Origin: Stigmatella ashevillena
Lineage (GTDB): Bacteria > Myxococcota > Myxococcia > Myxococcales > Myxococcaceae
Reading direction: 5' to 3'
DNA: 64,000 nucleotides
NCBI RefSeq assembly: GCF_028368975.1
Contig: NZ_JAQNDM010000002.1
Location: forward strand, 2,924,007 to 2,988,006
The notes below the pieces were generated by a model. That model searched no databases. It was not told where the DNA came from and was given only the letters and a program-made list of their open reading frames with translations. Every line of letters starts with the position of its first letter. The first letter of the stretch is position 1. This document shows positions 1 to 64,000 of the stretch, piece by piece. The position numbers were made by a program, and so were the translations under genes.

Positions 1-170
1 GCCGAAGGGGGCGCGTCCACCACTACCACGGTGAGGCGGAAGGCGTCCTCGGTCCCCACTTCGGTCCGGTCCACCGATTGATAGAACTCGACGGCTGCCC
101 ACGCTGGCGCCGAGGCCAGCACGGCCAGCCCGGCGAGCACCACCCGCCAGCCGTTACCAGTCCTTCTCAT
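1..170 (-). CDS. batD: BatD-family protein, N-terminal part (cut by window edge)
   Basis: Only the first 56 residues are visible; the gene runs off the left edge. The start is a Sec signal peptide (Arg-Arg near the N terminus, hydrophobic core, Ala-Trp-Ala-Ala end), followed by the beginning of a beta-sandwich. The ATG lies 16 bases inside the end of the upstream TPR gene and has a GAGGG ribosome site six bases before it. Position at the end of a MoxR-DUF58-BatA-BatB-BatC operon makes BatD the natural call, a membrane-anchored periplasmic protein of the Bacteroides aerotolerance type. The name rests mostly on context because so little sequence is present. Confidence 0.65.
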   Translation of the reverse strand, partial: MRRTGNGWRVVLAGLAVLASAPAWAAVEFYQSVDRTEVGTEDAFRLTVVVVDAPPS

Positions 171-1149
171 TCGGTGCCCTCTGCTTCTTCTTCTGCTGGA
201 AACGCCACAGCTGGAGATTCTTCTCGTTCTGCTTCATCGCATCCAGCAGCCGCTCCGCTTCTTGCCGGTCGAGCTCCGCCTGGCTAGACCCTGCGTCCGA
301 ACCGGACTGCTGCTCCTGGGCCTCGCCCTCCCGGCCCTCGTCGCTGCCGCCGTCGCTCTCCTCGCCTTCCTCTGCGTTCGAGCCCCCCCCGTCGGCCCCC
401 GCGTCCTCTCCGCCATCCCCCTGCCCCTCGCCCCCGTCCCCGCCTCCATCCTGGCCCCCGTCCCCGCCGGCATCGGCGCCCCCGTCCCCGCCTCCGTCCG
501 CGCCGCCATCCTGGCCCCCGTCGGACCCTCCATCTCCGCCATTCGTCCCGCCATCCTGGGGCCTGCCTCCATCCCCCTTCTGGCCTCCGTCCTGACCCGC
601 GTCGGGACGGCCGCCATCGGAGCCGCCATCAGAGCCGCCATCCTGGCCTCCGTCCCCGCCGCCATCGGTGCCCCCATCCTGCCCGCCCTGCTGCGGCGGT
701 GGAAGGTTGCGCAGCACCACCTCGTAGTTGTGCCGGGCCATGGCATCGCTCGGGTCCAGCGTGAGGGCCCGCCGGTAGGCCTGGAGCGCCTCCTTGCGCT
801 CGCCCTTCGACGCGGCGAGGTTCCCCAGGTTGTACCAGGCCTTCTGCTGCAGATCGGTCCGGTTGGATTCCACCACCCGCTGGAAGGCGGCCTTGGCTTC
901 CTCCGAGCGCCCCAGCTGCGCCAGCGCGTCTCCCCGGTTGAACTCCACCGCGGGATCGCCCGGCCGCTCCTTCTGGACCGCCTCGAAGGCCTCCAGCGCC
1001 TTCTCGTATTGGCGCGCGTCATACGCCGCACGCCCCTCGGCCGCGCGAGGGTGGTCCTTCTCCAGCGGACCCGCGGCCCACACTGGACTGGCCAGCCCGC
1101 CCACCAGGAGCCACGCCAGCGCCCGTCCCGCACGCCCCTGCCGCTTCAC
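154..1149 (-). CDS. batC: BatC-like TPR protein with Asp-Gly-Gly-rich tract
   Basis: 331 residues starting at a GTG that overlaps the BatB stop (GTGA). Residues 1-26 form a signal peptide. About 35-150 are tetratricopeptide repeats (A-Y-x-x-x-Q-Y-x-x-A-L pattern), which in BatC proteins scaffold the periplasmic Bat complex. About 155-255 are a low-complexity run of D-G-G units with interspersed Q, S, A and E, ending in an acidic tail and a charged C terminus (K-K-K-Q-R). The TPR part and the gene order support BatC; the long Asp-Gly tract is not typical of the family and may be a flexible or calcium-binding linker. Coupled on both sides (BatB upstream, BatD downstream). Confidence 0.8.
   Translation of the reverse strand: MKRQGRAGRALAWLLVGGLASPVWAAGPLEKDHPRAAEGRAAYDARQYEKALEAFEAVQKERPGDPAVEFNRGDALAQLGRSEEAKAAFQRVVESNRTDLQQKAWYNLGNLAASKGERKEALQAYRRALTLDPSDAMARHNYEVVLRNLPPPQQGGQDGGTDGGGDGGQDGGSDGGSDGGRPDAGQDGGQKGDGGRPQDGGTNGGDGGSDGGQDGGADGGGDGGADAGGDGGQDGGGDGGEGQGDGGEDAGADGGGSNAEEGEESDGGSDEGREGEAQEQQSGSDAGSSQAELDRQEAERLLDAMKQNEKNLQLWRFQQKKKQRAPNEKDW
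387..690 (-). repeat. Low-complexity Asp-Gly-Gly coding repeat
   Basis: About 300 bases of degenerate GAC-GGN-GGN units inside batC. The bias is strong enough that the complementary strand is open in more than one frame, giving long spurious open frames on the plus strand. The units are imperfect and unspaced, so this is coding microsatellite-like expansion rather than a structured array. Confidence 0.85.
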
Positions 1150-2204
1150 GACACCCTCCGGCGCGAGGAGGGCAACAGCAGCATCCCCGCCACGAGCAGC
1201 ACCAGGCCCGGCGCCGCGTAGTACTGGAAGCGCTCGTCGTACCGCACCGTCACACGGCTCTCGAGCTCGCTCTTCTGCATCTTGTCGATGCGCTCCACCA
1301 CCTGCCCCATGGCCACGCCGCGGGGCTGGTAGAAGAAGGCGCCGCCCGTGGCCTCCGCGATGGCCGTCAAGCCCCCGCGGTCCAGCCGCGTGATGACCGT
1401 CTCCCCGCCCGAATCCTTCTTGTAGTCCACGAACTCGCCGCGCCGGTTGAAGACGGGGATGGGCTCCCCGTTCTCCGAGCCGACGCCCACCGCCAGCACC
1501 TGCACGCCACCGTCCTTGAGCGCCTCGGTCGCCTCGCCCACCTCGCCAAAGAGGTCCTCGCCATCCGACAGCAGGACGACGGCGCGCTCCTTGGCCCCCC
1601 GGTCCGCGTTGCTCAGCACCTGGCTGGCCAGCTTCAGCGCTGCACCGATGTTGCTGCCCCCTTGGGGCATCTGTTCGGGGTCCACCGCGCGCAGGAACAG
1701 CTTCACGGCCGAGTAGTCCGAGGTGAGCGGCGACTGGATGAAGGCATCGCCCGCAAAGACGACCAGCCCCACCCGGTCCCCCTTCAGCTCATCCAACAGC
1801 GTGTTCAGCTCCAGCTTGGCCCGCTCCAGGCGGCTGGGCTGCACATCCCGCGCGAGCATGGACTTGGAGGCATCCAGCACCACCACCACGTCGATGCCCT
1901 TGCGCTTCGTCATCTCGCTCTTGCTGCCGCACTGAGGCTGGGCCAGGGCCACGCCCAGCAGCGCCAGCCCCAGCCCATAGAGGCTGCCCTGCACCGCCGG
2001 ACGCCACTGGGAGACGCCCGGCGCCAGCCGCTCCACCAGCCGCTCCGCCAACAGCGCCCGCACCCGCGAGCGCCGCCGCAACGCCAGCACCAGCGCCAGT
2101 GTGCCCAGCAGCAGGCCTACCGCGCACAGCAGCAGGAAGATCGGCTGCGCCAGTCCCGCCTGATAGCCGAGAACGGTGAAGCGCCAGGGTTCCACATGCG
2201 GCAT
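1146..2204 (-). CDS. batB: BatB-type von Willebrand factor A membrane protein
   Basis: 352 residues from the ATG that shares a base with the BatA stop (TGATG; a GTG one codon earlier is possible). Two N-terminal membrane helices (about 15-42 and 75-92) precede a vWA domain whose MIDAS motif D-A-S-K-S lies near residue 110. The conserved G-D-R-V-G-L-V-x-F-A-G and L-S-D-G-E-D blocks follow, and a last hydrophobic helix precedes a basic tail (S-S-R-R-R). This is the classic BatA/BatB layout: a membrane-anchored vWA domain outside the cytoplasm binding a divalent ion through MIDAS. It sits between BatA and BatC in a coupled operon with a MoxR ATPase, so it probably works with that ATPase in envelope assembly or stress tolerance. 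Confidence 0.88.
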   Translation of the reverse strand: MPHVEPWRFTVLGYQAGLAQPIFLLLCAVGLLLGTLALVLALRRRSRVRALLAERLVERLAPGVSQWRPAVQGSLYGLGLALLGVALAQPQCGSKSEMTKRKGIDVVVVLDASKSMLARDVQPSRLERAKLELNTLLDELKGDRVGLVVFAGDAFIQSPLTSDYSAVKLFLRAVDPEQMPQGGSNIGAALKLASQVLSNADRGAKERAVVLLSDGEDLFGEVGEATEALKDGGVQVLAVGVGSENGEPIPVFNRRGEFVDYKKDSGGETVITRLDRGGLTAIAEATGGAFFYQPRGVAMGQVVERIDKMQKSELESRVTVRYDERFQYYAAPGLVLLVAGMLLLPSSRRRVS

Positions 2205-3214
2205 CACGGAAACACCCTCAGGAAGGTGGCGCGCAGGAGCAGCTCCAGCGCGGCAAGGCCGAAGGCCGCCAGCAGGTACGGATGGAAGTCCTCACGGTAG
2301 GTGGCCGAAGCCCCACCCTCCATCAGCTTCGAGCGCTCCAGCGAGTCCAGCACCTTCTGGAGCCCCTGCTTGAGCCCCTCGGGGTCCGTGGCGCGGTAGT
2401 ACTCCCCTCCCGTGCGCGAGGCGATGTCCTGCAAGAGCTCGGGGTTGATGGGAATCTCCGTGTCGCGCCACACGGTGTTGCCAAAGAGGTCCTGCCCCTG
2501 GGGAAAGGGCACCTTGCCGCCCTTGCCCACCAGGATGGTGTAGATGGGAATCTTGAGCGACTGGGCCATGGAGGCGGCATCCAGCGGAGAAATTTTCCCC
2601 GCGTTGTTGTCGCCGTCGGTGATGAGCACCACCACCCGGCTCTTGGCCTCCGAGTCCCTCAGGCGATTGAGCGAGGTGGCCAGCGCATCCCCGATGGCGG
2701 TGCCGTCCTCCAGCACCCGCGTGCGGATCTGCTTGAGGACTTCCCGCACCACGCCGTAGTCCAGCGTGAGCGGGGCCTGGGTGTAGGCGGCGCCGGCGAA
2801 AACCACCAGGCCGATGCGGTCATTGACGCGGTTGGAGATGAACTCAGCGAGCACCTCCTTGGCCACGTGCAGGCGGTTCTGCGGCCGGAAGTCACCGGCC
2901 TCCATGGAGGTGGACAGGTCCAACGCCACCACGATGTCGATGCCCTCCACGCTCAAGTCCCGCACCCGCGCGTCGCGCGACTGCGGCCGGGCGAGGGCGA
3001 TGAGGGCCACCGCCACCGCGAGGGCGCGCACCACGGGCAGCGCGGGCAGCAGGTACACCCGAAAGCCCCGGCCCTGCCGGGCGAAGACATGGGCGCCGGA
3101 GAAGCGCAGCACGGCGCGCTGACGGCGCTCCCGCCACGCCTGGAAGAGCAGGACGGGAACGAGCAGCAACCCCCAGAGCACCTGGGGGCTATGGAACGCG
3201 AGGTCCAGGGGCAT
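2204..3214 (-). CDS. batA: BatA-type von Willebrand factor A membrane protein
   Basis: 336 residues. An N-terminal helix and a second helix near residue 55-75 flank a short basic loop, followed by a vWA domain with intact MIDAS D-L-S-T-S near residue 96. The family blocks N-D-R-I-G-L-V-x-F-A-G and I-T-D-G-D-N-N-A-G are present, and the C terminus has one hydrophobic helix. It resembles BatB but is a distinct paralogue, as in Bat operons generally. The ATG lies 26 bases inside the end of the upstream lipoprotein gene, and the stop overlaps batB, so translation is likely coupled across the operon. Confidence 0.88.
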   Translation of the reverse strand: MPLDLAFHSPQVLWGLLLVPVLLFQAWRERRQRAVLRFSGAHVFARQGRGFRVYLLPALPVVRALAVAVALIALARPQSRDARVRDLSVEGIDIVVALDLSTSMEAGDFRPQNRLHVAKEVLAEFISNRVNDRIGLVVFAGAAYTQAPLTLDYGVVREVLKQIRTRVLEDGTAIGDALATSLNRLRDSEAKSRVVVLITDGDNNAGKISPLDAASMAQSLKIPIYTILVGKGGKVPFPQGQDLFGNTVWRDTEIPINPELLQDIASRTGGEYYRATDPEGLKQGLQKVLDSLERSKLMEGGASATYREDFHPYLLAAFGLAALELLLRATFLRVFP

Positions 3215-4238
3215 TGGCGGAGGATTCAGGGGTGGGGGGCGCCGGAGGGGAATAGGTCTTCTCGACCAGCTCGTAGCCGAAAGCGAGCGAGGCCTCGCAC
3301 GACTCCGGGGGGGCCTCGGCCCGGGCGTACTTCACCATGTCCGACTCGGAGACGAAGCGCATCAGCTTGTCCTCGGGCAGACCGGGTGTGCGCAGCTTGC
3401 GCAGCGAGGCAAACAGCTCGGGGCTGGTGCACTCGAGGGCCTCGAAGCCATAGCGCTCGCCCAGGTAGCCCCGGACGATCTCGGAGAGCCGGAAGTAGAA
3501 GTCCTTCGCGTGGCCACGGCCGTGCAGGTTCTCGGCCTTGAGGGTGTCCAACGCCTGGCGGGTGCGAACATCCAGGGGCGCCAGCGGCTTCGAGGCCACC
3601 GCATGCGCGCGCGGACGGCGCAGCCACTTCACCCCGGCGAAGACCAGCAGGCCCGCCGCCAGCAGGCCCAGCAGCACCCACACCAGCAGCCAGGAGCGGA
3701 TGGGAATCTCGGTGGGCGGCTGGTAGTCGAGCAGCTCCGCGCCTTCCGAGTCCGCGCTCTGCGGCAGCGTGGGGGTCACCTCCACCTCCAGGCCCGGCAC
3801 CGCCACGAGCTGGGTGGCCGCCGGGGCGTACAGCTCGAAGCGAAGCTCGGGCAACTTGACCGTCCCCAGCGAGAAGGCGGACAGCTTCACCTGGAAGGTG
3901 GTGGTGGAGCGCTCGGGCCCATCCTGGCGCTGGCGCGTCTGCTCCAGCACCTCGAACTCCTCCAGCTCCTTGGGCATGGCCAGCTCGAAGCGCTGGTCCT
4001 TGGCGTGGGTGAAGACAAGCTCGTAGGTGAACGTCTCGCCCAACATCACCTGGGGGGGAAGGACGCGTCCGGACACCTCCCAGGGCCCCATCTCAGCGGA
4101 AGCGCCCCCATCCAGGGCCACGCCCCCATCCAACACCTCGGCGGTGAGGGGCTGAAGGTCCGCGCCCGACTCGGAGCCCGCCGAGCGTCCACAGGCGGCC
4201 AGCCCCCCGAGCAGCACGAAGAGGAGGAGCCGTCTCAT
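3189..4238 (-). CDS. Membrane-anchored BatD/DUF4381-like lipoprotein
   Basis: 349 residues. The N terminus is a lipoprotein signal (L-A-A-C, Cys16). About 50-165 form a beta-rich domain resembling the N-terminal part of BatD, one transmembrane helix lies at about 176-199, and the cytoplasmic C-terminal half contains F-Y-F-R-L-S-E-I-V-R-x-Y-L, the signature seen in DUF4381/BatD C-terminal regions. Having both a lipobox and a TM helix is unusual. It lies between DUF58 and BatA with four- and 26-base overlaps. Function unknown; probably a structural partner of the Bat complex. Confidence 0.72.
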   Translation of the reverse strand: MRRLLLFVLLGGLAACGRSAGSESGADLQPLTAEVLDGGVALDGGASAEMGPWEVSGRVLPPQVMLGETFTYELVFTHAKDQRFELAMPKELEEFEVLEQTRQRQDGPERSTTTFQVKLSAFSLGTVKLPELRFELYAPAATQLVAVPGLEVEVTPTLPQSADSEGAELLDYQPPTEIPIRSWLLVWVLLGLLAAGLLVFAGVKWLRRPRAHAVASKPLAPLDVRTRQALDTLKAENLHGRGHAKDFYFRLSEIVRGYLGERYGFEALECTSPELFASLRKLRTPGLPEDKLMRFVSESDMVKYARAEAPPESCEASLAFGYELVEKTYSPPAPPTPESSANAPGPRVP

Positions 4239-5116
4239 GCCGCCATCCTCCGGGCCCGGGCGCGGAAGAACTGCGCGAGCGCCTTGCCGTGGTCGTTGCC
4301 GCCGCGCAGCTCCACGTGGTCCAGCTCCAGCTTCTTGAACAGGCGCTGCCGCTCCAGGCGCTGCGCACTCATGGCGCGAGCAAACCGGCCCCGCACCCGC
4401 GGGTCGGCCGTGTCCACCACGAAGCGCTCTCCCGTCTCGGGGTCCTCCATCTCCACCAGGCCCAGCTTGGGAAACTCCAGCTCCAGGGGATCGGCGATGA
4501 CGACGGGCACCAGGTCGTGCTTGCGGCCCACCAACCGAAGCGGCTTCTCGTAGTCTCGCGTCAGGAAGTCGGAGATGAGGAATGTGACTGCTTTGCGCTT
4601 GGCCACCTGACGCAGGTACATGAGGCCCGCGCCCAGGTCGGTTCCCTTGCCCTGGGGCTTGAAGGTGAGGATGTCGCTGATGAGCCGCAGCACATGCGAG
4701 CGGCCCTTCCGCGGAGGCACCACCTTCTCCACCCGGTCCGAGAACAGGATGAGCCCCACCCGGTCGTTGTTGGCGATGGCCGAGAAGGCAATCTGCGCGG
4801 CCGCCTCGGCGGCGATCTCCGACTTGCTGCGCTCGTGGGAGCCGAACTCCTTCGAGGCCGACACGTCCACGAGCAGCATCACCGTCAGCTCGCGCTCCTC
4901 GGTGAAGACCTTGACGTAGGCCTCGTTCATGCGCGCGGTGACGTTCCAGTCGATGATGCGAATTTCATCACCGGGCTGGTACTGGCGCACCTCGGAGAAA
5001 GCCATGCCCCGGCCCTTGAAGACCGAGTGGTATTGGCCCGCCAGCATGTCCGAGACCACCTTGCGGGTCCGGATCTCCAGCTTGCGGATGCGGCGGATGA
5101 GGTCCTTCGGGAGCAC
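4235..5116 (-). CDS. DUF58 domain protein (vWA-like MoxR partner)
   Basis: 293 residues from a GTG start. It carries the DUF58 core F-S-E-V-R-x-Y-x-P-G-D-E-x-R-x-I-D-W-N near residues 40-58, then a vWA-like fold with D-V-S-A-S around residue 86. No membrane helix is evident, so it should be cytoplasmic. DUF58 proteins are almost always encoded beside MoxR ATPases and Bat proteins, as here: 30 bases after moxR and overlapping the next gene by four. The biochemical role is not established; it probably adapts the MoxR chaperone-like ATPase to its client. Confidence 0.9.
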   Translation of the reverse strand: MLPKDLIRRIRKLEIRTRKVVSDMLAGQYHSVFKGRGMAFSEVRQYQPGDEIRIIDWNVTARMNEAYVKVFTEERELTVMLLVDVSASKEFGSHERSKSEIAAEAAAQIAFSAIANNDRVGLILFSDRVEKVVPPRKGRSHVLRLISDILTFKPQGKGTDLGAGLMYLRQVAKRKAVTFLISDFLTRDYEKPLRLVGRKHDLVPVVIADPLELEFPKLGLVEMEDPETGERFVVDTADPRVRGRFARAMSAQRLERQRLFKKLELDHVELRGGNDHGKALAQFFRARARRMAA

Positions 5117-5146
5117 GGGGCGCTCGGGGGTTCGGCCTGGGAGGCG

Positions 5147-6136
<990 letters not shown>

Positions 6137-6250
6137 GTCCCCTCTGGGCCTCAAACGGCCGGCCAGCCTAGGGTTTCCAGGGCATCCGGCTCAACACCGC
6201 AGAAGGGGGGACATTCCGATAACGTGTGTGCCCCTCCCGCTGGAGTCCCC

Positions 6251-7171
6251 ATGCCCTTGACCCCCGGCCCCATCGAGTCGCACCTGCTCGGGCAGCTCGC
6301 CCCGATGGTGGAGTCGCGCTCGCACTGGCTTCCCGGGGGCGGCTCCATCCGGGTCCTGGAAGGCGGCAGCGGCCCCCCCGTCGTGCTGCTGCACGGGCGC
6401 GGCCACGCCTCGCCCATGTGGTTTTCCTACCTCACGGTGCTGGCCCGAGGCCGGAAGGTGCTGGCCGTGGACCTGCCGGGCTTCGGCCTCTCCTCCTTCC
6501 CCGAGATGCGCCTGCGCCGGGGCGAGGACGGGGTGCGCTTCTTCACCGAGCCCGTGGAGGAGCTGCTCCAGGTGCTCGCCCCCGGGCCCCTGGCGCTCGT
6601 GGGCCACTCGCTCGGGGGACTGGTGGCGCTGGAGCTCGCCCTGCGGGGGAAGGTGCCCGTGGAGCGGCTGGTGCTCATCGACGCCATGGGGCTCGGCCCC
6701 GGGATGACGCCGCAGGCCCGCCTCTTCTTCCGGGCGGGGCCCGAGAGGCTGGCCCGGACGCTGGGAGCCCCTCTCTTCGAGCGCCTCATCCCTCCTCCGG
6801 AGACGCCGCTGGGCCGCCGGTTGGGGATGCTCGGCTACGAGCTGCTGGCCGTGCCCGAAGGCCGCGCCCAGGCCACCCGCGCCTTCAACACGCTGGTGCC
6901 CGTGGTGGGCGGCGTGTTCCACCGGCGCGAGCAGCTCGCCTCGCTGAGCCAGCCCGTGCTGCTCGTCTGGGGGGAGCGCGAGGAGACGCTGCCCGTCTCC
7001 GAGGCGGTGGAGGCGGCGAAGCGGATTCGCGAAGTCCGGCTGCTCCGGGTGATGGCCGGCCACAGCCCGCACCTGGAACGGCCCGAGGTGGTGCTTCCCG
7101 CGCTCAAGGCTTTTCTCGGCGACGCTCCGTCCGCGGCCGCAGGACCGGCCATCGCACCGGGAGGCGCGTGA
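6251..7171 (+). CDS. Alpha/beta hydrolase
   Basis: 306 residues. Features of the fold appear in order: oxyanion region L-L-H-G-R-G-H near residue 45, D-L-P-G-F-G-L-S-S near 75, the nucleophile elbow G-H-S-L-G-G with Ser120, and the late catalytic His in M-A-G-H-S-P-H-L-E-R-P near 276. No signal peptide is seen, so it is likely cytoplasmic. The general family covers esterases, haloperoxidase-like enzymes and C-C hydrolases; the substrate cannot be told. It is divergent from moxR and stands alone. Confidence 0.88.
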   Translation: MPLTPGPIESHLLGQLAPMVESRSHWLPGGGSIRVLEGGSGPPVVLLHGRGHASPMWFSYLTVLARGRKVLAVDLPGFGLSSFPEMRLRRGEDGVRFFTEPVEELLQVLAPGPLALVGHSLGGLVALELALRGKVPVERLVLIDAMGLGPGMTPQARLFFRAGPERLARTLGAPLFERLIPPPETPLGRRLGMLGYELLAVPEGRAQATRAFNTLVPVVGGVFHRREQLASLSQPVLLVWGEREETLPVSEAVEAAKRIREVRLLRVMAGHSPHLERPEVVLPALKAFLGDAPSAAAGPAIAPGGA

Positions 7172-7222
7172 GTCAGGGGAGCAAAGCGCGTGAGGGGAGT
7201 GAGGGGACTTGGAAAAAAGAGA

Positions 7223-7256
7223 AAGCGCGGAAGGAGCGGCCCCTCCTTCCGCGCTT
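7223..7256 (-). terminator. Rho-independent terminator of the methyltransferase gene
   Basis: A perfect 14-bp stem (7223-7236 with 7243-7256) closes a six-base loop. Read on the minus strand it is followed by TCTCTTTTTT (complement of 7213-7222), a good U-tract. It lies about 190 bases past the stop of the minus-strand methyltransferase gene. The plus-strand side has no T-run, so it mainly serves the minus strand. Confidence 0.75.
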
Positions 7257-7390
7257 CATCCCCCCCAAGTCTGCGTGCACCCTTGATTCGGGTACGGGAG
7301 GAGCTATTTGCATGGGCCATGCCACCCGCAAACGGGGGGGTTTCCATGCCGAAACGGGGTTTTGAAGCACGTTTGGAAGGCAGACCGCTT

Positions 7391-7446
7391 CTGAACGGGA
7401 CGCAAGCGCTTCCAAATGGGACGCATGCGTCCGATTCGGACGCAGC
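7391..7446. repeat. Cluster of overlapping palindromes
   Basis: Contains a perfect 14-bp palindrome (7419-7432, centred on GCATGC) whose right half also forms an 8-bp inverted repeat with 7436-7443 around a single T. A further copy of GGGACGCA lies at 7397-7404, and GCGCTT occurs twice (7406-7411 and 7445-7450). The two palindromes are mutually exclusive as hairpins. The site is in the gap just past the stop of the methyltransferase gene and upstream of the terminator; its role is unknown. Confidence 0.6.
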
Positions 7447-7449
7447 GCT

Positions 7450-8232
7450 TCACTTCCCTTGGAGGACAAACAGGCGATCCAGCCTCGGACTGTCGCGACC
7501 CAAGGGGGCCTCCAGACAGTAATCGAAGTCATACATGGCGAGAACCTTCATTCCCGCAGAGCGAAAGAGGCGCCGGACCTGGGCCAGGTCATAGGTCCGG
7601 AAGAACCACTCCGTCTCGATGAGCAGGTCCTTGTCCTCGCCGGTAATCCGCAGGCGGTTGCGCATGGGCGAGCGGCGAAGGCGGCGGTCCGGGAGCCCCT
7701 CGCGGGTGTTGCAGACGACGGTGTCCGCGCCCACCTGGCCCACCCAGCGCTCGCGCTCGGGGGTGGTGCGCGCATAGTCGGTGAGGTGGAAGCCGAGCAC
7801 ATACAGGCCTCCGGGCTTGAGCAGGCGCCGGGTGGACTCCAGGTGGGCGCGGGCCGCCCCCTCGCTGTCCAGGTAACGGAACGTGGACACGAGGTTGAAG
7901 GCCAGGTCCACCTGGCCCATCAGCGCGGGCTCGGCGAAGGACTCCATCCGGGACGGGTAGAGCTGGACGCGGCGCCGCCAGGAGGGCTTCAGGCGGCGGC
8001 GGGCGTGCGCGAGCATCGGCTCGGAGATGTCATACCCCACCACGTCCAGGCCCCGGCTTACCGCCTCGGCCACGAGGCGCCCGGCGCCACACGCGGGCTC
8101 GAGCAGCAGCGAGCCGCCAGTGCCGTGGTGCCGATGGATTTGCAGGAGGAAGTCCATCTCCTTGACGGTATCGGTGCCGAAGATGGCCTCGTAATACTCG
8201 GGGTGATCGTACCAGTCGGAGCGTCTTTCCAT
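7450..8232 (-). CDS. Class I SAM-dependent methyltransferase
   Basis: 260 residues. Motif I appears as L-E-P-A-C-G-A-G-R-L near residue 43, followed by an acidic residue after beta-2 (G-Y-D-I-S-E-P-M), the F-N-L-V-S-T-F motif-IV region near 113, and L-K-P-G-G-L-Y-V-L-G-F near 135. The N terminus D-W-Y-D-H-P-E-Y-Y-E matches small soluble methyltransferases of the Methyltransf_25 type. ATG start with GAGGG upstream. Single-gene unit with its own terminator. The substrate is not apparent. Confidence 0.87.
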   Translation of the reverse strand: MERRSDWYDHPEYYEAIFGTDTVKEMDFLLQIHRHHGTGGSLLLEPACGAGRLVAEAVSRGLDVVGYDISEPMLAHARRRLKPSWRRRVQLYPSRMESFAEPALMGQVDLAFNLVSTFRYLDSEGAARAHLESTRRLLKPGGLYVLGFHLTDYARTTPERERWVGQVGADTVVCNTREGLPDRRLRRSPMRNRLRITGEDKDLLIETEWFFRTYDLAQVRRLFRSAGMKVLAMYDFDYCLEAPLGRDSPRLDRLFVLQGK

Positions 8233-8250
8233 GGGTGGGAGGCCCTCCCC

Positions 8251-8997
8251 TCAGTGGTCTGCGAACTGCGCCAGCGCGAGCATCAACAGCAACCCAACCC
8301 CGAGCACCAGCAGGTTGCTGCCCCGCCGGTCCTTGCCATGCCGGTTGACGTGGGGCAGCAGGTCCGACACGGCGATGTAGAGGAAGGTGCCTGCGGAGAA
8401 GGCCAACGCCCAGGGTGAGAACTTCTCGAAGCTCAGCACCGCGTCGAAGGCCAGGTAGAGCGCCGCGCCCACGGGCACCATGAACCCATAGAAGAGGGCG
8501 TAGGCGAGGATGGCTCTCGTGCTTCGGCCTTCCGCCTTGAGGATGGAGGCCAGCGACAGCGAGGAAGGCACCTTGTGCGCGGTGATGGCGATGAAGGCCA
8601 TCATCCCCACGCCCTCCGTCACCGCCGAGCCCAGGGCAATCCCATCCACCAGCGTGTGGACGGACAGGCCGATGAAGGCGGTGAAGCCCAGCCCGTGGTG
8701 CATGTGCTCGGTGCAGTCGAGCGGCTCCTCGCAGGTGTGCGTCAGCACGAAGCGCTCGAGCACCAGGAGGAAGACGAAGCCCGCGGGCACCAGCGTGAAG
8801 GACCGGTAGCCTCCGCCGTGGAACGCCTCCGGCAGCATGTGGAAGAAGGCCGCGCCGAGCATCACCCCGGCGGCGAACGCTAGGAAGGTGACCAGTTGCG
8901 TTGGCCGCCGGGTGAACACCACCAGCAGCGCGCCAACGAGGGCTCCCAAGATGATGACAAAAGAATAAGCGGTGACGGCGGCCACTACCGGCGACAT
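8251..8997 (-). CDS. ZIP-family divalent metal transporter
   Basis: 248 residues and about eight hydrophobic segments. The two metal-binding helices are recognisable: H-T-L-V-D-G-I-A-L-G-S near residue 115 (TM4) and H-K-V-P-S-S-L-S-L-A-S near 142 (TM5). A His/Cys-rich loop (H-T-C-E-E-P-L-D-C-T-E-H-M-H-H) between TM3 and TM4 is the usual cytosolic metal-sensing loop. ZIP proteins import Zn, Fe or Mn. It lies 18 bases upstream of the methyltransferase on the same strand, so co-transcription is likely. Metal specificity cannot be read. Confidence 0.88.
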   Translation of the reverse strand: MSPVVAAVTAYSFVIILGALVGALLVVFTRRPTQLVTFLAFAAGVMLGAAFFHMLPEAFHGGGYRSFTLVPAGFVFLLVLERFVLTHTCEEPLDCTEHMHHGLGFTAFIGLSVHTLVDGIALGSAVTEGVGMMAFIAITAHKVPSSLSLASILKAEGRSTRAILAYALFYGFMVPVGAALYLAFDAVLSFEKFSPWALAFSAGTFLYIAVSDLLPHVNRHGKDRRGSNLLVLGVGLLLMLALAQFADH

Positions 8998-9055
8998 GGG
9001 GCGCGGACCCTACATCAGATGGACTGGCCGCAACACCCTTCCGGCACTCCGGCGA

Positions 9056-10312
9056 TCAGCGGTACCGCCGCATCACCACGAGTGCGACGCGCCCCGGCTT
9101 CACCTCGACCTGTTGCGTGGTGAGCCGCCCTCCGAACTCCACCTCGACCGTGTGCATCCCCGGCGGCAACCGGAACCGGGCCAGCTGGAACTCGGCGGGC
9201 AGCGACAGCCAGGAGCGCAAGTCAGGCCGGTTCGCGACGTTGAGGAGCAGGAACGTGAGGTAGCCCAGCTCCTTGCTCTTGGTGGCGGCCCCGACCCCCG
9301 CGGCCACCCCTGCCTTGAGCACCACGCCCGCGAACTGCTTGGCCAGCATCCGGCCCACGCGATCATTGAGGTGAACCTTCGCCACCTGGTCCAGGGACGT
9401 CACCGTCACCGCGGCCTGCGAAGCTGATTCGATCCGCACCTGCGCGGCCGGCGCATGCCCCCGGTCCCGGTACACGGGCACGGTGATGAGTTCCACCGAA
9501 TCCTGGTAATGCTGATTCTGAGGCCCCTTTTCGGGCGAGAGCCCTGCCTCGACCACCACCACCACCTGTCCTTCGTCCGGGCTCAGGGGCGCATGGGGCA
9601 CGTCCGGAAACCGCGCGCGCAGCTCCTCATAGAGGCCATCCCGGCCCGTCTTCTTCGCCAGCCGCAGCAGCGGCTCCGCCAGAGGGCCCAGGCCCGGGGA
9701 CAGCTCGAGCGCCTTCGCATAGTCGATGTAGGCCGAGTCCCACTCGCGCTGGTCCTCGTAGAGAACGCCCCCGAGGTAGCGCGCGATGGCGAGCTGCTCG
9801 TAGGGCTTCTTCTCGTCGACGATCATCTTCTCCAGCCGCTCGTTGACGCGGCGGACCTCGACGAGGGCGTCTTCATCCTGACCGAGCTGCGCGTAGTTGA
9901 GCGCCTGGAGGACGGAGATCATCAGCTTCTCGAAGTCCTCGCCCCGGTAGGTGCGCTGCCGTTCGCTGCTCAGCAGCGCGCCGGCCTCCTCCGTGACGGA
10001 GATGGCATCCAGCTCCGTGGACAACCGGTCCGCCTCCGCCAGTACCCGGATGCTCTCCTCCCAGCGTCCGGCGGCATGCAGCACCATGCCCCGGTCCAGC
10101 AGGATGAGCAGCGTGTCCTTGGGGCTCCCCGCCTTCTCCAACGAGGACAGATCCTCCAGGGCGCGCGGATAGTCCTCGCGCTCATAGGCCTGACGCACGC
10201 CCTGGGTGCGCGCCACGTAATCCCCCGCGCACCCCACCAGCAGCAGGGGCCCCAGGAGCAGGAGCAGGGCCCCGCTCAGCGGACGTGGACATCGAGCACG
10301 GCGAGGGAACAT
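9056..10312 (-). CDS. COG3014-type TPR lipoprotein
   Basis: 418 residues from the ATG (a GTG three codons upstream is an alternative). Lipobox L-V-G-C-A-G places the acylated Cys near residue 28. About 35-225 contain TPR-like helical repeats (A-Y-E-R-E-D-Y-x-x-A-L; Y-I-D-Y-A-K-A-L-E-L-S-P), then a beta-rich domain with V-V-V-V-E-A-G-L-S-P. COG3014 lipoproteins are typically encoded beside LpoB/CsgG-like lipoproteins, and the next gene upstream (22 bases away) is one. Likely an outer-membrane-anchored accessory of that partner; exact role unknown. Confidence 0.72.
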   Translation of the reverse strand: MFPRRARCPRPLSGALLLLLGPLLLVGCAGDYVARTQGVRQAYEREDYPRALEDLSSLEKAGSPKDTLLILLDRGMVLHAAGRWEESIRVLAEADRLSTELDAISVTEEAGALLSSERQRTYRGEDFEKLMISVLQALNYAQLGQDEDALVEVRRVNERLEKMIVDEKKPYEQLAIARYLGGVLYEDQREWDSAYIDYAKALELSPGLGPLAEPLLRLAKKTGRDGLYEELRARFPDVPHAPLSPDEGQVVVVVEAGLSPEKGPQNQHYQDSVELITVPVYRDRGHAPAAQVRIESASQAAVTVTSLDQVAKVHLNDRVGRMLAKQFAGVVLKAGVAAGVGAATKSKELGYLTFLLLNVANRPDLRSWLSLPAEFQLARFRLPPGMHTVEVEFGGRLTTQQVEVKPGRVALVVMRRYR

Positions 10313-10343
10313 GGAGCACACGTCCTAATGAGGCGACAGTCCG

Positions 10344-10952
10344 TTACCAGCCCACGGACCGCTTCTCGAACTTCTTGCGGATCTGCTTCTCGTCCGTCCA
10401 CTCGATGAGGCCGGTGCGCACGTTGTTCAGCTTCGCCGTCATCTTGTAATAGACGAGCTTGTCGTTGCCGACTTCCTGGATGATGGAGGCCAGATCCCCC
10501 GTCATGATGAAGTCCACGGACACCTGCTGCCCGGGCCCCTTGGCCGCGTTCGGGTCCACGTAGCCGGACTGCTGGTACTCATACTCCTCAGCGATGTCCA
10601 GGCGCGCCCCCTGATCCACCAGGGCGAAGCGGCCCGTCTGCGACAGCGCCGTCTGGATCTTGTCGGCCAGCGAGCGCATGTCCACGTGCTCGGAGGTGCT
10701 GTTCTTCAGCTTGCCCACCAGCACGATGGGCAGCGGCGCCTGGGCCGTGGCCTGGGCGAAGCGCGGCGTGTTGGCCAGCGATTCCGCCATCTTCTTCGCG
10801 ATGAGCTGCAGATCATTCTCGTTGAAGCGATCCGACAGCATCTCGATGGTGTTGGGATCCTCGTAGGTCCCGCGGGTGTAGGCGCGCGGCCCCCCGCAGG
10901 CGGCGGTGAGCGAGGCGGCAAGGCAAGCAGAGAGGATGAGACGGCTGTTCAT
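10344..10952 (-). CDS. lpoB: LpoB-like penicillin-binding protein activator lipoprotein
   Basis: 202 residues. Signal peptide with lipobox T-A-A-C (Cys19), followed by the CsgG-like fold of LpoB: I-V-L-V-G-K-L-K-N-S-T, I-Q-T-A-L-S-Q-T-G-R-F, and I-M-T-G-D-L-A-S near residue 145. In enterobacteria LpoB spans from the outer membrane to PBP1B and stimulates its glycan polymerisation. Here it heads or follows other exported proteins in one minus-strand run with gaps of 22 bases. RBS GGAG lies ten bases before the ATG. A different CsgG/LpoB-family function in delta-type proteobacteria is possible. Confidence 0.82.
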   Translation of the reverse strand: MNSRLILSACLAASLTAACGGPRAYTRGTYEDPNTIEMLSDRFNENDLQLIAKKMAESLANTPRFAQATAQAPLPIVLVGKLKNSTSEHVDMRSLADKIQTALSQTGRFALVDQGARLDIAEEYEYQQSGYVDPNAAKGPGQQVSVDFIMTGDLASIIQEVGNDKLVYYKMTAKLNNVRTGLIEWTDEKQIRKKFEKRSVGW

Positions 10953-10974
10953 GGGGCATGTACTCCAAGGACGG

Positions 10975-11799
10975 CTAGTTCCATTCGCATTCGAAGCGGC
11001 TGCCTTCGAAGCGCCACTTGTAGGCCAGGACCGCGTCCTGCCGGTACCCCGCCGTCAACCGGCAGAGGTGCTGCAGCGACGCGCGCGGATAGTCGAAGGT
11101 GTAGAGCTGGGCCTTGGCGCGCTCCAGCTCGGTGAGCTGGGAGGGGTGTGTCAGCGTGGGGCTGGCGCTGGCGGCCACCAGCACCCGGTGCGCGCCGTAC
11201 TTCGTGAGCGGCACCTGGCCCGGCAACTGAATGCGCCGCACCAGCCGGGAGCGGAGGATGTCGCTGCGATCCACCATCGCATCGTGCGCGTTCCGGTTCT
11301 TCAGCAAGTCCGGAATGTTGAGCGTCAGCACGCGGGTGATGTCGCCATCGTCCACGAAGAAGTAGAGGAAGCCCTCGCGCGCGCTGCGGCTCTCGCCCGT
11401 GAAGTCCAGCGTCACCAGCAAGTCCAGCACCCGGTTGGGCGCCAGTCCGTGCAGGGAGATGGCCGACAGCACCTCCTGGGGAACGCCTTCCTGCTTGAGC
11501 CGGATGAGGCCGTCGGCGCTGGCGTCGCACGCACAGCGGCGCTCTTCGATCATCTTGACGAGCTGAGCGGACGTGAAGCCCGCCTTGGCCAGCTTCGCGA
11601 CTTCCTCCCCCGTGAGCGGCAGTTGATCCGAGCGCTCGTAGATCCGGGGAAACTGGTTTGAGTTCCACTCAATGAGGTTGATGGTTTGCACCTCGCCCTG
11701 GGGGAAGACAGGGACCGGGGTTCCCCGAGAGGTGGAGACCCGAGGCGCCGTCTGGCCGGCGACGAGGGCAAGCGTGGCAAGGAGGGCGTGAGCGATCAT
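10975..11799 (-). CDS. Exported protein of unknown function
   Basis: 274 residues with an N-terminal signal peptide cut after about A-L-V-A-G. A helical stretch (L-T-G-E-E-V-A-K-L-A-K-A-G-F near residue 63) reads like a short ligand- or DNA-independent helix-turn-helix seen in secreted myxobacterial proteins, followed by a C-A-C pair and a beta-rich C-terminal half. I do not recognise a named family. It sits four bases downstream of the next gene and 22 bases upstream of lpoB, so it belongs to the same envelope operon. Confidence 0.75.
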   Translation of the reverse strand: MIAHALLATLALVAGQTAPRVSTSRGTPVPVFPQGEVQTINLIEWNSNQFPRIYERSDQLPLTGEEVAKLAKAGFTSAQLVKMIEERRCACDASADGLIRLKQEGVPQEVLSAISLHGLAPNRVLDLLVTLDFTGESRSAREGFLYFFVDDGDITRVLTLNIPDLLKNRNAHDAMVDRSDILRSRLVRRIQLPGQVPLTKYGAHRVLVAASASPTLTHPSQLTELERAKAQLYTFDYPRASLQHLCRLTAGYRQDAVLAYKWRFEGSRFECEWN

Positions 11800-11803
11800 G
11801 GCG

Positions 11804-12370
11804 TTAGAACCTGTACCCCACCGTCATGAACACCCGGTGGGTGATGTCCCCTCCATCAATGTCCGTGGGCAGGGGGATGTCGGGTGAGTAGGACAGGCCC
11901 AGGAGCAGGCTGTCCCCGCGTCCCACGAGCACGTCCGCGCCCACGATGGGCGACAGGCCGAAGCGCGTGCCAATCTCGGGCATGTAGATGGCGCCCGCCC
12001 GCAGGCCCAGGTGGAAGCTCAGCGGATACCCGTAGGTGCGGAAGCGGGGGCCCACCATCAGGTTCAGCCGCCCTCCGTCCAGCACGTACGAGCCGCTGAA
12101 GTCGAGCTGGTACCAGTCATCCCCCCAAAACGAGGCGGTGAGGCCCAGGAACAGGGGCGGCCCCTCGGGGGCTCCCCGGGGGGGCTCTTCCGCGTTGACG
12201 GCCGCGCCCCAGTTGAACTCCAGCGAGAACCGGCCTCCGTTGAGATCTTCGTAGCCGCCCTTCCCGTACTCGGACCCCTCGGGCCCATCGGTACGGCCCC
12301 GGTCCTGGGCCAGGGCGGGCATGGCGGCGAGCAAGGTGACGGCTCCCCACAACGTGGCATGGCGCTTCAT
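11804..12370 (-). CDS. Outer-membrane beta-barrel protein
   Basis: 188 residues from the ATG that begins a clear signal peptide (A-M-P-A-L-A then Q-D-R-G). The rest alternates hydrophobic and polar residues with aromatic girdles and ends T-V-G-Y-R-F, a typical terminal beta-signal with C-terminal Phe. This fits an eight- to ten-stranded barrel. An upstream in-frame start would add 19 residues and destroy the signal peptide, so it was not used. First gene of the run 12,370-9,056. Function not known. Confidence 0.78.
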   Translation of the reverse strand: MKRHATLWGAVTLLAAMPALAQDRGRTDGPEGSEYGKGGYEDLNGGRFSLEFNWGAAVNAEEPPRGAPEGPPLFLGLTASFWGDDWYQLDFSGSYVLDGGRLNLMVGPRFRTYGYPLSFHLGLRAGAIYMPEIGTRFGLSPIVGADVLVGRGDSLLLGLSYSPDIPLPTDIDGGDITHRVFMTVGYRF

Positions 12371-12477
12371 CACGGCGGACTCCGGCGGCGCAGGTGGAAC
12401 TTCTGGAACGACAGTACGTTCCGGCACGGCGCATATTCACGGGCACCTGCCCCGCTCGCAAGCAGCCCGTGGCCTTC

Positions 12478-14091
12478 TCACGCCCTGGGAGCCGGAGCCA
12501 GCGCCGAAGGGCTCGGCTCCCCGGCAGGGGTCACCGGCCGGGTCTCGCTGCGCACCGTGGGCAGCCACCCAGGGCGGCCTCGCAGGAACACCACGAGCCG
12601 CTCGCGCACCAAGCACCTCAGGTCGAACAGGTTGTTCGAATCGGCACTCACCAGCGCCCGCACGGACAGTGTCTTGTCCAGAACATTGAGGACGACGACG
12701 GACTGGACCTTCCCATCCCACAGCTGGCGCCCTTCATTCTCCAGAATGCGCTTGAGCTCCGCGCGCAGCACATCGATGTCGGCGAAGTAGTCCACCTGGA
12801 GGATGACTTCGCCGAGCATCTCCGAGTGAGAGCGGCTCCAGTTCTGGAAGGGCTTGTCCAGGAACTGCGCGATGGGGATGACCAGCCGGCGGTTGTCCCA
12901 GATGCGCACCACCACATAGGTGAGCGAAATCTCCTCCACCGTGCCGAACTCGCCCTCCACCACCACCTTGTCCCCCATGCGGATGGGCTGGGTGACGGAC
13001 AGCTGGATGCCGGCCAGCAGCGTGGAGATGGACTTCTGGGCCGCCAGACCGATGACCAAACCGGCGAGTCCCGCGGAGGCCAGCAGCGACACCCCCACGT
13101 TGCGGACCACCTCGAACTGCATGAGCAGCAGCGCCGCGGCGATGACATAGGTGGCCACCTCCAGCACGTGCCTGAGCACCGCCAGTTGCGTGCTCAGGCC
13201 CCGGATGCGATCCGCATCGTTCGGGTTCTTGCTCGCCACCCGCTGCTGCACATAGAGGGAAGACACCTTCAGGAAGCGCAGGATGAACCAGGCCACCGCG
13301 ACAATCGTGAGCGAGTAGCTCAGCCGCGCGAAGAGGGTCTGGACCGGCCGGGGCAGCAGCAACACGGAGGTCCCCAGCGCCACCAGCACCGCGTAGTAGG
13401 GCAGGCGCAACGGTCCTCGCCCCGCGTCCACCAGCGCATCGTCCCAGGAGAACTTCGTCCACCGCGCCAGCCGCATCGTGAAGGCGAGCGACAACCGCTC
13501 CAGCAGCAGCGACAGCGCCCAGCCCCCCCCGAGCACCAACAGCAGCCCCAACCACTGCCAGGCTTCCAACCCCAGCACCGTGCGCTTGAAGAAGAAGTCC
13601 GGCAATACCTCCGTCAACACCGGGCCGTACGCGCTGAAGAGCCGGTCCACCTCCTTCACCGTGGATTCACTGAAGACCCACACCGGCGTACCACCATTGC
13701 CCAGGACCCGCTGAACGCGGATGGACACCTCGGCCCCTTCTAAGGAGATGGTGCCGATTTGATCAAAGCGTGCCTCCGCCGGGTCCCCCTCGGGCTCACT
13801 GCTGAGCGTGGAGAGATCCACGGGCAGCTTGCGGTCCAGGACGAATTTCAACCGGCGGGCCAGTTGAGCCCCTGTTTCGGGTTGCTTGTCGCGGGGCAGG
13901 AAGTCCAGGTCCAGGTAGTGCGCCGCCACCGCGTAGTTGCCCGCATGCGCCTCCGCCAGGAACCCTTTCACGGTGGATTGGGGGGTTTGCCGATCCACGG
14001 TGGGTGGAGGTGCTCCCAGACCCGCATTGAGGGCCCAGGCGGGAAGACTGACGAGAAGCACCCAGCAGACGGCCAGAAAGGCTCGGAACAT
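12478..14091 (-). CDS. MscS-family mechanosensitive channel with exported N-terminal domain
   Basis: 537 residues. A signal peptide (about 1-20) is followed by an extracytoplasmic domain of about 150 residues, several membrane helices, then the MscS core. The pore-lining helix has the small-residue pattern S-A-G-L-A-G-L-V-I-G-L-A-A-Q near residue 340 and is followed by G-D-K-V-V-V-E-G-E-F-G-T-V-E-E-I, the family beta-domain signature. These channels open under membrane tension and release solutes. The gene is 107 bases upstream of the beta-barrel gene. RBS AAGGAA precedes the ATG. The proline-rich C-terminal tail is probably disordered. Confidence 0.92.
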   Translation of the reverse strand: MFRAFLAVCWVLLVSLPAWALNAGLGAPPPTVDRQTPQSTVKGFLAEAHAGNYAVAAHYLDLDFLPRDKQPETGAQLARRLKFVLDRKLPVDLSTLSSEPEGDPAEARFDQIGTISLEGAEVSIRVQRVLGNGGTPVWVFSESTVKEVDRLFSAYGPVLTEVLPDFFFKRTVLGLEAWQWLGLLLVLGGGWALSLLLERLSLAFTMRLARWTKFSWDDALVDAGRGPLRLPYYAVLVALGTSVLLLPRPVQTLFARLSYSLTIVAVAWFILRFLKVSSLYVQQRVASKNPNDADRIRGLSTQLAVLRHVLEVATYVIAAALLLMQFEVVRNVGVSLLASAGLAGLVIGLAAQKSISTLLAGIQLSVTQPIRMGDKVVVEGEFGTVEEISLTYVVVRIWDNRRLVIPIAQFLDKPFQNWSRSHSEMLGEVILQVDYFADIDVLRAELKRILENEGRQLWDGKVQSVVVLNVLDKTLSVRALVSADSNNLFDLRCLVRERLVVFLRGRPGWLPTVRSETRPVTPAGEPSPSALAPAPRA

Positions 14092-14269
14092 GGGCGCTTT
14101 CCTTACTCGGTTGCTGGGGGTCCGTCACAACCTCCGTTTCGAGAGCAGCCCCCGCGACCGTACGCCCGTGGACACCTGACAAGTCACCCCAGGAGCCACC
14201 CACTGGGAGGAAAGCCGTGGTACCTCGGGAGGCGGATAAGTTAGAACGGAACTCCAAGGGAAGGGCGCC

Positions 14270-14653
14270 GTGCAAGAGAAGCGAAAGATCCTCCTCATCG
14301 ACGACAGCGAGATCACCCTCGCCATGGAGAAGGCCGTGCTGGAAGCGCGCGGCTACGAGGTCATCGCCACTTCGACGCTCATGGAGTTCGAGAAGACGCT
14401 TCGGACCTGGCGGCCGGACCTCATCCTCACCGACATCCACATGCCCGAGGCCAAGGGCACCGACATCTGCCGCACCCTGAAGAACGAGTACGGCACGCAG
14501 GACATCCCCATCATCCTCTTCTCCAGCCTCCCGGACGACGAGCTGGCCAAGCTGGCCGAGCAGGTGGGCGCCGATGGGTCTCTCTCCAAGGTGAACGGAC
14601 TGGAGGCCATGGGCGAGCGCGTCGACGAGCTGGTGCAGAGCATTCTCTGGTGA
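14270..14653 (+). CDS. Single-domain response regulator
   Basis: 127 residues, a receiver domain only. The acidic pair is D11-D12, the phospho-acceptor is D55 (I-L-T-D-I-H-M-P), the switch hydroxyl is S85 and the invariant lysine is K107. The start is a GTG after AAGGG. There is no output domain, as in CheY- or Spo0F-like proteins, so it must act by binding a partner. Its stop overlaps the next ATG (TGATG), coupling it to the metallophosphatase-cytochrome gene. No cognate kinase is nearby. Confidence 0.93.
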   Translation: MQEKRKILLIDDSEITLAMEKAVLEARGYEVIATSTLMEFEKTLRTWRPDLILTDIHMPEAKGTDICRTLKNEYGTQDIPIILFSSLPDDELAKLAEQVGADGSLSKVNGLEAMGERVDELVQSILW

Positions 14654-16170
14654 TGCGGCTCGTCGCGCTCCTGGCCGTGCTGGCCTCCGGGCTCGCGGGG
14701 TGCAAACGCAGCCAGGAGCCGCGCCCCGAGCAGGCCCCCTCGCCTGCTTCCGGAGCCATCCTGCTCCTCTCCGCCGACACGCGCGGGTACCTGGGCCCCT
14801 GTGGGTGCAGCGAAAACATGCGCGGAGGCATTGCCCGCGCCGCCTGGCAGGTACACGAGGCCCGCAAGAGCGCCCTGCCCCTCCTTTATATCGACGGAGG
14901 CGACAGCCTCTTTGGCCACCCCACACTCACCCCCTCCGAGGTGCCCCAGGAGGAGCTCAAGGCGAAGACGCTCGCGGAGGCTATGAAGCGCATGGGCCTT
15001 TCGGTGCGCGCCACCGGAGAGCTGGACGATGTCCGGGGCGTGGCCTTCCGCCAGGGCCTCGGCCTGCCGGAGCTGCCCCTCGGAGGGATGAAGCTCCTGC
15101 CCGCAGGCTCCCGGCAGGTCGGCGTGGTGGCGGTCCGGGAGGCCTCCCAACTGGTCCACGCCAGCGCCCAGGCCCGCGCGGCCGGCGCGGACTTCGTGGT
15201 GGCACTCTTCCACGGCACGGTGGAGGCGGCCCAGGCGGCGGTGGCCACGCCCGGCGTGGAGGCGGACCTCGTGCTGGCCACCCACACCGACACCGAGTTC
15301 AGCGGCGAGGAGAACAAGCTGGTGCGCGCCGCGATCCCCGTGGTGGGCCTCCAAAACAAGGGCCGGTCACTGCTCCGGGTGGACCTCTCCTTCGGCACCC
15401 AGAAGAGCCGGTTGAGCCTCCAGAAGTCGCAAGAGGACACGGACCGCGAGGCCGCCCTGCTGGACCAACGCATGGCCCTGCTCAACAAGGAGATCAACCG
15501 TCCGGATGTCGCTCCGGCCCGCAAGCAGCTCCAGCAGGGCAAGCTGGCGGAGCTGGTGGCGCGCAAGCAGCAGTTGCTGACCGCCCCGGTGGCCACCTCC
15601 GACGCCACGGCCGGCTTCACCCTGCGCTTCCTGCCCCTGGAGGCCACCCTTCCCGACCAGCCCGAGGTGAAGGCCCTGGTGACGGCGTATGACCGGGATG
15701 TGGGCGAGCTGAACCTGGCCTGGGCGAAAGAGCACGGCCAGGACTGTCCTCCTCCGAAGAAGGGGGAGGCCGCCTTCGTGGGCAACGCCTCCTGCCAGGG
15801 GTGTCATGAGGAGGCCTTCCCTGTCTGGGAGAAGTCCAAGCACCACCACGCCTGGAAGACCCTCGTGGATGTCGGCAAGCAGTTCCACCTCAATTGCGTG
15901 AGCTGCCATGTCACCGGCTACGAGCAACCCGGCGGCGTGTGCCGGTTGGACAAGGTGACCGACCGCGAGGATGTCGGCTGCGAGAGCTGCCACGGCCCGG
16001 GCTCCCTCCACGCGGAAGACCCCACGCCCCAGAACGTCATCGCCCAGCCCGGACGCGACCTCTGCGTCACCTGCCACAACCCGGAGAACTCTCCGCACTT
16101 CGACTTCGCCACATACCTGCCGCAGATCCTGGGCCCGGGCCATGGGAAGCCGACGAAGGCCCCACCGTAG
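14653..16170 (+). CDS. Metallophosphatase-like/tetrahaem cytochrome c fusion lipoprotein
   Basis: 505 residues. Lipobox L-A-G-C (Cys17) anchors it to the membrane. About 30-260 resemble the 5'-nucleotidase/UshA-type metallophosphatase fold: L-G-P-C-G-C-S near residue 53, Y-I-D-G-G-D-S near 80, and late A-T-H-T-D replacing the usual GHxH. A helical linker follows, then four haem sites C-x-x-C-H at about residues 381, 415, 443 and 471, typical of cytochrome c554-like domains. The combination suggests a periplasmic redox protein with a possibly altered hydrolase domain. Translationally coupled to the response regulator. The natural reaction is unknown. Confidence 0.82.
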   Translation: MRLVALLAVLASGLAGCKRSQEPRPEQAPSPASGAILLLSADTRGYLGPCGCSENMRGGIARAAWQVHEARKSALPLLYIDGGDSLFGHPTLTPSEVPQEELKAKTLAEAMKRMGLSVRATGELDDVRGVAFRQGLGLPELPLGGMKLLPAGSRQVGVVAVREASQLVHASAQARAAGADFVVALFHGTVEAAQAAVATPGVEADLVLATHTDTEFSGEENKLVRAAIPVVGLQNKGRSLLRVDLSFGTQKSRLSLQKSQEDTDREAALLDQRMALLNKEINRPDVAPARKQLQQGKLAELVARKQQLLTAPVATSDATAGFTLRFLPLEATLPDQPEVKALVTAYDRDVGELNLAWAKEHGQDCPPPKKGEAAFVGNASCQGCHEEAFPVWEKSKHHHAWKTLVDVGKQFHLNCVSCHVTGYEQPGGVCRLDKVTDREDVGCESCHGPGSLHAEDPTPQNVIAQPGRDLCVTCHNPENSPHFDFATYLPQILGPGHGKPTKAPP

Positions 16171-16324
16171 ACCCGGCGTCAAACCCCCTGCCCCGGAGGG
16201 CACCTTCCCTCTCGCCTCCTGCCGGCCAGGGGAACAAGCCGCTGGTCTGCTTGTTTGACTGTCAAGAAATATCGCGAATACTGACGTCTCTCCTGATTCC
16301 CGGGCGCGTGCCCCTCGAGTCTCC

Positions 16325-18238
16325 ATGCCGTCTCTCTGCCTGCTGCTGGTCACCCTCGCCTCGGTCCCTACCTCGCCCGAGGCGTTGCCGATGCCGCCTC
16401 CCCCCACCGGGACGCAGCTCATCGCCGCCGAGGACGACAAGCAGGCCATGGGTACCCTCGAGGCCCCCGGGGAGGCCGAGGAGCCCGAGGAAGCCAGCGA
16501 CGAGGTGGAGTCCGAGTCCGCCGAGCTCGAGGAGCTCCGCGCGATGGAAGGCGCCGCGTTGGATCCCGCCGCTCGCCCCAACGCGGAGGTGTTCCAGTCG
16601 CTGCGCCGCCTGGGCCTGGCCAACCCGCTGCGCCAGCGGATGCTCGACGCCCTGGAGGAGACCACCTTCCGCGAGGACGATGCCCTGGAGGAGATTCCCC
16701 TCATCACGAACCTGGACAGCTTCGACGTGGGGCAGATCCGCGACCGGTACGACATCCCCGTGGAGATGCAGCCCCTGGTGGCCCAGTACATCCAGTTCTT
16801 CCGGGGCCCGGGCCGCAAGTGGTTCCGCAAGTGGGTGTCCCGCTCCACGCGCTACCTGCCGGTGATGCAGCCCATCCTGGAGGCCGAAGGGCTGCCGCGC
16901 GACACGGTGTACCTGGCGATGATCGAAAGCGGCTTCTCCGCACACGCCTACTCGTGGGCGCACGCCGCCGGGCCCTGGCAGTTCATCTCCAGCACGGGCA
17001 AGCAGTACGGCCTGCGCCAGGACTTCTGGGTGGATGAGCGAAGGGATCCCATCAAGGCCACCCACGCCGCCGCGGCGTACCTCCGGCAGCTGCACCGTGA
17101 GCTGGGCCACTGGTACCTGGCCTGGGCGGGCTACAACACCGGGGGCGGGCGGGTGCGCCGGCTGATGGATCGCCATGGCACCTCGGACTTCTGGACGCTG
17201 TCCGAGGGCCGAGGCTTCGCCCAGGAGACGAAGCACTACGTCCCCAAGCTCATCGCCGCGGCGCTCATTGCCAAGCACCCCAGCGCCTTCGGCTTCCAGG
17301 AGCAGGAGTTCGAGTACGAGCCGCCCCTGGCCTACGACGAGGTGCCGCTGGTGGATGCCACGGACCTGGATGCCATCGCCCGCGCGGCGGGGGTGGCCGT
17401 CAAGGACGTGTATGATCTCAACCCCGAGCTGAAGCGCTGGTGCACCCCGCCGGCCAGCGAGAAGAAGCCCTACACGCTGCGGCTGCCCCAGGGCACCGCG
17501 GTGAAGTTCGCCGAGAACTTCAAGGCGCTCTCCCCGAACGAGCGGCTCACCTTCCGCATCCATAAGATCCGGCGCGGCGACACGCTCTCACAGATTGCCC
17601 GGGCCTACGGCAGCGCACCGGAGGCCATCCTCCAGTTCAACCGCCTCAAGAACGCCCGGGCCCTGCGCGTCAACGGCGAGTTGGCCATCCCCGTGCCCGG
17701 CGGGCGCGGCAGCGAGGCCGCCCTGGAGCGCAAGGTGGTGCAGGCGCGCCGCAGCGGCCTGACGGCCCTGCGCCCCGAAGAGGAGATCCCCGCGGGCACC
17801 CCGAGCGCCCCCGTGGCCACTGGCCCCATCAAGACGGAGGTCATCAACGGCCGCACCCGCGTCACCTATGGCGTGCAGTCGGGCGACAATCTGTGGGCCA
17901 TCGCCCAGCGCTTCCACGTCACCGTGGAGGAGCTGCGCGCCTGGAACGATCTGTCCCGGCGCAAGCGCGGGCTGAAGGTGGGCACCGTCATCCACGTGTT
18001 TCCCGGCACCCCGCCCGCCCAGGTCCAGGAGCGCGCGGGCACGGTGGTGGCCACCACCCACGCCGTGTCCCCGCCCCAGGCGTCCCGCGCCTCCGTGCAC
18101 ACCCTGGCGGCCGGCGAGACGCTCTGGTCCGTCGCCCAGCGCTACGGCGTCACCGTGGACGACATCAAGCGGTGGAACAACATCAAGGACCACCGCGCCG
18201 TCCCCGCCGGCAAGCAGCTCCAGGTGGCCGCCCCCTGA
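16325..18238 (+). CDS. MltD-like lytic transglycosylase with three LysM domains
   Basis: 637 residues. After a short signal-like N terminus and an acidic region (about 30-85), the SLT domain has catalytic Glu201 in M-I-E-S-G-F-S and the A-A-G-P-W-Q-F-I and Y-N-T-G-G-G blocks. Three LysM modules follow at about 410-458, 513-560 and 590-637 (G-D-T-L-S-Q-I-A; G-D-N-L-W-A-I-A; G-E-T-L-W-S-V-A). Such enzymes cleave glycan strands to 1,6-anhydro ends while LysM holds peptidoglycan. Alone on its strand and convergent with the AAA gene. E. coli MltD has two LysM domains, so this is slightly longer than usual. Confidence 0.92.
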   Translation: MPSLCLLLVTLASVPTSPEALPMPPPPTGTQLIAAEDDKQAMGTLEAPGEAEEPEEASDEVESESAELEELRAMEGAALDPAARPNAEVFQSLRRLGLANPLRQRMLDALEETTFREDDALEEIPLITNLDSFDVGQIRDRYDIPVEMQPLVAQYIQFFRGPGRKWFRKWVSRSTRYLPVMQPILEAEGLPRDTVYLAMIESGFSAHAYSWAHAAGPWQFISSTGKQYGLRQDFWVDERRDPIKATHAAAAYLRQLHRELGHWYLAWAGYNTGGGRVRRLMDRHGTSDFWTLSEGRGFAQETKHYVPKLIAAALIAKHPSAFGFQEQEFEYEPPLAYDEVPLVDATDLDAIARAAGVAVKDVYDLNPELKRWCTPPASEKKPYTLRLPQGTAVKFAENFKALSPNERLTFRIHKIRRGDTLSQIARAYGSAPEAILQFNRLKNARALRVNGELAIPVPGGRGSEAALERKVVQARRSGLTALRPEEEIPAGTPSAPVATGPIKTEVINGRTRVTYGVQSGDNLWAIAQRFHVTVEELRAWNDLSRRKRGLKVGTVIHVFPGTPPAQVQERAGTVVATTHAVSPPQASRASVHTLAAGETLWSVAQRYGVTVDDIKRWNNIKDHRAVPAGKQLQVAAP

Positions 18239-18247
18239 GGCGCGGCC

Positions 18248-20005
18248 TCACTGCTCCTCGAGCAGCATCTTCAACTCGCGCACCCGCCGGGTGACGAGGT
18301 CGCGGTCCATCTGGCGGAACGGCTCGGGCAGCAGCTCCCGGCTGGTGCACTCCTGCACCGCCACCAGGTTCTGGAGTTCGATCTCCAGCGGGTAGCTGGG
18401 CGGCACGAAGTCCGCCACCACCGCCGTCAGATCCTCCTGCGTCACCTGCTCCCGGCCCGCCGTCAGCGCGCGGAACTTCGCCCGCACCATCACCGCTTCG
18501 ATGTCCGCGCCACTGAACTGGCTCGCGTGCGCCGGCAGCAGCGCCGAGAAGGACGGCACGTCCACGCTGACGCCCGTCTTCTTCTGCATCACCTGGAACA
18601 GCTCGTCGCGCTCGGCGTCCGTGGACGGATAGAAGAGCGCCAGGTGCTCCTCGGCGCGCCCCTGCCGCTTCAAGTCGATGGGCAGCAGGTCCGGCCGGGC
18701 CGTCATCAGGAACCAGACAATCTTGCCGCGGTACTGCGTGTTGCCCATGAAGGACGCGATGGAGCCGAACACGCGGCTGCTCGTGCCCGAGTCCCCTCCG
18801 GAGTCGCGGTTGCCCAGGAAGGTGTCCGCCTCATCCACCATCACCGCCACCGGCCACAGCGCCTTGAGCAGGGTGAAGATGCGCTCCAGGTTCGCCTCCG
18901 TCACGCCCTGCCACTGGCTGCGGAAGTTGAGGAACTTCACCACGGGGATGCCAATCTCTCCGGCGAAGCAGGACACCAGGAACGTCTTGCCGGTGCCCAC
19001 CGGGCCGCTGATGAGGTAGCCCATCGGCATCACCTCGTTGCGGCCCTTCTTCAACGCGTTGGCCGCCGCCCGCAGCATGTCCTTCGCCTTGGCGTGCCCC
19101 GCCACCGCATCCAGCGTGTGCGCCGGCTCGATGAACTCCAGGAGCCCATGGCACTCCGCCTGGATGAGCTCCTTCTTCTTCTCCTTGAGCAGCTCCGGGG
19201 TGATGCGCACCTCGCGCTCGAGCGCCTCGGTGAGCACCCGGTCCAGGTTGATGCGCGACAGGCCCGCCGTCATCTTCGCCAGCGCCGCCAGCGGCACATC
19301 CGAGATGGACTGGAGCCGCTTGCCCTCCAGCTTGGAGCGCACGTAGTCCAGCCGCTCCTCTTCCAAGGGCAGCGGCAGCTCGATGGGTGCCACGTACGGG
19401 TTGCGGGCGATTCGCGGCGAGATGTCCGACAGGTTCTCCGCCAGCAGCACCACGGAGATGTCGTTCGCCAGGAACTGCGGATCGTGCGCCCACTTGTCCA
19501 GCGTGGCCACCACGAACCGGTCCTCCGAGGACAGGTGGCTCATCTCTCCGCCGGGCACCAACGTCTCCGCGAAGTCGATGATGAGCGCCATGGACTTGCC
19601 CTCGCCCAGGCGCAGCCGCAGGAAGTTCTCGAGAATCTGCAGCGCCCGGCCTGGGTCCCTCGGCAGCGACTTGGCGTAGTCCGTGCCGTAGAGCGCGTCG
19701 TAGCCCGCCATCGCCCGCTGCAGGTCCTTCTGCGTCTCCGGAGCGGCGGCGCGGATGCCCGAGGAGCGATCATAGAAGATGACGTGATCTCTCCCGCCGA
19801 ACAGCTCCTCGGACAGGAACGTCTTGAGGGTGCCAAACCCCCTGCTGCCATCGGCCTGGGTGAGCGGTTGCAAGTCCCTCACCGCCCCGTAGAGCAGAAA
19901 GGAGCAGACCGTCTTCGTGTAGTACTTCTGGGCAAGCTTCTGGGCCCAGCGCGGCAGATCCGACAGGGGATCCGCCTTGCTGCTCTTGCGTGTCTTGGTC
20001 GTCAC
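18248..20005 (-). CDS. AAA ATPase with degenerate N-terminal AAA-like half
   Basis: 585 residues from a GTG start preceded by GGAGGG; in-frame ATG and GTG codons 8 and 15 codons upstream are possible but lack a ribosome site. The C-terminal half is a classic AAA module: Walker A G-P-V-G-T-G-K-T near 334, Walker B V-M-V-D-E-A-D near 388, arginine finger in K-R-Q-G-R-A-E-E-H. The N-terminal half (about 30-290) has an AAA-like layout (I-I-D-F-A-E-T near 170, V-V-L-L-A-E-N near 215) but no P-loop lysine. This resembles Cdc48/FtsH-class remodelling ATPases with one dead ring; clients are unknown. Convergent with the transglycosylase. Confidence 0.85.
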   Translation of the reverse strand: MTTKTRKSSKADPLSDLPRWAQKLAQKYYTKTVCSFLLYGAVRDLQPLTQADGSRGFGTLKTFLSEELFGGRDHVIFYDRSSGIRAAAPETQKDLQRAMAGYDALYGTDYAKSLPRDPGRALQILENFLRLRLGEGKSMALIIDFAETLVPGGEMSHLSSEDRFVVATLDKWAHDPQFLANDISVVLLAENLSDISPRIARNPYVAPIELPLPLEEERLDYVRSKLEGKRLQSISDVPLAALAKMTAGLSRINLDRVLTEALEREVRITPELLKEKKKELIQAECHGLLEFIEPAHTLDAVAGHAKAKDMLRAAANALKKGRNEVMPMGYLISGPVGTGKTFLVSCFAGEIGIPVVKFLNFRSQWQGVTEANLERIFTLLKALWPVAVMVDEADTFLGNRDSGGDSGTSSRVFGSIASFMGNTQYRGKIVWFLMTARPDLLPIDLKRQGRAEEHLALFYPSTDAERDELFQVMQKKTGVSVDVPSFSALLPAHASQFSGADIEAVMVRAKFRALTAGREQVTQEDLTAVVADFVPPSYPLEIELQNLVAVQECTSRELLPEPFRQMDRDLVTRRVRELKMLLEEQ

Positions 20006-20069
20006 GGACGAATGTCCCTCCGCCCCCATGACAGGGGCCCCCACACCCACCCAGCGCGAACGGGCGTGG

Positions 20070-22565
20070 CTACCTGCAACCGGGCTGCTTCTTCAAGGAC
20101 CCCTTCGCCACCGCCTGGGACTCGCCAGAAGCGGGCCCCACCACGGGCACCTCGGTCTCCTGGAAGCACTTCATGCGCAGCGTCACGTTCCGGATGGTCG
20201 GCGCCAGCTTGAGCTCCGTCGGCGTGATTCCCATCACCTTGCCAGCCGCCACGATGGTGGCCCCCGAGGGCTCGGACTCCACCCGGACATTCATCGTGAC
20301 GGGGGTCAGCTTCACGGCCACCCTCAAGGGCTCATTCCCTTCGGGCGGGGGGTAGGGTTTCTTCGAGGACTGGTAGCCCGGAGCACTCACCTCGATGACC
20401 ATGTCGCCGTTGAAGGGCACCTCGATGGCGAACTCGCTGCCGCCCTGCTCGCGGACAACCTTGCCGTCCACCTTCACCTCCGCGTCATGCGGCTGGGTGT
20501 TGAGCGCCAGCAGTCCTTTGCGCACCAGGGGCTCGAGCACGGCCGCCACGCGGGTGACCTGCGTGCCCTCGGTGACCGTCACCGTCTGGGTGAAGGGCTT
20601 GTAGCCCGCGGCGCTGACCATCACCACGACGGGACCCGCGGGCATCTGCTGGAGGATGTCGCCCGAGGTGGAAGACACGGCCTCGGCGTTGAGGGACACC
20701 TGGGCCGTGGCGCGCACCGCCGCCGGCAGCTCCACCATGATGAAGCCCAGGGCAGGCTTGGACGGCAGCAACAGCACGAGCGCCAGGATGAGGACGGCGA
20801 GCACCCCGCCCCCCACACCCAGCACCAACCCCTTGCGGCCAAACCCCATGGTGTTGAGGTCGGTGGAGTGCTCGGCCGACTTGGGCTCGGGGGGCAGAAC
20901 GGGCGCTGGAGCGGGCCGCGGCGCATGCTGCGCCGAGCCCAGCATGGGAGGTCCCCCGGCCGGGGGATCCGAACGGACGATGCGCGGCAGCCCATCCGAG
21001 CCTCGGGCCGCGCGCCCGGACGGAGGGGGCTCATGGTTCGCCGCCACCATGGGCATGCCAATCATGGACGCGCGCACCTGAACGCTGGGCGGAGACGACA
21101 GCACCGGGACCTGCGACAGGGACGGCGCGCGCGGCATCGCCGGCTGGTGCGCGGCGGGAGGAGGCCCGATGACGGCCGTCTTGCCGGTGCTGGGCTCCTC
21201 GCCATCGCCCAGCGGCTGGGCCGCGGGCGTCTCCAGCGGGGTGATGGCGCGGCCCACGGCGCCCGGCAGCGTGGTGGGCTCCTCGGCGTCGTCGAAGTAC
21301 TCGCCCGGCGTCACCAACATCGTCGCCGCGCCCTCGTCGTCCTTGGGGGCAGGAACGGCCGCGGCCGCCGTCAGCTTGGGCAGCGCGGTGAGGGAGGAGG
21401 TCCGGCGGATGCCCCCCGCCATCGTGAGGTTCGGATTCGACGGAGGGGAGGAAGGCTTGTGGGGCTCCATCGGCGCCAGGCTCGGCGGCGCGGAGGGGGC
21501 CGGAGGCGCCACCACGGGGGCCGCGGGCGCAGCCCCGGTGAAGCCCGCCTCGATGGCCGCGAGCATGCCCTCGGGAGGCTTGATGGTGGAGTAGTCCGTG
21601 AGCCGCTGCTTCTCGCGCTCCACCTCTTCGGCGAAGGTGGACTTCATGTACTGCATGAGGTCCTTGCGGCCGAAGATGGTCTCACTGGTGATGAGGAAGC
21701 GCTGCAGGTCGTCGCCCAGCTCGCTGGCGTACTGGTAGCGCTCGTCCACGTCCCGGGCGAGGGCCTTGAGGACGATCTTCTCCAGGTTCTCGGGGATGCG
21801 GCGGTTGTACGTGGACGGAGGCGCCACCTCCGCCTTGCGGACCTTCTCCAGCACCGAGAAGTCGCTCTCGCCCACGAACAGGCGCTCGCCGGTGAGCATC
21901 TCGTACAGACACACGCCAATGGCGAACACGTCCGAGCGGCGGTCCAAGGGCAGGCCGCGGATCTGCTCCGGGCTCATGTAGCCAAACTTGCCCTTGAGGA
22001 TACCCGCCTGCGTCTTCGTCGCCTTGCCCGCGGCCTTGGCGATGCCGAAGTCGATGACCTTCACCTCACCCTCGTAGGACACGAGGATGTTCTGCGGCGA
22101 GATGTCGCGGTGGACGATGTTCATGTCCCGCCCCATCCCGTCCTTCTTCCGGTGGGCGTAGTCCAGGCCCTCGCACATCTTCGACACGCAGTAGGCCACC
22201 AGCGGAATCGGCGCGGGCTCTCCCTTTTTGCGGCAGCGGTCGAAGATGGCCCGCATGTCCTTGCCGGGGATGTACTCCATCGCGATGAAGTAGCTGCTGG
22301 TGATCTGCCCCAGCTCGAAGATCTGCCCGATGTTGGCGTGCGTCAGCTGGACGCTGATCTTCGCCTCATCGATGAACATCGAGATGAACTCGTCGTCCTC
22401 GGCGATGTTCGGGAGGATGCGCTTGATGGCCACGAGCCGTTCGAAGCCACTCGCTCCAAATTGCTTGCCACGCCACACCTCCGCCATGCCGCCGATGTTG
22501 ATGCGGTCAAGAAGAAGGTACTTCCCAAATGGGATGGGCTGGCGCTTGGGTTGGCTTGTCGTCAC
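20070..22565 (-). CDS. Membrane Ser/Thr protein kinase with C-terminal PEGA repeats
   Basis: 831 residues from a GTG start. Kinase domain about 15-280 with Gly-loop I-G-G-M-A-E-V, catalytic Lys48, C-helix Glu67, H-R-D (Asp154), D-F-G (Asp172) and S-P-E-Q activation end, all intact. A long Pro/Ala linker (about 330-560) precedes one membrane helix (about 575-598), and the outside part has three PEGA-like modules (for example L-N-T-Q-P-H-D-A-E-V; V-E-S-E-P-S-G-A-T-I). This is the common myxobacterial Pkn layout: a periplasmic sensor region signalling to a cytoplasmic Hanks-type kinase. Possible partner of the AAA gene just downstream (64 bases). Confidence 0.92.
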   Translation of the reverse strand: MTTSQPKRQPIPFGKYLLLDRINIGGMAEVWRGKQFGASGFERLVAIKRILPNIAEDDEFISMFIDEAKISVQLTHANIGQIFELGQITSSYFIAMEYIPGKDMRAIFDRCRKKGEPAPIPLVAYCVSKMCEGLDYAHRKKDGMGRDMNIVHRDISPQNILVSYEGEVKVIDFGIAKAAGKATKTQAGILKGKFGYMSPEQIRGLPLDRRSDVFAIGVCLYEMLTGERLFVGESDFSVLEKVRKAEVAPPSTYNRRIPENLEKIVLKALARDVDERYQYASELGDDLQRFLITSETIFGRKDLMQYMKSTFAEEVEREKQRLTDYSTIKPPEGMLAAIEAGFTGAAPAAPVVAPPAPSAPPSLAPMEPHKPSSPPSNPNLTMAGGIRRTSSLTALPKLTAAAAVPAPKDDEGAATMLVTPGEYFDDAEEPTTLPGAVGRAITPLETPAAQPLGDGEEPSTGKTAVIGPPPAAHQPAMPRAPSLSQVPVLSSPPSVQVRASMIGMPMVAANHEPPPSGRAARGSDGLPRIVRSDPPAGGPPMLGSAQHAPRPAPAPVLPPEPKSAEHSTDLNTMGFGRKGLVLGVGGGVLAVLILALVLLLPSKPALGFIMVELPAAVRATAQVSLNAEAVSSTSGDILQQMPAGPVVVMVSAAGYKPFTQTVTVTEGTQVTRVAAVLEPLVRKGLLALNTQPHDAEVKVDGKVVREQGGSEFAIEVPFNGDMVIEVSAPGYQSSKKPYPPPEGNEPLRVAVKLTPVTMNVRVESEPSGATIVAAGKVMGITPTELKLAPTIRNVTLRMKCFQETEVPVVGPASGESQAVAKGSLKKQPGCR

Positions 22566-22668
22566 GAGATTCGAGGGTCTCGGGTTTGAGAGGCGAGCCT
22601 ATCGACCGCGCCTCCATAGGGTCAACCATCGGGCCACCCCTTGGGGAACAAGGCAAGCAAGCTCCCGT

Positions 22669-23439
22669 TTAAGGAGCCTGCTTCGGAGCCTGCTTCCCAA
22701 CACCCGGCTCGGCCCCTTCCCGGAAGGCATCCGTGCGCGCGGGAGTATCGGCTTCATCCTGTTTTACGGGTTGAACCAGTAAAAATCGTGTTTCACCGGC
22801 TTGCGCGAGCACCTCCGCCGGGCCGAACCGACGCTCCGCGGGCAGCCCCACGAGGCTCACCCAGGCCCCCTGGCGCTGGGGGGCGACGCAGTAGAGGAGC
22901 GTGCCCGGCAGAAGACCGGCAGCAGAGCGGACGGGGCCCTCGCAGTTCTCGCGTACCTGGAGCGTGTACTCGCGCACTGGCTCCCCGTGGACGAGGTAGG
23001 GGGGCACCCCCAGCTCCTTCACCAAGGCGCCTAGGACGCGCGGATCCACGGGCACCTCGCCCGAGGGGGTCCGCTCCTGGACGAGGCCGTGAAAGTGCTG
23101 AAGCGCCAAGCTCGCCATGTCCCACGAGCCCACGGGGACGCGAGGCTCGGCCACCACCAAATCCAAGAAAAGCGCGCCTACCAAGATAAGTGGGGACAGC
23201 CGATAGCCCTTGAAGTCATCCCCCCGGCGGCGCAGCAGGCCCCACACGGCCACACCCACCGCCCCGGCGGCCAAGGCCAGCACCGCCGCGGGACGCCAGA
23301 GCGAGGGCAGGTGGGAAAAGGCCGCGACCTCCGCGCTGCGCGCCCGGAGGGCATCGGCCAGATCGCCCCCGTAGAGCCAGGCCAGCAGCCCCCACGCGGC
23401 CACATTGGCCCCGAGCGTCTTGCCAGAGGGGCCCTTCAT
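22669..23439 (-). CDS. Membrane protein of unknown function in ABC operon
   Basis: 256 residues. The ATG overlaps the stop of the ABC permease (ATGA). Three hydrophobic segments (about 8-25, 45-66 and 83-97) precede an extracytoplasmic domain of about 150 residues with two Cys (C-E-G and Y-C-V-A-P-Q) that may form a disulphide. The C-terminal tail is polar and ends P-K-Q-A-P. No family recognised. Last gene of a four-gene coupled operon, so it probably acts with the MacB/LolD-like transporter. Confidence 0.78.
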   Translation of the reverse strand: MKGPSGKTLGANVAAWGLLAWLYGGDLADALRARSAEVAAFSHLPSLWRPAAVLALAAGAVGVAVWGLLRRRGDDFKGYRLSPLILVGALFLDLVVAEPRVPVGSWDMASLALQHFHGLVQERTPSGEVPVDPRVLGALVKELGVPPYLVHGEPVREYTLQVRENCEGPVRSAAGLLPGTLLYCVAPQRQGAWVSLVGLPAERRFGPAEVLAQAGETRFLLVQPVKQDEADTPARTDAFREGAEPGVGKQAPKQAP

Positions 23440-24716
23440 CCGGCCAGCGTTCGGGCGGGGTCCGTGGCGGCGGCGCGGCGGCTGGGAAAGTAGGCGCCCG
23501 CGAGCGCGGCCACCAGCCCCAGCGCCACCCCTCCGAGCACCACGGGCCAGGGGAAGGAGAAGAAGCTGTCGGGCTTGAAGGGAAAGCTGGGCAGGGCGCG
23601 CGCCGCGAGCCTGTCCGTGCCCAGCGCGAGCGCCACGGCCACCGCCGTGCCCACGGTGCCTCCGGCGATCCCCAACACACAGGCCTCGGCCAGGACGATG
23701 TTGCGCACATCGGCGCGCGAGGCCCCCACCGCCTGCATCACGCCGATCTCCCGGGCCCGGGCGCGGACGGAGGCCGAGAGCGCGTGGGTGATGTTCACCG
23801 CCGCCAGCACGCAAATGAGGATGGACAGCAGCGCGAGCGCCGAGGTGGTGAGCGCCACGGCCGCGCCTGCGTTCTCGGCCATCCGCCGCTCTTGGTCGTC
23901 AATCTCCAGGCCCATCTGCTTCACCGCTTCGACGATGCCGGGGACTTGCGAGGGGTCCTTCGCCACCAGCGTCACGCCACTGAAGGTCTCCGCATCCACG
24001 CCCGAGGCGCGGTTGAGGCGGATGGCGGTCTCCAAGGGGATGGTGATGCCCGCCAGCAAGGCCCGATCCGAGGCGCCCACCACCTGGGCCTGGGCCGGAG
24101 TCGTCGGGCCGGGCGCGGCCTGGGCCACGAACGAGCGGTTGAACTCCACCGGGAAACCGAAGCCGAGGATCATCTGAGACGAGAGCTGGGGCAGCTTGCG
24201 CGCCGGGGCGAACGTCTTGTTGTAGATCTCCAGCAGCCGCGTGGAGATGACCACGGGGATGGGTTGATCCGGCGGCACGTCCTTGAACGAGCCGATCTTC
24301 ACATCCGCCTGGACGAAGTCCGGCTCCACCCCCACGGCCAGCACTTCCATGCCCATGCGCAGCCTGGAGCCGAAGAAGGCCCCCTCGTAGCGGCTGACGG
24401 CGGGCACGCGCACGTTCATCTTCCGGTAGACCTTCTCCACCCCGTCCAGCCCGCTCAGGCGCTCCACCGCCGCCGTGTCCAGCGTGCCGCCTCCCAGCAG
24501 CGAGCCGAGGGACACCGACGCGGGCACCACGTCCACCAGCCGGGCATCCGAGGGAAAGACCTTCTCGCGAATGACGCGACCCACGCCCAGCCCCAGCCCC
24601 ACGAAGAAGACGAGCGCCCCGACCCCCATGGCCACGCCGAAAGCGGAGAAGAAGGCCCCCCGGCGCTCACGGGCAAGGCTCAGCCGGACCAGCCGGGACA
24701 GTGCGGAGAGCCTCAC
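23436..24716 (-). CDS. MacB/LolE-type ABC transporter permease
   Basis: 426 residues from a GTG overlapping the ATPase stop (GTGA). First membrane helix about 20-42, large extracytoplasmic domain (about 45-270), then three C-terminal helices. The FtsX signature is present: V-R-A-R-A-R-E-I-G-V-M-Q-A-V-G-A-S near residue 335, followed by the A-A-A-T-D-P-A-R-T-L end that type VII permeases share. Such systems are mechanotransmission machines (lipoprotein release, export, wall hydrolase control) rather than classical importers. It works with the adjacent ATPase. Confidence 0.9.
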   Translation of the reverse strand: MRLSALSRLVRLSLARERRGAFFSAFGVAMGVGALVFFVGLGLGVGRVIREKVFPSDARLVDVVPASVSLGSLLGGGTLDTAAVERLSGLDGVEKVYRKMNVRVPAVSRYEGAFFGSRLRMGMEVLAVGVEPDFVQADVKIGSFKDVPPDQPIPVVISTRLLEIYNKTFAPARKLPQLSSQMILGFGFPVEFNRSFVAQAAPGPTTPAQAQVVGASDRALLAGITIPLETAIRLNRASGVDAETFSGVTLVAKDPSQVPGIVEAVKQMGLEIDDQERRMAENAGAAVALTTSALALLSILICVLAAVNITHALSASVRARAREIGVMQAVGASRADVRNIVLAEACVLGIAGGTVGTAVAVALALGTDRLAARALPSFPFKPDSFFSFPWPVVLGGVALGLVAALAGAYFPSRRAAATDPARTLAG

Positions 24717-25414
24717 GAAACACCTCCCACGGAGTGGCGCTCCGCCACGGGCTCTTCGAGGAGCCGACCTTCCTTCAATCGCAGCACCCTGCGGGCAGCC
24801 GACCGCATCCGTTCCTCGTGGGTCACGGCCAGCACGGTGAGCCCTTCGCGGTGCAACTCCTCGAAGAGCTGGATGACGCCCTCCCCGGTGGCCGCATCGA
24901 GGTTTCCGGTGGGCTCGTCGCACAGCAGGACCTTCGGTCCGGTGAAGAGCGCCCGGGCGATGGCCACGCGCTGGCGCTCTCCGCCCGACAAGCGCACCGG
25001 CTCGCGGTCCTTCTTGGCCAGCAGCCCCACGCGGTCCAGCAGGAACTCGGCCCTCTTGCGGGCCTCGGCCGTCACGGGACCGAAGTGGGCGGGCAGCAGC
25101 ACGTTCTCCACCGCGGAGAGGTTGGGGATGAGGTGGAAGGACTGGAAGACGAAGCCCACGTGGGTGTTGCGGAAGCGGGCCAGCGCCGGGTCCTTCAACC
25201 CGCGCAGCTTCACCCCTCCCACCTCCACCTCGCCCGCGTAGTGCACGTCCAGCCCGCCCAGCACGTGCAGCAGCGTGGACTTGCCGCTGCCAGAAGAGCC
25301 CACCACGGCCACGAAGTCTCCCGCGGACACCTCCAGGGACAGGCCGTCCAGCACCCGCACCCGCGTGCCGTCCCCGTCGATGTACTCCTTGACGATGTCG
25401 CGTGCGCGGATCAC
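24713..25414 (-). CDS. MacB/LolD-type ABC transporter ATPase
   Basis: 233 residues. Walker A G-S-S-G-S-G-K-S-T at 39-47, Q-loop F-V-F-Q-S-F near 93, signature L-S-G-G-E-R-Q-R near 143, Walker B V-L-L-C-D-E-P-T-G-N-L-D near 164 and switch His in V-T-H-E-E near 200. The D-E-P-T-G-N-L-D form is typical of the LolD/MacB/FtsE group. GTG start overlapping the upstream lipoprotein stop; its own stop overlaps the permease start. Confidence 0.93.
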   Translation of the reverse strand: MIRARDIVKEYIDGDGTRVRVLDGLSLEVSAGDFVAVVGSSGSGKSTLLHVLGGLDVHYAGEVEVGGVKLRGLKDPALARFRNTHVGFVFQSFHLIPNLSAVENVLLPAHFGPVTAEARKRAEFLLDRVGLLAKKDREPVRLSGGERQRVAIARALFTGPKVLLCDEPTGNLDAATGEGVIQLFEELHREGLTVLAVTHEERMRSAARRVLRLKEGRLLEEPVAERHSVGGVS

Positions 25415-27042
25415 TTGGCCTCGCTGGGCGCGGGAGGAACCAGTTTGAGCGACAGCTCGGCCTGGAGGGCCTTGTCCTTGCGCGACAGCCCCAGCGTCAC
25501 CGCGCGCAGATCATCCGTGGCCTCCAGCCACCGGAGGGCCGTGGCGCGGATGGCGAAGCCGCCCACACCCCACGCCGACGAAGGCAGGTTCCGGATCGCG
25601 TCCGACATCTTGCGAAGATCCAGCACCACGCCGAGGGCGGGCTCCGCCACCGCGCCCTGAAGTTCCTTGGCCACGGGATTCTCTCCCGGGGGACTCGCCA
25701 AGCCCGTCAACGCCGCTTCCAGCCGGCCTCGAGGGGCCGCGAGCACCAGCTTCCCACCCACCTCCGCGAAGTGCGCCCCCTCCCCGGCCCGGTAGGACGT
25801 CAGATAGGCACGCTGGCCCCCCACCTCCTCGGGCGCCACCTGGGCCCCGAAGCTGCCAGCCATCCCGGGCACCTTCTCCAGCGTGGCCCGCGCCTTGGCG
25901 GCATCCTTCGCCTCGCCCACCACCACCAGGTGCACGAAGCGGAACGGGTTGGTGCGCCGGATGTCCAGCGCGGGCACGCCACTGCCGAACTGGGCCGTGG
26001 GGGCCAGCGCCACACCGGCCACGAGCCCACTCTGGAGATTGTCCAGCACCTCGGTCTTCGGATCGAACCCACTCTGCTGGAACACCCGGGTGAGCTGGGT
26101 GCCCGCCAGGTACGGCCACACATAACCGAGCGTGGTGGGATCCCCGCGATAGCGCGCCACCAGAAAGCTGTCCGCGGGCAGATAGCCCACAAGCTCGGGC
26201 CCCTGCGCGGGCGAGAGCGGCGCCAGGGCGGCTTCCGTGTCGGGCCACGGCGCATCGGCATGCACCGTCACCGCCTTCTCCTCGATGCGGCCGGTGAGGG
26301 TCACCCCTTGCACGGTGCCCGCGGGGAGCAGCCCGGTCCCACCGGGAAAATAGACGTGGAAGTCGTGCTCCTTGGGGAGCCGGGAGAGCGAGGCCGCCAG
26401 CACGGGCTCCTCGGCCAGGGACTTCTCCACCGGCTGGGCGGCCATCTCAGGCAGCCGTGCCACCGTGGAGCCCGGAGCGACCAGAACGAAGTCCCCCACG
26501 AAGAGCAGCCCCAGCGCCGGAACCTGCGCGTCCTTCCGGCTGAAGGTGACGAGTGTGCCCCCGCCGGCCTTCTCCTCCTTGCGCTCGGACGCCCCGAGCC
26601 GGTTGCGGGCCAAGGTAGCGAAGGTCTCCTCGAGCGTCTTCGCGTCCTTCACGCCCAGCACCGAAAAGGCCTGGTTGCCTGCCAGGAACGCGGCGCCCGC
26701 ACCCTTGCCCGGCGCGATGCCAGCGGCCTCCATGGCCGTGCGGCTGCGCAGGTCCACCCCCACCTGCCGCATCACGGCGGAGACGAGCGCCTCCCCGGAC
26801 TGCGCGTTCTGGAGCTGGGCCAGGAAGGAAGCAATCTTCAGGTTCTGGAACCGGGCCAGCTTCTCCCCGATCGAGCCGAGATCCGCGACGACGATGGCGG
26901 CCTGGGCCTCCCGGGGCAGATAGCGGCCCACGCTGACGGTCTTTCCGGACGTCCCCGCCGGGCCCTCGTCCTTTCCACACCGTGAGCAGCCAGCGAGCGC
27001 GACGAAAAGAACGAGGGACCAGGTGCAGGCGCGGCGGAGCAT
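25411..27042 (-). CDS. DUF3352-like lipoprotein
   Basis: 543 residues. Lipobox L-A-G-C (Cys19), then a large alpha/beta protein with paired repeats of the type seen in DUF3352 proteins (Y-L-P-A-D-S-F-L-V-A-R-Y; L-P-R-E-A-Q-A-A-I-V-V-A-D-L). Two halves, about 40-240 and 290-540, look related. It is the first gene of the ABC operon (stop overlaps the ATPase GTG), so it may be the substrate-side lipoprotein of that transporter. The family is a soft call; no catalytic motif is seen. Confidence 0.72.
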   Translation of the reverse strand: MLRRACTWSLVLFVALAGCSRCGKDEGPAGTSGKTVSVGRYLPREAQAAIVVADLGSIGEKLARFQNLKIASFLAQLQNAQSGEALVSAVMRQVGVDLRSRTAMEAAGIAPGKGAGAAFLAGNQAFSVLGVKDAKTLEETFATLARNRLGASERKEEKAGGGTLVTFSRKDAQVPALGLLFVGDFVLVAPGSTVARLPEMAAQPVEKSLAEEPVLAASLSRLPKEHDFHVYFPGGTGLLPAGTVQGVTLTGRIEEKAVTVHADAPWPDTEAALAPLSPAQGPELVGYLPADSFLVARYRGDPTTLGYVWPYLAGTQLTRVFQQSGFDPKTEVLDNLQSGLVAGVALAPTAQFGSGVPALDIRRTNPFRFVHLVVVGEAKDAAKARATLEKVPGMAGSFGAQVAPEEVGGQRAYLTSYRAGEGAHFAEVGGKLVLAAPRGRLEAALTGLASPPGENPVAKELQGAVAEPALGVVLDLRKMSDAIRNLPSSAWGVGGFAIRATALRWLEATDDLRAVTLGLSRKDKALQAELSLKLVPPAPSEAK

Positions 27043-27161
27043 GGGGGCGGAGTGCAGACGGAGCCGCGCCGAGAGTCAATTTCTTCCTGCGGGCGCTGTC
27101 CGGCAATGGGCCGCCCAGGCAGGCAGCCCTCTGAGCCCCAACGGTGCTACCCTTGCCCCTC

Positions 27162-27392
27162 ATGAGCGAAAACCACGGGGGTACCGAGTACGACTACGGC
27201 CAGTGCCCTTGTACCGGCCAGTACGTCCAGCACCTCATCGAGGTGGAAATGGCCGTCGCGAGCCGGACCGTGGTGCTCACGAACATTCCCCAAGGGGAAT
27301 GCACCGTGTGCAGCTCGCAGGTCTACAAGATGCAGATCATGGAGCGGCTGGAGACCTTGATGAGGACGGAGCGCGCCGAGCAACAGAAGTAG
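27162..27392 (+). CDS. Small YgiT-like zinc-finger protein
   Basis: 76 residues starting at M-S-E-N-H; an earlier in-frame GTG would add a Pro/Leu stretch without support. Two Cys pairs, C-P-C near residue 15 and C-T-V-C near 48, frame a short beta region with T-N-I-P-Q-G-E-C, the pattern of YgiT-type zinc fingers. A charged helix ends the protein. Stand-alone gene convergent with the next operon. In other bacteria YgiT domains occur in MqsA-type antitoxins, but no toxin is adjacent here. Confidence 0.7.
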   Translation: MSENHGGTEYDYGQCPCTGQYVQHLIEVEMAVASRTVVLTNIPQGECTVCSSQVYKMQIMERLETLMRTERAEQQK

Positions 27393-27423
27393 CGCTCCGT
27401 GGACGCCGCTGGAACCGGGCGGT

Positions 27424-28251
27424 TCACCGGACCCGCGTTCCATGCGGCAGAGGCCGGCCCACTTCCTCCTGGAAGTCCAGCAGCCGCTCCATCTCCCGGA
27501 CCGTCTCGTCCGTGGCCTCCACCTCGGCGCTCACCACATCGAGTTGCCGGTTCACCGTCTCTGGATCCCGGATGGTGATGGACTGCTCGTGGGTCAGCCG
27601 CATCAAGTCCTCGATGCCCGCCAACTGATGGCTCACCACCTCGCGGCTCTCCCCCGCCTGCTCGAAGCGGGACAGCCGCTTGCGAAGGATCTCCAGCCGC
27701 TTCTCCTTCACGTCCTTCAACCGAGGGTTGGCCTCCTGCGCCACCTCCGCCTCCAGCTCGCGCAGTTCCTTCTCCAGCGGCTGACGGTCCGCGCTGTTCA
27801 AGTAGGCGCGGTGGTGGTTGAGCGCGGACACCAGCCGGAGAAACGAGGTGAGCAGCGCGTCCAGCCGCGGCCCGCTGTCGGTGGACAGCATTTTTCCCGC
27901 CGGCAACCGGCGGTAGTTCTCGAGGATCTTCTCCTTGAGCCCCACCAGCCCCTGGTAGTGCTCGCGCTGAGAAGGCGCCAGTTCCGCGAGCAAGGCATCC
28001 ACTTCCTTGCGGGCCGCCTCCGGTGCGTCCTCGGCCCCTTTGTTAGCGCGAATGGCCCGCTGGAAACGCTTCATCGACGGGACGATGCCCAGGTACAGCC
28101 CTTCCACCCCGAGCGCCACCAGGGCGGGCAGTGGCTCGCCCGTCATCAGCGCCGAGGCTCCCGCCGTGAGCAGGCCCACGAGGTTCGCAGGCAGCAAGAA
28201 GGCGGCCTTGAGGTAGCTGGGAGAATCCGCCACGGCATACTCCTGCCCCAT
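27424..28251 (-). CDS. Membrane/coiled-coil protein of the PspA operon
   Basis: 275 residues. Two hydrophobic helices (about 15-33 and 38-58) at the N terminus, then a long, highly charged helical region (about 65-265) of coiled-coil character, including [11 protein letters not shown]. No named family recognised. It ends a three-gene minus-strand run (pspA, binding-protein-like, this gene) with gaps of 27 and 7 bases, so it is likely an envelope-stress partner of PspA. Confidence 0.75.
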
Positions 28252-28258
28252 GGGGGCG

Positions 28259-29446
28259 TCAGGGACCGCGGGCCTCCGAGACGTACTTCAACGCCCCCAG
28301 GTCCCGTGTGTCTTCCGCGAGGGGCGCTGGGGCCCGCTTGCGGAGCTTCTGGAAAAGCGCCGAAGCGCTCTGGAACAGCTCGTCATAGGTGACGGGCGCC
28401 TCACCGGAAAGGCCGAAGAAGGAGCGATTGTCCGCCAGCGTCGCCGGCGGGGCGGAGCGGATGGCCTCGCCCGGGTCTCCCAGGTACGGCGCCACGTCTC
28501 CCAGCAGCCGCGCTGCCTGGGTCGGATCCTTCTGGACGGCCTGTCCCGCATCCAACAACCCGCGCAGCACCCGCCGCACGGCGTCCGGGTACCGCGCGGC
28601 GAAGTCCCCGCGGGCCACCAGCACCGTGGCCACCAGGTGCGGCGCATCCGCGGTGGTGGCCAGCACCGCGCCGCCCCGGTCCCGGGCCGCCAACTCCACG
28701 TCCCCCCACAACCCCACCACCGCGTCGGCCCGACCCTCGCGCAGCGCCCGGCCCGCATCCAAGGTGGAGGGCAGCTCCACCCACGTCACATCCGACATCC
28801 TCAGGCCGATGCGCGACAGCAGCCACAGCGCGAAGTACTGAGAGGAGCTCATCGGGTACACCCCGAGGCGCTTGCCGCGCAGCGAGGCCAGGTCCGTCAC
28901 CCCCACCGCCGCGAGCGCCTCCTGCCCCCGGCTGCGCCCCACCAGCATCACCGTGCGGGGCGCCGCGTCCCGGAGCGAGGGGGCCCAATCGGCCAGCCGG
29001 TCCACGGAGAGGGCGGCCATGTCCACGCCCCCGTTCTCCGCGCCGATGGACAGGGCGTGCCGCAGTTCCTCGTCCCGGGCAAACAGCACCGCGCGGGCAT
29101 CCAGCGCGTAGGCCGTCTTGAGCAGCCCCTGGGCCGCTCCTGGCGGAGCTCCCGGCGCATCCAGGGTGGTGGCCCCACCGGTGGCCAGCAGCAGCGCCGC
29201 CGCCGAGCCCCGAGGGGAGAAGCCCACGAGCACCGGCCGCAGCGGCACCGAGGCCACATCCGCCACCGGGGCCGCCACCCCCGCGGGGAAATCCCCGGGG
29301 GACAGACGGACCGCCTCCTTGGCGGACGGAAAGAAGCGTGCCTGGAGACGGTTCAGATATCCCAGCCTCGACGCAAACGTGTAGCCCACGCCGCCCAGGC
29401 ACAGGAGGAGAAACAGGAAGAGGCCGGGCCCGCGATGCAGCTTCAT
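28259..29446 (-). CDS. Membrane-anchored periplasmic-binding-protein-like (NMT1/TauA type)
   Basis: 395 residues. An uncleaved-looking N-terminal helix (about 7-25) anchors a two-lobed binding fold. Family features: [10 protein letters not shown] near 190, [13 protein letters not shown] near 233, and the [16 protein letters not shown] hinge region near 270. These match nitrate/taurine ABC binding proteins, but no permease or ATPase is nearby. Co-location with pspA and a coiled-coil membrane protein suggests a sensor or scaffold role rather than import. Confidence 0.78.
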
Positions 29447-29473
29447 GGCGAAGACCTCTTCCCCGGGGAAGGG

Positions 29474-30208
29474 CTACTTCACCTCCACCTTCTTGCCGAT
29501 GGTCTTCTCCTGCCCTCCGCCCACGTCAGACACGGGCGCAGGGCTGTCCAGGCCCATCTCCATCTTGAACTGCTTGACCAGCTCGTTGGCCTGGATCTTC
29601 TCCGCCTCTTCCTCGATGGAGATCGCCTGATGGTCCACCGACTCGAGCGCCATCTGCATGCGCGCCTCGTTCACGGCGGCGCGCTCGTTCACCTTGGCGA
29701 TCATCTCGTCGTGCGTGGAGTCGATGCCCGCGACGGTGAAGCTCTCCATCGTGTCGGCCACCTTGGACTGCCACTTGGCGCGGCGCGCGTCCCGGATGGC
29801 AGTCATCGCCTCCTGGGTCTTGCGCTCCTTCTCGCGCATGAACGCCTTCTTGAGGTTCAGCGCCTTCTCGTACGCCATCTTCGCGGTGTCGAGCTGGGCC
29901 TGATTGCGATCGAGCGCCTGCTTCTCCATCTGCAGGCGCGAGGCGTACTGGGCCGCCAGGTCATCGCGGCCTGCCTGGATGGCCGCCTTCACCTTGGCGG
30001 TCAGCTCCCGCACGTCCTGCTGGTACTTGGTGTTCTCCTTCTCCAGCAGCGTCACGTTCGCCCGCACCATGGCGATGGACTCGTTCATCTTCGGAACCTG
30101 GTCGTTCAGGTCCCGAACGTTCTGCTCGAGGATGAGTTCCGGGTCCTCGATGGAGGAGACGAAGAAGCCCGCGAAGCTGCGCATTGCTCTCTTGAATCTT
30201 TGCCACAT
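29474..30208 (-). CDS. pspA: PspA/IM30 (phage-shock/Vipp1) family protein
   Basis: 244 residues from the ATG ([11 protein letters not shown]) preceded by AGGAGG; the amphipathic N terminus is the known membrane-binding element of the family. The rest is the long PspA coiled coil: [10 protein letters not shown] near 20, Q-N-V-R-D-L-N-D-Q near 30, with an extended C-terminal tail. PspA oligomerises on damaged inner membrane and protects the proton gradient. No PspF or PspBC is seen; the downstream genes differ from the enterobacterial operon. The 202-base region upstream must hold the promoter, in which I saw no clear sigma-54 site. Confidence 0.9.
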
Positions 30209-30410
30209 GTCGGCTGCCACCTCCTCCAAGAACCCCGCTGCTTGGACCTTACACGATCCAGGCAACGCGAAGCGCTATCCAACGCCCTCGTTCTACGCAT
30301 GCCGAACATGAAGGATTGCGCCCCGGCACCGGCCTCTCGCTCGAATGCCCGGACTCCAGGGACCCCTGCGATGTCTGTTCCTGTCGCACATGGCCCCGGG
30401 AGGCCCGGGG

Positions 30411-31742
30411 TCAGGCGCTCACCTGCTCCACGATGCGGGTGGCATGTTGGCGGGCGTTCCCAGCGACTTCGCCCGCGTCCAGGGTGAGGAGCTTCCCCTC
30501 CTTGAGCACCGGCTTGCCGTCGATGATGACATGCGAGACATCGGTGGAGCGGGCCGCGTGAACGAGCGCCCCCAGCACCTCACGGGCCACGGGGGTGACG
30601 TGCAGGCCCCTCAAGTCCACCACGGTGACATCGGCGCGCTTGCCCTCTTCCAGGGAGCCCACCTCGGACTCCAACCCCAGCGCCCGGGCCCCCTCCAGGG
30701 TCGCCATCTCCAGGACGCGCAAGGGGGGCATGCCCAGGGGGCCGACCCGCGGCTTGTGCAGCAGCGCCGCCAGCCGCATCTCCATGAAGAGATCCAGGTT
30801 GTTGTTGCAGGGAGCGCCATCGGCTCCCAGGCACACGTGCACCCCGGCATCCATCAGCTCGGGCACCTTCGCGATGCCGGAGGCGAGCTTGAGGTTGGAG
30901 CTGGGGCAGTGACACACCACGGTGCCCGTCTCGCGCAGCAGCCGCTGCTCCTCCGCGGTCAGCCACACACAGTGGGCCAGCGTCACATCCGGCCCCGTGA
31001 GCCCCAGCGCATGGAAGTAGGCGACGTTGTCCTGGCCCACCCGCTGGCGCACCACGTCGCACTCGGTGGCGTTCTCGCTGGCATGCGTGTGGATGCGGAC
31101 CCCCTTCTCCCGGGCCAGCCGCGCCACCTGCCGGAGCAGCGGCTCGGTGCACGACAGGACGAAGCGGGGGGCAAAGGCATAGCGCAACCGGTCCCCGTGC
31201 GTGCCGTGCCAGCGCTCCAGGAGGCCCAGGCTCTCGGAGATCGACGCCTCCGTCGTCTCGCGCAAGCCCGCGGGCATCCCCTGCCCCGCGTCCATCATCG
31301 CCTTGCCGCCCGTGAGCCGGAACCCGCAGTCCCGGGCGGACTCGAAGACGGCGTCGTAGTGGCGCACCGAGCCCATGTCGAGCGCCGCCGTGGCGCCAGA
31401 CTGGATGAGCTCCGCGAAGGTCAGGTCCGCCGAGGCCCGCATCGAGTCCACGTCATGCGCCGCCTCGAAGGGCCAGATGCGCTCGCGCAGCCAGTCCAGC
31501 AGCTCCAGCCCATCCGCGTGGTTGCGGAACAGCGTCTGACAGGCGTGAATGTGGCCATGGATGAGGCCGGGCATCACCACCTGCCCCGTCACGTCGATCA
31601 CGCGCCGCGCCGCGCTGCGCACCTTCAGCCCCCGCCCCACCCGGGCGATGCGGCCATCCTGAATGAAAACGTCCGCCCCCACGAGCACCTCGCGCTCGCG
31701 GTTCATTGTCACGACGGTGCCATTGGTGAGGAGCAGATCCAC
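30411..31742 (-). CDS. Amidohydrolase of the MTA/SAH deaminase (MtaD/SsnA) family
   Basis: 443 residues. Zinc-binding H-G-H-I-H-A near residue 62, L-F-R-N-H near 71, [10 protein letters not shown] near 87, T-H-A-S-E-N near 220, L-A-H-C-V-W-L near 256 and G-A-D-G-A-P-C-N-N near 307 fit the MTA/S-adenosylhomocysteine/8-oxoguanine deaminase clade of metal-dependent deaminases. It is 34 bases downstream of cytidine deaminase in the nucleoside operon, so an adenosine-type or guanine-type base/nucleoside deaminase is likely. Specificity within the clade cannot be settled from sequence. Confidence 0.83.
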
Positions 31743-31776
31743 GGATGGCGGGCTCTTACCACAGGGCCCGCCGGTC

Positions 31777-32181
31777 TCAGAGGAAGTCGCGCGTGAACGC
31801 GTACGGCAACAGCTCCCGCAGGGCGTAGCGGGCCTCTTCGCCCTGGAGGGTGCGGCTGCGAATGGGCAGATCCGGCCCGGCGAACTCGGCCATCACCTGC
31901 CGACACATGCCACACGGGGGACAGGGCGTGGGGGTGTCCACCACGATGGCCACCGCCACCGGCCGAGAGTGCCCCTGCGCCACCGCCGAGACGAAGGCGC
32001 CGCGCTCGGCACACACCGTGAGTCCGTACGTGGCATTCTCCACGTTACAGCCAGTCACCACCGACCCATCCTCGAAGAGGATGGCCGCACCGACTGGGAA
32101 GCGCGAATAGGGCACATGGGCGCGCTCGCGCACTTTTGACGCCTGCTGGAACAGCGCTTCCCACGGAATGTCTGTGGCCAT
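31777..32181 (-). CDS. cdd: Cytidine deaminase
   Basis: 134 residues, the usual length of the tetrameric enzyme. Substrate-binding region Y-S-R-F-P-V-G-A-A at 25-33, catalytic C-A-E (Cys57-Glu59) and the P-C-x-x-C-R-Q motif (Cys90, Cys93) provide the zinc site. It converts (deoxy)cytidine to (deoxy)uridine. ATG with GGAGAGG upstream. The amidohydrolase is immediately downstream and the PilZ gene 15 bases upstream, all within the salvage operon. Confidence 0.95.
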   Translation of the reverse strand: MATDIPWEALFQQASKVRERAHVPYSRFPVGAAILFEDGSVVTGCNVENATYGLTVCAERGAFVSAVAQGHSRPVAVAIVVDTPTPCPPCGMCRQVMAEFAGPDLPIRSRTLQGEEARYALRELLPYAFTRDFL

Positions 32182-32195
32182 GGACCTCTCCAATT

Positions 32196-32561
32196 TCAGC
32201 GCGGGGTTCTGGTCAGCTCCAGGTCGTCCAGGTGGCGGGCAATGGCCAGCTCCTCCTCGACGGACAGGTTCACGAAGCGCACACGCGCCGCCACGCCGGG
32301 CTCGCCCCGCGTCACCTGAAGCACCTCCCCACTCACCCGCAGCTCGTCCGGGGCGGACGGCAAGAGCAGCCGCAGCTCCACCTGAGCCCCCCCCTCCAAC
32401 GCGCCGCCGCGAAGGGCACACCCGCCCAGCGACAAATCTCCCTCGTAGGCCTCGAACCCCGCCTCACTCCCGGCGCGCCGCACCAGGAAACGCATGGGGA
32501 CCCGGGGAGATTCTCTCCGCTCTTCTGCCCCGGAAGCCGGGGAAATCTTGTTCTCCGCCAT
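32196..32561 (-). CDS. PilZ domain protein (c-di-GMP binding)
   Basis: 121 residues. The c-di-GMP binding elements are present: R-R-x-x-x-R (residues 15-20, R-R-E-S-P-R) and D-x-S-x-x-G (D-L-S-L-G-G at about 42-47), followed by the beta-barrel. It stands alone as a PilZ receptor and lies between purine nucleoside phosphorylase (17 bases upstream) and cytidine deaminase (14 bases downstream), which links the salvage operon to second-messenger control or is an incidental insertion. No other domain. Confidence 0.85.
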   Translation of the reverse strand: MAENKISPASGAEERRESPRVPMRFLVRRAGSEAGFEAYEGDLSLGGCALRGGALEGGAQVELRLLLPSAPDELRVSGEVLQVTRGEPGVAARVRFVNLSVEEELAIARHLDDLELTRTPR

Positions 32562-32578
32562 CGCTGTCGAATCCTTGC

Positions 32579-33409
32579 TCAGTTGCGTGCCACTCCGGAA
32601 AGGAAATCCGTGAGCAGCCGGGCAAAGATACCCGCTACCCGTTGGGCCGTCTCGGCCACTTCGCCGTGGGAGAGCGGTTCGGTGCCCACCCCCGCCGCCA
32701 GGTTGGTGATGCAGCTGATGCCCACCACCGGGACGCCCATGTGACGGGCGGCCACCACCTCGGGCACCGTGCTCATCCCCACCGCGTCCGCCCCCAGGGT
32801 GCGCAGCATGCGGATTTCCGCGGGCGTCTCATAGGAGGGGCCTGCCACCATGGCGTACACGCCCTGCCGCAGGGGCACCTCCCCCCGGCGGGCGGACTCG
32901 AGCAGCCGCGCCCGGAGCTCAGGCGAATAGGCCTGGGACATGTCCGGGAAGCGCGTTCCCAGCCGGTCATCGTTGGGCCCCGTCAGCGCATTCCACCCGG
33001 AGAGGTTGATGTGGTCGGTGATGACCATCAAATCCCCGGGGGCGAACTGGGGATGGATGCCCCCCGCGGCGTTCGTCACCACCAGGGCCTCGATGCCCAG
33101 CGCACACAGCACCCGCGCGGGCAAGGTCACCTGGGTGGGCGAATACCCTTCGTAGGCATGCACCCGGCCCTGCATCGCCACCACGGTCTGCGACCCCACC
33201 TGCCCCAGCACCAACCGGCCCGCGTGGCCCGGCACCGAGGAATGGGGAAAGTGGGGCAGTTCTGCGTAGGGAATGACCACCTGGCGCGCGAAGCCTTCGG
33301 CGAATGCCCCCAGACCACTGCCCAGGATGATGCCCACCTTCGGCGAAAGGCCCCCCGCGCGCTGCCGGATGGCCTGGGCCGTCTCCTGGATCTGCTCGTA
33401 AAGTCCCAT
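32579..33409 (-). CDS. punA: Purine nucleoside phosphorylase (PNP I type)
   Basis: 276 residues, trimeric-class PNP size. G-S-G-L-G near residue 31, phosphate/ribose region G-H-A-G near 62, G-R-V-H-A-Y-E-G-Y near 81, V-T-N-A-A-G-G-I near 112, and the base-binding G-P-S-Y-E-T-P-A-E near 192 with late N in C-I-T-N-L-A. It cleaves (deoxy)inosine and guanosine with phosphate to base and (deoxy)ribose-1-phosphate. ATG start with GGCGGA upstream. Sits between the Tsx-like gene and the PilZ gene. Confidence 0.95.
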   Translation of the reverse strand: MGLYEQIQETAQAIRQRAGGLSPKVGIILGSGLGAFAEGFARQVVIPYAELPHFPHSSVPGHAGRLVLGQVGSQTVVAMQGRVHAYEGYSPTQVTLPARVLCALGIEALVVTNAAGGIHPQFAPGDLMVITDHINLSGWNALTGPNDDRLGTRFPDMSQAYSPELRARLLESARRGEVPLRQGVYAMVAGPSYETPAEIRMLRTLGADAVGMSTVPEVVAARHMGVPVVGISCITNLAAGVGTEPLSHGEVAETAQRVAGIFARLLTDFLSGVARN

Positions 33410-33476
33410 TCCGCCGCCATCCTACTCCAGCTGGGCGGCGGCTGGGATTCAGCCCCTCACGGGATTCAGCCCCTGA

Positions 33477-34343
33477 CTAGATGTTCCAGCGGATCATGCC
33501 CTGGAGCACGTTCTCGGTCTTGCCCTCGATGAGGTAGCGGTTCCAGGCCACCTGCCACTCGAAGCCCGCGTACAGCTTGCCCGGGGTGAAGTGGATGGGC
33601 TTGCCGAAATCCCAGAGGAACTGGGGCTGGGCGAGGAAGAACTGGTTGCCCTCGTTCATCGAGTTGGTGCCCTTGCCCTTGCCTTCGCCAAACAGGCCCG
33701 TCTGGAAGAAGCCGGCGAGGATGAAGTCCTGGGTGAGGAACGTGAAGGACTTCTGGAAGGCCGCGCCCACCTGGAAATCGACGCCCTCGTAGGCGACATC
33801 GTCACGAATCACCGTCGTCACATTCATGAAGTCCAGCACGGGCACGGCCAAATCCCACTGGAGGCCGTAATAGCTGAGCATGCCGAGCTTCGACACGTGC
33901 TCCGCCTCGTACTTGAGGGACACGTCGGACAGCAGACCCCACTGGAACTGGCGGCCGGCGATCTTCTCCGCGATCCGCTTGGGGGACAGCGTCAGGGTGA
34001 TGCCGCCGAAGAAGCCGCCCCGCTCGTTGAGGTTGAGATCATTGGCGATGACGCTGTTGAAGGGCCCGGTGATGTCGTAATACAGGAACATCGTCCCGTA
34101 CTCCCACGCCTGGAACGCCTTGATCGACAGGACAGTGCGGGCGCCATCCCCGTTGAAGTCCTTGTTGAAACAGTCGATGGCGCCGCGGTAGCGACCGATA
34201 ACTCCGTTGTCCTGCTTGATGTCGTCCCCATTGCCCGTCAGGCAGGGGGCGCGCAGCAACTCGAACCAGACGCCCGCCTGGGCGTTCAGCGGGGAAAGGA
34301 AGACAGCGAGGAGCGTGGCAACGAACAGGGCATTGCGAATCAT
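33477..34343 (-). CDS. Tsx-like nucleoside-specific outer-membrane channel
   Basis: 288 residues. Signal peptide ending N-A-Q-A-G near residue 24, then an amphipathic beta-strand protein with many aromatic pairs (W-E-Y-G-T-M-F-L-Y-Y-D near 81; L-Y-A-G-F-E-W-Q-V-A-W-N-R-Y near 262), typical of a 12-stranded barrel. The W-x-Y-G-x-x-F near the N terminus resembles Tsx/OmpK family starts, and the gene lies between two nucleoside phosphorylase genes, so a nucleoside pore is the likely role. The end (M-I-R-W-N-I) lacks a terminal Phe, so the family call is moderate. Confidence 0.62.
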   Translation of the reverse strand: MIRNALFVATLLAVFLSPLNAQAGVWFELLRAPCLTGNGDDIKQDNGVIGRYRGAIDCFNKDFNGDGARTVLSIKAFQAWEYGTMFLYYDITGPFNSVIANDLNLNERGGFFGGITLTLSPKRIAEKIAGRQFQWGLLSDVSLKYEAEHVSKLGMLSYYGLQWDLAVPVLDFMNVTTVIRDDVAYEGVDFQVGAAFQKSFTFLTQDFILAGFFQTGLFGEGKGKGTNSMNEGNQFFLAQPQFLWDFGKPIHFTPGKLYAGFEWQVAWNRYLIEGKTENVLQGMIRWNI

Positions 34344-34426
34344 GGGGGGGCCTCTCAGTGGCTCCCCGATCTCGCACGAGACCCGTCAGGTCTTCAAGAA
34401 ATGAGACAGACAGTTTGGGAAACGCT

Positions 34427-35731
34427 TTATTCCAGCCGCTCCACGATGAGCGGACGGGGGGGCGGTATTTCATGCCCAAAGGAATAGGCAGCCAGGAGCC
34501 GCTCCTCCACATCCTTGAGAGGGCCCTCATTGTTGTAATGCACGCGCACCACCGGCTCTCCGGCTTTCACGGGCTCTCCCACCTTGCGCAGCAGGGTGAA
34601 GCCCACCGCCGGATCAATGAGGCTGTCCACCCGCTGCCGCCCGGCCCCCAGGGCCACCGCCGCCAGCCCCACCGCCTCGGTGTCAATGGCTGTGACGAAG
34701 CCTTCCACGGGGGCCACCACGTCGCGCGTGGCCCGCGCCTGCGGCAAGCGTGAGTAATCGTCGATGGCCCGCGGGTCTCCGCCTTGCGCCCGGACAATGT
34801 CTCTCAGCTTTTGCAGGGCGCTGCCATCCTCCACCACTCGGCGCAATTGCTCCCGCGCCTGTTGAGGCGTGGCCGCCTTGCCCCCGAGCACCAGCATCTC
34901 CGCGGTGAGCGCCAGCGTCACCTCGGTGTAGTCCTCCGGCGCCTGCCCGCGAAGCATCTCCACCGCTTCCACCACCTCCAGCGCGTTGCCCACCGCGCGC
35001 CCCAGCGGTTGATCCATGTCCGTCAGCAGCGCCGTCACCTTGCGGTTCATCGCCGTGCCCAGGGAGATCATCGTCCGGGCCAGGGCCCGCGCGTCCTCCA
35101 AGCGCTTCATGAAGGCGCCGCTGCCCACCTTCACATCCAGCACCAGCGCGTCGATGCCCTCCGCCAGCTTCTTGCTCATGATGGAGCTGGCGATGAGCGG
35201 CAGGCAGTCCACCGTGGCCGTCACGTCCCGCAGCGCGTAGAGCTTCTTGTCCGCGGGGGCCAGCGTCGACGTCTGGCCGATGAGGCAGGCGCCCACATCC
35301 CGGACCAGCCGCCGGTAGTCCGCCACGGACAGGTCCACCCGGAACCCGGGGATGGACTCCAGCTTGTCCAGCGTACCCCCCGTGTGCCCCAACCCGCGGC
35401 CCGAAATCATCGGAACGGGAACGCCACAGGCGGCTGCCAGCGGCGCCAGGCTCAAGGAGACCTTGTCCCCCACCCCTCCGGTGGAGTGCTTGTCCACCTT
35501 GATGCCAGGGGTCTCGGACAGGTCCAGCACCTCTCCGGACTCGAGCATGGCCCGCGTCCAGGCGCCCAGCTCCTCCGCATTCAGCCCGCGGAAGAAGACC
35601 GCCATGCACAAAGCGGACATCTGGTAATCCGGGACGTCACCCCGAGTGTAAGCGGCGATGAACTCCCGGATGCGCTCGGGGGGCAGAGGGTGGCCTTCAC
35701 GCTTGGCCTTGATGAGCTCGTAGGGTCTCAC
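34427..35731 (-). CDS. pdp: Pyrimidine-nucleoside/thymidine phosphorylase
   Basis: 434 residues from a GTG. The start M-R-P-Y-E-L-I-x-x-K-R-E-G matches the Gram-positive-type pyrimidine-nucleoside phosphorylase, as does the phosphate signature K-H-S-T-G-G-V-G-D-K near residue 82. Other family blocks (P-M-I-S-G-R-G-L-G-H-T-G-G-T-L-D near 106, V-G-S-G-A-F-M-K near 200) are intact. It splits thymidine, uridine or deoxyuridine into base and sugar-1-phosphate. First gene of the minus-strand salvage operon and divergent from the transporter operon; the 92-base gap between must carry both promoters. Confidence 0.95.
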   Translation of the reverse strand: MRPYELIKAKREGHPLPPERIREFIAAYTRGDVPDYQMSALCMAVFFRGLNAEELGAWTRAMLESGEVLDLSETPGIKVDKHSTGGVGDKVSLSLAPLAAACGVPVPMISGRGLGHTGGTLDKLESIPGFRVDLSVADYRRLVRDVGACLIGQTSTLAPADKKLYALRDVTATVDCLPLIASSIMSKKLAEGIDALVLDVKVGSGAFMKRLEDARALARTMISLGTAMNRKVTALLTDMDQPLGRAVGNALEVVEAVEMLRGQAPEDYTEVTLALTAEMLVLGGKAATPQQAREQLRRVVEDGSALQKLRDIVRAQGGDPRAIDDYSRLPQARATRDVVAPVEGFVTAIDTEAVGLAAVALGAGRQRVDSLIDPAVGFTLLRKVGEPVKAGEPVVRVHYNNEGPLKDVEERLLAAYSFGHEIPPPRPLIVERLE

Positions 35732-35823
35732 GACTCCAGGCCATAGCAGGAACCCGGGCGGTGGGGTACCCGTCCCGAGCCAATCTCTTCCCTCAGGTCC
35801 ACCATCTGGTAGATACGGGGGTC

Positions 35824-37035
35824 ATGACCCGAACCCTCCGTCTCTCTGTCCTGGCCGTCGCCACGATCCTGGGCGCGTGTAAAAAGGAACAGCCCGCTGC
35901 CCCTGCTCCCACCCCCGGACAGGAGCAGGCGCAAGGACAGGCCGCCCCCCCGGCGGCGAAGACCCGTAAGGTCGGCCTCATCACCGATGTGGGCGGCCGG
36001 GGAGACAACTCCTTCAATGACGCCGGGTTGCGGGGCCTGGAGATCTGGGCCGCGGGCAAGAAGTACGAGGGCGGCAAGTACGTCCCCGCCTCGCCGGAGG
36101 ACATCCAGAAGACCCTCACCCCGGACCTGCTCACCCTCCAGCCCCCCATCAGCCCGCAGGCCATCGAGCCGCTGGTGATCCAGAGCAAGTCCCCCGAGGA
36201 TTACGAGCCCAACCTCCAGCTGCTCGTGGACCAGGGCGCCGACCTCTCCGTGGGCAACGGCTTCATGCTGGAATCGGCGGTGGAGACCGTCGCCAAGCGC
36301 AATCCCAAGTCCCAGTTCCTGCTCATCGACAGCCCCCTGCTGGACGCGGCCGCGGGCAACAAGCCCTACACGCTGCCCAACGTGCGCACCGTCACCTTCA
36401 AGGAGCAGGAGGGCAGCTTCCTGGTCGGCGCGCTCGCGGGCCTCGTGACGAAGACGGGCAAGGTGGGCTTCGTGGGCGGCATGGAGGTGCCCCTCATCAA
36501 GCGCTTCGAGGCGGGCTACCGCGCGGGCGTGAAGACCACCCAGCCGAAGGCCGCCGAGGCACTCCTGGCCGTCTACTCGGGCAGCTTCGACAACGTGGCG
36601 GCCGGCAAGCAGGTGGCGCAGGACCTCATCGCCAAGGGCGCGGATGTCATCTACCACGCCGCGGGCGCCGACGGGCTGGGGGTCATCAAGGCGGTGGAGG
36701 AGGCGCGCGCCGCGGGCAAGGCGGTCTACGCCATTGGCGTGGACTCGGATCAGTCGCACCTGGCCCCGGAGGCCGTGCTCACTTCCATGCTCAAGCACGT
36801 GGACCTGGCCGTTTACGAGGCGGCGAAGGACCTGGCCGCGGGCAAGTTCACCGCGGGGGATCAGCTGCTCGGACTGAAGGAAGGCGGCGTGGGCTACGCC
36901 GCGGTGCGCGTGGACTTCCCTGGCAAGGCGGAGGCCCTCCAGAAGGTGGAGGCGCTGCGCCAGCGCGTCATCGCGGGAGAGATCAAGGTCCCCGCTTCCG
37001 TGGACGAAGTCTCTGCGTTCCAAGCCTCGCCCTGA
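35824..37035 (+). CDS. BMP-family nucleoside-binding lipoprotein
   Basis: 403 residues from the ATG that opens the lipoprotein signal (L-G-A-C, Cys19). The mature part has BMP features: I-T-D-V-G-G-R-G-D-N-S-F-N-D near residue 53, Q-E-G-S-F-L-V-G-A-L-A-G near 198, and V-I-Y-H-A-A-G-A-D-G-L-G near 275. BMP proteins (PnrA, BmpA, NupN) bind nucleosides for ABC import. First gene of the plus-strand transporter operon and divergent from the phosphorylase. Confidence 0.93.
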   Translation: MTRTLRLSVLAVATILGACKKEQPAAPAPTPGQEQAQGQAAPPAAKTRKVGLITDVGGRGDNSFNDAGLRGLEIWAAGKKYEGGKYVPASPEDIQKTLTPDLLTLQPPISPQAIEPLVIQSKSPEDYEPNLQLLVDQGADLSVGNGFMLESAVETVAKRNPKSQFLLIDSPLLDAAAGNKPYTLPNVRTVTFKEQEGSFLVGALAGLVTKTGKVGFVGGMEVPLIKRFEAGYRAGVKTTQPKAAEALLAVYSGSFDNVAAGKQVAQDLIAKGADVIYHAAGADGLGVIKAVEEARAAGKAVYAIGVDSDQSHLAPEAVLTSMLKHVDLAVYEAAKDLAAGKFTAGDQLLGLKEGGVGYAAVRVDFPGKAEALQKVEALRQRVIAGEIKVPASVDEVSAFQASP

Positions 37036-38540
37036 TTTCCCTCCGCCACATCCACAAGCAGTTCGGCGGCGTCGCCGCGTTGGACGACGTGTCGCTCGAG
37101 ATCCGTGCGGGCGAACTGCTCGCGCTGGTCGGCGAGAACGGCGCGGGCAAGTCCAGCCTGATGAACGTCCTGTACGGGCTCTACCACCCGGACGCGGGCG
37201 ACATCCTGATCGACGGCAAGCCGGTGCGCTTCAAGAGTCCCCGGGACGCCATCGCCCGGGGCATCGGCATGGTGCACCAGCACTTCATGCTGGTGCCCAC
37301 GTTGACGGTGGCCGAGAACGTGGTGCTCGGCCGCGAGCCCTCGCGCTGGGGGCGCATGGACCCGGAGCGGGCCTGCGCCGAGGTGGCCGCCACCTGCCAG
37401 CGGTTCGGCTTCCAGCTCGATCCGCGGGCCCGCGTGGACTCGCTCACCGTGGGCTCGCAACAGAAAGTCGAGATCGTCAAGGCGCTGCACCGCGGGGCCA
37501 AGGTGCTCATCCTGGATGAGCCCACCGCCGTGCTCACGCCCCAGGAGTCCGAAGACCTGTTCCGCGTGGCGCGCGGCCTGGCCGCCCAGGGCCACACGGT
37601 GGTCTTCATCAGCCACAAGCTGCGCGAGGTGCTCAGCGTGGCCGAGCGCATCGCCGTGATGCGGCGGGGCAAGCTCGTCGCCGAGGTGAAGGCGGCGGAG
37701 ACCTCGGTGAACGTCCTGGCCAACCTGATGGTGGGCGAGAGCCGCACCGGCAGCACGGAAGCAGAGCCCTACCATCCTCCCACCGGCAGCGTGGTCGTCT
37801 CCGTGGAAGGCCTGAAGGCACGCACCGACGACGGGCACCCCGCGTTGCAAGGGGTGACGCTCACCGTGCATGCCGGTGAAATCGTCGGAATCGCCGGGGT
37901 GGATGGCAATGGGCAGCGCGAGCTGGCCGAGGTGCTCACCGGCCTGCGTCCCATGGAGGAGGGCCAGGGCACGCTGCTGGGCGCGCCCCTGAAGTCCCTG
38001 AACCCCGCCGAGGCCCGGCGAAGGGGGGTGGGCCACATCCCCGAGGACCGGCTGAAGCGCGCGGTGGTCAAGGGGATGAGCGTGGAGGAGAACGTGTCGC
38101 TGGGCCGGCAAGACCAACCCCCGTTCGCGCGGGGCCCCTGGCTGGACTTCGCGGGCCGCCGGGAGCGCACGCGGGCCCTGCTGGCCGCGTACGACGTGCG
38201 GCCCCAGAATCCCCAGGTTCCCATCCAGGGGCTCTCGGGCGGAAACCAGCAGAAGGTGGTGGTGGCGCGCGAGCTGGACACCCGTCCGAAGCTGGTGGTG
38301 GCGGTGCAGCCCACGCGAGGGTTGGACATCAGCGCCGTGGCCCAGGTGCAGGCCCGGCTGCGCGAGGAGCGGGCCCTGGGCGCCGGAGTGCTGCTCGTCT
38401 CGCTGGATCTGGAGGAGGTGCTGGCGCTGTCGGACCGCGTCTATGTGCTCTTCGAGGGGCGGGTGACGGGGAGCTTCACCCGGCCCGAGTTCGACGAGCA
38501 GGAGATGGGCCGACGCATGATGGGAGCAGACCATGGGTGA
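37032..38540 (+). CDS. Nucleoside ABC transporter ATPase (duplicated nucleotide-binding domain)
   Basis: About 502 residues, two ABC domains in one chain (NupO/YufO type). First domain: Walker A G-E-N-G-A-G-K-S-S near residue 37, D-E-P-T-A-V-L-T near 163. The second has G-V-D-G-N-G-Q-R-E near 290 and a signature L-S-G-G-N-Q-Q-K near 400. Start: no ATG, GTG or TTG precedes the conserved first strand (I-S-L-R-H-I-H-K-Q-F-G-G-V), so I place it at CTG 37032, overlapping the BMP stop TGA (ATT at 37035 is the alternative). A TTG at 37080 would remove that strand. The start is therefore uncertain. Confidence 0.85.
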   Translation: MISLRHIHKQFGGVAALDDVSLEIRAGELLALVGENGAGKSSLMNVLYGLYHPDAGDILIDGKPVRFKSPRDAIARGIGMVHQHFMLVPTLTVAENVVLGREPSRWGRMDPERACAEVAATCQRFGFQLDPRARVDSLTVGSQQKVEIVKALHRGAKVLILDEPTAVLTPQESEDLFRVARGLAAQGHTVVFISHKLREVLSVAERIAVMRRGKLVAEVKAAETSVNVLANLMVGESRTGSTEAEPYHPPTGSVVVSVEGLKARTDDGHPALQGVTLTVHAGEIVGIAGVDGNGQRELAEVLTGLRPMEEGQGTLLGAPLKSLNPAEARRRGVGHIPEDRLKRAVVKGMSVEENVSLGRQDQPPFARGPWLDFAGRRERTRALLAAYDVRPQNPQVPIQGLSGGNQQKVVVARELDTRPKLVVAVQPTRGLDISAVAQVQARLREERALGAGVLLVSLDLEEVLALSDRVYVLFEGRVTGSFTRPEFDEQEMGRRMMGADHG

Positions 38541-39645
38541 GCGCTGGCGCTCGGTCCTGCCTTCCTTGCTCTCCGTGGCACTTGCCCTGGGAGTGTGCTG
38601 GATCGCCATCGCGCTCACGCGGGACGCGGAGGTGGCCGGCGAGGCCTACTTGCAGATGCTCTATGGCGGCCTGGGCCAGTGGCCCCGGTACCTGGAGACC
38701 GGGGATGTCGGGACGCTCACCCGGCCCCTGGGAGAGGCCGCCATCAAGGCCGCGCTGCTGCTCCTGACGGGCCTGTCCGTGGCGGTGGCCTTCAAGGCCG
38801 GCCTGTTCAACATCGGGGCCCAGGGCCAGATGCTGCTGGGCGCGCTGCTGGCGGCCCTGGTGGGTGCCCACATCTCCCTGCCCTCTGCACTGCACATTCC
38901 CCTGGCCCTGCTGGCCGCAGCCCTTGCGGGCGCGGTGTGGGCCCTCATCGCGGCGGCGCTCAAGCTGATGCGCGGTGTCCACGAAGTCATCACCACCATC
39001 ATGCTCAACTGGGTGGCGGTGAGCCTGGTGGACAACTGGCTGGCGATTGGACCGTTGCGCGCGGCCGTCAGTGGCGGCCACTCCATCTCCGGTACGGCGG
39101 AAATCCATCCCAGCGCGCAGTTGCCCCGGCTGCTGGGAGACCTGTCGCGGTTGAACCTGGGCTTCCTGCTGGCGCTGCTCGTGGCGCTGCTCGTCTGGGT
39201 GGGGCTGTTCCGGACGCGCAGGGGCTTCGAGATCCGGGCCTCGGGCCTGGGCGCCGAGGCAGCCCGGACAGCGGGCATCGCCGTGAATCGGCGCACGGCC
39301 GAGGCCATGGGGCTGGCGGGCGCGCTGGCGGGGCTGGCGGGCGCCCTGCTGGTGCTGGGCACCGAGTTCCGCTACCCCGGCTCGCTCGGCGCCCCCTATG
39401 GCTTCGACGGCATCGCCATCGCGCTCATTGGCAACAGCCACCCGGTGGGGGTGACGCTCTCAGCGCTGTTCTTCGGCATCCTGCGCGCCGGCGGGACGCG
39501 GATGCAGCTGCTGGGCGTGCACAAGAGCTTCCCGGAGCTCATCCAGGGGCTGTCGCTGTTGTTCGTCGCGGGCCGCCTGGTGTGGCTGACCCTGCTGCGC
39601 AAGCGCCGCGCCGTGTCCGCTTCCACCGAGGTGCCCCGTGCTTGA
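38533..39645 (+). CDS. Nucleoside ABC transporter permease 1
   Basis: 370 residues with about ten hydrophobic segments. Family marks of the BPD_transp_2 group: F-N-I-G-A-Q-G-Q-M-L-L-G near residue 92, V-I-T-T-I-M-L-N-W near 153, and R-T-R-R-G-F-E-I-R-A-S-G near 225. It pairs with the second permease to form the membrane channel of a BMP-dependent nucleoside importer (NupP/YufP type). Starts eight bases inside the ATPase gene. Confidence 0.93.
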   Translation: MGERWRSVLPSLLSVALALGVCWIAIALTRDAEVAGEAYLQMLYGGLGQWPRYLETGDVGTLTRPLGEAAIKAALLLLTGLSVAVAFKAGLFNIGAQGQMLLGALLAALVGAHISLPSALHIPLALLAAALAGAVWALIAAALKLMRGVHEVITTIMLNWVAVSLVDNWLAIGPLRAAVSGGHSISGTAEIHPSAQLPRLLGDLSRLNLGFLLALLVALLVWVGLFRTRRGFEIRASGLGAEAARTAGIAVNRRTAEAMGLAGALAGLAGALLVLGTEFRYPGSLGAPYGFDGIAIALIGNSHPVGVTLSALFFGILRAGGTRMQLLGVHKSFPELIQGLSLLFVAGRLVWLTLLRKRRAVSASTEVPRA

Positions 39646-40567
39646 GCTCCTCGAAGCCCTGCTCTTCTCCACGCTGGATGCCGCCCCGGCGCTCATCTTC
39701 GCGGCGCTGGGAGGCGTCCTCTCCGAGCGGGCCGGCGTGGTGAACGTGGGGCTCGAAGGCCAGATGCGCGTGGGGGCCTTCTGCGCGGCGGTGGCCGCCC
39801 TGTCGATGCCGACCCCGTTGGCGGTGGGGGTGGGCATGCTGGCGGGCGCGGGGCTCGCCATGGTGCATGGCTACCTGAGCATCCGCTGGCGCTCGGATCA
39901 GGTGGTGTCCGGCATGGCCATCAACCTGGTGGCCCTGGCGGGCGGCACCTTCCTGTTGGAGGCCCTCTACAGCCCCAATGGCACCCCGCCCATTCAGCAG
40001 CTTCCCCGCTGGGAACTGCCAGGCCTGGGGGCCGTGCCCGTGCTGCGCGCCCTCTCGAACCACCCGGGCCTCACCTACCTGGCGCTGGCCCTGCCCTTCG
40101 TCTTCCACGCCCTGCTGCACCACACCCCCGCCGGGCTGCGGCTGCGGGCCGTGGGGGAAAAACCCCACGCGGTGGCCACCCTGGGACTGAGCGTCGCGGG
40201 CTTGCGCTGGGGCGCGGTGCTGGGCGGAGGCATGCTGGCGGGACTCGGAGGCGCGGTCCTCTCCACCGCCGTGCTGGACCGCTTCGAGCAGCACACCCCG
40301 GCGGGCCTGGGCTTCATGGCCCTGGCCGCCGTGGTCTTCGGCCGGTGGACGCCCCTGGGGGCCTTCGCCGCCGCCGCGTTCTTCTCCTTCGGCAACGCCT
40401 TGCGGATCGGCCTGGCCTCCAGCGCCCCAGGCCTCCTCGACGTCATCCCCCAAGGCTTCCTGCTCGCCTTGCCCTACCTGCTCACGCTGCTCCTCCTGAC
40501 CATCCAGGGACAACGCAGCAGTGCCCCTGCGGCCCTGGGCACGCCCTACGAGCAAGAGTCGCGCTGA
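39638..40567 (+). CDS. Nucleoside ABC transporter permease 2
   Basis: 309 residues from a GTG that overlaps the first permease by eight bases. About nine hydrophobic segments with the family signature V-V-N-V-G-L-E-G-Q-M-R-V-G near residue 33 and L-R-L-R-A-V-G-E-K-P near 168. NupQ/YufQ-type partner of permease 1. The operon ends here: 270 bases of AT-rich non-coding sequence follow. Confidence 0.93.
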   Translation: MLELLEALLFSTLDAAPALIFAALGGVLSERAGVVNVGLEGQMRVGAFCAAVAALSMPTPLAVGVGMLAGAGLAMVHGYLSIRWRSDQVVSGMAINLVALAGGTFLLEALYSPNGTPPIQQLPRWELPGLGAVPVLRALSNHPGLTYLALALPFVFHALLHHTPAGLRLRAVGEKPHAVATLGLSVAGLRWGAVLGGGMLAGLGGAVLSTAVLDRFEQHTPAGLGFMALAAVVFGRWTPLGAFAAAAFFSFGNALRIGLASSAPGLLDVIPQGFLLALPYLLTLLLLTIQGQRSSAPAALGTPYEQESR

Positions 40568-40837
40568 GCGGTCCTCTCCACAGCCGGGGTCAGCAGGACC
40601 TGGGTCTTTCCAGACCACGGGTTTGGGTTGACCCTTGCGCGTTTGCCTACCTTTCGTGCAGATATTGAATTATGAGAAAAAGCGACTTTCCCAACCCTCC
40701 GCAGTTGCTTGAGAAAAAGAAATAAAGCTCCAAAAGTCGGGAAAAAATAAAGGGTCCGAAAACTAGGCATGCATCTAGCAGGTGGGATGATTCCTCACGG
40801 AACTTCTATTACCCCGGTCCACCCGAGGGGGTGCGAG
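40568..40837. other. AT-rich non-coding region
   Basis: 270 bases between the permease gene and the HATPase-like gene. About 40,660-40,775 is strikingly AT-rich for this genome, with runs of A and two GAAAAAG motifs. A 7-bp inverted repeat (40683-40689 with 40733-40739, CGACTTT/AAAGTCG) spans 43 bases. A TTGACC box at 40628-40633 looks like a sigma-70 -35, but no convincing -10 follows at the right distance. It probably holds the promoter or leader of the downstream gene. Confidence 0.45.
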
Positions 40838-41404
40838 ATGATGGCGACGACGGCAACGACGGCAACCGCTCGCAAGGCCCTGTCCGTAGACTCCCAGGCC
40901 CTCAACCGGATGAGGACGCTTCCGGTGGAAGGCGGGGAGGCCACCAACAATGTGGTTTCCCTGGAAGCCTACCTGCGAGAGTCCCTGCCGGTGGAGCTGG
41001 GCTCCCTGGCCAAGGAAGTCGTCGAGCAGATGATCGGCGAGGACCGGCTGGCGGGCATCGAGGTGATGTACCACCTGCCCGAGGAGACCGTGCAGGCGGA
41101 GCTGCCCCGGCGTCAGTTCGAGCAGGTGGTGGAGCAGCTCGTGGCCGCCTCTGCCCAGGCGATGCGCCTGGTGACGGGCAAGCCCCACGTCCTGCGCGTC
41201 ATCGTGGAGGCGGCGGACGACTTCGGTGACTACGGCCCGCGCCTGCGCCTCCAGGACACGGGGGCCGCCCTGCCCTCCGAGACGCTGGAGGCCATGGCCG
41301 AGCGCGTGGAGAAGCTGGGCGCGAAGCTGACGGTGAAGAGCCGTCCCTCCGGGGGCAACATCGTCGTGGTGGAGCTGCCGCCCGAAGAGCTCGCCTCCTG
41401 GTAG
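40838..41404 (+). CDS. Stand-alone degenerate HATPase-fold protein
   Basis: 188 residues starting M-M-A-T-T-A after GAGGGGG. The C-terminal half follows the order of a histidine-kinase ATPase domain: a helix resembling the N-box (F-E-Q-V-V-E-Q-L-V-A-A-S-A-Q-A near residue 96), L-R-L-Q-D-T-G-A near 139 (G1-box-like) and S-R-P-S-G-G-N-I-V-V-V-E-L near 170 (G2 end). The classical N-box Asn and F-box are missing and no His phospho-acceptor domain is present, so kinase activity is doubtful. Could be a scaffold or inactive sensor output. Confidence 0.6.
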   Translation: MMATTATTATARKALSVDSQALNRMRTLPVEGGEATNNVVSLEAYLRESLPVELGSLAKEVVEQMIGEDRLAGIEVMYHLPEETVQAELPRRQFEQVVEQLVAASAQAMRLVTGKPHVLRVIVEAADDFGDYGPRLRLQDTGAALPSETLEAMAERVEKLGAKLTVKSRPSGGNIVVVELPPEELASW

Positions 41405-41407
41405 GCG

Positions 41408-42082
41408 CTAGAGCCGCACCGCCACGCCCAGGAGTGTCTCCAGGGTGAAGTAAGCGGAGTCGCCCCCCAAGCCCCTGCCCGAGCCTTGAACGAGGGAGGG
41501 GCCCATCCGCACGTGGGCGGTCACCGCCAGGTTGCGGTCGATGAAGTACTCCAGCCCTCCGCCCACCAGAATGGGAACGACCGCGCCCCCGTCCCCGCCG
41601 AAATAGACGTGGAAGGGCACATCCAGGCCCACGTTCACCATCAGGGCGCTGCCCACGGGAACGCCCACCACGAGCGCGACCGGCAGGGTCAGGCCCACGT
41701 CGTCGGAGCCTTCGTGGAAGTAGAAGAACAGCCCGGGCTGGAAGGTGGCCGCCAGCGCCACCTGGTCGAGTTGCAGCAGCTTCAGCCGCGCGTAGCCCTG
41801 GAACTTGAGGCCGGGCTCGACGATTTCGACGAGGCCCTCCTGGCCATAATTGAAGGAGAACCGCCCGCCCAGGTCCAGATCTGGCAGCGTGCCGCGGAGC
41901 ACCGCCAACGACAGGCCCGGCCAACCGGCCTGCCCGAAAACGGCGGTGTTGCCGACGCCGACCGTGTCCGCGGCGAGCGCGGACCACCCCTGAGCACGGC
42001 CATAGGAAGACCCCTCCTGAGCGAGCACGGAGGAGGAAGCCAGGACACAACCAAGAAGAACCATGGGAACGAGGCGCTTCAC
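41408..42082 (-). CDS. Outer-membrane beta-barrel-like exported protein
   Basis: 224 residues from GTG 42082 (AGAGGG upstream; an ATG six codons later is an alternative). Signal peptide cut near S-V-L-A-Q. Alternating hydrophobic strands with aromatic residues throughout, ending L-L-G-V-A-V-R-L, fit a small barrel. Likely surface-exposed; function unknown. Convergent with the HATPase-like gene, with only three bases between the two stops. Confidence 0.7.
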   Translation of the reverse strand: MKRLVPMVLLGCVLASSSVLAQEGSSYGRAQGWSALAADTVGVGNTAVFGQAGWPGLSLAVLRGTLPDLDLGGRFSFNYGQEGLVEIVEPGLKFQGYARLKLLQLDQVALAATFQPGLFFYFHEGSDDVGLTLPVALVVGVPVGSALMVNVGLDVPFHVYFGGDGGAVVPILVGGGLEYFIDRNLAVTAHVRMGPSLVQGSGRGLGGDSAYFTLETLLGVAVRL

Positions 42083-42153
42083 AAAGCCCTCTGGAGCGAA
42101 GGGCCGCGCACAGACGCGCGGCCAGTGAGAAGAGACTGGAGGCACGGAAAGGT

Positions 42154-43881
42154 TCAGGCCGGTTGCCCCCGTTCGCGGGCGAGCGCCACGAAGGCATCGA
42201 TGACCGTCCGCAAACGCCCCTCGGCCCGCGCGCGCGCCTGGACCAACGGCTCCCCCGCGCCAGGGGCCTCCTTCAGCTCGAAGTAGTATTTGATCTTCGG
42301 CTCGGTCCCCGAGGGCCGCAAGGTGACGCGCCCGCCGCCCTCCAGCTCGAAGGCGATGACGTTCGAGGGAGGCAGGCGGAGCGCCCCCGTCTTGTAGTCC
42401 TTGACCGCCTGGACGGCGTAGGCCCCCACCCGCTTCGGGGCCTCTCTCCGGAAGCCGTCCATGATGCGCGCGATGGTCTGGGCTCCCTGGGCACCTGGAA
42501 AGGTGAAGTTGCGCTGGGCGCCGACGAACAGGCCATGGCGGCGTTGGATTTCTTCCAGGTAGCCCACCACCGTCACCCCGCGGGACTGGCACCACGCCGC
42601 CAGATCCGCGAACACCAGCGCCGCGCTCACGCCGTCCTTGTCCCGGACCACCGAGCCCACCGTGTAGCCCAGCGCCTCCTCGTAGCCGAAGACGAACCGG
42701 GTGCCCTCGCTGTGCTCGCGCTCCAGCGCACGGTTGGCAATCCACTTGAAGCCGGTGAGCACTTCATCGAAGGCGGCCCCCAGCTCGTGGGCAATCTGCC
42801 CGAGCTGCACGGACGAGACGATGGTGGTGGCCACGTGGGGACTGGCCTGCTTCGGCCCCTGGGTGAGCAGGTAGTGCCCCAGCAGCACGCCCACCTCGTT
42901 GCCGGTGAACATGCGCAGCGCCCCCTCCTTGTCCCGGGCCATCACCGCCAGCCGGTCCGCATCCGGATCATTGGCAAGAACCAGGTCCGCCTTGTGGCGC
43001 TCGGCGGTGGCGATGGAGAGATCCATCGCGCCCGGCTCCTCGGGGTTGGGAAAGCGCACGGTGGGGAAGGTGCCATCCGGCTGGTGCTGCTCGGCCACGG
43101 GATGGAACCGCGTGAAGCCCGCGGCCTTCATGGCCCGCTCCATCCACGCCCCGCCCACACCGTGCATGGCGGTGTAGACGACGGAGAGCGTCTCCGCCCC
43201 CCGGCCATACACGCGCAGCCCCAGGATGGCCTCGAGGTACGCCTCGCCCATCGACTCCGGGATGTCGCGCCAGAGGCCTCGCGCCCGGGCCTCCTCGGGG
43301 GTCAACAGCCGCACCTGATTGGCCGGCTCCACCGCGTCGATGGCGGCGGCGATGCCTTGATCGTGCGGCGGGACGATCTGCGCGCCGTTGCCCCAGTAGA
43401 CCTTGTACCCGTTGTACTCGGGAGGATTGTGGCTGGCGGTGACCATCACCGCGGCACAGGCGCCCAGGCGCAGCGTGGCAAACGCCGTCAGGGGCGTGGG
43501 CACGAGGCCCGGGAAGACCCATGCGGGAATCCCCTCCGCGGCCAGCACACAGGCGGTGTCCTCGGCGAACTCGGCGCTCATCCGGCGCCCATCCCGGCCG
43601 ATGACCACCCCCCGAGACGCGGCCTCGGGCACCTGGGCCTTGAGATAGCGCGCCAGCCCCGCCGAGGTGCGGCGCACCACGGCCCGGTTCATCCGGTTGG
43701 GGCCCGCGCCCAGCACGCCGCGCAGACCCGCGGTGCCAAATTCCAGGTTGCCCGCGAAGCGATCCGCCAGGTCCGCCGTGTCTTCCTTCGCCAGCACCCG
43801 CCCCAGCTCCTCGGCCGTCGAGGGGTCCGGGTCCGCCTGCCGCCACGCTTCCGCCTGCTCTCTCAGTCCGATGATGCTCAT
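42154..43881 (-). CDS. PGM2-type phosphoglucomutase/phosphopentomutase
   Basis: 575 residues of the alpha-D-phosphohexomutase superfamily. Phosphoserine loop T-A-S-H-N-P-P-E-Y-N-G near residue 149, metal loop D-P-D-A-D-R-L near 304, sugar loop G-Y-E-E-A-L-G near 394 and phosphate loop R-P-S-G-T-E-P-K near 536. The length and the E-F-G-T-A-G-L-R-G start (residue 47) match the PGM2/YhxB group, which interconvert hexose and also pentose 1- and 5-phosphates. In this neighbourhood a phosphopentomutase role feeding DeoC is attractive but is inference. ATG after GGAGGCGG. Confidence 0.85.
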   Translation of the reverse strand: MSIIGLREQAEAWRQADPDPSTAEELGRVLAKEDTADLADRFAGNLEFGTAGLRGVLGAGPNRMNRAVVRRTSAGLARYLKAQVPEAASRGVVIGRDGRRMSAEFAEDTACVLAAEGIPAWVFPGLVPTPLTAFATLRLGACAAVMVTASHNPPEYNGYKVYWGNGAQIVPPHDQGIAAAIDAVEPANQVRLLTPEEARARGLWRDIPESMGEAYLEAILGLRVYGRGAETLSVVYTAMHGVGGAWMERAMKAAGFTRFHPVAEQHQPDGTFPTVRFPNPEEPGAMDLSIATAERHKADLVLANDPDADRLAVMARDKEGALRMFTGNEVGVLLGHYLLTQGPKQASPHVATTIVSSVQLGQIAHELGAAFDEVLTGFKWIANRALEREHSEGTRFVFGYEEALGYTVGSVVRDKDGVSAALVFADLAAWCQSRGVTVVGYLEEIQRRHGLFVGAQRNFTFPGAQGAQTIARIMDGFRREAPKRVGAYAVQAVKDYKTGALRLPPSNVIAFELEGGGRVTLRPSGTEPKIKYYFELKEAPGAGEPLVQARARAEGRLRTVIDAFVALARERGQPA

Positions 43882-43929
43882 CTCCGCCTCCGCTCCCCCT
43901 GTGGCGCACGAGGGCCGTGCACCACGCGT

Positions 43930-44322
43930 TCAGGTGTAGTCGGTGAGCTTGCGCCGCGTGGGCCCTCCCTTGGGCTTGTCCTTCTTGCCCTGGCAGTCCA
44001 CGCAGAACTCCACGTACGGCACGGCCTTGAGCCGGCCATAGGGCAGCTCGTCCCCGCACTCCTCGCACTCGCCAAAACTGTCCGGATCGTTGCGCAACTT
44101 GCCCAGCGCTTTCATCACGCGCGCCAGCACCCCGTCCGTGTTCCGGTTCCGGCTGGAGGCGATGGCCTGCATCATCTCGTTGAGGGGCTGCTCGTCCTCG
44201 TCCCCGCCAATGCGCGCATCGTCCGTCCGGTTGGGCTCTATCTTCGCGGGCACCTTGCCGGTCAGGTCCGCATGCAAGGCCAGCAGAAGGGTGCGCATTT
44301 CCTCTCGCTGAGCGTCCGTCAC
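43930..44322 (-). CDS. DksA/TraR-family zinc-finger protein
   Basis: 130 residues from a GTG with GGGAG five bases upstream. A helical N-terminal part is followed by the zinc finger C-E-E-C-G near residue 84 and C-V-D-C-Q near 105, in the spacing of DksA/TraR proteins. The basic tail (K-K-D-K-P-K) is unusual. DksA-type proteins bind RNA polymerase through the secondary channel and tune rRNA, stress and amino-acid promoters. Lies between the mutase and aldolase genes, both same strand. Confidence 0.82.
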   Translation of the reverse strand: MTDAQREEMRTLLLALHADLTGKVPAKIEPNRTDDARIGGDEDEQPLNEMMQAIASSRNRNTDGVLARVMKALGKLRNDPDSFGECEECGDELPYGRLKAVPYVEFCVDCQGKKDKPKGGPTRRKLTDYT

Positions 44323-44347
44323 AAGGGCTCCCAGGCCTGCATCTGTT

Positions 44348-45166
44348 TCAGTACTTCGCGGTGGACGTCTGCCCGGTGACGATGGCCACGGAGGCTGATG
44401 CGCCGAGGCGGTTGGCGCCGGCCTGAATCATCTTCATCGCGTCCTCGGCGGAGCGCACCCCTCCGGAGGCCTTCACCCCCACGTCATCGCCCACCACCTC
44501 CCGCATGAGCGCCACGTCCTCGACGGTGGCCCCTCCGGAGCTGAAACCGGTGGACGTCTTCACGAAGGCGGCGCCCGCGGCCTTCGCCAGCACGCAGCCG
44601 ATGATCTTCTCCTCGCGCGTCAGCTGGCTCGTCTCCAGGATGACCTTCACCGGGTACGGTCGGCTGGCGTCCACCACGTGGGCGATGTCCTGGTGCACCA
44701 ACGCATAGTCCCGGGACTTGAGCGCGCCCAGGTTGATGACCATGTCGATTTCCCGGGCGCCACAGCGGATGGCCTCGCGTGCCTCGAAGGCCTTGGCGCT
44801 GGACAGCGCGGCGCCCAGCGGGAACCCCACCACGGCAATGGGCACTGTCTTCGAACCCTCCAACACGCGCGCCACCAGCGCCACATTGGCCGAGTTCACG
44901 CACACCGTCGCGAACCCGTGCTTCCGGGCCTCCTCGGCCACCTTGAGGAGGTCCTCCCGGCTGGCCTCGGGCTTGAGCAGCGTGTGGTCGATATAGGGCG
45001 CCAGATCGGCTCCCGAGCGAAGTGTCCCCGGAGCAAGCCGGGCCGTGCCCACCTTCACCGAGGGCCCTGGACCCTCGCCTCGCGGGAAAGTTCCCCCACC
45101 GTCCGAGGGAGTGCCTGGAACCTCTTCCTTGCCTGAACGCGGGTCGATGTTGTCAGCCTCGGCCAT
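44348..45166 (-). CDS. deoC: Deoxyribose-phosphate aldolase
   Basis: 272 residues from ATG 45166; the core enzyme begins near residue 50 (L-A-P-Y-I-D-H-T-L-L-K-P). Schiff-base Lys near 201 in F-V-K-T-S-T-G-F, catalytic Asp in E-I-D-M-V-I-N-L-G near 138 and V-K-A-S-G-G-V-R near 228 are intact. It splits deoxyribose-5-phosphate to acetaldehyde and glyceraldehyde-3-phosphate, ending the deoxynucleoside salvage route. The 49-residue N-terminal extension is Pro/Gly-rich and not part of the fold, so the start may be internal; the next upstream ATG (45229) is also possible. Confidence 0.9.
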   Translation of the reverse strand: MAEADNIDPRSGKEEVPGTPSDGGGTFPRGEGPGPSVKVGTARLAPGTLRSGADLAPYIDHTLLKPEASREDLLKVAEEARKHGFATVCVNSANVALVARVLEGSKTVPIAVVGFPLGAALSSAKAFEAREAIRCGAREIDMVINLGALKSRDYALVHQDIAHVVDASRPYPVKVILETSQLTREEKIIGCVLAKAAGAAFVKTSTGFSSGGATVEDVALMREVVGDDVGVKASGGVRSAEDAMKMIQAGANRLGASASVAIVTGQTSTAKY

Positions 45167-45275
45167 GGCGGCGGATGTAGCCCAGATGGGGGCCCCTCGG
45201 GAAGCACCCGAACGAGGGGCTTGCGACATGCGCCCAGTGCCGCACAACAGGGGCAAGGGGTAGAGTCGCCCGGTG

Positions 45276-46406
45276 ATGGTTCTCCCACCGCGGCTCTGTC
45301 TCCTTTTCATCCTCCTGCTGGCCTCGGTGGGGCGGGCGGCCCCCACCCCCGCGCCCCTGCCCGCGGGCAAGCCCCTCACCGTGTATTTCTTCGACGTGGG
45401 CCAGGGAGACGCCGCGCTCGTGGTCTCTCCGGCGGGAAAGACGGTCCTCATTGATAGCGGCCCTCCAGAGGCAGGACCTCAACTGGTGAGCCGACTGCGT
45501 CAGCTCGTCCACGCGCCGCTGGACCTCGTCATCCTCACCCACCCGCACCTGGACCACCTGGGAAGCATGAGGGACGCCATCCAGGCCGTGGGGGCACGGC
45601 GCTTCATGGACCCCGGGTTTGATCACCCGAGCGCCGCTTACCGGGATCTTCTCGAGTTCGTGGGCCAGGAGGTGGGCCAGGTGATGACCGCCAGCCCCAA
45701 CCCCCAGACGCCCAACAGCTTGCTCACCATCGGGCTGGGGGAAGGCGTCCAGCTGACCCTCTACTGGCCCCGTTACCCCCTGGAGCCCTTCCTGAAAGAC
45801 ACGCGCTCCGACGCGAACTCCAACTCCATCGTGGCGCGGCTCTCCTACGGAAAGACGTCCTTCCTCTTCACCGGGGATGCGGAGCCCGACACCGAGCAGG
45901 CGCTCCTTCAGAAGCGCGTGGACCTCACCGCCACCGTGTTGAAGGTGGCGCACCATGGCGGGAGGCACTCCTCGACAGCCCCCTTCCTGGCCGCGGTGAA
46001 CCCCCAGGCCGCCGTCATCTCCTGCGGCGCGAACAACGAATACGGCCACCCGAACCCAGAGACCCTGGAGCGATTGGAGAGCGTGCGCGCACGCACCTTC
46101 CGCACCGACCAGCACGGCGAGGTCAAGGCCGTCAGCGACGGCACCACCGTCACCTTCCAGACCGGGCGAGGCCCCACCCCGCGTCCGAAATCCCTTGAGA
46201 AGGCCCCCTCCCCACCTCCCCCGGAGCGCCCCAGCGCGGTGGCCCCCCCCGAGGCCCCCCGCTACGTGAGCCTCAAGGGCAGCGAAGTCTTTCACCGGGA
46301 AGATTGCGCCACCCTCAAGCGGGCGAAGACCAAGGAGCGAAAAATCTACACGCGCCGGGCCGATGCCGTCCGGGAGCGCCGGGCCGCCGAGGACTGCCAT
46401 CCATGA
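45276..46406 (+). CDS. ComEC-like metallo-beta-lactamase-fold protein with Ada-type C-terminal domain
   Basis: 376 residues (a GTG one codon upstream also possible). Signal peptide (residues 1-22), then the beta-lactamase-fold domain like that at the C terminus of ComEC: F-F-D-V-G-Q-G-D-A-A near 39, metal motif T-H-P-H-L-D-H-L near 89, T-G-D-A-E-P near 193, V-A-H-H-G-G near 216 and E-Y-G-H-P near 250. All zinc ligands are present. After a Pro-rich linker comes a short domain like the Ada metal-binding module (V-F-H-R-E-D-C to A-E-D-C-H-P). Probably a periplasmic nuclease- or phosphodiesterase-like enzyme; substrate unknown. Stop overlaps the next ATG. Confidence 0.82.
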   Translation: MVLPPRLCLLFILLLASVGRAAPTPAPLPAGKPLTVYFFDVGQGDAALVVSPAGKTVLIDSGPPEAGPQLVSRLRQLVHAPLDLVILTHPHLDHLGSMRDAIQAVGARRFMDPGFDHPSAAYRDLLEFVGQEVGQVMTASPNPQTPNSLLTIGLGEGVQLTLYWPRYPLEPFLKDTRSDANSNSIVARLSYGKTSFLFTGDAEPDTEQALLQKRVDLTATVLKVAHHGGRHSSTAPFLAAVNPQAAVISCGANNEYGHPNPETLERLESVRARTFRTDQHGEVKAVSDGTTVTFQTGRGPTPRPKSLEKAPSPPPPERPSAVAPPEAPRYVSLKGSEVFHREDCATLKRAKTKERKIYTRRADAVRERRAAEDCHP

Positions 46407-47734
46407 ACGCGCGCCTGCTGTTCCTCCTCGGTCTGCTGCTCGCCGCCGCGTGCACGGAGCCCCCCGCGCCCTCCCCGCCCCCCACGGCCGTGCCCTCCCC
46501 TGCGGCGAAGCGCTATTTCGCCAAGCCCGCCGACGGGAAACTCCACGTCTATTTCCTGGACGTGGGCTCGGGGGACGCCGCGCTCATCGTCTCTCCCGAG
46601 GGCCGCACCGTCCTCATCGACGCAGGCCCGGCGTCCTCCGCCAATCACCTGGCCAACCGGCTGCCGGAGCTGCTCGCCACCCGGTTGGATCTCGCCGTCA
46701 TCACCCACCCGGCCCCGGACCACTACGGCGCGCTCGACGCGGTGCAGAAGGTGGCGGACATGCGCCGACTGCTCGAACCGCAGCTTCCCGGGACGGCCCC
46801 CGCGTACGACGCCCTGCTCACGGCCCTGGGAGCCCGGGGCGTGGAGATCTTCTCCCCGGCCCTCAACCCCTCCCACCCCGAAGAGCCCCTGCGGTTGCCG
46901 CTCGGAGGCGGCGCGGAGCTGACCGTGCTCTGGCCCCGAGCCCCCACTGAGCCCTTGCTGTCCGTGAAGGACGCCGAGCATGCCGCCAACTCCATCGTCC
47001 TGAGGCTCACCCATGGGGAGACCTCGGTGCTCTTCATGGGCGATGCCCGCGCCGAGACGGAGGCCCTGTTGCTGAAGCGCCAAGAGCCCCCGCCCTCCCT
47101 GCTCCTCAAGGTGGGCGCCCATGGCGCGGCGTTCGCCACGAGCCCCGAGTTCCTCGAGGCGGTGCGCCCCCGGGCCGCCATCCTGAGCGTTGGCGCGGAC
47201 GGCCCCCCCGGAACGCCCGCGGCGGACACGCTGGCGCGGCTGAAAGCCATCCAGGCCACCGTCTTCCGCACGGACACGGACGGCGAGGTCCACGCGGTGA
47301 GCGATGGCAAACAGTTCGTGCTCACCACCCAACGGCTCTCGCCCAAGGAAGACGCGCCCTCGGAGCATGTCTTCGTGCCCGAGGAGGAAGAGGTGCCGCT
47401 GGCCGTGCCCCTCGTCGCCCCCCGGAAGCCGGAACCCACGCACACCGTCCCCGCCAAGCCCGTCGCCCTGAAGGGGCGCGGAGCCGGGGAGCCCTCCGGC
47501 TTCGGGCAGGTGGTCGACATCGACCAACTCCCCAAGGCAGGGCGCACCTCCCGAGAGACCCAAAAGCCCCGGGCCATGGCGGGGGAGCGCTACGTGGCCA
47601 GCCGCAAGAGTGACGTCTTCCATGTCCCGGGGTGCCGCAATGCCAAGCGAATCTCGCCGGAAAACCTCATCACGTTCAGCTCCCGCGAAGAGGCCTCGAA
47701 AGAGCGCCGCCCCGCCCGGGACTGCAACCCCTAG
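46403..47734 (+). CDS. ComEC-like paralogue with degraded metal site, lipoprotein
   Basis: 443 residues, coupled by ATGA to its neighbour. Lipobox A-A-A-C (about Cys16). The fold is that of the preceding protein (F-L-D-V-G-S-G-D-A-A), but the metal site is changed: T-H-P-A-P-D-H replaces T-H-P-H-L-D-H, G-A-H-G replaces H-H-G-G, and the Y-G-H-P element is P-G-T-P. At least three His ligands are lost, so catalysis as a zinc enzyme is unlikely. A long linker leads to a second Ada-type C-terminal domain (F-H-V-P-G-C to A-R-D-C-N-P). Likely a regulatory or substrate-holding pseudoenzyme. Confidence 0.8.
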   Translation: MNARLLFLLGLLLAAACTEPPAPSPPPTAVPSPAAKRYFAKPADGKLHVYFLDVGSGDAALIVSPEGRTVLIDAGPASSANHLANRLPELLATRLDLAVITHPAPDHYGALDAVQKVADMRRLLEPQLPGTAPAYDALLTALGARGVEIFSPALNPSHPEEPLRLPLGGGAELTVLWPRAPTEPLLSVKDAEHAANSIVLRLTHGETSVLFMGDARAETEALLLKRQEPPPSLLLKVGAHGAAFATSPEFLEAVRPRAAILSVGADGPPGTPAADTLARLKAIQATVFRTDTDGEVHAVSDGKQFVLTTQRLSPKEDAPSEHVFVPEEEEVPLAVPLVAPRKPEPTHTVPAKPVALKGRGAGEPSGFGQVVDIDQLPKAGRTSRETQKPRAMAGERYVASRKSDVFHVPGCRNAKRISPENLITFSSREEASKERRPARDCNP

Positions 47735-47753
47735 GAAAGCCCGAGCACGCCCC

Positions 47754-47990
47754 ATGTCCAAAGCCACCGTGGACCGCTTCGAGGACGGCCTGGCCGTGCT
47801 CATCGTGGAGGGCCGTCAGGTGACCCGTCCCCGCGGCGAGCTGGCCGCCGACGTGCGCGAGGGGGACGTCATCCACCTCGACACGGGCCAGGTGGACGTG
47901 GAGGCCACCAAGGCCCTGCGGGAGGAGGTGCGCCAGGCCCGCCAACGCGCGAGCCGGAACAAGCCCCCTCCCGGAGACTTCGATCTCTAG
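47754..47990 (+). CDS. DUF3006 domain protein
   Basis: 78 residues. V-D-R-F-E-D-G-L-A-V-L near the N terminus, E-L-A-A-D-V-R-E-G-D-V near 33, and a basic C-terminal helix are the DUF3006 pattern. DUF3006 genes are often next to ComEC-type beta-lactamase-fold genes, as here (19 bases downstream). Function not known; the domain may bind the enzyme or its substrate. ATG 47754 chosen because earlier in-frame codons overlap the previous gene. Confidence 0.83.
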   Translation: MSKATVDRFEDGLAVLIVEGRQVTRPRGELAADVREGDVIHLDTGQVDVEATKALREEVRQARQRASRNKPPPGDFDL

Positions 47991-47992
47991 GG

Positions 47993-49771
47993 CTACAGCG
48001 TCCCGGAGGACAGAACGAGCGGAATCTCCAGGTCCACGTCCTCCCCAGCCTCGAAGGCGGGGAAGACCATCCGCTTGGCGCTCTTCTTGATGCAGTCGCC
48101 CACCGGAGACTTGTCCAGCTCCTTCCGGTCCAGGGAGGCCTTCTTCACGGCGCCCGAGGTGCCCACGGTGGCGGTGAGCACCACCTTGCCCCCTCGGAAG
48201 GAAGGGTTCTTGCGAAGTTCCTTCTCCACACACCCCTGGATGGCGCCCTGCGAGTTCGCCACCACCCGCAGAACCTCTTCCTGCGGAGGGCCGCCCTTGC
48301 CCGCGGAATCCTTCCCCGCCAGGTCCGCCTCCTCGCGCACGGCGGGCCCCACGTCCTCCTTGGCGGAGTCCTCGTAGAGCGTCTCGAGCTCCCCGGCCGC
48401 CTTGCCCATCTCCGGGGTGGCGGGAGGCGGCGTGGCGGCGCCGGGCTTCTGGGCCCCCTGGGGCTTCTTCTCGGCGGGAGGGACCGCGGGCGGGGGAACA
48501 GCCGTGGACGCAGGCTTGCGGCCCATCAGCCGATCCCTCAGCTCACTCACCCCTTCGCCCGAGAAGAACAGGGACTTCTCAACCGTTTCGCCCTTGGCGT
48601 TCACCACCTTCACCTTGGGAACGAAGTTCAAGCGGTCCGCCGCGAACACCCCACCGACCACCAGTCCCACCGGGATGAGGATGAAGAGCGCCACCTTCCA
48701 GATCGGATTGCGCCGGGTCACCCCGGACTGCACCATGAAGTGGCGCGTGTCCTCGACAGGCTTGCCATCCTTGGTGCCCTTCCCACCCGGCACATGGGCC
48801 AGGGGATCCCCCTCCACCGAGTCATCCCCCTCGGGCGGATAGGGGCCTGTCTCATCGCCATCTCCCTTGAGGGGCAGATCCAGGTCGGAGAACAGATCGC
48901 CCATGCCGGCGTTCTTGCTCTGGGGGGCGGTGGGCTGCTCGGGCTCGTCGCTCCAAGGCCGCTGGGGCTGCTCGGGCTCGTCCCAGGCCCCCTTCGACTC
49001 CTCGTCGGGCGAATCGTTCCAGGCCGCCTGGCCCTGAGGACCCGTTTCGTCGTCGGGCTCGGGCTCGGGCTCGGACCGTGCCCTCTTCGGCTCGGCCTCG
49101 GCGGGCGGATCGAGATCCCACGGGGCCCGATCGTCCGGCGCGGGAGCCTCCTCCCAGGGCGGGTCCGCCTGGGGCGCGGGCTCGGGCTGAGCCCGGGAGG
49201 CAGCCCCCCCTCGGGCGCCTCGCGCCGACGTCGTGACGGGCTCGGCGGACAAGCTCGGCGCGGGGGTGGCCATGGGAAGGGGCGTGGGCACGGGCGCCGG
49301 AGCGGCGGCGGGCGGCGCGAAAATGCCCGCCAGCTCTGGCACGTCCGAGCCCCGCTTCCAGTCCGCCATGCCCTGCTGCCAGAAGAAGCTGCGCGGGGAG
49401 ACCGTGCCGTTGGCGACGAGCGCGCTCAGCCCGGCCTCATCCAGCGGGCCCTCTTGCTTGCTCTTCACCATCACGAACCACTGCACGCTCGAGGGGCGGC
49501 CTGGCGCGGCCCGGGTGGGCTCCTCCTCGCCCCAGGGCGCCTCGGCGGCGGGCGCCGAGGCTTGAGAAGCCGCCAGCGAGCGCTCCTGCTCGCGCAGCCG
49601 CTCCACGTCGGCGAGAGACACCACGCGGGTGCTCTCTTCCATCTCTTGGGGAGGCCCCTGGACGGAAATGACGTTCTGGCAGTTTTTGCAACGGACCTTG
49701 ACGGTCTTCCCGCGGACCTTTTCATCCGCGATGGAGTACCGCCGCTGACACTTGTCACAAGAGAAGTTCAA
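47993..49771 (-). CDS. Zinc-ribbon/GYF/AgmX-type membrane protein
   Basis: 592 residues from a TTG start. Domains in order: zinc ribbon (1-36, C-D-K-C and C-K-N-C), GYF_2-type domain near 95-150 (Q-W-F-V-M-V-K-S near 97, W-Q-Q-G-M-A-D-W near 130), a long acidic Pro-rich linker (about 150-350), one membrane helix (about 365-385), another linker, and a C-terminal domain (about 500-592) with V-L-T-A-T-V-G-T-S-G-A-V of the AgmX/PglI family. This is the layout of GltJ/AgmX gliding-motility proteins, though this copy is shorter than M. xanthus GltJ. TTG is the only in-frame start that keeps the zinc ribbon. Confidence 0.82.
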   Translation of the reverse strand: MNFSCDKCQRRYSIADEKVRGKTVKVRCKNCQNVISVQGPPQEMEESTRVVSLADVERLREQERSLAASQASAPAAEAPWGEEEPTRAAPGRPSSVQWFVMVKSKQEGPLDEAGLSALVANGTVSPRSFFWQQGMADWKRGSDVPELAGIFAPPAAAPAPVPTPLPMATPAPSLSAEPVTTSARGARGGAASRAQPEPAPQADPPWEEAPAPDDRAPWDLDPPAEAEPKRARSEPEPEPDDETGPQGQAAWNDSPDEESKGAWDEPEQPQRPWSDEPEQPTAPQSKNAGMGDLFSDLDLPLKGDGDETGPYPPEGDDSVEGDPLAHVPGGKGTKDGKPVEDTRHFMVQSGVTRRNPIWKVALFILIPVGLVVGGVFAADRLNFVPKVKVVNAKGETVEKSLFFSGEGVSELRDRLMGRKPASTAVPPPAVPPAEKKPQGAQKPGAATPPPATPEMGKAAGELETLYEDSAKEDVGPAVREEADLAGKDSAGKGGPPQEEVLRVVANSQGAIQGCVEKELRKNPSFRGGKVVLTATVGTSGAVKKASLDRKELDKSPVGDCIKKSAKRMVFPAFEAGEDVDLEIPLVLSSGTL

Positions 49772-49928
49772 GGGGACGTATCGATAGCGCGTGAGAAACG
49801 AGGCCCGGAATCTACCCCTATACGCTTCGAGCGCAAAACGTCCCGTTGACTCCTAGCCACGAGCCAACTATGCAGCCGCGCCTTAGTTAGGTGTCAGCTT
49901 TCCTCGTCTCCCCCCGAAAGGTGGCGCG

Positions 49929-50216
49929 ATGCCGGCGAAGGACCTCGGGACAAAGTACGTCTGCTTCAAGTGCACCACGAAGTTCTACGACATGAAGAAG
50001 CCGGATCCTCTCTGCCCCAAGTGCGGAGCGGATCAGCGCGAGAGCCCGGCACTCAAGCCGGCCCCGGAGGGGCGGCGGGGCCGCCTCGCCTCCACACCGA
50101 AGGTCATCGAGCCCATCGAGCCCGAGGAGCCGGCGGCCGCCGAAGAGGAGGAGGAGGAGGACCTGGACTCCTTCGACGAGGAGCCGGTCGAATCCGATCA
50201 GGAAGAGGAAATCTAA
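49929..50216 (+). CDS. FYDLN-acid (TIGR02300-like) protein
   Basis: 95 residues. Zn-ribbon-like Y-V-C-F-K-C near residue 10, F-Y-D-M-K-K near 19, then C-P-K-C-G near 29, followed by an acidic tail rich in Glu and Asp. This matches FYDLN-acid proteins, small zinc-ribbon proteins of unknown role common in myxobacteria and alpha-proteobacteria. RBS AAAGGTGG precedes the ATG; a terminator follows. Single-gene unit, 157 bases from the divergent AgmX-like gene. Confidence 0.85.
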   Translation: MPAKDLGTKYVCFKCTTKFYDMKKPDPLCPKCGADQRESPALKPAPEGRRGRLASTPKVIEPIEPEEPAAAEEEEEEDLDSFDEEPVESDQEEEI

Positions 50217-50255
50217 CGGCCTGGGCTACCGGGTGGGTCTGATTCTACCCAGTTG

Positions 50256-50286
50256 AAGGGACCTCCGCGACGGCGTGAGGTCCCTT
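50256..50286 (+). terminator. Rho-independent terminator after the FYDLN-acid gene
   Basis: Perfect 10-bp stem (50256-50265 with 50277-50286) around an 11-base loop, followed by CTCCTTT on the plus strand. It starts 40 bases after the stop of the FYDLN-acid gene. The minus-strand gene 50303-50470 also ends close by, so the hairpin may stop transcription from both sides, though only the plus side has T residues. Confidence 0.7.
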
Positions 50287-50302
50287 CTCCTTTGCGGGGC
50301 GA

Positions 50303-50470
50303 TCAGCTCTCCGCCACCAGCTTCATCTGTACTTCCAACTCCACCAGGGTGCGGCGGATCTGCTCGTAGAGCAGGGGGCTCATGGTCTGCATCCCCACGG
50401 GCCGTGCGGTGGGCTTCGGGTTGGGAGAGCGGTTGTCCGCGACTCCATTCATTCGCTTCTTTGCATGCAT
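50303..50470 (-). CDS. Small basic/helical protein, 55 aa
   Basis: A short gene easily missed: ATG at 50470 with a perfect AGGAGG nine bases upstream, 55 codons, stop at 50303. The product starts M-H-A-K-K-R-M and ends in an amphipathic helix (L-L-Y-E-Q-I-R-R-T-L-V-E-L-E-V-Q). Codon usage is GC-rich as in neighbours. A longer frame on the same strand in another phase lacks a ribosome site and reads as shadow. No family recognised; the helix could be a protein-binding or oligomerisation element. Confidence 0.72.
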   Translation of the reverse strand: MHAKKRMNGVADNRSPNPKPTARPVGMQTMSPLLYEQIRRTLVELEVQMKLVAES

Positions 50471-50653
50471 CGGCAGTGGCCTCCTTCTGACGCTGCAAAC
50501 CCAAGGCGTAGCAATTTTGTCGCCAAGCCGAAAATTTCTTTCCTCTTCTCGACATTTCAGCCCCTTGCGGGCGGCTCCTGCCTATCACGGCCCCCTTCCT
50601 CGGGCGAATGTGTCCGATTAGGACAGTTGTCCGTCATTTTTGACCCAGGTGAC

Positions 50654-51436
50654 TCACCGCAGCGCGCTCACGGGCCAGGACTGCTCTACCTGCTGCGTCT
50701 GCCCCGCTTGGACGGTGAGGGCGTGCGTGGCCTCGGGCAGCCGAGGGTGCCAGAACAGCAGGGTGTGGGTCCCCTCGGGCACTTCCAAGCGGAAGCGGCC
50801 GTTCGCATCGGTCGTGGTGAAGTACGGGTGATCAAAGGTGCGAACCACGGCCCGCATCCACGGGTGAACGTCGCACTTCACCTGGAGCGTCGCGGGGGCG
50901 GCTGGCAAAGGCCTGCGCAAGCTCGTGCCCTCCAGCGGCATGGCCACGTTGAAGAGCGGCTGTGCGCCGGAGACCGCGCGCACGTTGTGCATCACCGGAT
51001 CCGAGTTGCGCACCTCCAAGGTGGCGCCTGCCCGGGCCGCCAGCACGGGGGGCTCATAGGCGCACTTTCTCTGGTCGAGCATCGGTGAAGGAGAGACGAC
51101 CCCGTCCGCGGGCAGTCCGGCCCCTTCGACGAGCGCCACGACCACGAAGGCCAGGCCCCCCGCGTCTCCCACGGTGAGCGAGCGATCGGGCACCGCGTCC
51201 CCACACACCGAGGCCACCGCCGGGGTGGTCGCCCTCATCTCCGGGACGGGAGGCGTTCCGCTCAGCCGCACCTGCCCGGTAATGACCCCTTGGCTGCCAT
51301 GGCCCGAGAGCGAGGTGGCCTTCTGCACGGCGGCCGGAGGGGAAGCAGGCGGCACAGGAGCCGAGTCCGATGACCGCCGACAGTCAGGAAGGAACGCCCC
51401 CCAGAGGAGCGAGACCAGAAACATGGGCTTGCGCAC
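50654..51436 (-). CDS. Cupredoxin/carboxypeptidase-regulatory-like exported protein
   Basis: 260 residues from GTG 51436 (AGGGG upstream). The N terminus looks like a lipoprotein signal but the lipobox F-L-P-D-C is poor. The mature part contains a segment with plastocyanin-like metal-site spacing: N-S-D-P-V-M-H-N-V near residue 148 and V-K-C-D-V-H-P-W-M near 186, His-Cys-His-Met order of a type 1 copper site, followed by G-R-F-R-L-E-V-P-E-G near 218 as in carboxypeptidase-regulatory domains. Copper binding is inference. Alone on its strand. Confidence 0.7.
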   Translation of the reverse strand: MRKPMFLVSLLWGAFLPDCRRSSDSAPVPPASPPAAVQKATSLSGHGSQGVITGQVRLSGTPPVPEMRATTPAVASVCGDAVPDRSLTVGDAGGLAFVVVALVEGAGLPADGVVSPSPMLDQRKCAYEPPVLAARAGATLEVRNSDPVMHNVRAVSGAQPLFNVAMPLEGTSLRRPLPAAPATLQVKCDVHPWMRAVVRTFDHPYFTTTDANGRFRLEVPEGTHTLLFWHPRLPEATHALTVQAGQTQQVEQSWPVSALR

Positions 51437-51589
51437 GAGGCCCCTCTAATGGGTCCGCGAGAGCGTTTCAAATCTCGCCGCGAGATAAAGGATGAACCGA
51501 AGGACACTTGGGCGTTGGACCCCAATGCATTTTATTGGTAGAGGTGCGCAGGCCACACGCCAATGTGGTCCTCGTGGGAGGCAGCAATT

Positions 51590-52318
51590 TTGCGGGAGAA
51601 ACTGAAGGCGCTGGCGAACCTCCAAAAGGTGGACATGGAGGCGGCCGCCCTACGTAAGGCCGCCGATGTCCATCCCAAGCAGATCGCCGAGTTGGAGCGT
51701 GAGCTGGGTGCCGCTCGCAGCGCGATCGAAGCCGAGCGCAGCCGGGTCGCGGACATCGAGCGCCAGAAGGCGCAGCTCGAGCAGAACATCACCGACGACA
51801 AGGACAAGGTGAAGAAGTGGGAGGCGCGGCTGGCCGAACAGCGCTCCACCCGTGAGTACTCCGCCCTGGCCCGGGAGATCGACATCGCCAAGAAGGCGAA
51901 CCTCACCATGGCCGACGAACTGGTCGAGCTGACCAAGACGTTGGGCGCCGCGCGCGAGACGGTGAAGGGCAAGGAAGTCGAGTTCGCCACCCGGCAGCAG
52001 CAGCTCGGCGCGCGCATGAACGAGCTGCGCTCCAAGCTGGCCGAGTCCGAAACCCAGGTGAAGCAGCTGGAGGGCCAGCGCTCCAACGTGGCCGAGCACG
52101 TGGACTCCAACCTGCTGCGTCGCTACGAGACCATCCGCAAGAAGAAGCTTCCTGCGCTGGTGGGCGTGGTGGCCGGCACCTGCCAGGGCTGCAACATGAA
52201 CGTTCCCCCTCAGCTCTACAACCAGCTGAGGACCTCCCTGGGAACCGACGTGTGCCCTTCGTGCAACCGCATCATCTATGCGGTCGAAGCGCTCGCCGAC
52301 CCCGCGGCCTCGAAATAG
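51590..52318 (+). CDS. COG1579-type coiled-coil zinc-ribbon protein
   Basis: 242 residues from TTG 51590, which has GGGAGG eight bases upstream; an ATG nine codons earlier lacks a ribosome site. A long coiled coil (about 10-185) full of heptad Leu/Glu/Arg leads to a zinc ribbon C-Q-G-C-N near 200 and C-P-S-C-N near 225. The family is found beside RNase H or DNA-repair genes in many bacteria; here the RNase H gene follows six bases later. May bind nucleic acid or act as scaffold; no known biochemical activity. Confidence 0.82.
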   Translation: MREKLKALANLQKVDMEAAALRKAADVHPKQIAELERELGAARSAIEAERSRVADIERQKAQLEQNITDDKDKVKKWEARLAEQRSTREYSALAREIDIAKKANLTMADELVELTKTLGAARETVKGKEVEFATRQQQLGARMNELRSKLAESETQVKQLEGQRSNVAEHVDSNLLRRYETIRKKKLPALVGVVAGTCQGCNMNVPPQLYNQLRTSLGTDVCPSCNRIIYAVEALADPAASK

Positions 52319-52323
52319 TCCGC

Positions 52324-52941
52324 ATGCCGACGCCTACCGAGGCCGAAGTCCTCCGCCACATCGCGCGGGAGGAGCCTCTGACGGCGACCGTCCGGGCCTT
52401 CCGGGGAATGACCCGCGAGCGCCTGGGCCAGCTCCTCGAGCAGGCCGCCGAACAACTGGCCCCCTCTGCTTCCCCTGCGGCCCCCGAGCCGGCCGAGCGT
52501 GCCGAAGCCCCCGTCTCCGAAGAGTCCCGCGCCCCGATGCCGCGCCTGCGGCTGTACTCGGATGGCGCGGCCCGGGGCAACCCAGGGCCCGCGGGGGCGG
52601 GCGCGGTGCTCATCGAGCCCGGAGGCCAGGTGGTGGCCCGGATCGGCAAGTTCCTGGGCCAGCAGACGAACAACTACGCTGAGTACATGGGGCTGCTGAT
52701 CGGCCTCAAGCACGCCCGGGGCCTGGGAACGAAGGAGATCGAAATCTTCGCCGACAGCGAGCTGCTCATCCGCCAGTTGGGCGGCCGCTACCAGGTGAAG
52801 AGCCCCACCCTGCGCCCCCTCTACGAGGAGGCCGTGAAGCTGCTCAACGACTTCTCCCGGGTGAAGCTCGTCCACGTGCCCCGGGAGATGAACGCCGAGG
52901 CCGACGAGATGAGCAACCGGGCCATCGACGAGCGGCTCTAG
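52324..52941 (+). CDS. RNase H-fold (ribonuclease HI-like) protein
   Basis: 205 residues. An N-terminal helical region of about 70 residues precedes the RNase H domain with the catalytic carboxylates in order: Asp80 (Y-S-D-G-A-A-R-G-N-P), Glu120 (N-N-Y-A-E-Y), Asp144 (F-A-D-S-E-L-L) and a late Asp near 195 (E-A-D-E-M). The R-G-N-P-G-P-A-G-A-G run is typical of the RnhA/'reverse transcriptase-like' group, which degrade RNA in RNA-DNA hybrids. Follows the COG1579 gene within six bases and precedes rnpB by 45. Confidence 0.9.
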   Translation: MPTPTEAEVLRHIAREEPLTATVRAFRGMTRERLGQLLEQAAEQLAPSASPAAPEPAERAEAPVSEESRAPMPRLRLYSDGAARGNPGPAGAGAVLIEPGGQVVARIGKFLGQQTNNYAEYMGLLIGLKHARGLGTKEIEIFADSELLIRQLGGRYQVKSPTLRPLYEEAVKLLNDFSRVKLVHVPREMNAEADEMSNRAIDERL

Positions 52942-52986
52942 CGAAGTGAAGTAGCCCCCGCCCTGCCGCTGTTGTAAGAGGCGGGT

Positions 52987-53388
<402 letters not shown>

Positions 53389-53516
53389 CCCCTTCAAGTT
53401 CCCCCCTTTACGACTCCTGATTTCGAGCAGTGCTGGGCTGCCTGGACGGCGGCCCCTGGACTGCTGACGGCTGGCCGCCTCCTCCTGCCCACTGGCATCT
53501 CGCTCAGCCGGGCGTA

Positions 53517-53541
53517 TCATGCTGCCGTTACGGCAGCATGA
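53517..53541. promoter_or_regulatory. 12-bp perfect inverted repeat (operator-like)
   Basis: Two 12-bp arms (53517-53528 and 53530-53541) around a single T form a perfect dyad that contains the first possible ATG of the small gene downstream. The position just ahead of a two-gene module suggests a repressor site for autoregulation; alternatively it could be a terminator-like hairpin of the rnpB region, but no U-run follows. Confidence 0.6.
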
Positions 53542-53738
53542 CAGGGCTTGTCATGGACAGAGCGATGACCCACAGCACTGAGTTTCCTCCCGAGCGCCGA
53601 AGCAAGTGTGCCGAGGAATCGCGTCAGTTCGCCGAAGCCCGTACCGCGCACCTCTCTGAAGAAGCGAAGGAAAAACGGCTTCGGGAGTTCAATGAGGGCA
53701 TCGTGAGCCTCGTCCTTTCAGGCCGACTCCAGAAGTGA
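53538..53738 (+). CDS. Small protein upstream of nucleotidyltransferase, possible antitoxin
   Basis: 66 residues if the ATG inside the dyad is used; later ATGs at 53553 and 53565 would give 61 or 57. The product is highly charged and helical (R-R-S-K-C-A-E-E-S-R-Q-F-A-E-A) with a hydrophobic last helix (I-V-S-L-V-L-S-G). No family recognised. Its stop overlaps the next GTG (GTGA), so the pair is co-translated. Small size, charge and partner fit an antitoxin or adaptor, which is inference. Confidence 0.6.
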   Translation: MTGLVMDRAMTHSTEFPPERRSKCAEESRQFAEARTAHLSEEAKEKRLREFNEGIVSLVLSGRLQK

Positions 53739-54277
53739 CGCTGCATGAAGCGTCTGCGACGCTCGCCGAGCAAGTCTTGAAGGTTCTCCAACAGCACGCC
53801 GTTGATGCTGTCGTGATCGGCGGCGTTGCGCTTGCGGCACACAACTACCTCCGAGCGACCGACGATTTGGACCTCGGCGTCAGTACAACGTGCGCCACAC
53901 TGCGCACGGTTCGAGATGAACTCCTGCTTCTAGGCCACACAGCAGTGCTCCGAGAACCAGACGGCGACGATCCCTTGGGCGGGACGATCGACGTGGAAGC
54001 CAAGTCCGGCGGATTCGTGCAAGTCGTCAACTTCGACAACAGCCCAAGCAATGGATTTCCCAGGGTCATTCGTGACGCGCTCCAAGCACTGGGGCCGTCT
54101 ACGGGCAGGCTGCGCGTCGCCCCGCTCCCCTACCTCATCGCGATGAAGCTCTACGCGGGAGGCCCCAAGTCGCGGCGGGACATCCAAGCGTTGGTCCAGA
54201 ACAACCCGGAGGCGGATTGGGAAGCGATTCGAACGCTCTGCAAGGGCTACAACCTGCAAACTTACGGGCTGTTCTAG
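53735..54277 (+). CDS. Nucleotidyltransferase-fold (MNT/AbiEii-like) protein
   Basis: 180 residues from a GTG. Nucleotidyltransferase signature V-I-G-G-V-A-L-A-A-H near residue 28 with R-A-T-D-D-L-D-L near 40 (the metal Asp pair), then I-D-V-E-A near 83. This is the layout of small MNT-type proteins often found with short partner genes in toxin-antitoxin or defence modules. Base composition is lower in GC than neighbours, and the pair is inserted between rnpB and housekeeping genes, suggesting transfer. Activity and target unknown. Confidence 0.78.
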   Translation: MTLHEASATLAEQVLKVLQQHAVDAVVIGGVALAAHNYLRATDDLDLGVSTTCATLRTVRDELLLLGHTAVLREPDGDDPLGGTIDVEAKSGGFVQVVNFDNSPSNGFPRVIRDALQALGPSTGRLRVAPLPYLIAMKLYAGGPKSRRDIQALVQNNPEADWEAIRTLCKGYNLQTYGLF

Positions 54278-54307
54278 AGCGACCCTTCCAGGGCGCTCCG
54301 ACTTTTT

Positions 54308-54859
54308 TCACGGTGCCACGGGCACCTGCGCCAGCAGGATGCGGTTCTGCCCATCGTTGCGCACTGCCTCTGGGTTGGTGAGCGGCATGCGCTTGTCGCC
54401 CCGCGGCTCCCAGAGCCCCATCCACACGTTGACCTGCGACAGGGCCGCCCCCGAGGGCACGTAGAGGGAGAACTCATCCTTCACCGTCTCCCCCGGCTTC
54501 CACTGCGTGGTGGCGTAGAGCCCGCTGGCCGGCTTGTGGTCCAGGTTCATCCGCTCCATCCGGCCGCTGGGGTCCTCCACGTGGACGAAGATGATGTAAT
54601 CCTCCTCGATGGCCTCGAGGACCTTGAAGAAGACGGTGATGCGGGCCTGCTCGCCGGGCCGTACCCGGCCGGGCTGCACCGAGGCGCCCACGATCTCCAC
54701 CTTCCCGCCCAGCTTGGCCCCGCTCTTGAGCGAGAGCACCGGCACCTCGGTCACTGTGGCCTGGCGGCGCTCGTTCTCGGTGGCTCCCCCGGGCGCTTCG
54801 ACGATGCAGGCGCAGAGCAGAAACAACGGAGGAAGGCGGAAAAGGAGCGGAAGGCGCAT
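54308..54859 (-). CDS. Exported lipoprotein of unknown function
   Basis: 183 residues. Signal with Cys near residue 16-18 (L-L-C-A-C). The mature part is all beta and contains R-P-G-E-Q-A-R-I-T-V-F-F-K near 70 and V-N-V-W-M-G-L-W-E-P-R near 148, the look of an immunoglobulin-like domain. No motif for an enzyme. Convergent with the nucleotidyltransferase gene and divergent from ftsY, whose promoter region (69 bases) it shares. Confidence 0.72.
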   Translation of the reverse strand: MRLPLLFRLPPLFLLCACIVEAPGGATENERRQATVTEVPVLSLKSGAKLGGKVEIVGASVQPGRVRPGEQARITVFFKVLEAIEEDYIIFVHVEDPSGRMERMNLDHKPASGLYATTQWKPGETVKDEFSLYVPSGAALSQVNVWMGLWEPRGDKRMPLTNPEAVRNDGQNRILLAQVPVAP

Positions 54860-54928
54860 GGTGGAGAGGGTTTTTACCGGTCCACGGGCGCTGCATCCAC
54901 CAGCGGATTGGTATAAGCGGTGCGCCCC

Positions 54929-56512
54929 ATGAAGACTCCGCCGCTCCTGGACGTCCTCGCCGCGCAGGTGCCCGCCCCCACGCCCGTGCCCCCTCCTCCG
55001 GCCGGGACCCCAGGCACGCCCCCAGGCTCCGAGACCGGGGTGCCGTCTGCCCCCGAGGCCAGCCCCGTGAGCACGGTGGTGGGCTACGGCGTCCTCGGCC
55101 TGTTCGTGCTGCTGATGCTGCTGGCGCTGCGAAAGCTCGTCCGCAAGCCTGCCCGTGCCCCCGAGCGGCCCGGAAAGCCCGCCGTGGCGCCAGAGCCCGG
55201 ACAGCCTTCGCTGCCCGCGCAGACGCCCCAGCTCCGCGTGGAGCTGCCCCCCTCGGAGGCGGAACAGGCCCTGCTGCGCGAGGCCGAGCAGGCCCACGCC
55301 CGCGTCCAGGAACTGTCCCGCCAGCGAGAAGAGGCCACCCGCGCGGCCCAGCAGGCCCGCGACGCCACGGAGCGCGCCCGCCTGGAGTCCGAGGCCCAGG
55401 CCCTCAAGGAGAAGGAAGAGGAGGAGAAGCGCGCCGAGTACCGCGCCAAGAAGGCCGCCGAGGAGGAAACCCGGGAGCGCCGCAAGCGAGAACGGGACGA
55501 GGCGGACCGGCTGGCCGCGGAGCAGAAGGCCCGCGAGGCCGCCGAAGCCGAGGCGGCCCAGCGCGCCGTGGAGGCCACCGAGCGAGCGAAGATTCAAGCC
55601 GAGGCAGGCCGGACGCTGGCCCAGGGCCTGGACAAGACGAAGAGCCAGGGCTTCATGGCCCGCCTCAATGGCCTGTTCGGCCAGAACCGCCAGGTGGACG
55701 AGTCCGTGCTGGCGGAGCTGGAGGAGATCCTCTTCACCGCCGACATCGGCGTGCGCACCGCGTCGAACCTGGTGGAGCTGGCCCGCGAGAAGCTCAAGCG
55801 CAACGAGCTGAGCAACCCCGAGCGCATCAAGGCCCTCATCCGCGAGGAGGTGGCCCGCATCGTCGATCTGCCCGTGCCGCGCTCGCTGGAGGGCGGTGGA
55901 CCGCCCCACGTGGTGATGGTGGTAGGCGTCAACGGCGCCGGCAAGACGACCACCATCGGCAAGCTGGCCGCCCAGCTCACCGGCCAGGGCAAGAAGGTCG
56001 TCCTCGCCGCGGGCGACACCTTCCGCGCCGCCGCGACCGAACAACTCGACGTGTGGGCCGAGCGCGCCAAGGCCGAGCTGGTCAAGGGCGAGGAGAACGG
56101 CGACCCCGGCGCGGTGGTGTTCAACGCGGTGAAGCGGGCCCAGGAGATCGGCGCCAGCGTCGTCATCGCGGACACGGCGGGCCGACTCCACACCAAGGCC
56201 CCGCTCATGGAGGAGCTCAAGAAGGTCAAACGCGTGCTGGGCAAGGCCCTGGAGGGCGCGCCCCACGAGGTGCTGCTGGTGCTCGATTCCACCAACGGTC
56301 AGAACGCCATCCAGCAGGCCAAGCAGTTCCACGAGGCGGTGGGCATCAACGCCATCGCGCTCACCAAGCTGGATGGCACCGCCAAGGGCGGCGTCATCAT
56401 CGGCATCTGCGATGAGCTGAAGCTGCCCGTCGTCTGGGTGGGCGTCGGCGAGAAGATCGCCGACCTGCGCCGCTTCGAGCCTCGGGACTTCGTGAAGGCG
56501 CTGTTCGACTGA
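54929..56512 (+). CDS. ftsY: Signal recognition particle receptor FtsY
   Basis: 527 residues from ATG 54929 (GTG at 54920 also possible). Proline-rich N terminus, one membrane helix (about 50-70), then a long Glu/Arg/Ala coiled region (about 100-230) as in other FtsY A-domains. The NG domain follows: G-V-N-G-A-G-K-T-T-T near 333, D-T-F-R-A-A-A near 360, D-T-A-G-R near 413, T-K-L-D-G near 477. GTPase that docks ribosome-SRP complexes at the inner membrane. The extra TM helix makes it a membrane-anchored version. Confidence 0.95.
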   Translation: MKTPPLLDVLAAQVPAPTPVPPPPAGTPGTPPGSETGVPSAPEASPVSTVVGYGVLGLFVLLMLLALRKLVRKPARAPERPGKPAVAPEPGQPSLPAQTPQLRVELPPSEAEQALLREAEQAHARVQELSRQREEATRAAQQARDATERARLESEAQALKEKEEEEKRAEYRAKKAAEEETRERRKRERDEADRLAAEQKAREAAEAEAAQRAVEATERAKIQAEAGRTLAQGLDKTKSQGFMARLNGLFGQNRQVDESVLAELEEILFTADIGVRTASNLVELAREKLKRNELSNPERIKALIREEVARIVDLPVPRSLEGGGPPHVVMVVGVNGAGKTTTIGKLAAQLTGQGKKVVLAAGDTFRAAATEQLDVWAERAKAELVKGEENGDPGAVVFNAVKRAQEIGASVVIADTAGRLHTKAPLMEELKKVKRVLGKALEGAPHEVLLVLDSTNGQNAIQQAKQFHEAVGINAIALTKLDGTAKGGVIIGICDELKLPVVWVGVGEKIADLRRFEPRDFVKALFD

Positions 56513-56537
56513 CGCAGAAACGACCCGAGGGGGGCCC

Positions 56538-58319
56538 CTACGGGCTCATGGGCCCCAGGAAGTCCTCCAACAGCTTCAACGTCTCCTTGTCGAGTTGCGC
56601 GGCATCCACGCCCCCCATCAGAGCCCCCAGGCTCGGCTTGCCCAGGTCTTCATCCCCGTGGGTCTGCTCCCACCAGCGCTCCTGGAGACGGGCCAGCTCC
56701 CGGGCATTCGCCGGGGAGGCCTTGCCCAGCTCGCGCGTGAAGCCATCCACGCGGGCCCACTTGTAACGGTACGTGTCCACGTACGTGCGCAGCGCCCGCT
56801 GGAACGCGTCCTCTCCCACCAGCTTGCGCGCGGCATCGAACATCAACGGCGCCTTGCCATAGACGATGGCGCCGTACTCCATGGAGCTGGAGAACTGCTC
56901 GGTGGGCCGGTGCGCCGGGCCGTCCTCGCCTCCGGACATCCGGTACAGGTGGTAGGCGGACACCAACGCCTCCGCCTTCAAGACCTCGGCGGCGGGCTTG
57001 CCGTGGGCCCACTCGAAATAGAGCACCGCCGCATACTGAGTGAGCGCCTCGTCGGCCACCGGATCCTGGATGGGGTCCGAGCCCACCAACCCCGCGAAAT
57101 ACTGGTGCCCCACCTCGTGCGCGACGGTGAACTCCACCGTGCGCTCGAGCGTCTTCGCCAGGTGCGCGAAGGGCCCGCCGTCCATCCCCGCTCCGCCCAT
57201 GGCGGACATCCCCTTCAACAGCTCCTGGAACATCTCGAAGCCCTGAACCCCCGCCAGGATGCTGTTCGGGTCCGTGACGCCCCGGTACAGCGAGCTGCCC
57301 ACGGTGATGAGGCCCTGAAACTCCATGCCCCCCGCGCCATCGGACAGCGGCGCCTCCACGACGCGGAAAGACCGGTAGGGCAGCGGCCCGAGCCGCTGCT
57401 CGAACTCCGAGAGCGCGGAGGCGGTGTACTTCAGCACGCGCTTGCCCACCGCCGCGTCCTGGGCCGTGAAGAAGCTCTCGACGGTGACGCCGTTCACCGT
57501 GGTGGAGGCCTTCTGGTACCCCCGCGAGACGAACACCGGAAAGTCGCGCACCAGCGAAGCCGCGAAGGAGAAACGCGACCGGCCATCCTTGCCGGGCACC
57601 TCGCCCAGGGCCTCCCCCGTGGCATGCACCTCCCACCCCGCCGGCACCCCGATGGAGCCGAGCACATTCGAAGGCTCATACAACGCCAGATCACCAATGC
57701 CCGAGGGGCCTGCCCAGGGCTGCCCGTCCTCATTCAGCGGGGGCATCATCGGCACCACCCCCACCAGGCTCAGGAAGTCCGCCGAGGCAGCGAAAGAGCC
57801 ATAGTCCCCCGCGGGCCCCGAGGCGCCGATGGCGCCCAGCAGCGACCCCGCGTTCTTCTTCCCCTGCGGCACACTGGCTTGGAGCGCCACCTCGATGCGC
57901 ACCACCGTGCCCGGCTCCGCGGGGGGCTCCAGGCGGATCCGGAACAGCGTCGGCTCGGGCCGCTCCAGTGCCACTGGCTGGCCATTGAACCGGGCCTCCG
58001 AGAGCGTCACCCGCCGTCCGGACGCATTGGGAGTCGCCCGCAGAAACAACTCGGAGCGGGTCCGTCCCTTCACCGTCAGCTCCACCTGCACCTTGCCCCG
58101 GACCTCCCTCTTCAGCGGGTCCGCATCGAGCTGAATCCGGTAGAGCGGCAGTTCCTCCAGGGGGCCGAGCTGCTTGACGGCGCGCTCGCGCTCAGCGGGC
58201 TTGAGGTGCTGCAAACACAGTTGCACCTCCGGTGTGCTGCCCGCCAGCACCGGCGCAGTGACGAGCAGCGGCAGAAGGGCCAGCCACCGATGAGCGAACA
58301 CCCTGTGAGCGAAGACCAT
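56538..58319 (-). CDS. M1-family metallopeptidase, exported
   Basis: 593 residues. Signal peptide (residues 1-26), beta-rich N-terminal domain, then the peptidase: G-G-M-E-F near 330 takes the place of the G-A-M-E-N aminopeptidase motif, zinc motif H-E-V-G-H near 400 and the third ligand Glu near 419 (V-A-D-E-A-L-T-Q-Y). A late Tyr (M-E-Y-G-A-I-V-Y near 484) fits the family. Likely a periplasmic or secreted aminopeptidase or a related non-canonical M1 enzyme. Convergent with ftsY. Confidence 0.85.
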   Translation of the reverse strand: MVFAHRVFAHRWLALLPLLVTAPVLAGSTPEVQLCLQHLKPAERERAVKQLGPLEELPLYRIQLDADPLKREVRGKVQVELTVKGRTRSELFLRATPNASGRRVTLSEARFNGQPVALERPEPTLFRIRLEPPAEPGTVVRIEVALQASVPQGKKNAGSLLGAIGASGPAGDYGSFAASADFLSLVGVVPMMPPLNEDGQPWAGPSGIGDLALYEPSNVLGSIGVPAGWEVHATGEALGEVPGKDGRSRFSFAASLVRDFPVFVSRGYQKASTTVNGVTVESFFTAQDAAVGKRVLKYTASALSEFEQRLGPLPYRSFRVVEAPLSDGAGGMEFQGLITVGSSLYRGVTDPNSILAGVQGFEMFQELLKGMSAMGGAGMDGGPFAHLAKTLERTVEFTVAHEVGHQYFAGLVGSDPIQDPVADEALTQYAAVLYFEWAHGKPAAEVLKAEALVSAYHLYRMSGGEDGPAHRPTEQFSSSMEYGAIVYGKAPLMFDAARKLVGEDAFQRALRTYVDTYRYKWARVDGFTRELGKASPANARELARLQERWWEQTHGDEDLGKPSLGALMGGVDAAQLDKETLKLLEDFLGPMSP

Positions 58320-58372
58320 GGCCCCATGCTAATTGACCCCCGCCGAAACCGCTCGCTACAAGCCGGGAGGCC

Positions 58373-58960
58373 ATGACACCCCGTCAACTCTTGCTGACCC
58401 TCTCCGCGGTATCCGTCCTCGCCTGCACCAAGCAGGTGCCACCCGCCCCCACACGCTCCAGCCCGCAGGCAGTGCCCTTGCTGAAGGAAACCGCGGAGCA
58501 GGAGACCTCGCAGTTCGAGACACAGCGAGACGATGTGGAGATCGACACGCGAGACTTCGACCGCACCCCGCGCGTGGTGACCACGGGAGAGACGCCGCTG
58601 CTGCACCTCGAGGACTCGCGGGCGCGCCTCTATGGCAACGCGTCGGGCACAGGTGGCTTCTCGGTGGACAATTTCATCCTGTTCGAAGTGCTCGATGAGA
58701 AGGGCAAGGTGGTGAGCCGGGCGGCGGTGGGCTTCACCGACAGCGTCCTCATCGGCAAGGAGCAGGTGGACAACGTGGGGCGGAGGTCCTTCACCTTCGA
58801 GCCCGGCGAGGTGGACCTCACCGCCCAACTCCCCGAGAGCGCCCCGTTCAAGCTGCGCGCCACGGTGCTGGACTACTCGGGGGTGGGACGGGTGAGCGAC
58901 GTCTTCCTGCGGCTCGAGCCCCGAGGCTTCGGCCGCGAGGAGGACCTGCGCGGCCATTGA
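58373..58960 (+). CDS. Lipoprotein of unknown function
   Basis: 195 residues. Lipobox V-L-A-C (Cys18). A short linker is followed by a beta-rich domain (V-D-N-F-I-L-F-E-V-L-D near 100; A-T-V-L-D-Y-S-G-V-G near 163) of immunoglobulin-like look. Starts with GGGAGG two bases before the ATG. Divergent from the M1 peptidase gene. No family recognised. Confidence 0.75.
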   Translation: MTPRQLLLTLSAVSVLACTKQVPPAPTRSSPQAVPLLKETAEQETSQFETQRDDVEIDTRDFDRTPRVVTTGETPLLHLEDSRARLYGNASGTGGFSVDNFILFEVLDEKGKVVSRAAVGFTDSVLIGKEQVDNVGRRSFTFEPGEVDLTAQLPESAPFKLRATVLDYSGVGRVSDVFLRLEPRGFGREEDLRGH

Positions 58961-58990
58961 GCTGGGACGACCCGGGTCCCCACCGGTCTT

Positions 58991-60022
58991 TCACCCGGCC
59001 TGGCGCAGGGATTCACGTCCGGCGCGAAGCTGCTCATGGACCGCGTCAATCAAGCAGTCCGCGCGCAGGGGGCCCGACAGAAACTCCTGAGCCCCCAGGG
59101 CCCACGCCCGGTCCATGTCGCGAGACCGGCCAGCCAACAACAGCCGGGCATGGACGCCCCGCCGCTTCACACTCTCCACGGATTGCAGCGGGGCCAGCAC
59201 CACCGTGCGCGCACTGGCCTTGCGCACATCCTCGGTCCGCGCCACCTGCGCGTTCAGCCCCGCGCTGACCAACAACTCCATCAACCCCTGGGTGGCCTTG
59301 AGTCCCCAGCCGTACACCCACACCTCGGGCTCGGCCGACTTCGCCTTGCGACGGCCCACGTCCACCTTCGTCATCTCGGGCTCGGTGATGCGCGAGGCCA
59401 CCGGGATGTCGTCCGTCAGGGGCTTCATCACGGGCAGCCCGTTCTTGAAGGTATAGGCCGACTCCCGGCGCCGGAGCAGCCCGTCGAGCATCAAGCACTC
59501 CGAGCGCTCCGTCACCAGCGGCAGCTTCTCGTCGGCCTCGGGAAGGGGAATCGGATCCACCGGGCGCCGGGCATCTTGCAGGTGCGGGTAATAGAGCCGG
59601 TCGATGGCCTGGGAGATGGCGGCGTCGGTGGCCAGCAGCGTCACCACGCGCGTCTTGCCCGTGAGCCGGGCCACTTCGTCCAGGGCGACCGGATCCCCGG
59701 GCGCCGCGGTGGCCACCACCAGCACCGAGTCCCGAGGCCCCTCCTGACGCAAGGGAATGACCCGGCACGACTCCGCAACCCGCACCGGCAACACCTCGAC
59801 CAGTTGGGGATCCAATATCTCGGCGTCCAGATCCACCATGGGCAGCTGCGCCTGATTCGCCAGCACCTCGAGCACCTGCTGCGCGGTGCAGAACCCCAGA
59901 TCCACCACCACCTGGCCCAGCGGGGTGCCCCACTTGTGATGGAAGCCCAGGGCCGCGCGAAGCTGTAGCTCGTCCACGAGCCCTTCTGCTTGAAGCAGAT
60001 CCCCCAGCCGTTTCTTCCGCAT
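58991..60022 (-). CDS. MshEN/GspE-N domain protein with degenerate receiver-like end
   Basis: 343 residues from ATG 60022. The N-terminal 150 residues follow the MshEN (GspE N-terminal) pattern: L-G-D-L-L-Q-A-E-G-L-V near 6, L-G-Q-V-V-V-D-L-G near 33, V-I-P-L-R-Q-E near 90. Some MshEN domains bind c-di-GMP, so it may be a second-messenger sensor without an ATPase. A variable middle leads to a receiver-like fold (V-W-V-Y-G-W-G-L near 245, A-R-L-L-L-A-G-R-S near 300) lacking the phospho-Asp and Lys. Role unknown. Confidence 0.75.
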   Translation of the reverse strand: MRKKRLGDLLQAEGLVDELQLRAALGFHHKWGTPLGQVVVDLGFCTAQQVLEVLANQAQLPMVDLDAEILDPQLVEVLPVRVAESCRVIPLRQEGPRDSVLVVATAAPGDPVALDEVARLTGKTRVVTLLATDAAISQAIDRLYYPHLQDARRPVDPIPLPEADEKLPLVTERSECLMLDGLLRRRESAYTFKNGLPVMKPLTDDIPVASRITEPEMTKVDVGRRKAKSAEPEVWVYGWGLKATQGLMELLVSAGLNAQVARTEDVRKASARTVVLAPLQSVESVKRRGVHARLLLAGRSRDMDRAWALGAQEFLSGPLRADCLIDAVHEQLRAGRESLRQAG

Positions 60023-60240
60023 AGACCGTGCCCTCAGGTGGTGATGCTGGGAGAACCCCATTGCGTCCCGCGTGCCAGCCCTCCAGGGTCGTCCTGCATC
60101 TGCACACAAGGGGTTACACGCATCCCGAACCCCCGGACCTGATGACTCCTGTCACCAGGCTGGCGACACCGGTCACCAGCCCACGGCTCGAACCTCCGCC
60201 TTCATTTCCTGGAAAACAGTGAGGGCCTTTTTTCCGAAGC

Positions 60241-60246
60241 TATACT
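60241..60246 (+). promoter_or_regulatory. Possible sigma-70 -10 box (TATACT)
   Basis: TATACT lies 38 bases before the ATG of the PI-PLC-like gene, in a locally AT-rich stretch. No good -35 is present at 17 or 18 bases, so this is a weak candidate. Confidence 0.3.
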
Positions 60247-60283
60247 CCGCGCCGCACGGTCTTTGACTCCCAGGGAGTTTTCC

Positions 60284-61774
60284 ATGTCAGCGTCCCACCT
60301 TCGCCCGGAGGGCTTTGCGCGGCTCCTGCCCGGCCTCTCAGCCCTTCTCCTGCTCAGCGCGTGTGGTGTCACCGGCGAGCCCGAAGCGGCCTCTCTGGAC
60401 ACCCAGGAACAGCCCCTGGCCCTGGCGGACACATGGGCCGCGAAGGCGGCGCGCATCCAGCAGCGGGATCTCCAGGCCAACGTCCCGCTCAACCGCTGGC
60501 AGCGGCTGGGGACCCATAACTCCCACGTCGCCACGCCGTACACGAAGTGCGGCGCCGGGTTCTGTTACTACGTCCGCGCCAATCAGCACCGGAGTCTCTC
60601 GGCCCAGCTCGACATGGGCATCCGGACGCTCATGCTGGACGTCTACGACTACGGCTGTCAGTGGGGCTGGGGGGTCTGCTTTGGCCACGAGGGCGAGCAA
60701 TTCGTCCAATGGAGCGTCTCGCTCGAGGACGAGATCTCCCAGTGGATCAACTCCTCTCAAAATCAGGACGAGGTGCTCTTCCTGATCCTCGAAGACTATT
60801 TCAACGATGATGCCCGCAAGCGTCAGTTCTTCAGCGAGATCCGCTACCGCTTCGACCGGGATTACAGGCCGGGCGCGAACACGCCGGTGGGGTCGACCTC
60901 GGGCGATTTGATCTTCCGTCCTGTCGACAAGGAGCGCCTCTTCCCCTCTCGGTGGCCCACCCCGGCGGAGCTGGTCCAGCAGGGCAAGCGCATCGTCATC
61001 GCCGTCAAGGACCGCTCGAAGTACGAGGTGTCCCTGAGTGCCGAGGGCTACGCGGGCCCCATGAAGGACTGGTTCTTCTCGGTCAACTCCGTGGGCTACC
61101 CCTCGGTGCAGTACCCCTGGTACAGCGCCAACTTCGCTCCGGCCTTCGATGGGGCGCGCTGTGGCTCGACGGACATCAAGGATGGCGCCGGCAACACCAG
61201 CCCCTTGGGCCTTCAGTTCACCCAGTTCGAGGAGCTGAAGATCTGCGATCACTTCGAGGCGTGCTCGGGACTGTACGACACGAGCCCCTTCAACAAGCGC
61301 CTCGACGTCAAGGCGGTCGTGGACTGTGGCTTCAGCGTGGCCATGGATCAGGCCGAGGGTGACCCCAGCTACAACGGCCAGGGGTACGACTACTACTCCC
61401 GCACCCTGAAGCAGGCCATCTGGAGCTTCGCCGAAGGCGAGCCCAACGATGCCGGGGGTAACGAGGATTGCGCACAGATGACGCCGGGGGGCCGCTGGAA
61501 TGACCTGTCCTGCGACGGCTCTTCGCGCCGCCATGCCTGCAAGAAGAAGGACACCTCGTGCGATCCCGCCTCCTGCCCTGCGGACTTCTGGACCGTGTCG
61601 TCCTCCGCGGGCATCTGGTCCAACGGCCTGACGGCCTGCCCACAGGGCTATGCCTTCGGCGTCCCGCAGAACGGCTACGAGAACCGGAAGCTGCGCGAGC
61701 GCATCGGCAACGAGGACGTCTGGCTGAACCTCTCGGATCGCGACGTGGAAGGCCGCTGGAAGATCGCCCAGTAG
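60284..61774 (+). CDS. PI-PLC X-domain lipoprotein with C-type lectin-like end
   Basis: 496 residues from ATG 60284 (AGGGAG upstream). Lipobox L-L-S-A-C near residue 27. The PI-PLC X domain (about 70-370) has the first catalytic His in T-H-N-S-H near 84, L-D-V-Y-D-Y near 124 and the second His in C-F-G-H-E-G near 139. About 390-440 match the end of a C-type lectin-like domain: G-E-P-N-D-A-G-G-N-E-D-C-A, W-N-D-L-S-C, A-C-K-K-K. Further Cys pairs follow. Likely a secreted or surface phospholipase that binds glycans on prey or host; binding is inference. Confidence 0.78.
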   Translation: MSASHLRPEGFARLLPGLSALLLLSACGVTGEPEAASLDTQEQPLALADTWAAKAARIQQRDLQANVPLNRWQRLGTHNSHVATPYTKCGAGFCYYVRANQHRSLSAQLDMGIRTLMLDVYDYGCQWGWGVCFGHEGEQFVQWSVSLEDEISQWINSSQNQDEVLFLILEDYFNDDARKRQFFSEIRYRFDRDYRPGANTPVGSTSGDLIFRPVDKERLFPSRWPTPAELVQQGKRIVIAVKDRSKYEVSLSAEGYAGPMKDWFFSVNSVGYPSVQYPWYSANFAPAFDGARCGSTDIKDGAGNTSPLGLQFTQFEELKICDHFEACSGLYDTSPFNKRLDVKAVVDCGFSVAMDQAEGDPSYNGQGYDYYSRTLKQAIWSFAEGEPNDAGGNEDCAQMTPGGRWNDLSCDGSSRRHACKKKDTSCDPASCPADFWTVSSSAGIWSNGLTACPQGYAFGVPQNGYENRKLRERIGNEDVWLNLSDRDVEGRWKIAQ

Positions 61775-61827
61775 CCCGCCACCGAAACCGCTGACACCGC
61801 TCCAGGATCGACCACCGTGCGGGGGCC

Positions 61828-62658
61828 ATGGCATCTTCCGCCGCCATGCATCGCCCCCTGACCCGGCTGTCTTCCGATGCCCCCCTGCTCCACCGGTTCT
61901 TCCATTCGCTGGGGGGCTGGCGCCTGCGCCCCTCGCAGTCCTCCTGGAAGCTCGCCCACGGGCTCGTCAAAGCCCCTCCTTCCGCCACGGTCCTCGTCAA
62001 CGGAGAGCACCCGCTGAGCCTGAGCCTGGATGCGCAGACCGAGTGGCGCATCTACCAAGGCGTGCATGAGCAGACCGGCCTGTTCCTCGCCTCCCAGCTG
62101 GCGACTCCCGGAGGACTCTGCATCGACATGGGCGCCCACATTGGCCTGTACTCGGTGCTGCTGGCCTCGCTCGTAGGGCCGCAGGGCCGTGTCATCTCCT
62201 TCGAACCTTCCCCCTCCGTCCGCGAGCGGCTTCTGGCCAACACCCAAGCCCTGCCTCAGGTGACGGTGCTTCCCTGGAGCGAAGTCCGCCGCCTGGATGA
62301 GCTGCCCGAGGTACAGGCGCCCCGCCCCATCGATCTGCTCCACATCGATGGCGCAGGATGGGAGCCCAAGGTGTTCGACGGCGCCCCAGCGCTGCTTCGC
62401 GCTCACCGCTTCCAGGCGCTGCTCCTCGAGGTGGGCCCTGGCTTCGTCCAGCCGGGCCTCCTGGCGCCGCTCTTCCCCTTGAAACAGTACGCCCTCTTCA
62501 AGGTGCTCGCGCTGCCGTCACGCACCTCCTCTTTGCGGCTTCGGCCCGCCCTGGTTCCCGTGAACCTTCAGCAGCCGGACAACGCGCGGTTCCACCTGCT
62601 GGCGATCCGCCGGGAACGCATTGGACGCGTGGTGGACCTCATGGCCCGCGGAGAGTGA
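61828..62658 (+). CDS. FkbM-family methyltransferase, shortened
   Basis: 276 residues. SAM-binding region C-I-D-M-G-A-H-I-G-L-Y near residue 99 and S-F-E-P-S-P-S-V-R near 130 match FkbM. Between V-T-V-L-P near 150 and R-R-L-D-E-L near 155 the usual 30-40 residues (A-L-S-D to T-L-D) are absent, so the fold is trimmed; the late I-D-G-A-G-W-E-P-K-V block is present. Family members methylate sugars or natural products. Whether the trimmed protein works is uncertain. Confidence 0.75.
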   Translation: MASSAAMHRPLTRLSSDAPLLHRFFHSLGGWRLRPSQSSWKLAHGLVKAPPSATVLVNGEHPLSLSLDAQTEWRIYQGVHEQTGLFLASQLATPGGLCIDMGAHIGLYSVLLASLVGPQGRVISFEPSPSVRERLLANTQALPQVTVLPWSEVRRLDELPEVQAPRPIDLLHIDGAGWEPKVFDGAPALLRAHRFQALLLEVGPGFVQPGLLAPLFPLKQYALFKVLALPSRTSSLRLRPALVPVNLQQPDNARFHLLAIRRERIGRVVDLMARGE

Positions 62659-62676
62659 AGAACGCGCTGGAGCCGC

Positions 62677-63549
62677 TCAGGCCGGGGCCAGGGCCCCCAG
62701 GAGGTGGACGGTGCCCTCGTCCGAGGCGACGCGAAAGGCCACCTCCCCCTCCTGCCGTGCCGTCTGGAACCGCACCTGGGAGTCCAGAAAGAGCGGGCGC
62801 CGGAACTCGCACGTGAGCGTGAGGGAGGGCACCTCGCCTGCCTCTCCCATCTCCGCGAGGCACCGGCTCAGCGTCCACATGCCATGGGCAATGGCCCGGG
62901 AGAACCCAAAGGGCCGCGCGGAGAGTGTCGTGAGGTGAATGGGGTTGTAATCCCCCGAAGCCTGGGCGTAGCGCCGCCCCATGTCGGCGGGGACCGTCCA
63001 GCGCGCGGGCCGGCTGTCACGAAACCGCCCATCCTCCTCGGGAGCGGTCCGCGCCTTGCGAGAGGCCTCCCCTGCCCCAGGCAGCCGGCGCAGCATGGTG
63101 GTGACGGCCTCCCAGACCCGCCCACCTTCGGATTCCACACGGGTACACAAGTCGAGTTCGCGGCCGAGGCGCGCTTCGCGCTGTCCCTCCAAGACGCAGG
63201 AGATGGCGAGCGGCGCATCTTCAGGCAACCGGCGGAACTGCCGGATGACGTTGCGGACATGAATCAGCCCCAGCAGCCGGTAAGGGAACTCAGGGCGGTT
63301 GAGCAATGCCATGTGCAGGGGCATGGCCAGCACCTGCGGAAAAGGGGCCGGCAAGAAACCGTCGGCCTCGAAGCCGCACACGGCGCGGTACCGCGAGAGC
63401 CGCGAAGGCTCGGCCACGACGTGCCGCACGCTCAGCTCCAGGCGAGGCACCTCGGCGACCCGCCCGGGCTTGCGCGTCACGGCGGCGCGCACCAACTGAA
63501 GTCCGAGCGACGGCAACGCAGGGAGTTCGAGAGAAAGCGGGGAGGACAT
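62677..63549 (-). CDS. MaoC/hot-dog-fold dehydratase-like protein
   Basis: 290 residues from ATG 63549 (AGGAGC upstream). The C-terminal half carries the MaoC hydratase signature S-G-D-Y-N-P-I-H-L near residue 203 with H-G-M-W-T near 228; the N-terminal half is a second hot-dog fold without the motif. This double-hot-dog layout is common for enoyl-CoA hydratases and the dehydratase part of polyketide or fatty-acid synthases. No acyl-carrier partner is nearby. Confidence 0.83.
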   Translation of the reverse strand: MSSPLSLELPALPSLGLQLVRAAVTRKPGRVAEVPRLELSVRHVVAEPSRLSRYRAVCGFEADGFLPAPFPQVLAMPLHMALLNRPEFPYRLLGLIHVRNVIRQFRRLPEDAPLAISCVLEGQREARLGRELDLCTRVESEGGRVWEAVTTMLRRLPGAGEASRKARTAPEEDGRFRDSRPARWTVPADMGRRYAQASGDYNPIHLTTLSARPFGFSRAIAHGMWTLSRCLAEMGEAGEVPSLTLTCEFRRPLFLDSQVRFQTARQEGEVAFRVASDEGTVHLLGALAPA

Positions 63550-63628
63550 GCTCCTGTCCTTATCAATGATGAAGGCCTCCGTCCTGGAGCAAGGCGCCAG
63601 ACTCCCTGTCAGTTGAACGGTGAGCCCG

Positions 63629-64000
63629 TCACGAACCTGGGGGCCCCGGAATGACGGCGGTGGTGTAAAGCGAGTGCAAGTGCCAACCGAGCGTTTCGTA
63701 GAGCGCGCGGCCGTCCGTCGTGGCCACCAACACGCCTCTCCGTCCGCCTTTCTCCCTGGCGGCGGCCTCCAGCGCCAGGAGCAGGGCGCGCGCCAAACCA
63801 CGGCGGCGATGGTCCGGTTCCGTGGAGATCCGGTCATAGATGGCACAGTCACCCACGCAGGCCACCCGGCCGATCGCCGCCTCCCGCCCATCGGCGGCGA
63901 TAATCCGGGCGACGACGACCGACCTGCCGCCGGTCAGTTCGAGCGCATAGCCTGACGGCAGACGGCCACTCCCCGCCATCGGCCCATCGCACCGCATCAT
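63629..64000 (-). CDS. GNAT acetyltransferase (cut by window edge)
   Basis: 123 residues visible; the open frame reaches the window edge so the true N terminus may lie outside. Acetyl-CoA motif R-R-R-G-L-A-R-A-L near residue 68 follows the family beta-4 strand ([10 protein letters not shown]), and A-L-Y-E-T-L-G-W near 98 is the late GNAT block. The function and substrate are unknown. Ends 79 bases before the dehydratase start. Confidence 0.78.

Follow-up and report, generated by a model that had tools for sequence, protein, structure and literature searches.

A locus of nucleoside enzymes at positions 30411..45166 of the window (the whole stretch of 64,000 nucleotides analysed) raises the question of which enzyme carries out its phosphopentomutase step, considering that no DeoB was found in this genome, where a single partial match to TIGR01696 reached 29 bits against a cut-off of 341.2. 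We consider it quite probable that the locus serves nucleoside capture and catabolism, and that a PGM2-type mutase stands in for DeoB. The features are listed below with the matches on which their names rest.

30411..31742, minus strand: dadD, 5'-deoxyadenosine deaminase family amidohydrolase (NCBIfam NF005557, 630.5 bits, cut-off 522)
31777..32181, minus strand: cdd, cytidine deaminase (TIGR01354, 137.9 bits, cut-off 113.65)
32196..32561, minus strand: single-domain PilZ protein with c-di-GMP motifs RxxxR and DxSxxG (PF07238, 49 bits, cut-off 22.5; motifs in orthologues)
32579..33409, minus strand: pnp, purine nucleoside phosphorylase I (TIGR01700, 332.9 bits, cut-off 293.35)
33477..34343, minus strand: tsx-like, Tsx-fold outer-membrane barrel (fold match to Tsx 1tlw, VIA Z 18.9; no Tsx family match)
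34427..35731, minus strand: pdp, pyrimidine nucleoside phosphorylase (TIGR02644, 568.4 bits, cut-off 409.05)
35732..35823, no strand: divergent pdp/bmp region of 92 bases, presumed promoters (spacing and alignment of 8 genomes)
35824..37035, plus strand: bmp, BMP/PnrA-type substrate-binding lipoprotein (PF02608, 207 bits, cut-off 24.1)
37032..38540, plus strand: ABC ATPase (PF00005, two stretches)
38533..39645, plus strand: ABC permease 1 (PF02653)
39638..40567, plus strand: ABC permease 2 (PF02653)
40841..41404, plus strand: HATPase-like protein (PF02518 below cut-off; synteny)
41408..42082, minus strand: small secreted or outer-membrane-type protein (synteny; no family match at E<=0.001)
42154..43881, minus strand: PGM2-type mutase, proposed phosphopentomutase, loop FGYEEALGY (PF02878, PF02879, PF02880, PF00408)
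43930..44322, minus strand: DksA/TraR-type zinc-finger protein (PF01258)
44348..45166, minus strand: deoC, deoxyribose-phosphate aldolase (TIGR00126, 257.6 bits, cut-off 117.3)

Every gene that a sequence-only reading of this DNA had named was confirmed, each with its position and strand. The deaminase, described there as MTA/SAH-type, is an amidohydrolase for which 5'-deoxyadenosine deaminase is the better name. The pdp product also exceeded the cut-off of the NCBIfam thymidine phosphorylase model NF004490. The ABC ATPase most likely starts at a CTG overlapping the bmp stop codon (CTGA), and the start of the 41408..42082 protein was picked by eye as a GTG ahead of a signal-like stretch. The PilZ gene, the HATPase-like gene and the second small outer-membrane-type protein had not been listed before.

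The gene families supported the single path drawn in the sequence-only reading, which turns nucleosides into bases, acetaldehyde and glyceraldehyde-3-phosphate. At the outer membrane the Tsx-like barrel of this lineage would let nucleosides in, and the BMP ABC importer would carry them across the inner membrane. To our knowledge, PNP I and PDP normally do not accept adenosine and cytidine, so DadD and Cdd would convert these to inosine and uridine, respectively. Phosphorolysis by the two phosphorylases would release the base and leave (deoxy)ribose-1-phosphate. The PGM2-type mutase, replacing the missing DeoB, would then shift the phosphate to C5, and DeoC would split deoxyribose-5-phosphate into glyceraldehyde-3-phosphate and acetaldehyde. 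Because no DeoB was found in the genome, the further claim that the locus holds the whole sugar branch requires the PGM2-type enzyme to act as the phosphopentomutase. The evidence for the pathway consists of family identities, synteny, this lack of a DeoB match, the exclusion between DeoB and PGM2-type genes in a sample of the phylum and the position of DeoB in another family, and we infer phosphopentomutase activity for the PGM2-type mutase. Known clusters such as E. coli deoCABD and the BMP-NupABC operons of Gram-positives share with this locus the phosphorylases, cytidine deaminase, DeoC and the BMP ABC importer, and this locus differs from them by a PGM2-type mutase for DeoB, by a PilZ gene and a Tsx-fold gene inside it and by a DadD-type deaminase.

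With four PGM/PMM domains in about 575 aa, the mutase has the build of the PGM2-type alpha-phosphohexomutases. Across 195 genomes of the phylum, a PGM2-type mutase occurred in 132 (E<=1e-30) and DeoB in 46 (E<=1e-20; 45 of the 46 over the cut-off), no genome had both, and 17 had neither; family groups sorted by mutase type were disjoint (19 against 9). In a second family, f7, pdp and DeoB shared one contig in 5 of 12 DeoB genomes. In all five of these checkable loci DeoB had the BMP importer as its immediate neighbour on one side and deoC on the other, and lay on the deoC strand, with pdp 2.6-6.7 kb past the opposite end of the importer. DeoB thus occupies the importer/deoC interval in which the PGM2-type gene stands here, a swap observed between two families only, f7 and the family of this genome (f1). 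A tree of 17 pdp proteins, each given the mutase type of its family, required three DeoB/PGM2 switches on which the bootstraps agreed, of which the well-supported branches force only one.

These distributions bear on a different explanation, in which the gene encodes an ordinary phosphoglucomutase or glucose-1,6-bisphosphate synthase merely sited here and another enzyme isomerises pentose-1-phosphates. Mutases of the alpha-phosphohexomutase superfamily are often promiscuous, and this genome encodes three further PGM_PMM_I proteins. Outside f1, moreover, a nucleoside gene lay near the PGM2-type gene in just 1 of 31 phylum stretches (L175), some of which were short. PMC5570346 (in part) allows that PGM2-like enzymes of bacteria still work efficiently as phosphoglucomutases, and bisphosphate synthases of the superfamily occur in bacteria, though in a different subgroup, cd05800 (PMC9426568, in part). 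Against this explanation stand the zero overlap with DeoB in the 195 genomes and the presence of DeoB at the corresponding place in f7, and we regard it as improbable.

The sugar-binding loop also argued for a phosphopentomutase. The loop FGYEEALGY has two glutamates and lacks the following serine of phosphoglucomutases, and of the 74 phylum proteins read all but one had this EEA form (73; invariant in 18/18 aligned), the exception, G194, having EES. Human PGM2, which belongs to the same superfamily and is a phosphopentomutase, likewise has two glutamates and no serine in its sugar loop (PMC5570346, in part); its loop reads FAFEE instead of the GYEEA of this bacterial protein. Among 80 loci kept from other genomes, 72 were readable, with 32 EEA and 40 EES loops. 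A match to pnp, pdp, cdd, deoC or bmp was found in the fetched stretch of 25 of the 32 EEA loci and 2 of the 40 EES loci. The two loop types fell on opposite sides of one branch of the tree (SH-aLRT 100), a single event, and all 25 EEA loci with nucleoside neighbours were from Actinobacteria, so the Fisher values, those on the phylum sample included, are uncorrected for kinship. In 17 of these 25 actinobacterial loci, the EEA-type gene lay <=450 bases from pnp.

DeoB was kept besides the EEA enzyme in 4 of 32 genomes (three Vibrio-type, one Shewanella), which would suit an ordinary phosphoglucomutase, but the EEA loop itself and the nucleoside-gene neighbours in Actinobacteria speak against that role. 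Loop type was not significantly linked to DeoB presence (4/32 against 11/40, p 0.15, kinship ignored). Since 29 of 40 EES genomes also lacked DeoB, we rejected the idea that the absence of DeoB is enough to indicate PGM2 function. Taken with the f7 position and the exclusion in the phylum sample, the loop makes it very likely, as judged from sequence comparison, that the PGM2-type mutase is a phosphopentomutase.

Other enzymes of the alpha-PHM superfamily have been given this role, as stated in the parts of the papers available: mycoplasma deoB/0733 was proposed as a phosphopentomutase in 2019 (PMC6609329), an assignment resting on neighbourhood and 21% identity to Thermococcus TK1777, which was itself reported as a phosphopentomutase (PMC11641776), has about 450 aa and is closest to a Pyrococcus PMM/PGM. 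Those parts contained no phylum-wide comparison of PGM2-type enzymes with DeoB. Pentose versus hexose use by bacterial PGM2-like enzymes "remains to be investigated", in the words of PMC5570346 (in part). Among the papers listed on PmmB, non-orthologous displacement and actinobacterial phosphopentomutase, in a collection with few subscription journals, none claimed a phosphopentomutase for the PGM2-type proteins of Myxococcota or Actinobacteria, and neither Rv3308 nor PmmB is mentioned in the main text of PMC8562490. The position of DeoB in f7, the failure of DeoB and PGM2-type genes to co-occur in any of the 195 genomes and the EEA/EES residue together form a rule open to a single assay. If true, it would fill the missing phosphopentomutase of the phylum and of many Actinobacteria and correct metabolic models, and the textbook phosphate-moving enzyme of such a locus, DeoB, would have given way to an unrelated one of the human kind. 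Actinobacterial PGM2-type genes may be annotated as phosphomannomutases.

On the uptake side, the importer has the BMP/PnrA architecture, with a PF02608 binding protein, a double ATPase and two permeases. The PDB relatives of the binding protein include BmpA, BmpD and TmpC, and BmpD and PnrA are nucleoside binders among the solved relatives (PMC7093131, in part). The NCBIfam vitamin B6 model scored the binding protein at 110.8 bits, below its cut-off of 400, and a vitamin B6 binder was set aside. For the barrel, the Tsx-like label held by fold and failed by family: no Tsx model was listed by Pfam up to E 10 (a scan in which HMMER filters lose most weak hits), no NCBIfam family matched at E<=0.001 and phmmer gave no solved relative at E<=1. 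Its structure model (pLDDT 74, pTM 0.70) ranked Tsx 1tlw first in both structure comparisons, with Z 18.9 over 211 residues at 10% identity, 3.5 Z units above the next match; NanC reached Z 15.4 and phospholipase A Z 14.8. The modelled protein thus has the Tsx barrel fold.

This low identity, the lack of a family match, the resemblance to NanC and phospholipase A and the location of the barrel gene away from pdp in some relatives (g8 and g12) would also suit a porin that carries a different solute, for instance an oligosaccharide. We consider that role rather unlikely, given the clear lead of Tsx in both comparisons and the place of the gene between pdp and pnp here; both barrel and importer would then act on nucleosides.

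Conservation bore on whether the grouping is accidental. The block was common to many genera of f1, as the sequence-only reading would predict, and was split in others; gene order was largely kept in other genera, making the grouping more than chance. The same reading had called it unusual, which was not supported: three other families of the order, f3, f7 and f9, also have BMP importers near pdp, joined in f7 by deoC, and bmp, pdp, pnp and cdd matches fell in one stretch in 4 of the 25 EEA actinobacterial loci. Gram-positives provide further examples of such grouping of importer and catabolism. The outer-membrane pore is a local feature: among 59 relatives searched, tsx lay beside pdp in 8, elsewhere in 4 and unplaced in 1, with a weak match in 5 and no match in 41, and none was found at the locus in stretches from other genera.

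This restricted occurrence of tsx would also fit salvage or housekeeping recycling, for example of 5'-deoxyadenosine, as the main role of the locus instead of feeding on prey nucleic acids, and so would the family of the deaminase. A dedicated importer together with DeoC points instead to outside nucleosides and carbon use, and both phosphorylases run towards breakdown at plentiful phosphate. On the salvage side, the consulted portions of M. xanthus predation transcriptome papers make no mention of these genes, and purine/pyrimidine metabolism is absent from the regulated predator pathways listed in the portion of one of them. A mainly salvage role is thus conceivable, if on the less likely side, and we retain nucleoside capture and catabolism as the preferred reading.

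The genes of the locus may be jointly regulated. No DeoR/NupR-type gene was noticed among the genes called, no riboswitch or other RNA element was found in the locus, the one RNA family to reach its gathering score being RNase P RNA at 52990-53384, and the 64,000-nt window had no tRNA genes. The PilZ gene sits inside the phosphorylase operon. Its motifs RxxxR and [DN]xSxxG were each present in 18 of 19 orthologues, the exceptions being a cut fragment (L084) and a protein with NLALGG (L086). Such motifs do not guarantee c-di-GMP binding, because PlpA carries the binding residues yet is reported not to bind (PMC8316039, in part). In a speculative and fairly unlikely scenario, the PilZ protein would work together with nucleoside catabolism under the control of c-di-GMP, and myxobacteria would thereby couple their consumption of external nucleosides to the second messenger that governs motility and fruiting; a PGM2-type phosphopentomutase of bacterial origin would complete the path. 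Through this gene, a connection of c-di-GMP with nutrient use could be put to the test.

The locus at 30411-45166 consists of two blocks lying back to back and parted by a 92-base divergent region. The left block, on the minus strand, is a tight series of genes for pyrimidine nucleoside phosphorylase (pdp), a Tsx-fold outer-membrane barrel (tsx-like), purine nucleoside phosphorylase I (pnp), a PilZ protein (pilZ), cytidine deaminase (cdd) and a 5'-deoxyadenosine deaminase family amidohydrolase (dadD), with gaps, in order from pdp, of 83, 67, 17, 14 and 34 bases. The right block, on the plus strand, holds the BMP/PnrA-type binding lipoprotein (bmp), ATPase, permease 1 and permease 2 of an ABC importer, overlapping by 4, 8 and 8 bases with the ATPase start set at 37032, and then a HATPase-like gene. 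Facing it on the minus strand are genes for a small outer-membrane-type protein, a PGM2-type mutase, a DksA-like zinc finger (dksA) and deoxyribose-phosphate aldolase (deoC). Family matches bore out the gene list of the sequence-only reading, which had described a region of nucleoside capture and breakdown; that list did not include the genes for PilZ, the HATPase-like protein, the small outer-membrane-type protein and the DksA-like zinc finger. Features around the mutase are as follows.

40841-41404, plus strand: HATPase-like gene
41408-42082, minus strand: small outer-membrane-type protein
42154-43881, minus strand: PGM2-type alpha-phosphohexomutase (alpha-PHM), the proposed phosphopentomutase
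45273-46406: metallo-beta-lactamase-fold protein (PF00753), adjoining deoC in the window and in relatives
46304-47734: frame after the preceding gene, by eye a second copy of it

Many genera retain the HATPase-like and small outer-membrane-type proteins at this locus, but the sequences diverge fast, with about 30-65% identity beyond the closest relatives.

PNP I matched an inosine/guanosine-specific model and PDP a pyrimidine phosphorylase model, and adenosine and cytidine are poor substrates for enzymes of these families. The dadD product matched the 5'-deoxyadenosine deaminase family (NF005557, 630.5 bits, cut-off 522). The two deaminases of the series would convert adenosine and cytidine to inosine and uridine, which would then enter phosphorolysis; because nucleosides that the phosphorylases take poorly would be supplied in this way, the composition of the operon is explained without predation. 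Nucleoside uptake by BMP importers is established in other systems, according to excerpts of PMC7093131 and PMC12628685. The pathway itself is ordinary, and the locus is real and widely kept.

Considering that breakdown to pentose-5-phosphate requires a phosphopentomutase and that none of the textbook, unrelated DeoB kind was found in the genome (a single partial match scoring 29 bits, cut-off 341, with a model that exceeded its cut-off in 6 of 14 control genomes, E. coli and B. subtilis included), we surveyed both mutase types across the phylum. We regard this phylum as Myxococcota, named Kofleriaceae and Myxococcales records falling among its members in the PGM2 tree. PGM2-type proteins were detected in 132 of 195 genomes (E ≤ 1e-30) and DeoB in 46 (E ≤ 1e-20; 45 over the cut-off), while no genome had both and 17 had neither (Fisher p = 8e-31, uncorrected for kinship). 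The family groups with PGM2-type proteins and those with DeoB were disjoint (19 vs 9).

In another family of the same order (f7), we compared the five of 12 DeoB genomes with pdp and DeoB on one contig. All five loci showed pdp, a BMP importer 2.6-6.7 kb off and, immediately between that importer and deoC, DeoB on the same strand as deoC; in one (L295) pdp was inverted and split into two matches. In the window, the PGM2 gene has the matching position: it shares the strand of deoC and lies between that gene and the importer, accompanied by the additional HATPase-like, small outer-membrane and dksA genes. Two unrelated enzymes at one corresponding place form the strongest evidence here for the predicted mutase role. 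Outside the window's own family, however, a nucleoside gene lay nearby in only 1 of 31 PGM2 stretches within the phylum (L175). The proposed assignment of the locus mutase and its apparent exchange with DeoB are new here and well supported. In mycoplasma, excerpts report an alpha-PHM gene, deoB/0733, proposed as a phosphopentomutase on its neighbours and its similarity to TK1777 (PMC6609329; TK1777 is described in PMC11641776), and nucleoside operons holding a phosphomannomutase gene (PMC13274396). No paper among the literature matches listed argues for this role in PGM2-type enzymes of Myxococcota or Actinobacteria.

According to an excerpt of PMC5570346, the sugar-binding loop is GEESF in PGM1 and FAFEE in both the phosphopentomutase PGM2, where no serine follows, and PGM2L1, where one does; lack of the serine is suggested as a possible correlate of pentose use. 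The excerpt adds that it "remains to be investigated" whether PGM2-like enzymes of bacteria have stayed efficient PGMs. The window mutase reads FGYEEALGY. All but one of the 74 phylum proteins read share this serine-free type (EEA; 73 of 74), genome G194 alone having the serine type (EES). An outside sample, limited to the 80 best of at least 587 confirmed relatives and therefore non-random, gave 72 readable loci: 32 EEA (25 Actinobacteria, 4 Vibrio/Shewanella and 3 MAGs counted as Myxococcota on title and tree position) and 40 EES (17 Clostridia and 23 Bacteroidota, Chlorobiota and Spirochaetes), with EEA separated from EES by a single branch of the tree (SH-aLRT 100). A nucleoside gene match was present in the fetched stretch, whose length varies, at 25 of 32 EEA versus 2 of 40 EES loci; the 25 were all Actinobacteria, with pnp within 450 bases in 17. 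Within the same best 80, DeoB exceeded the cut-off in 0/25 EEA Actinobacteria (one Streptomyces had a partial match, 76.9 bits), 0/3 Myxococcota MAGs, 4/4 Vibrio/Shewanella, 11/40 EES genomes (11/17 Clostridia, 0/23 others) and 3/8 genomes with an unread loop. Absence of DeoB is by itself of little value, because Bacteroidota-type EES genomes also have none, and since the EEA type coexists with DeoB in Vibrio and Shewanella, its role in those genera is not decided by the loop residue alone. In Myxococcota and Actinobacteria, these patterns suggest that the EEA type behaves as a phosphopentomutase.

On conservation among relatives, a check suggested by the sequence-only reading, a core of the locus is widely retained while individual members come and go; the block as a whole does not occur throughout the family. 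Across the order, 137 of 145 genomes encode pdp, and the tsx-like gene was found in 18 of 59 relatives (13 strong matches, 5 weak). Among the strong cases it adjoined pdp in eight (seven genomes of genus group g1, own included, and G020 of g15) and lay away from it in four (G013, G033, G034, G017); in G018 pdp was not found. The strict order pdp-tsx-pnp-pilZ-cdd-dadD occurred in four genomes (own, G001, G004, G005), unrelated genes separated tsx from pnp in G002, G006 and G020, and a contig end interrupted the series in G003. Genus groups g8, g9, g12, g23 and g43 have a tsx-free locus with pdp, importer permeases and ATPase, mutase, dksA, pilZ, cdd and dadD, and g17 has the importer-mutase half alone on its contig, some stretches among all these groups stopping short of deoC. 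In the genomes examined, pdp and mutase shared one stretch in g1, g8, g9, g12, g15, g17, g21, g23 and g43, lay 12-15 kb apart in g24 and g11, and were far apart or on separate contigs in g5, g16, g18, g20 and g22. The search turned up no pnp at the g23, g43 and g12 loci or at that of G085.

The barrel was placed by neither Pfam nor NCBIfam. With an AlphaFold2 model built from 18 sequences (pLDDT 74, pTM 0.70), the first Foldseek match was Tsx with thymidine (E 1e-6), and VIA-align also ranked Tsx first (Z 18.9, rmsd 2.8, 211 aligned), ahead of NanC (15.4) and phospholipase A (14.8). A shared fold alone is no proof; the modelled fold and the gene place together favour a nucleoside channel. At two g12 loci (L098, L099), the tsx-like gene in its new place has another BMP paralogue (56-60%), the second, some 3 kb away, a hint of a connection between them.

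Similarity searches placed a PilZ gene in 19 stretches, window included, with the phosphorylase genes on one side and cdd on the other. It was found in 11 of 20 pdp-centred stretches, including one each from families f2 and f5, and not in the other nine, one of which is a contig ending at pdp. The c-di-GMP motifs were each retained in 18 of 19 PilZ proteins, L084 being cut short; by eye, the first motif of L080 is RASPR. The PilZ protein may link c-di-GMP with nucleoside use. An excerpt of PMC8316039 reports deletion of all 24 PilZ genes in M. xanthus, few having motility or development phenotypes.

We infer that the locus could serve feeding on prey nucleic acid, as the sequence-only reading had proposed. 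In excerpts of two M. xanthus predation transcriptomes, five nucleases are among 44 up-regulated hydrolase genes (PMC9548883) and the regulated predator pathways are listed without purine or pyrimidine metabolism (PMC5857379); these excerpts contain no mention of the nucleoside locus.

Five g8/g12 loci fetched around pdp (L078, L079, L080, L091, L092) carry the importer operon without bmp in its slot, an orthologue of 66-69% identity lying elsewhere in the genome. The ATPase frame of the window has no ATG, GTG or TTG before 37080, and a CTG that overlaps the stop codon of bmp (CTGA; 37032 in the window) was present in 12 of 12 junctions compared from several genera; where bmp is missing upstream, as in the five loci above, TTG stands at this position. 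This pattern points to the conserved CTG as the probable ATPase start, by translational coupling. A TAGATAC box lies 6-7 bases 5' of the bmp start codon in 8 of 8 aligned genomes (window 35732-35823), a spacing that would suit a leaderless bmp transcript. Elsewhere in the window, a bacterial class A RNase P RNA lies at 52990-53384.
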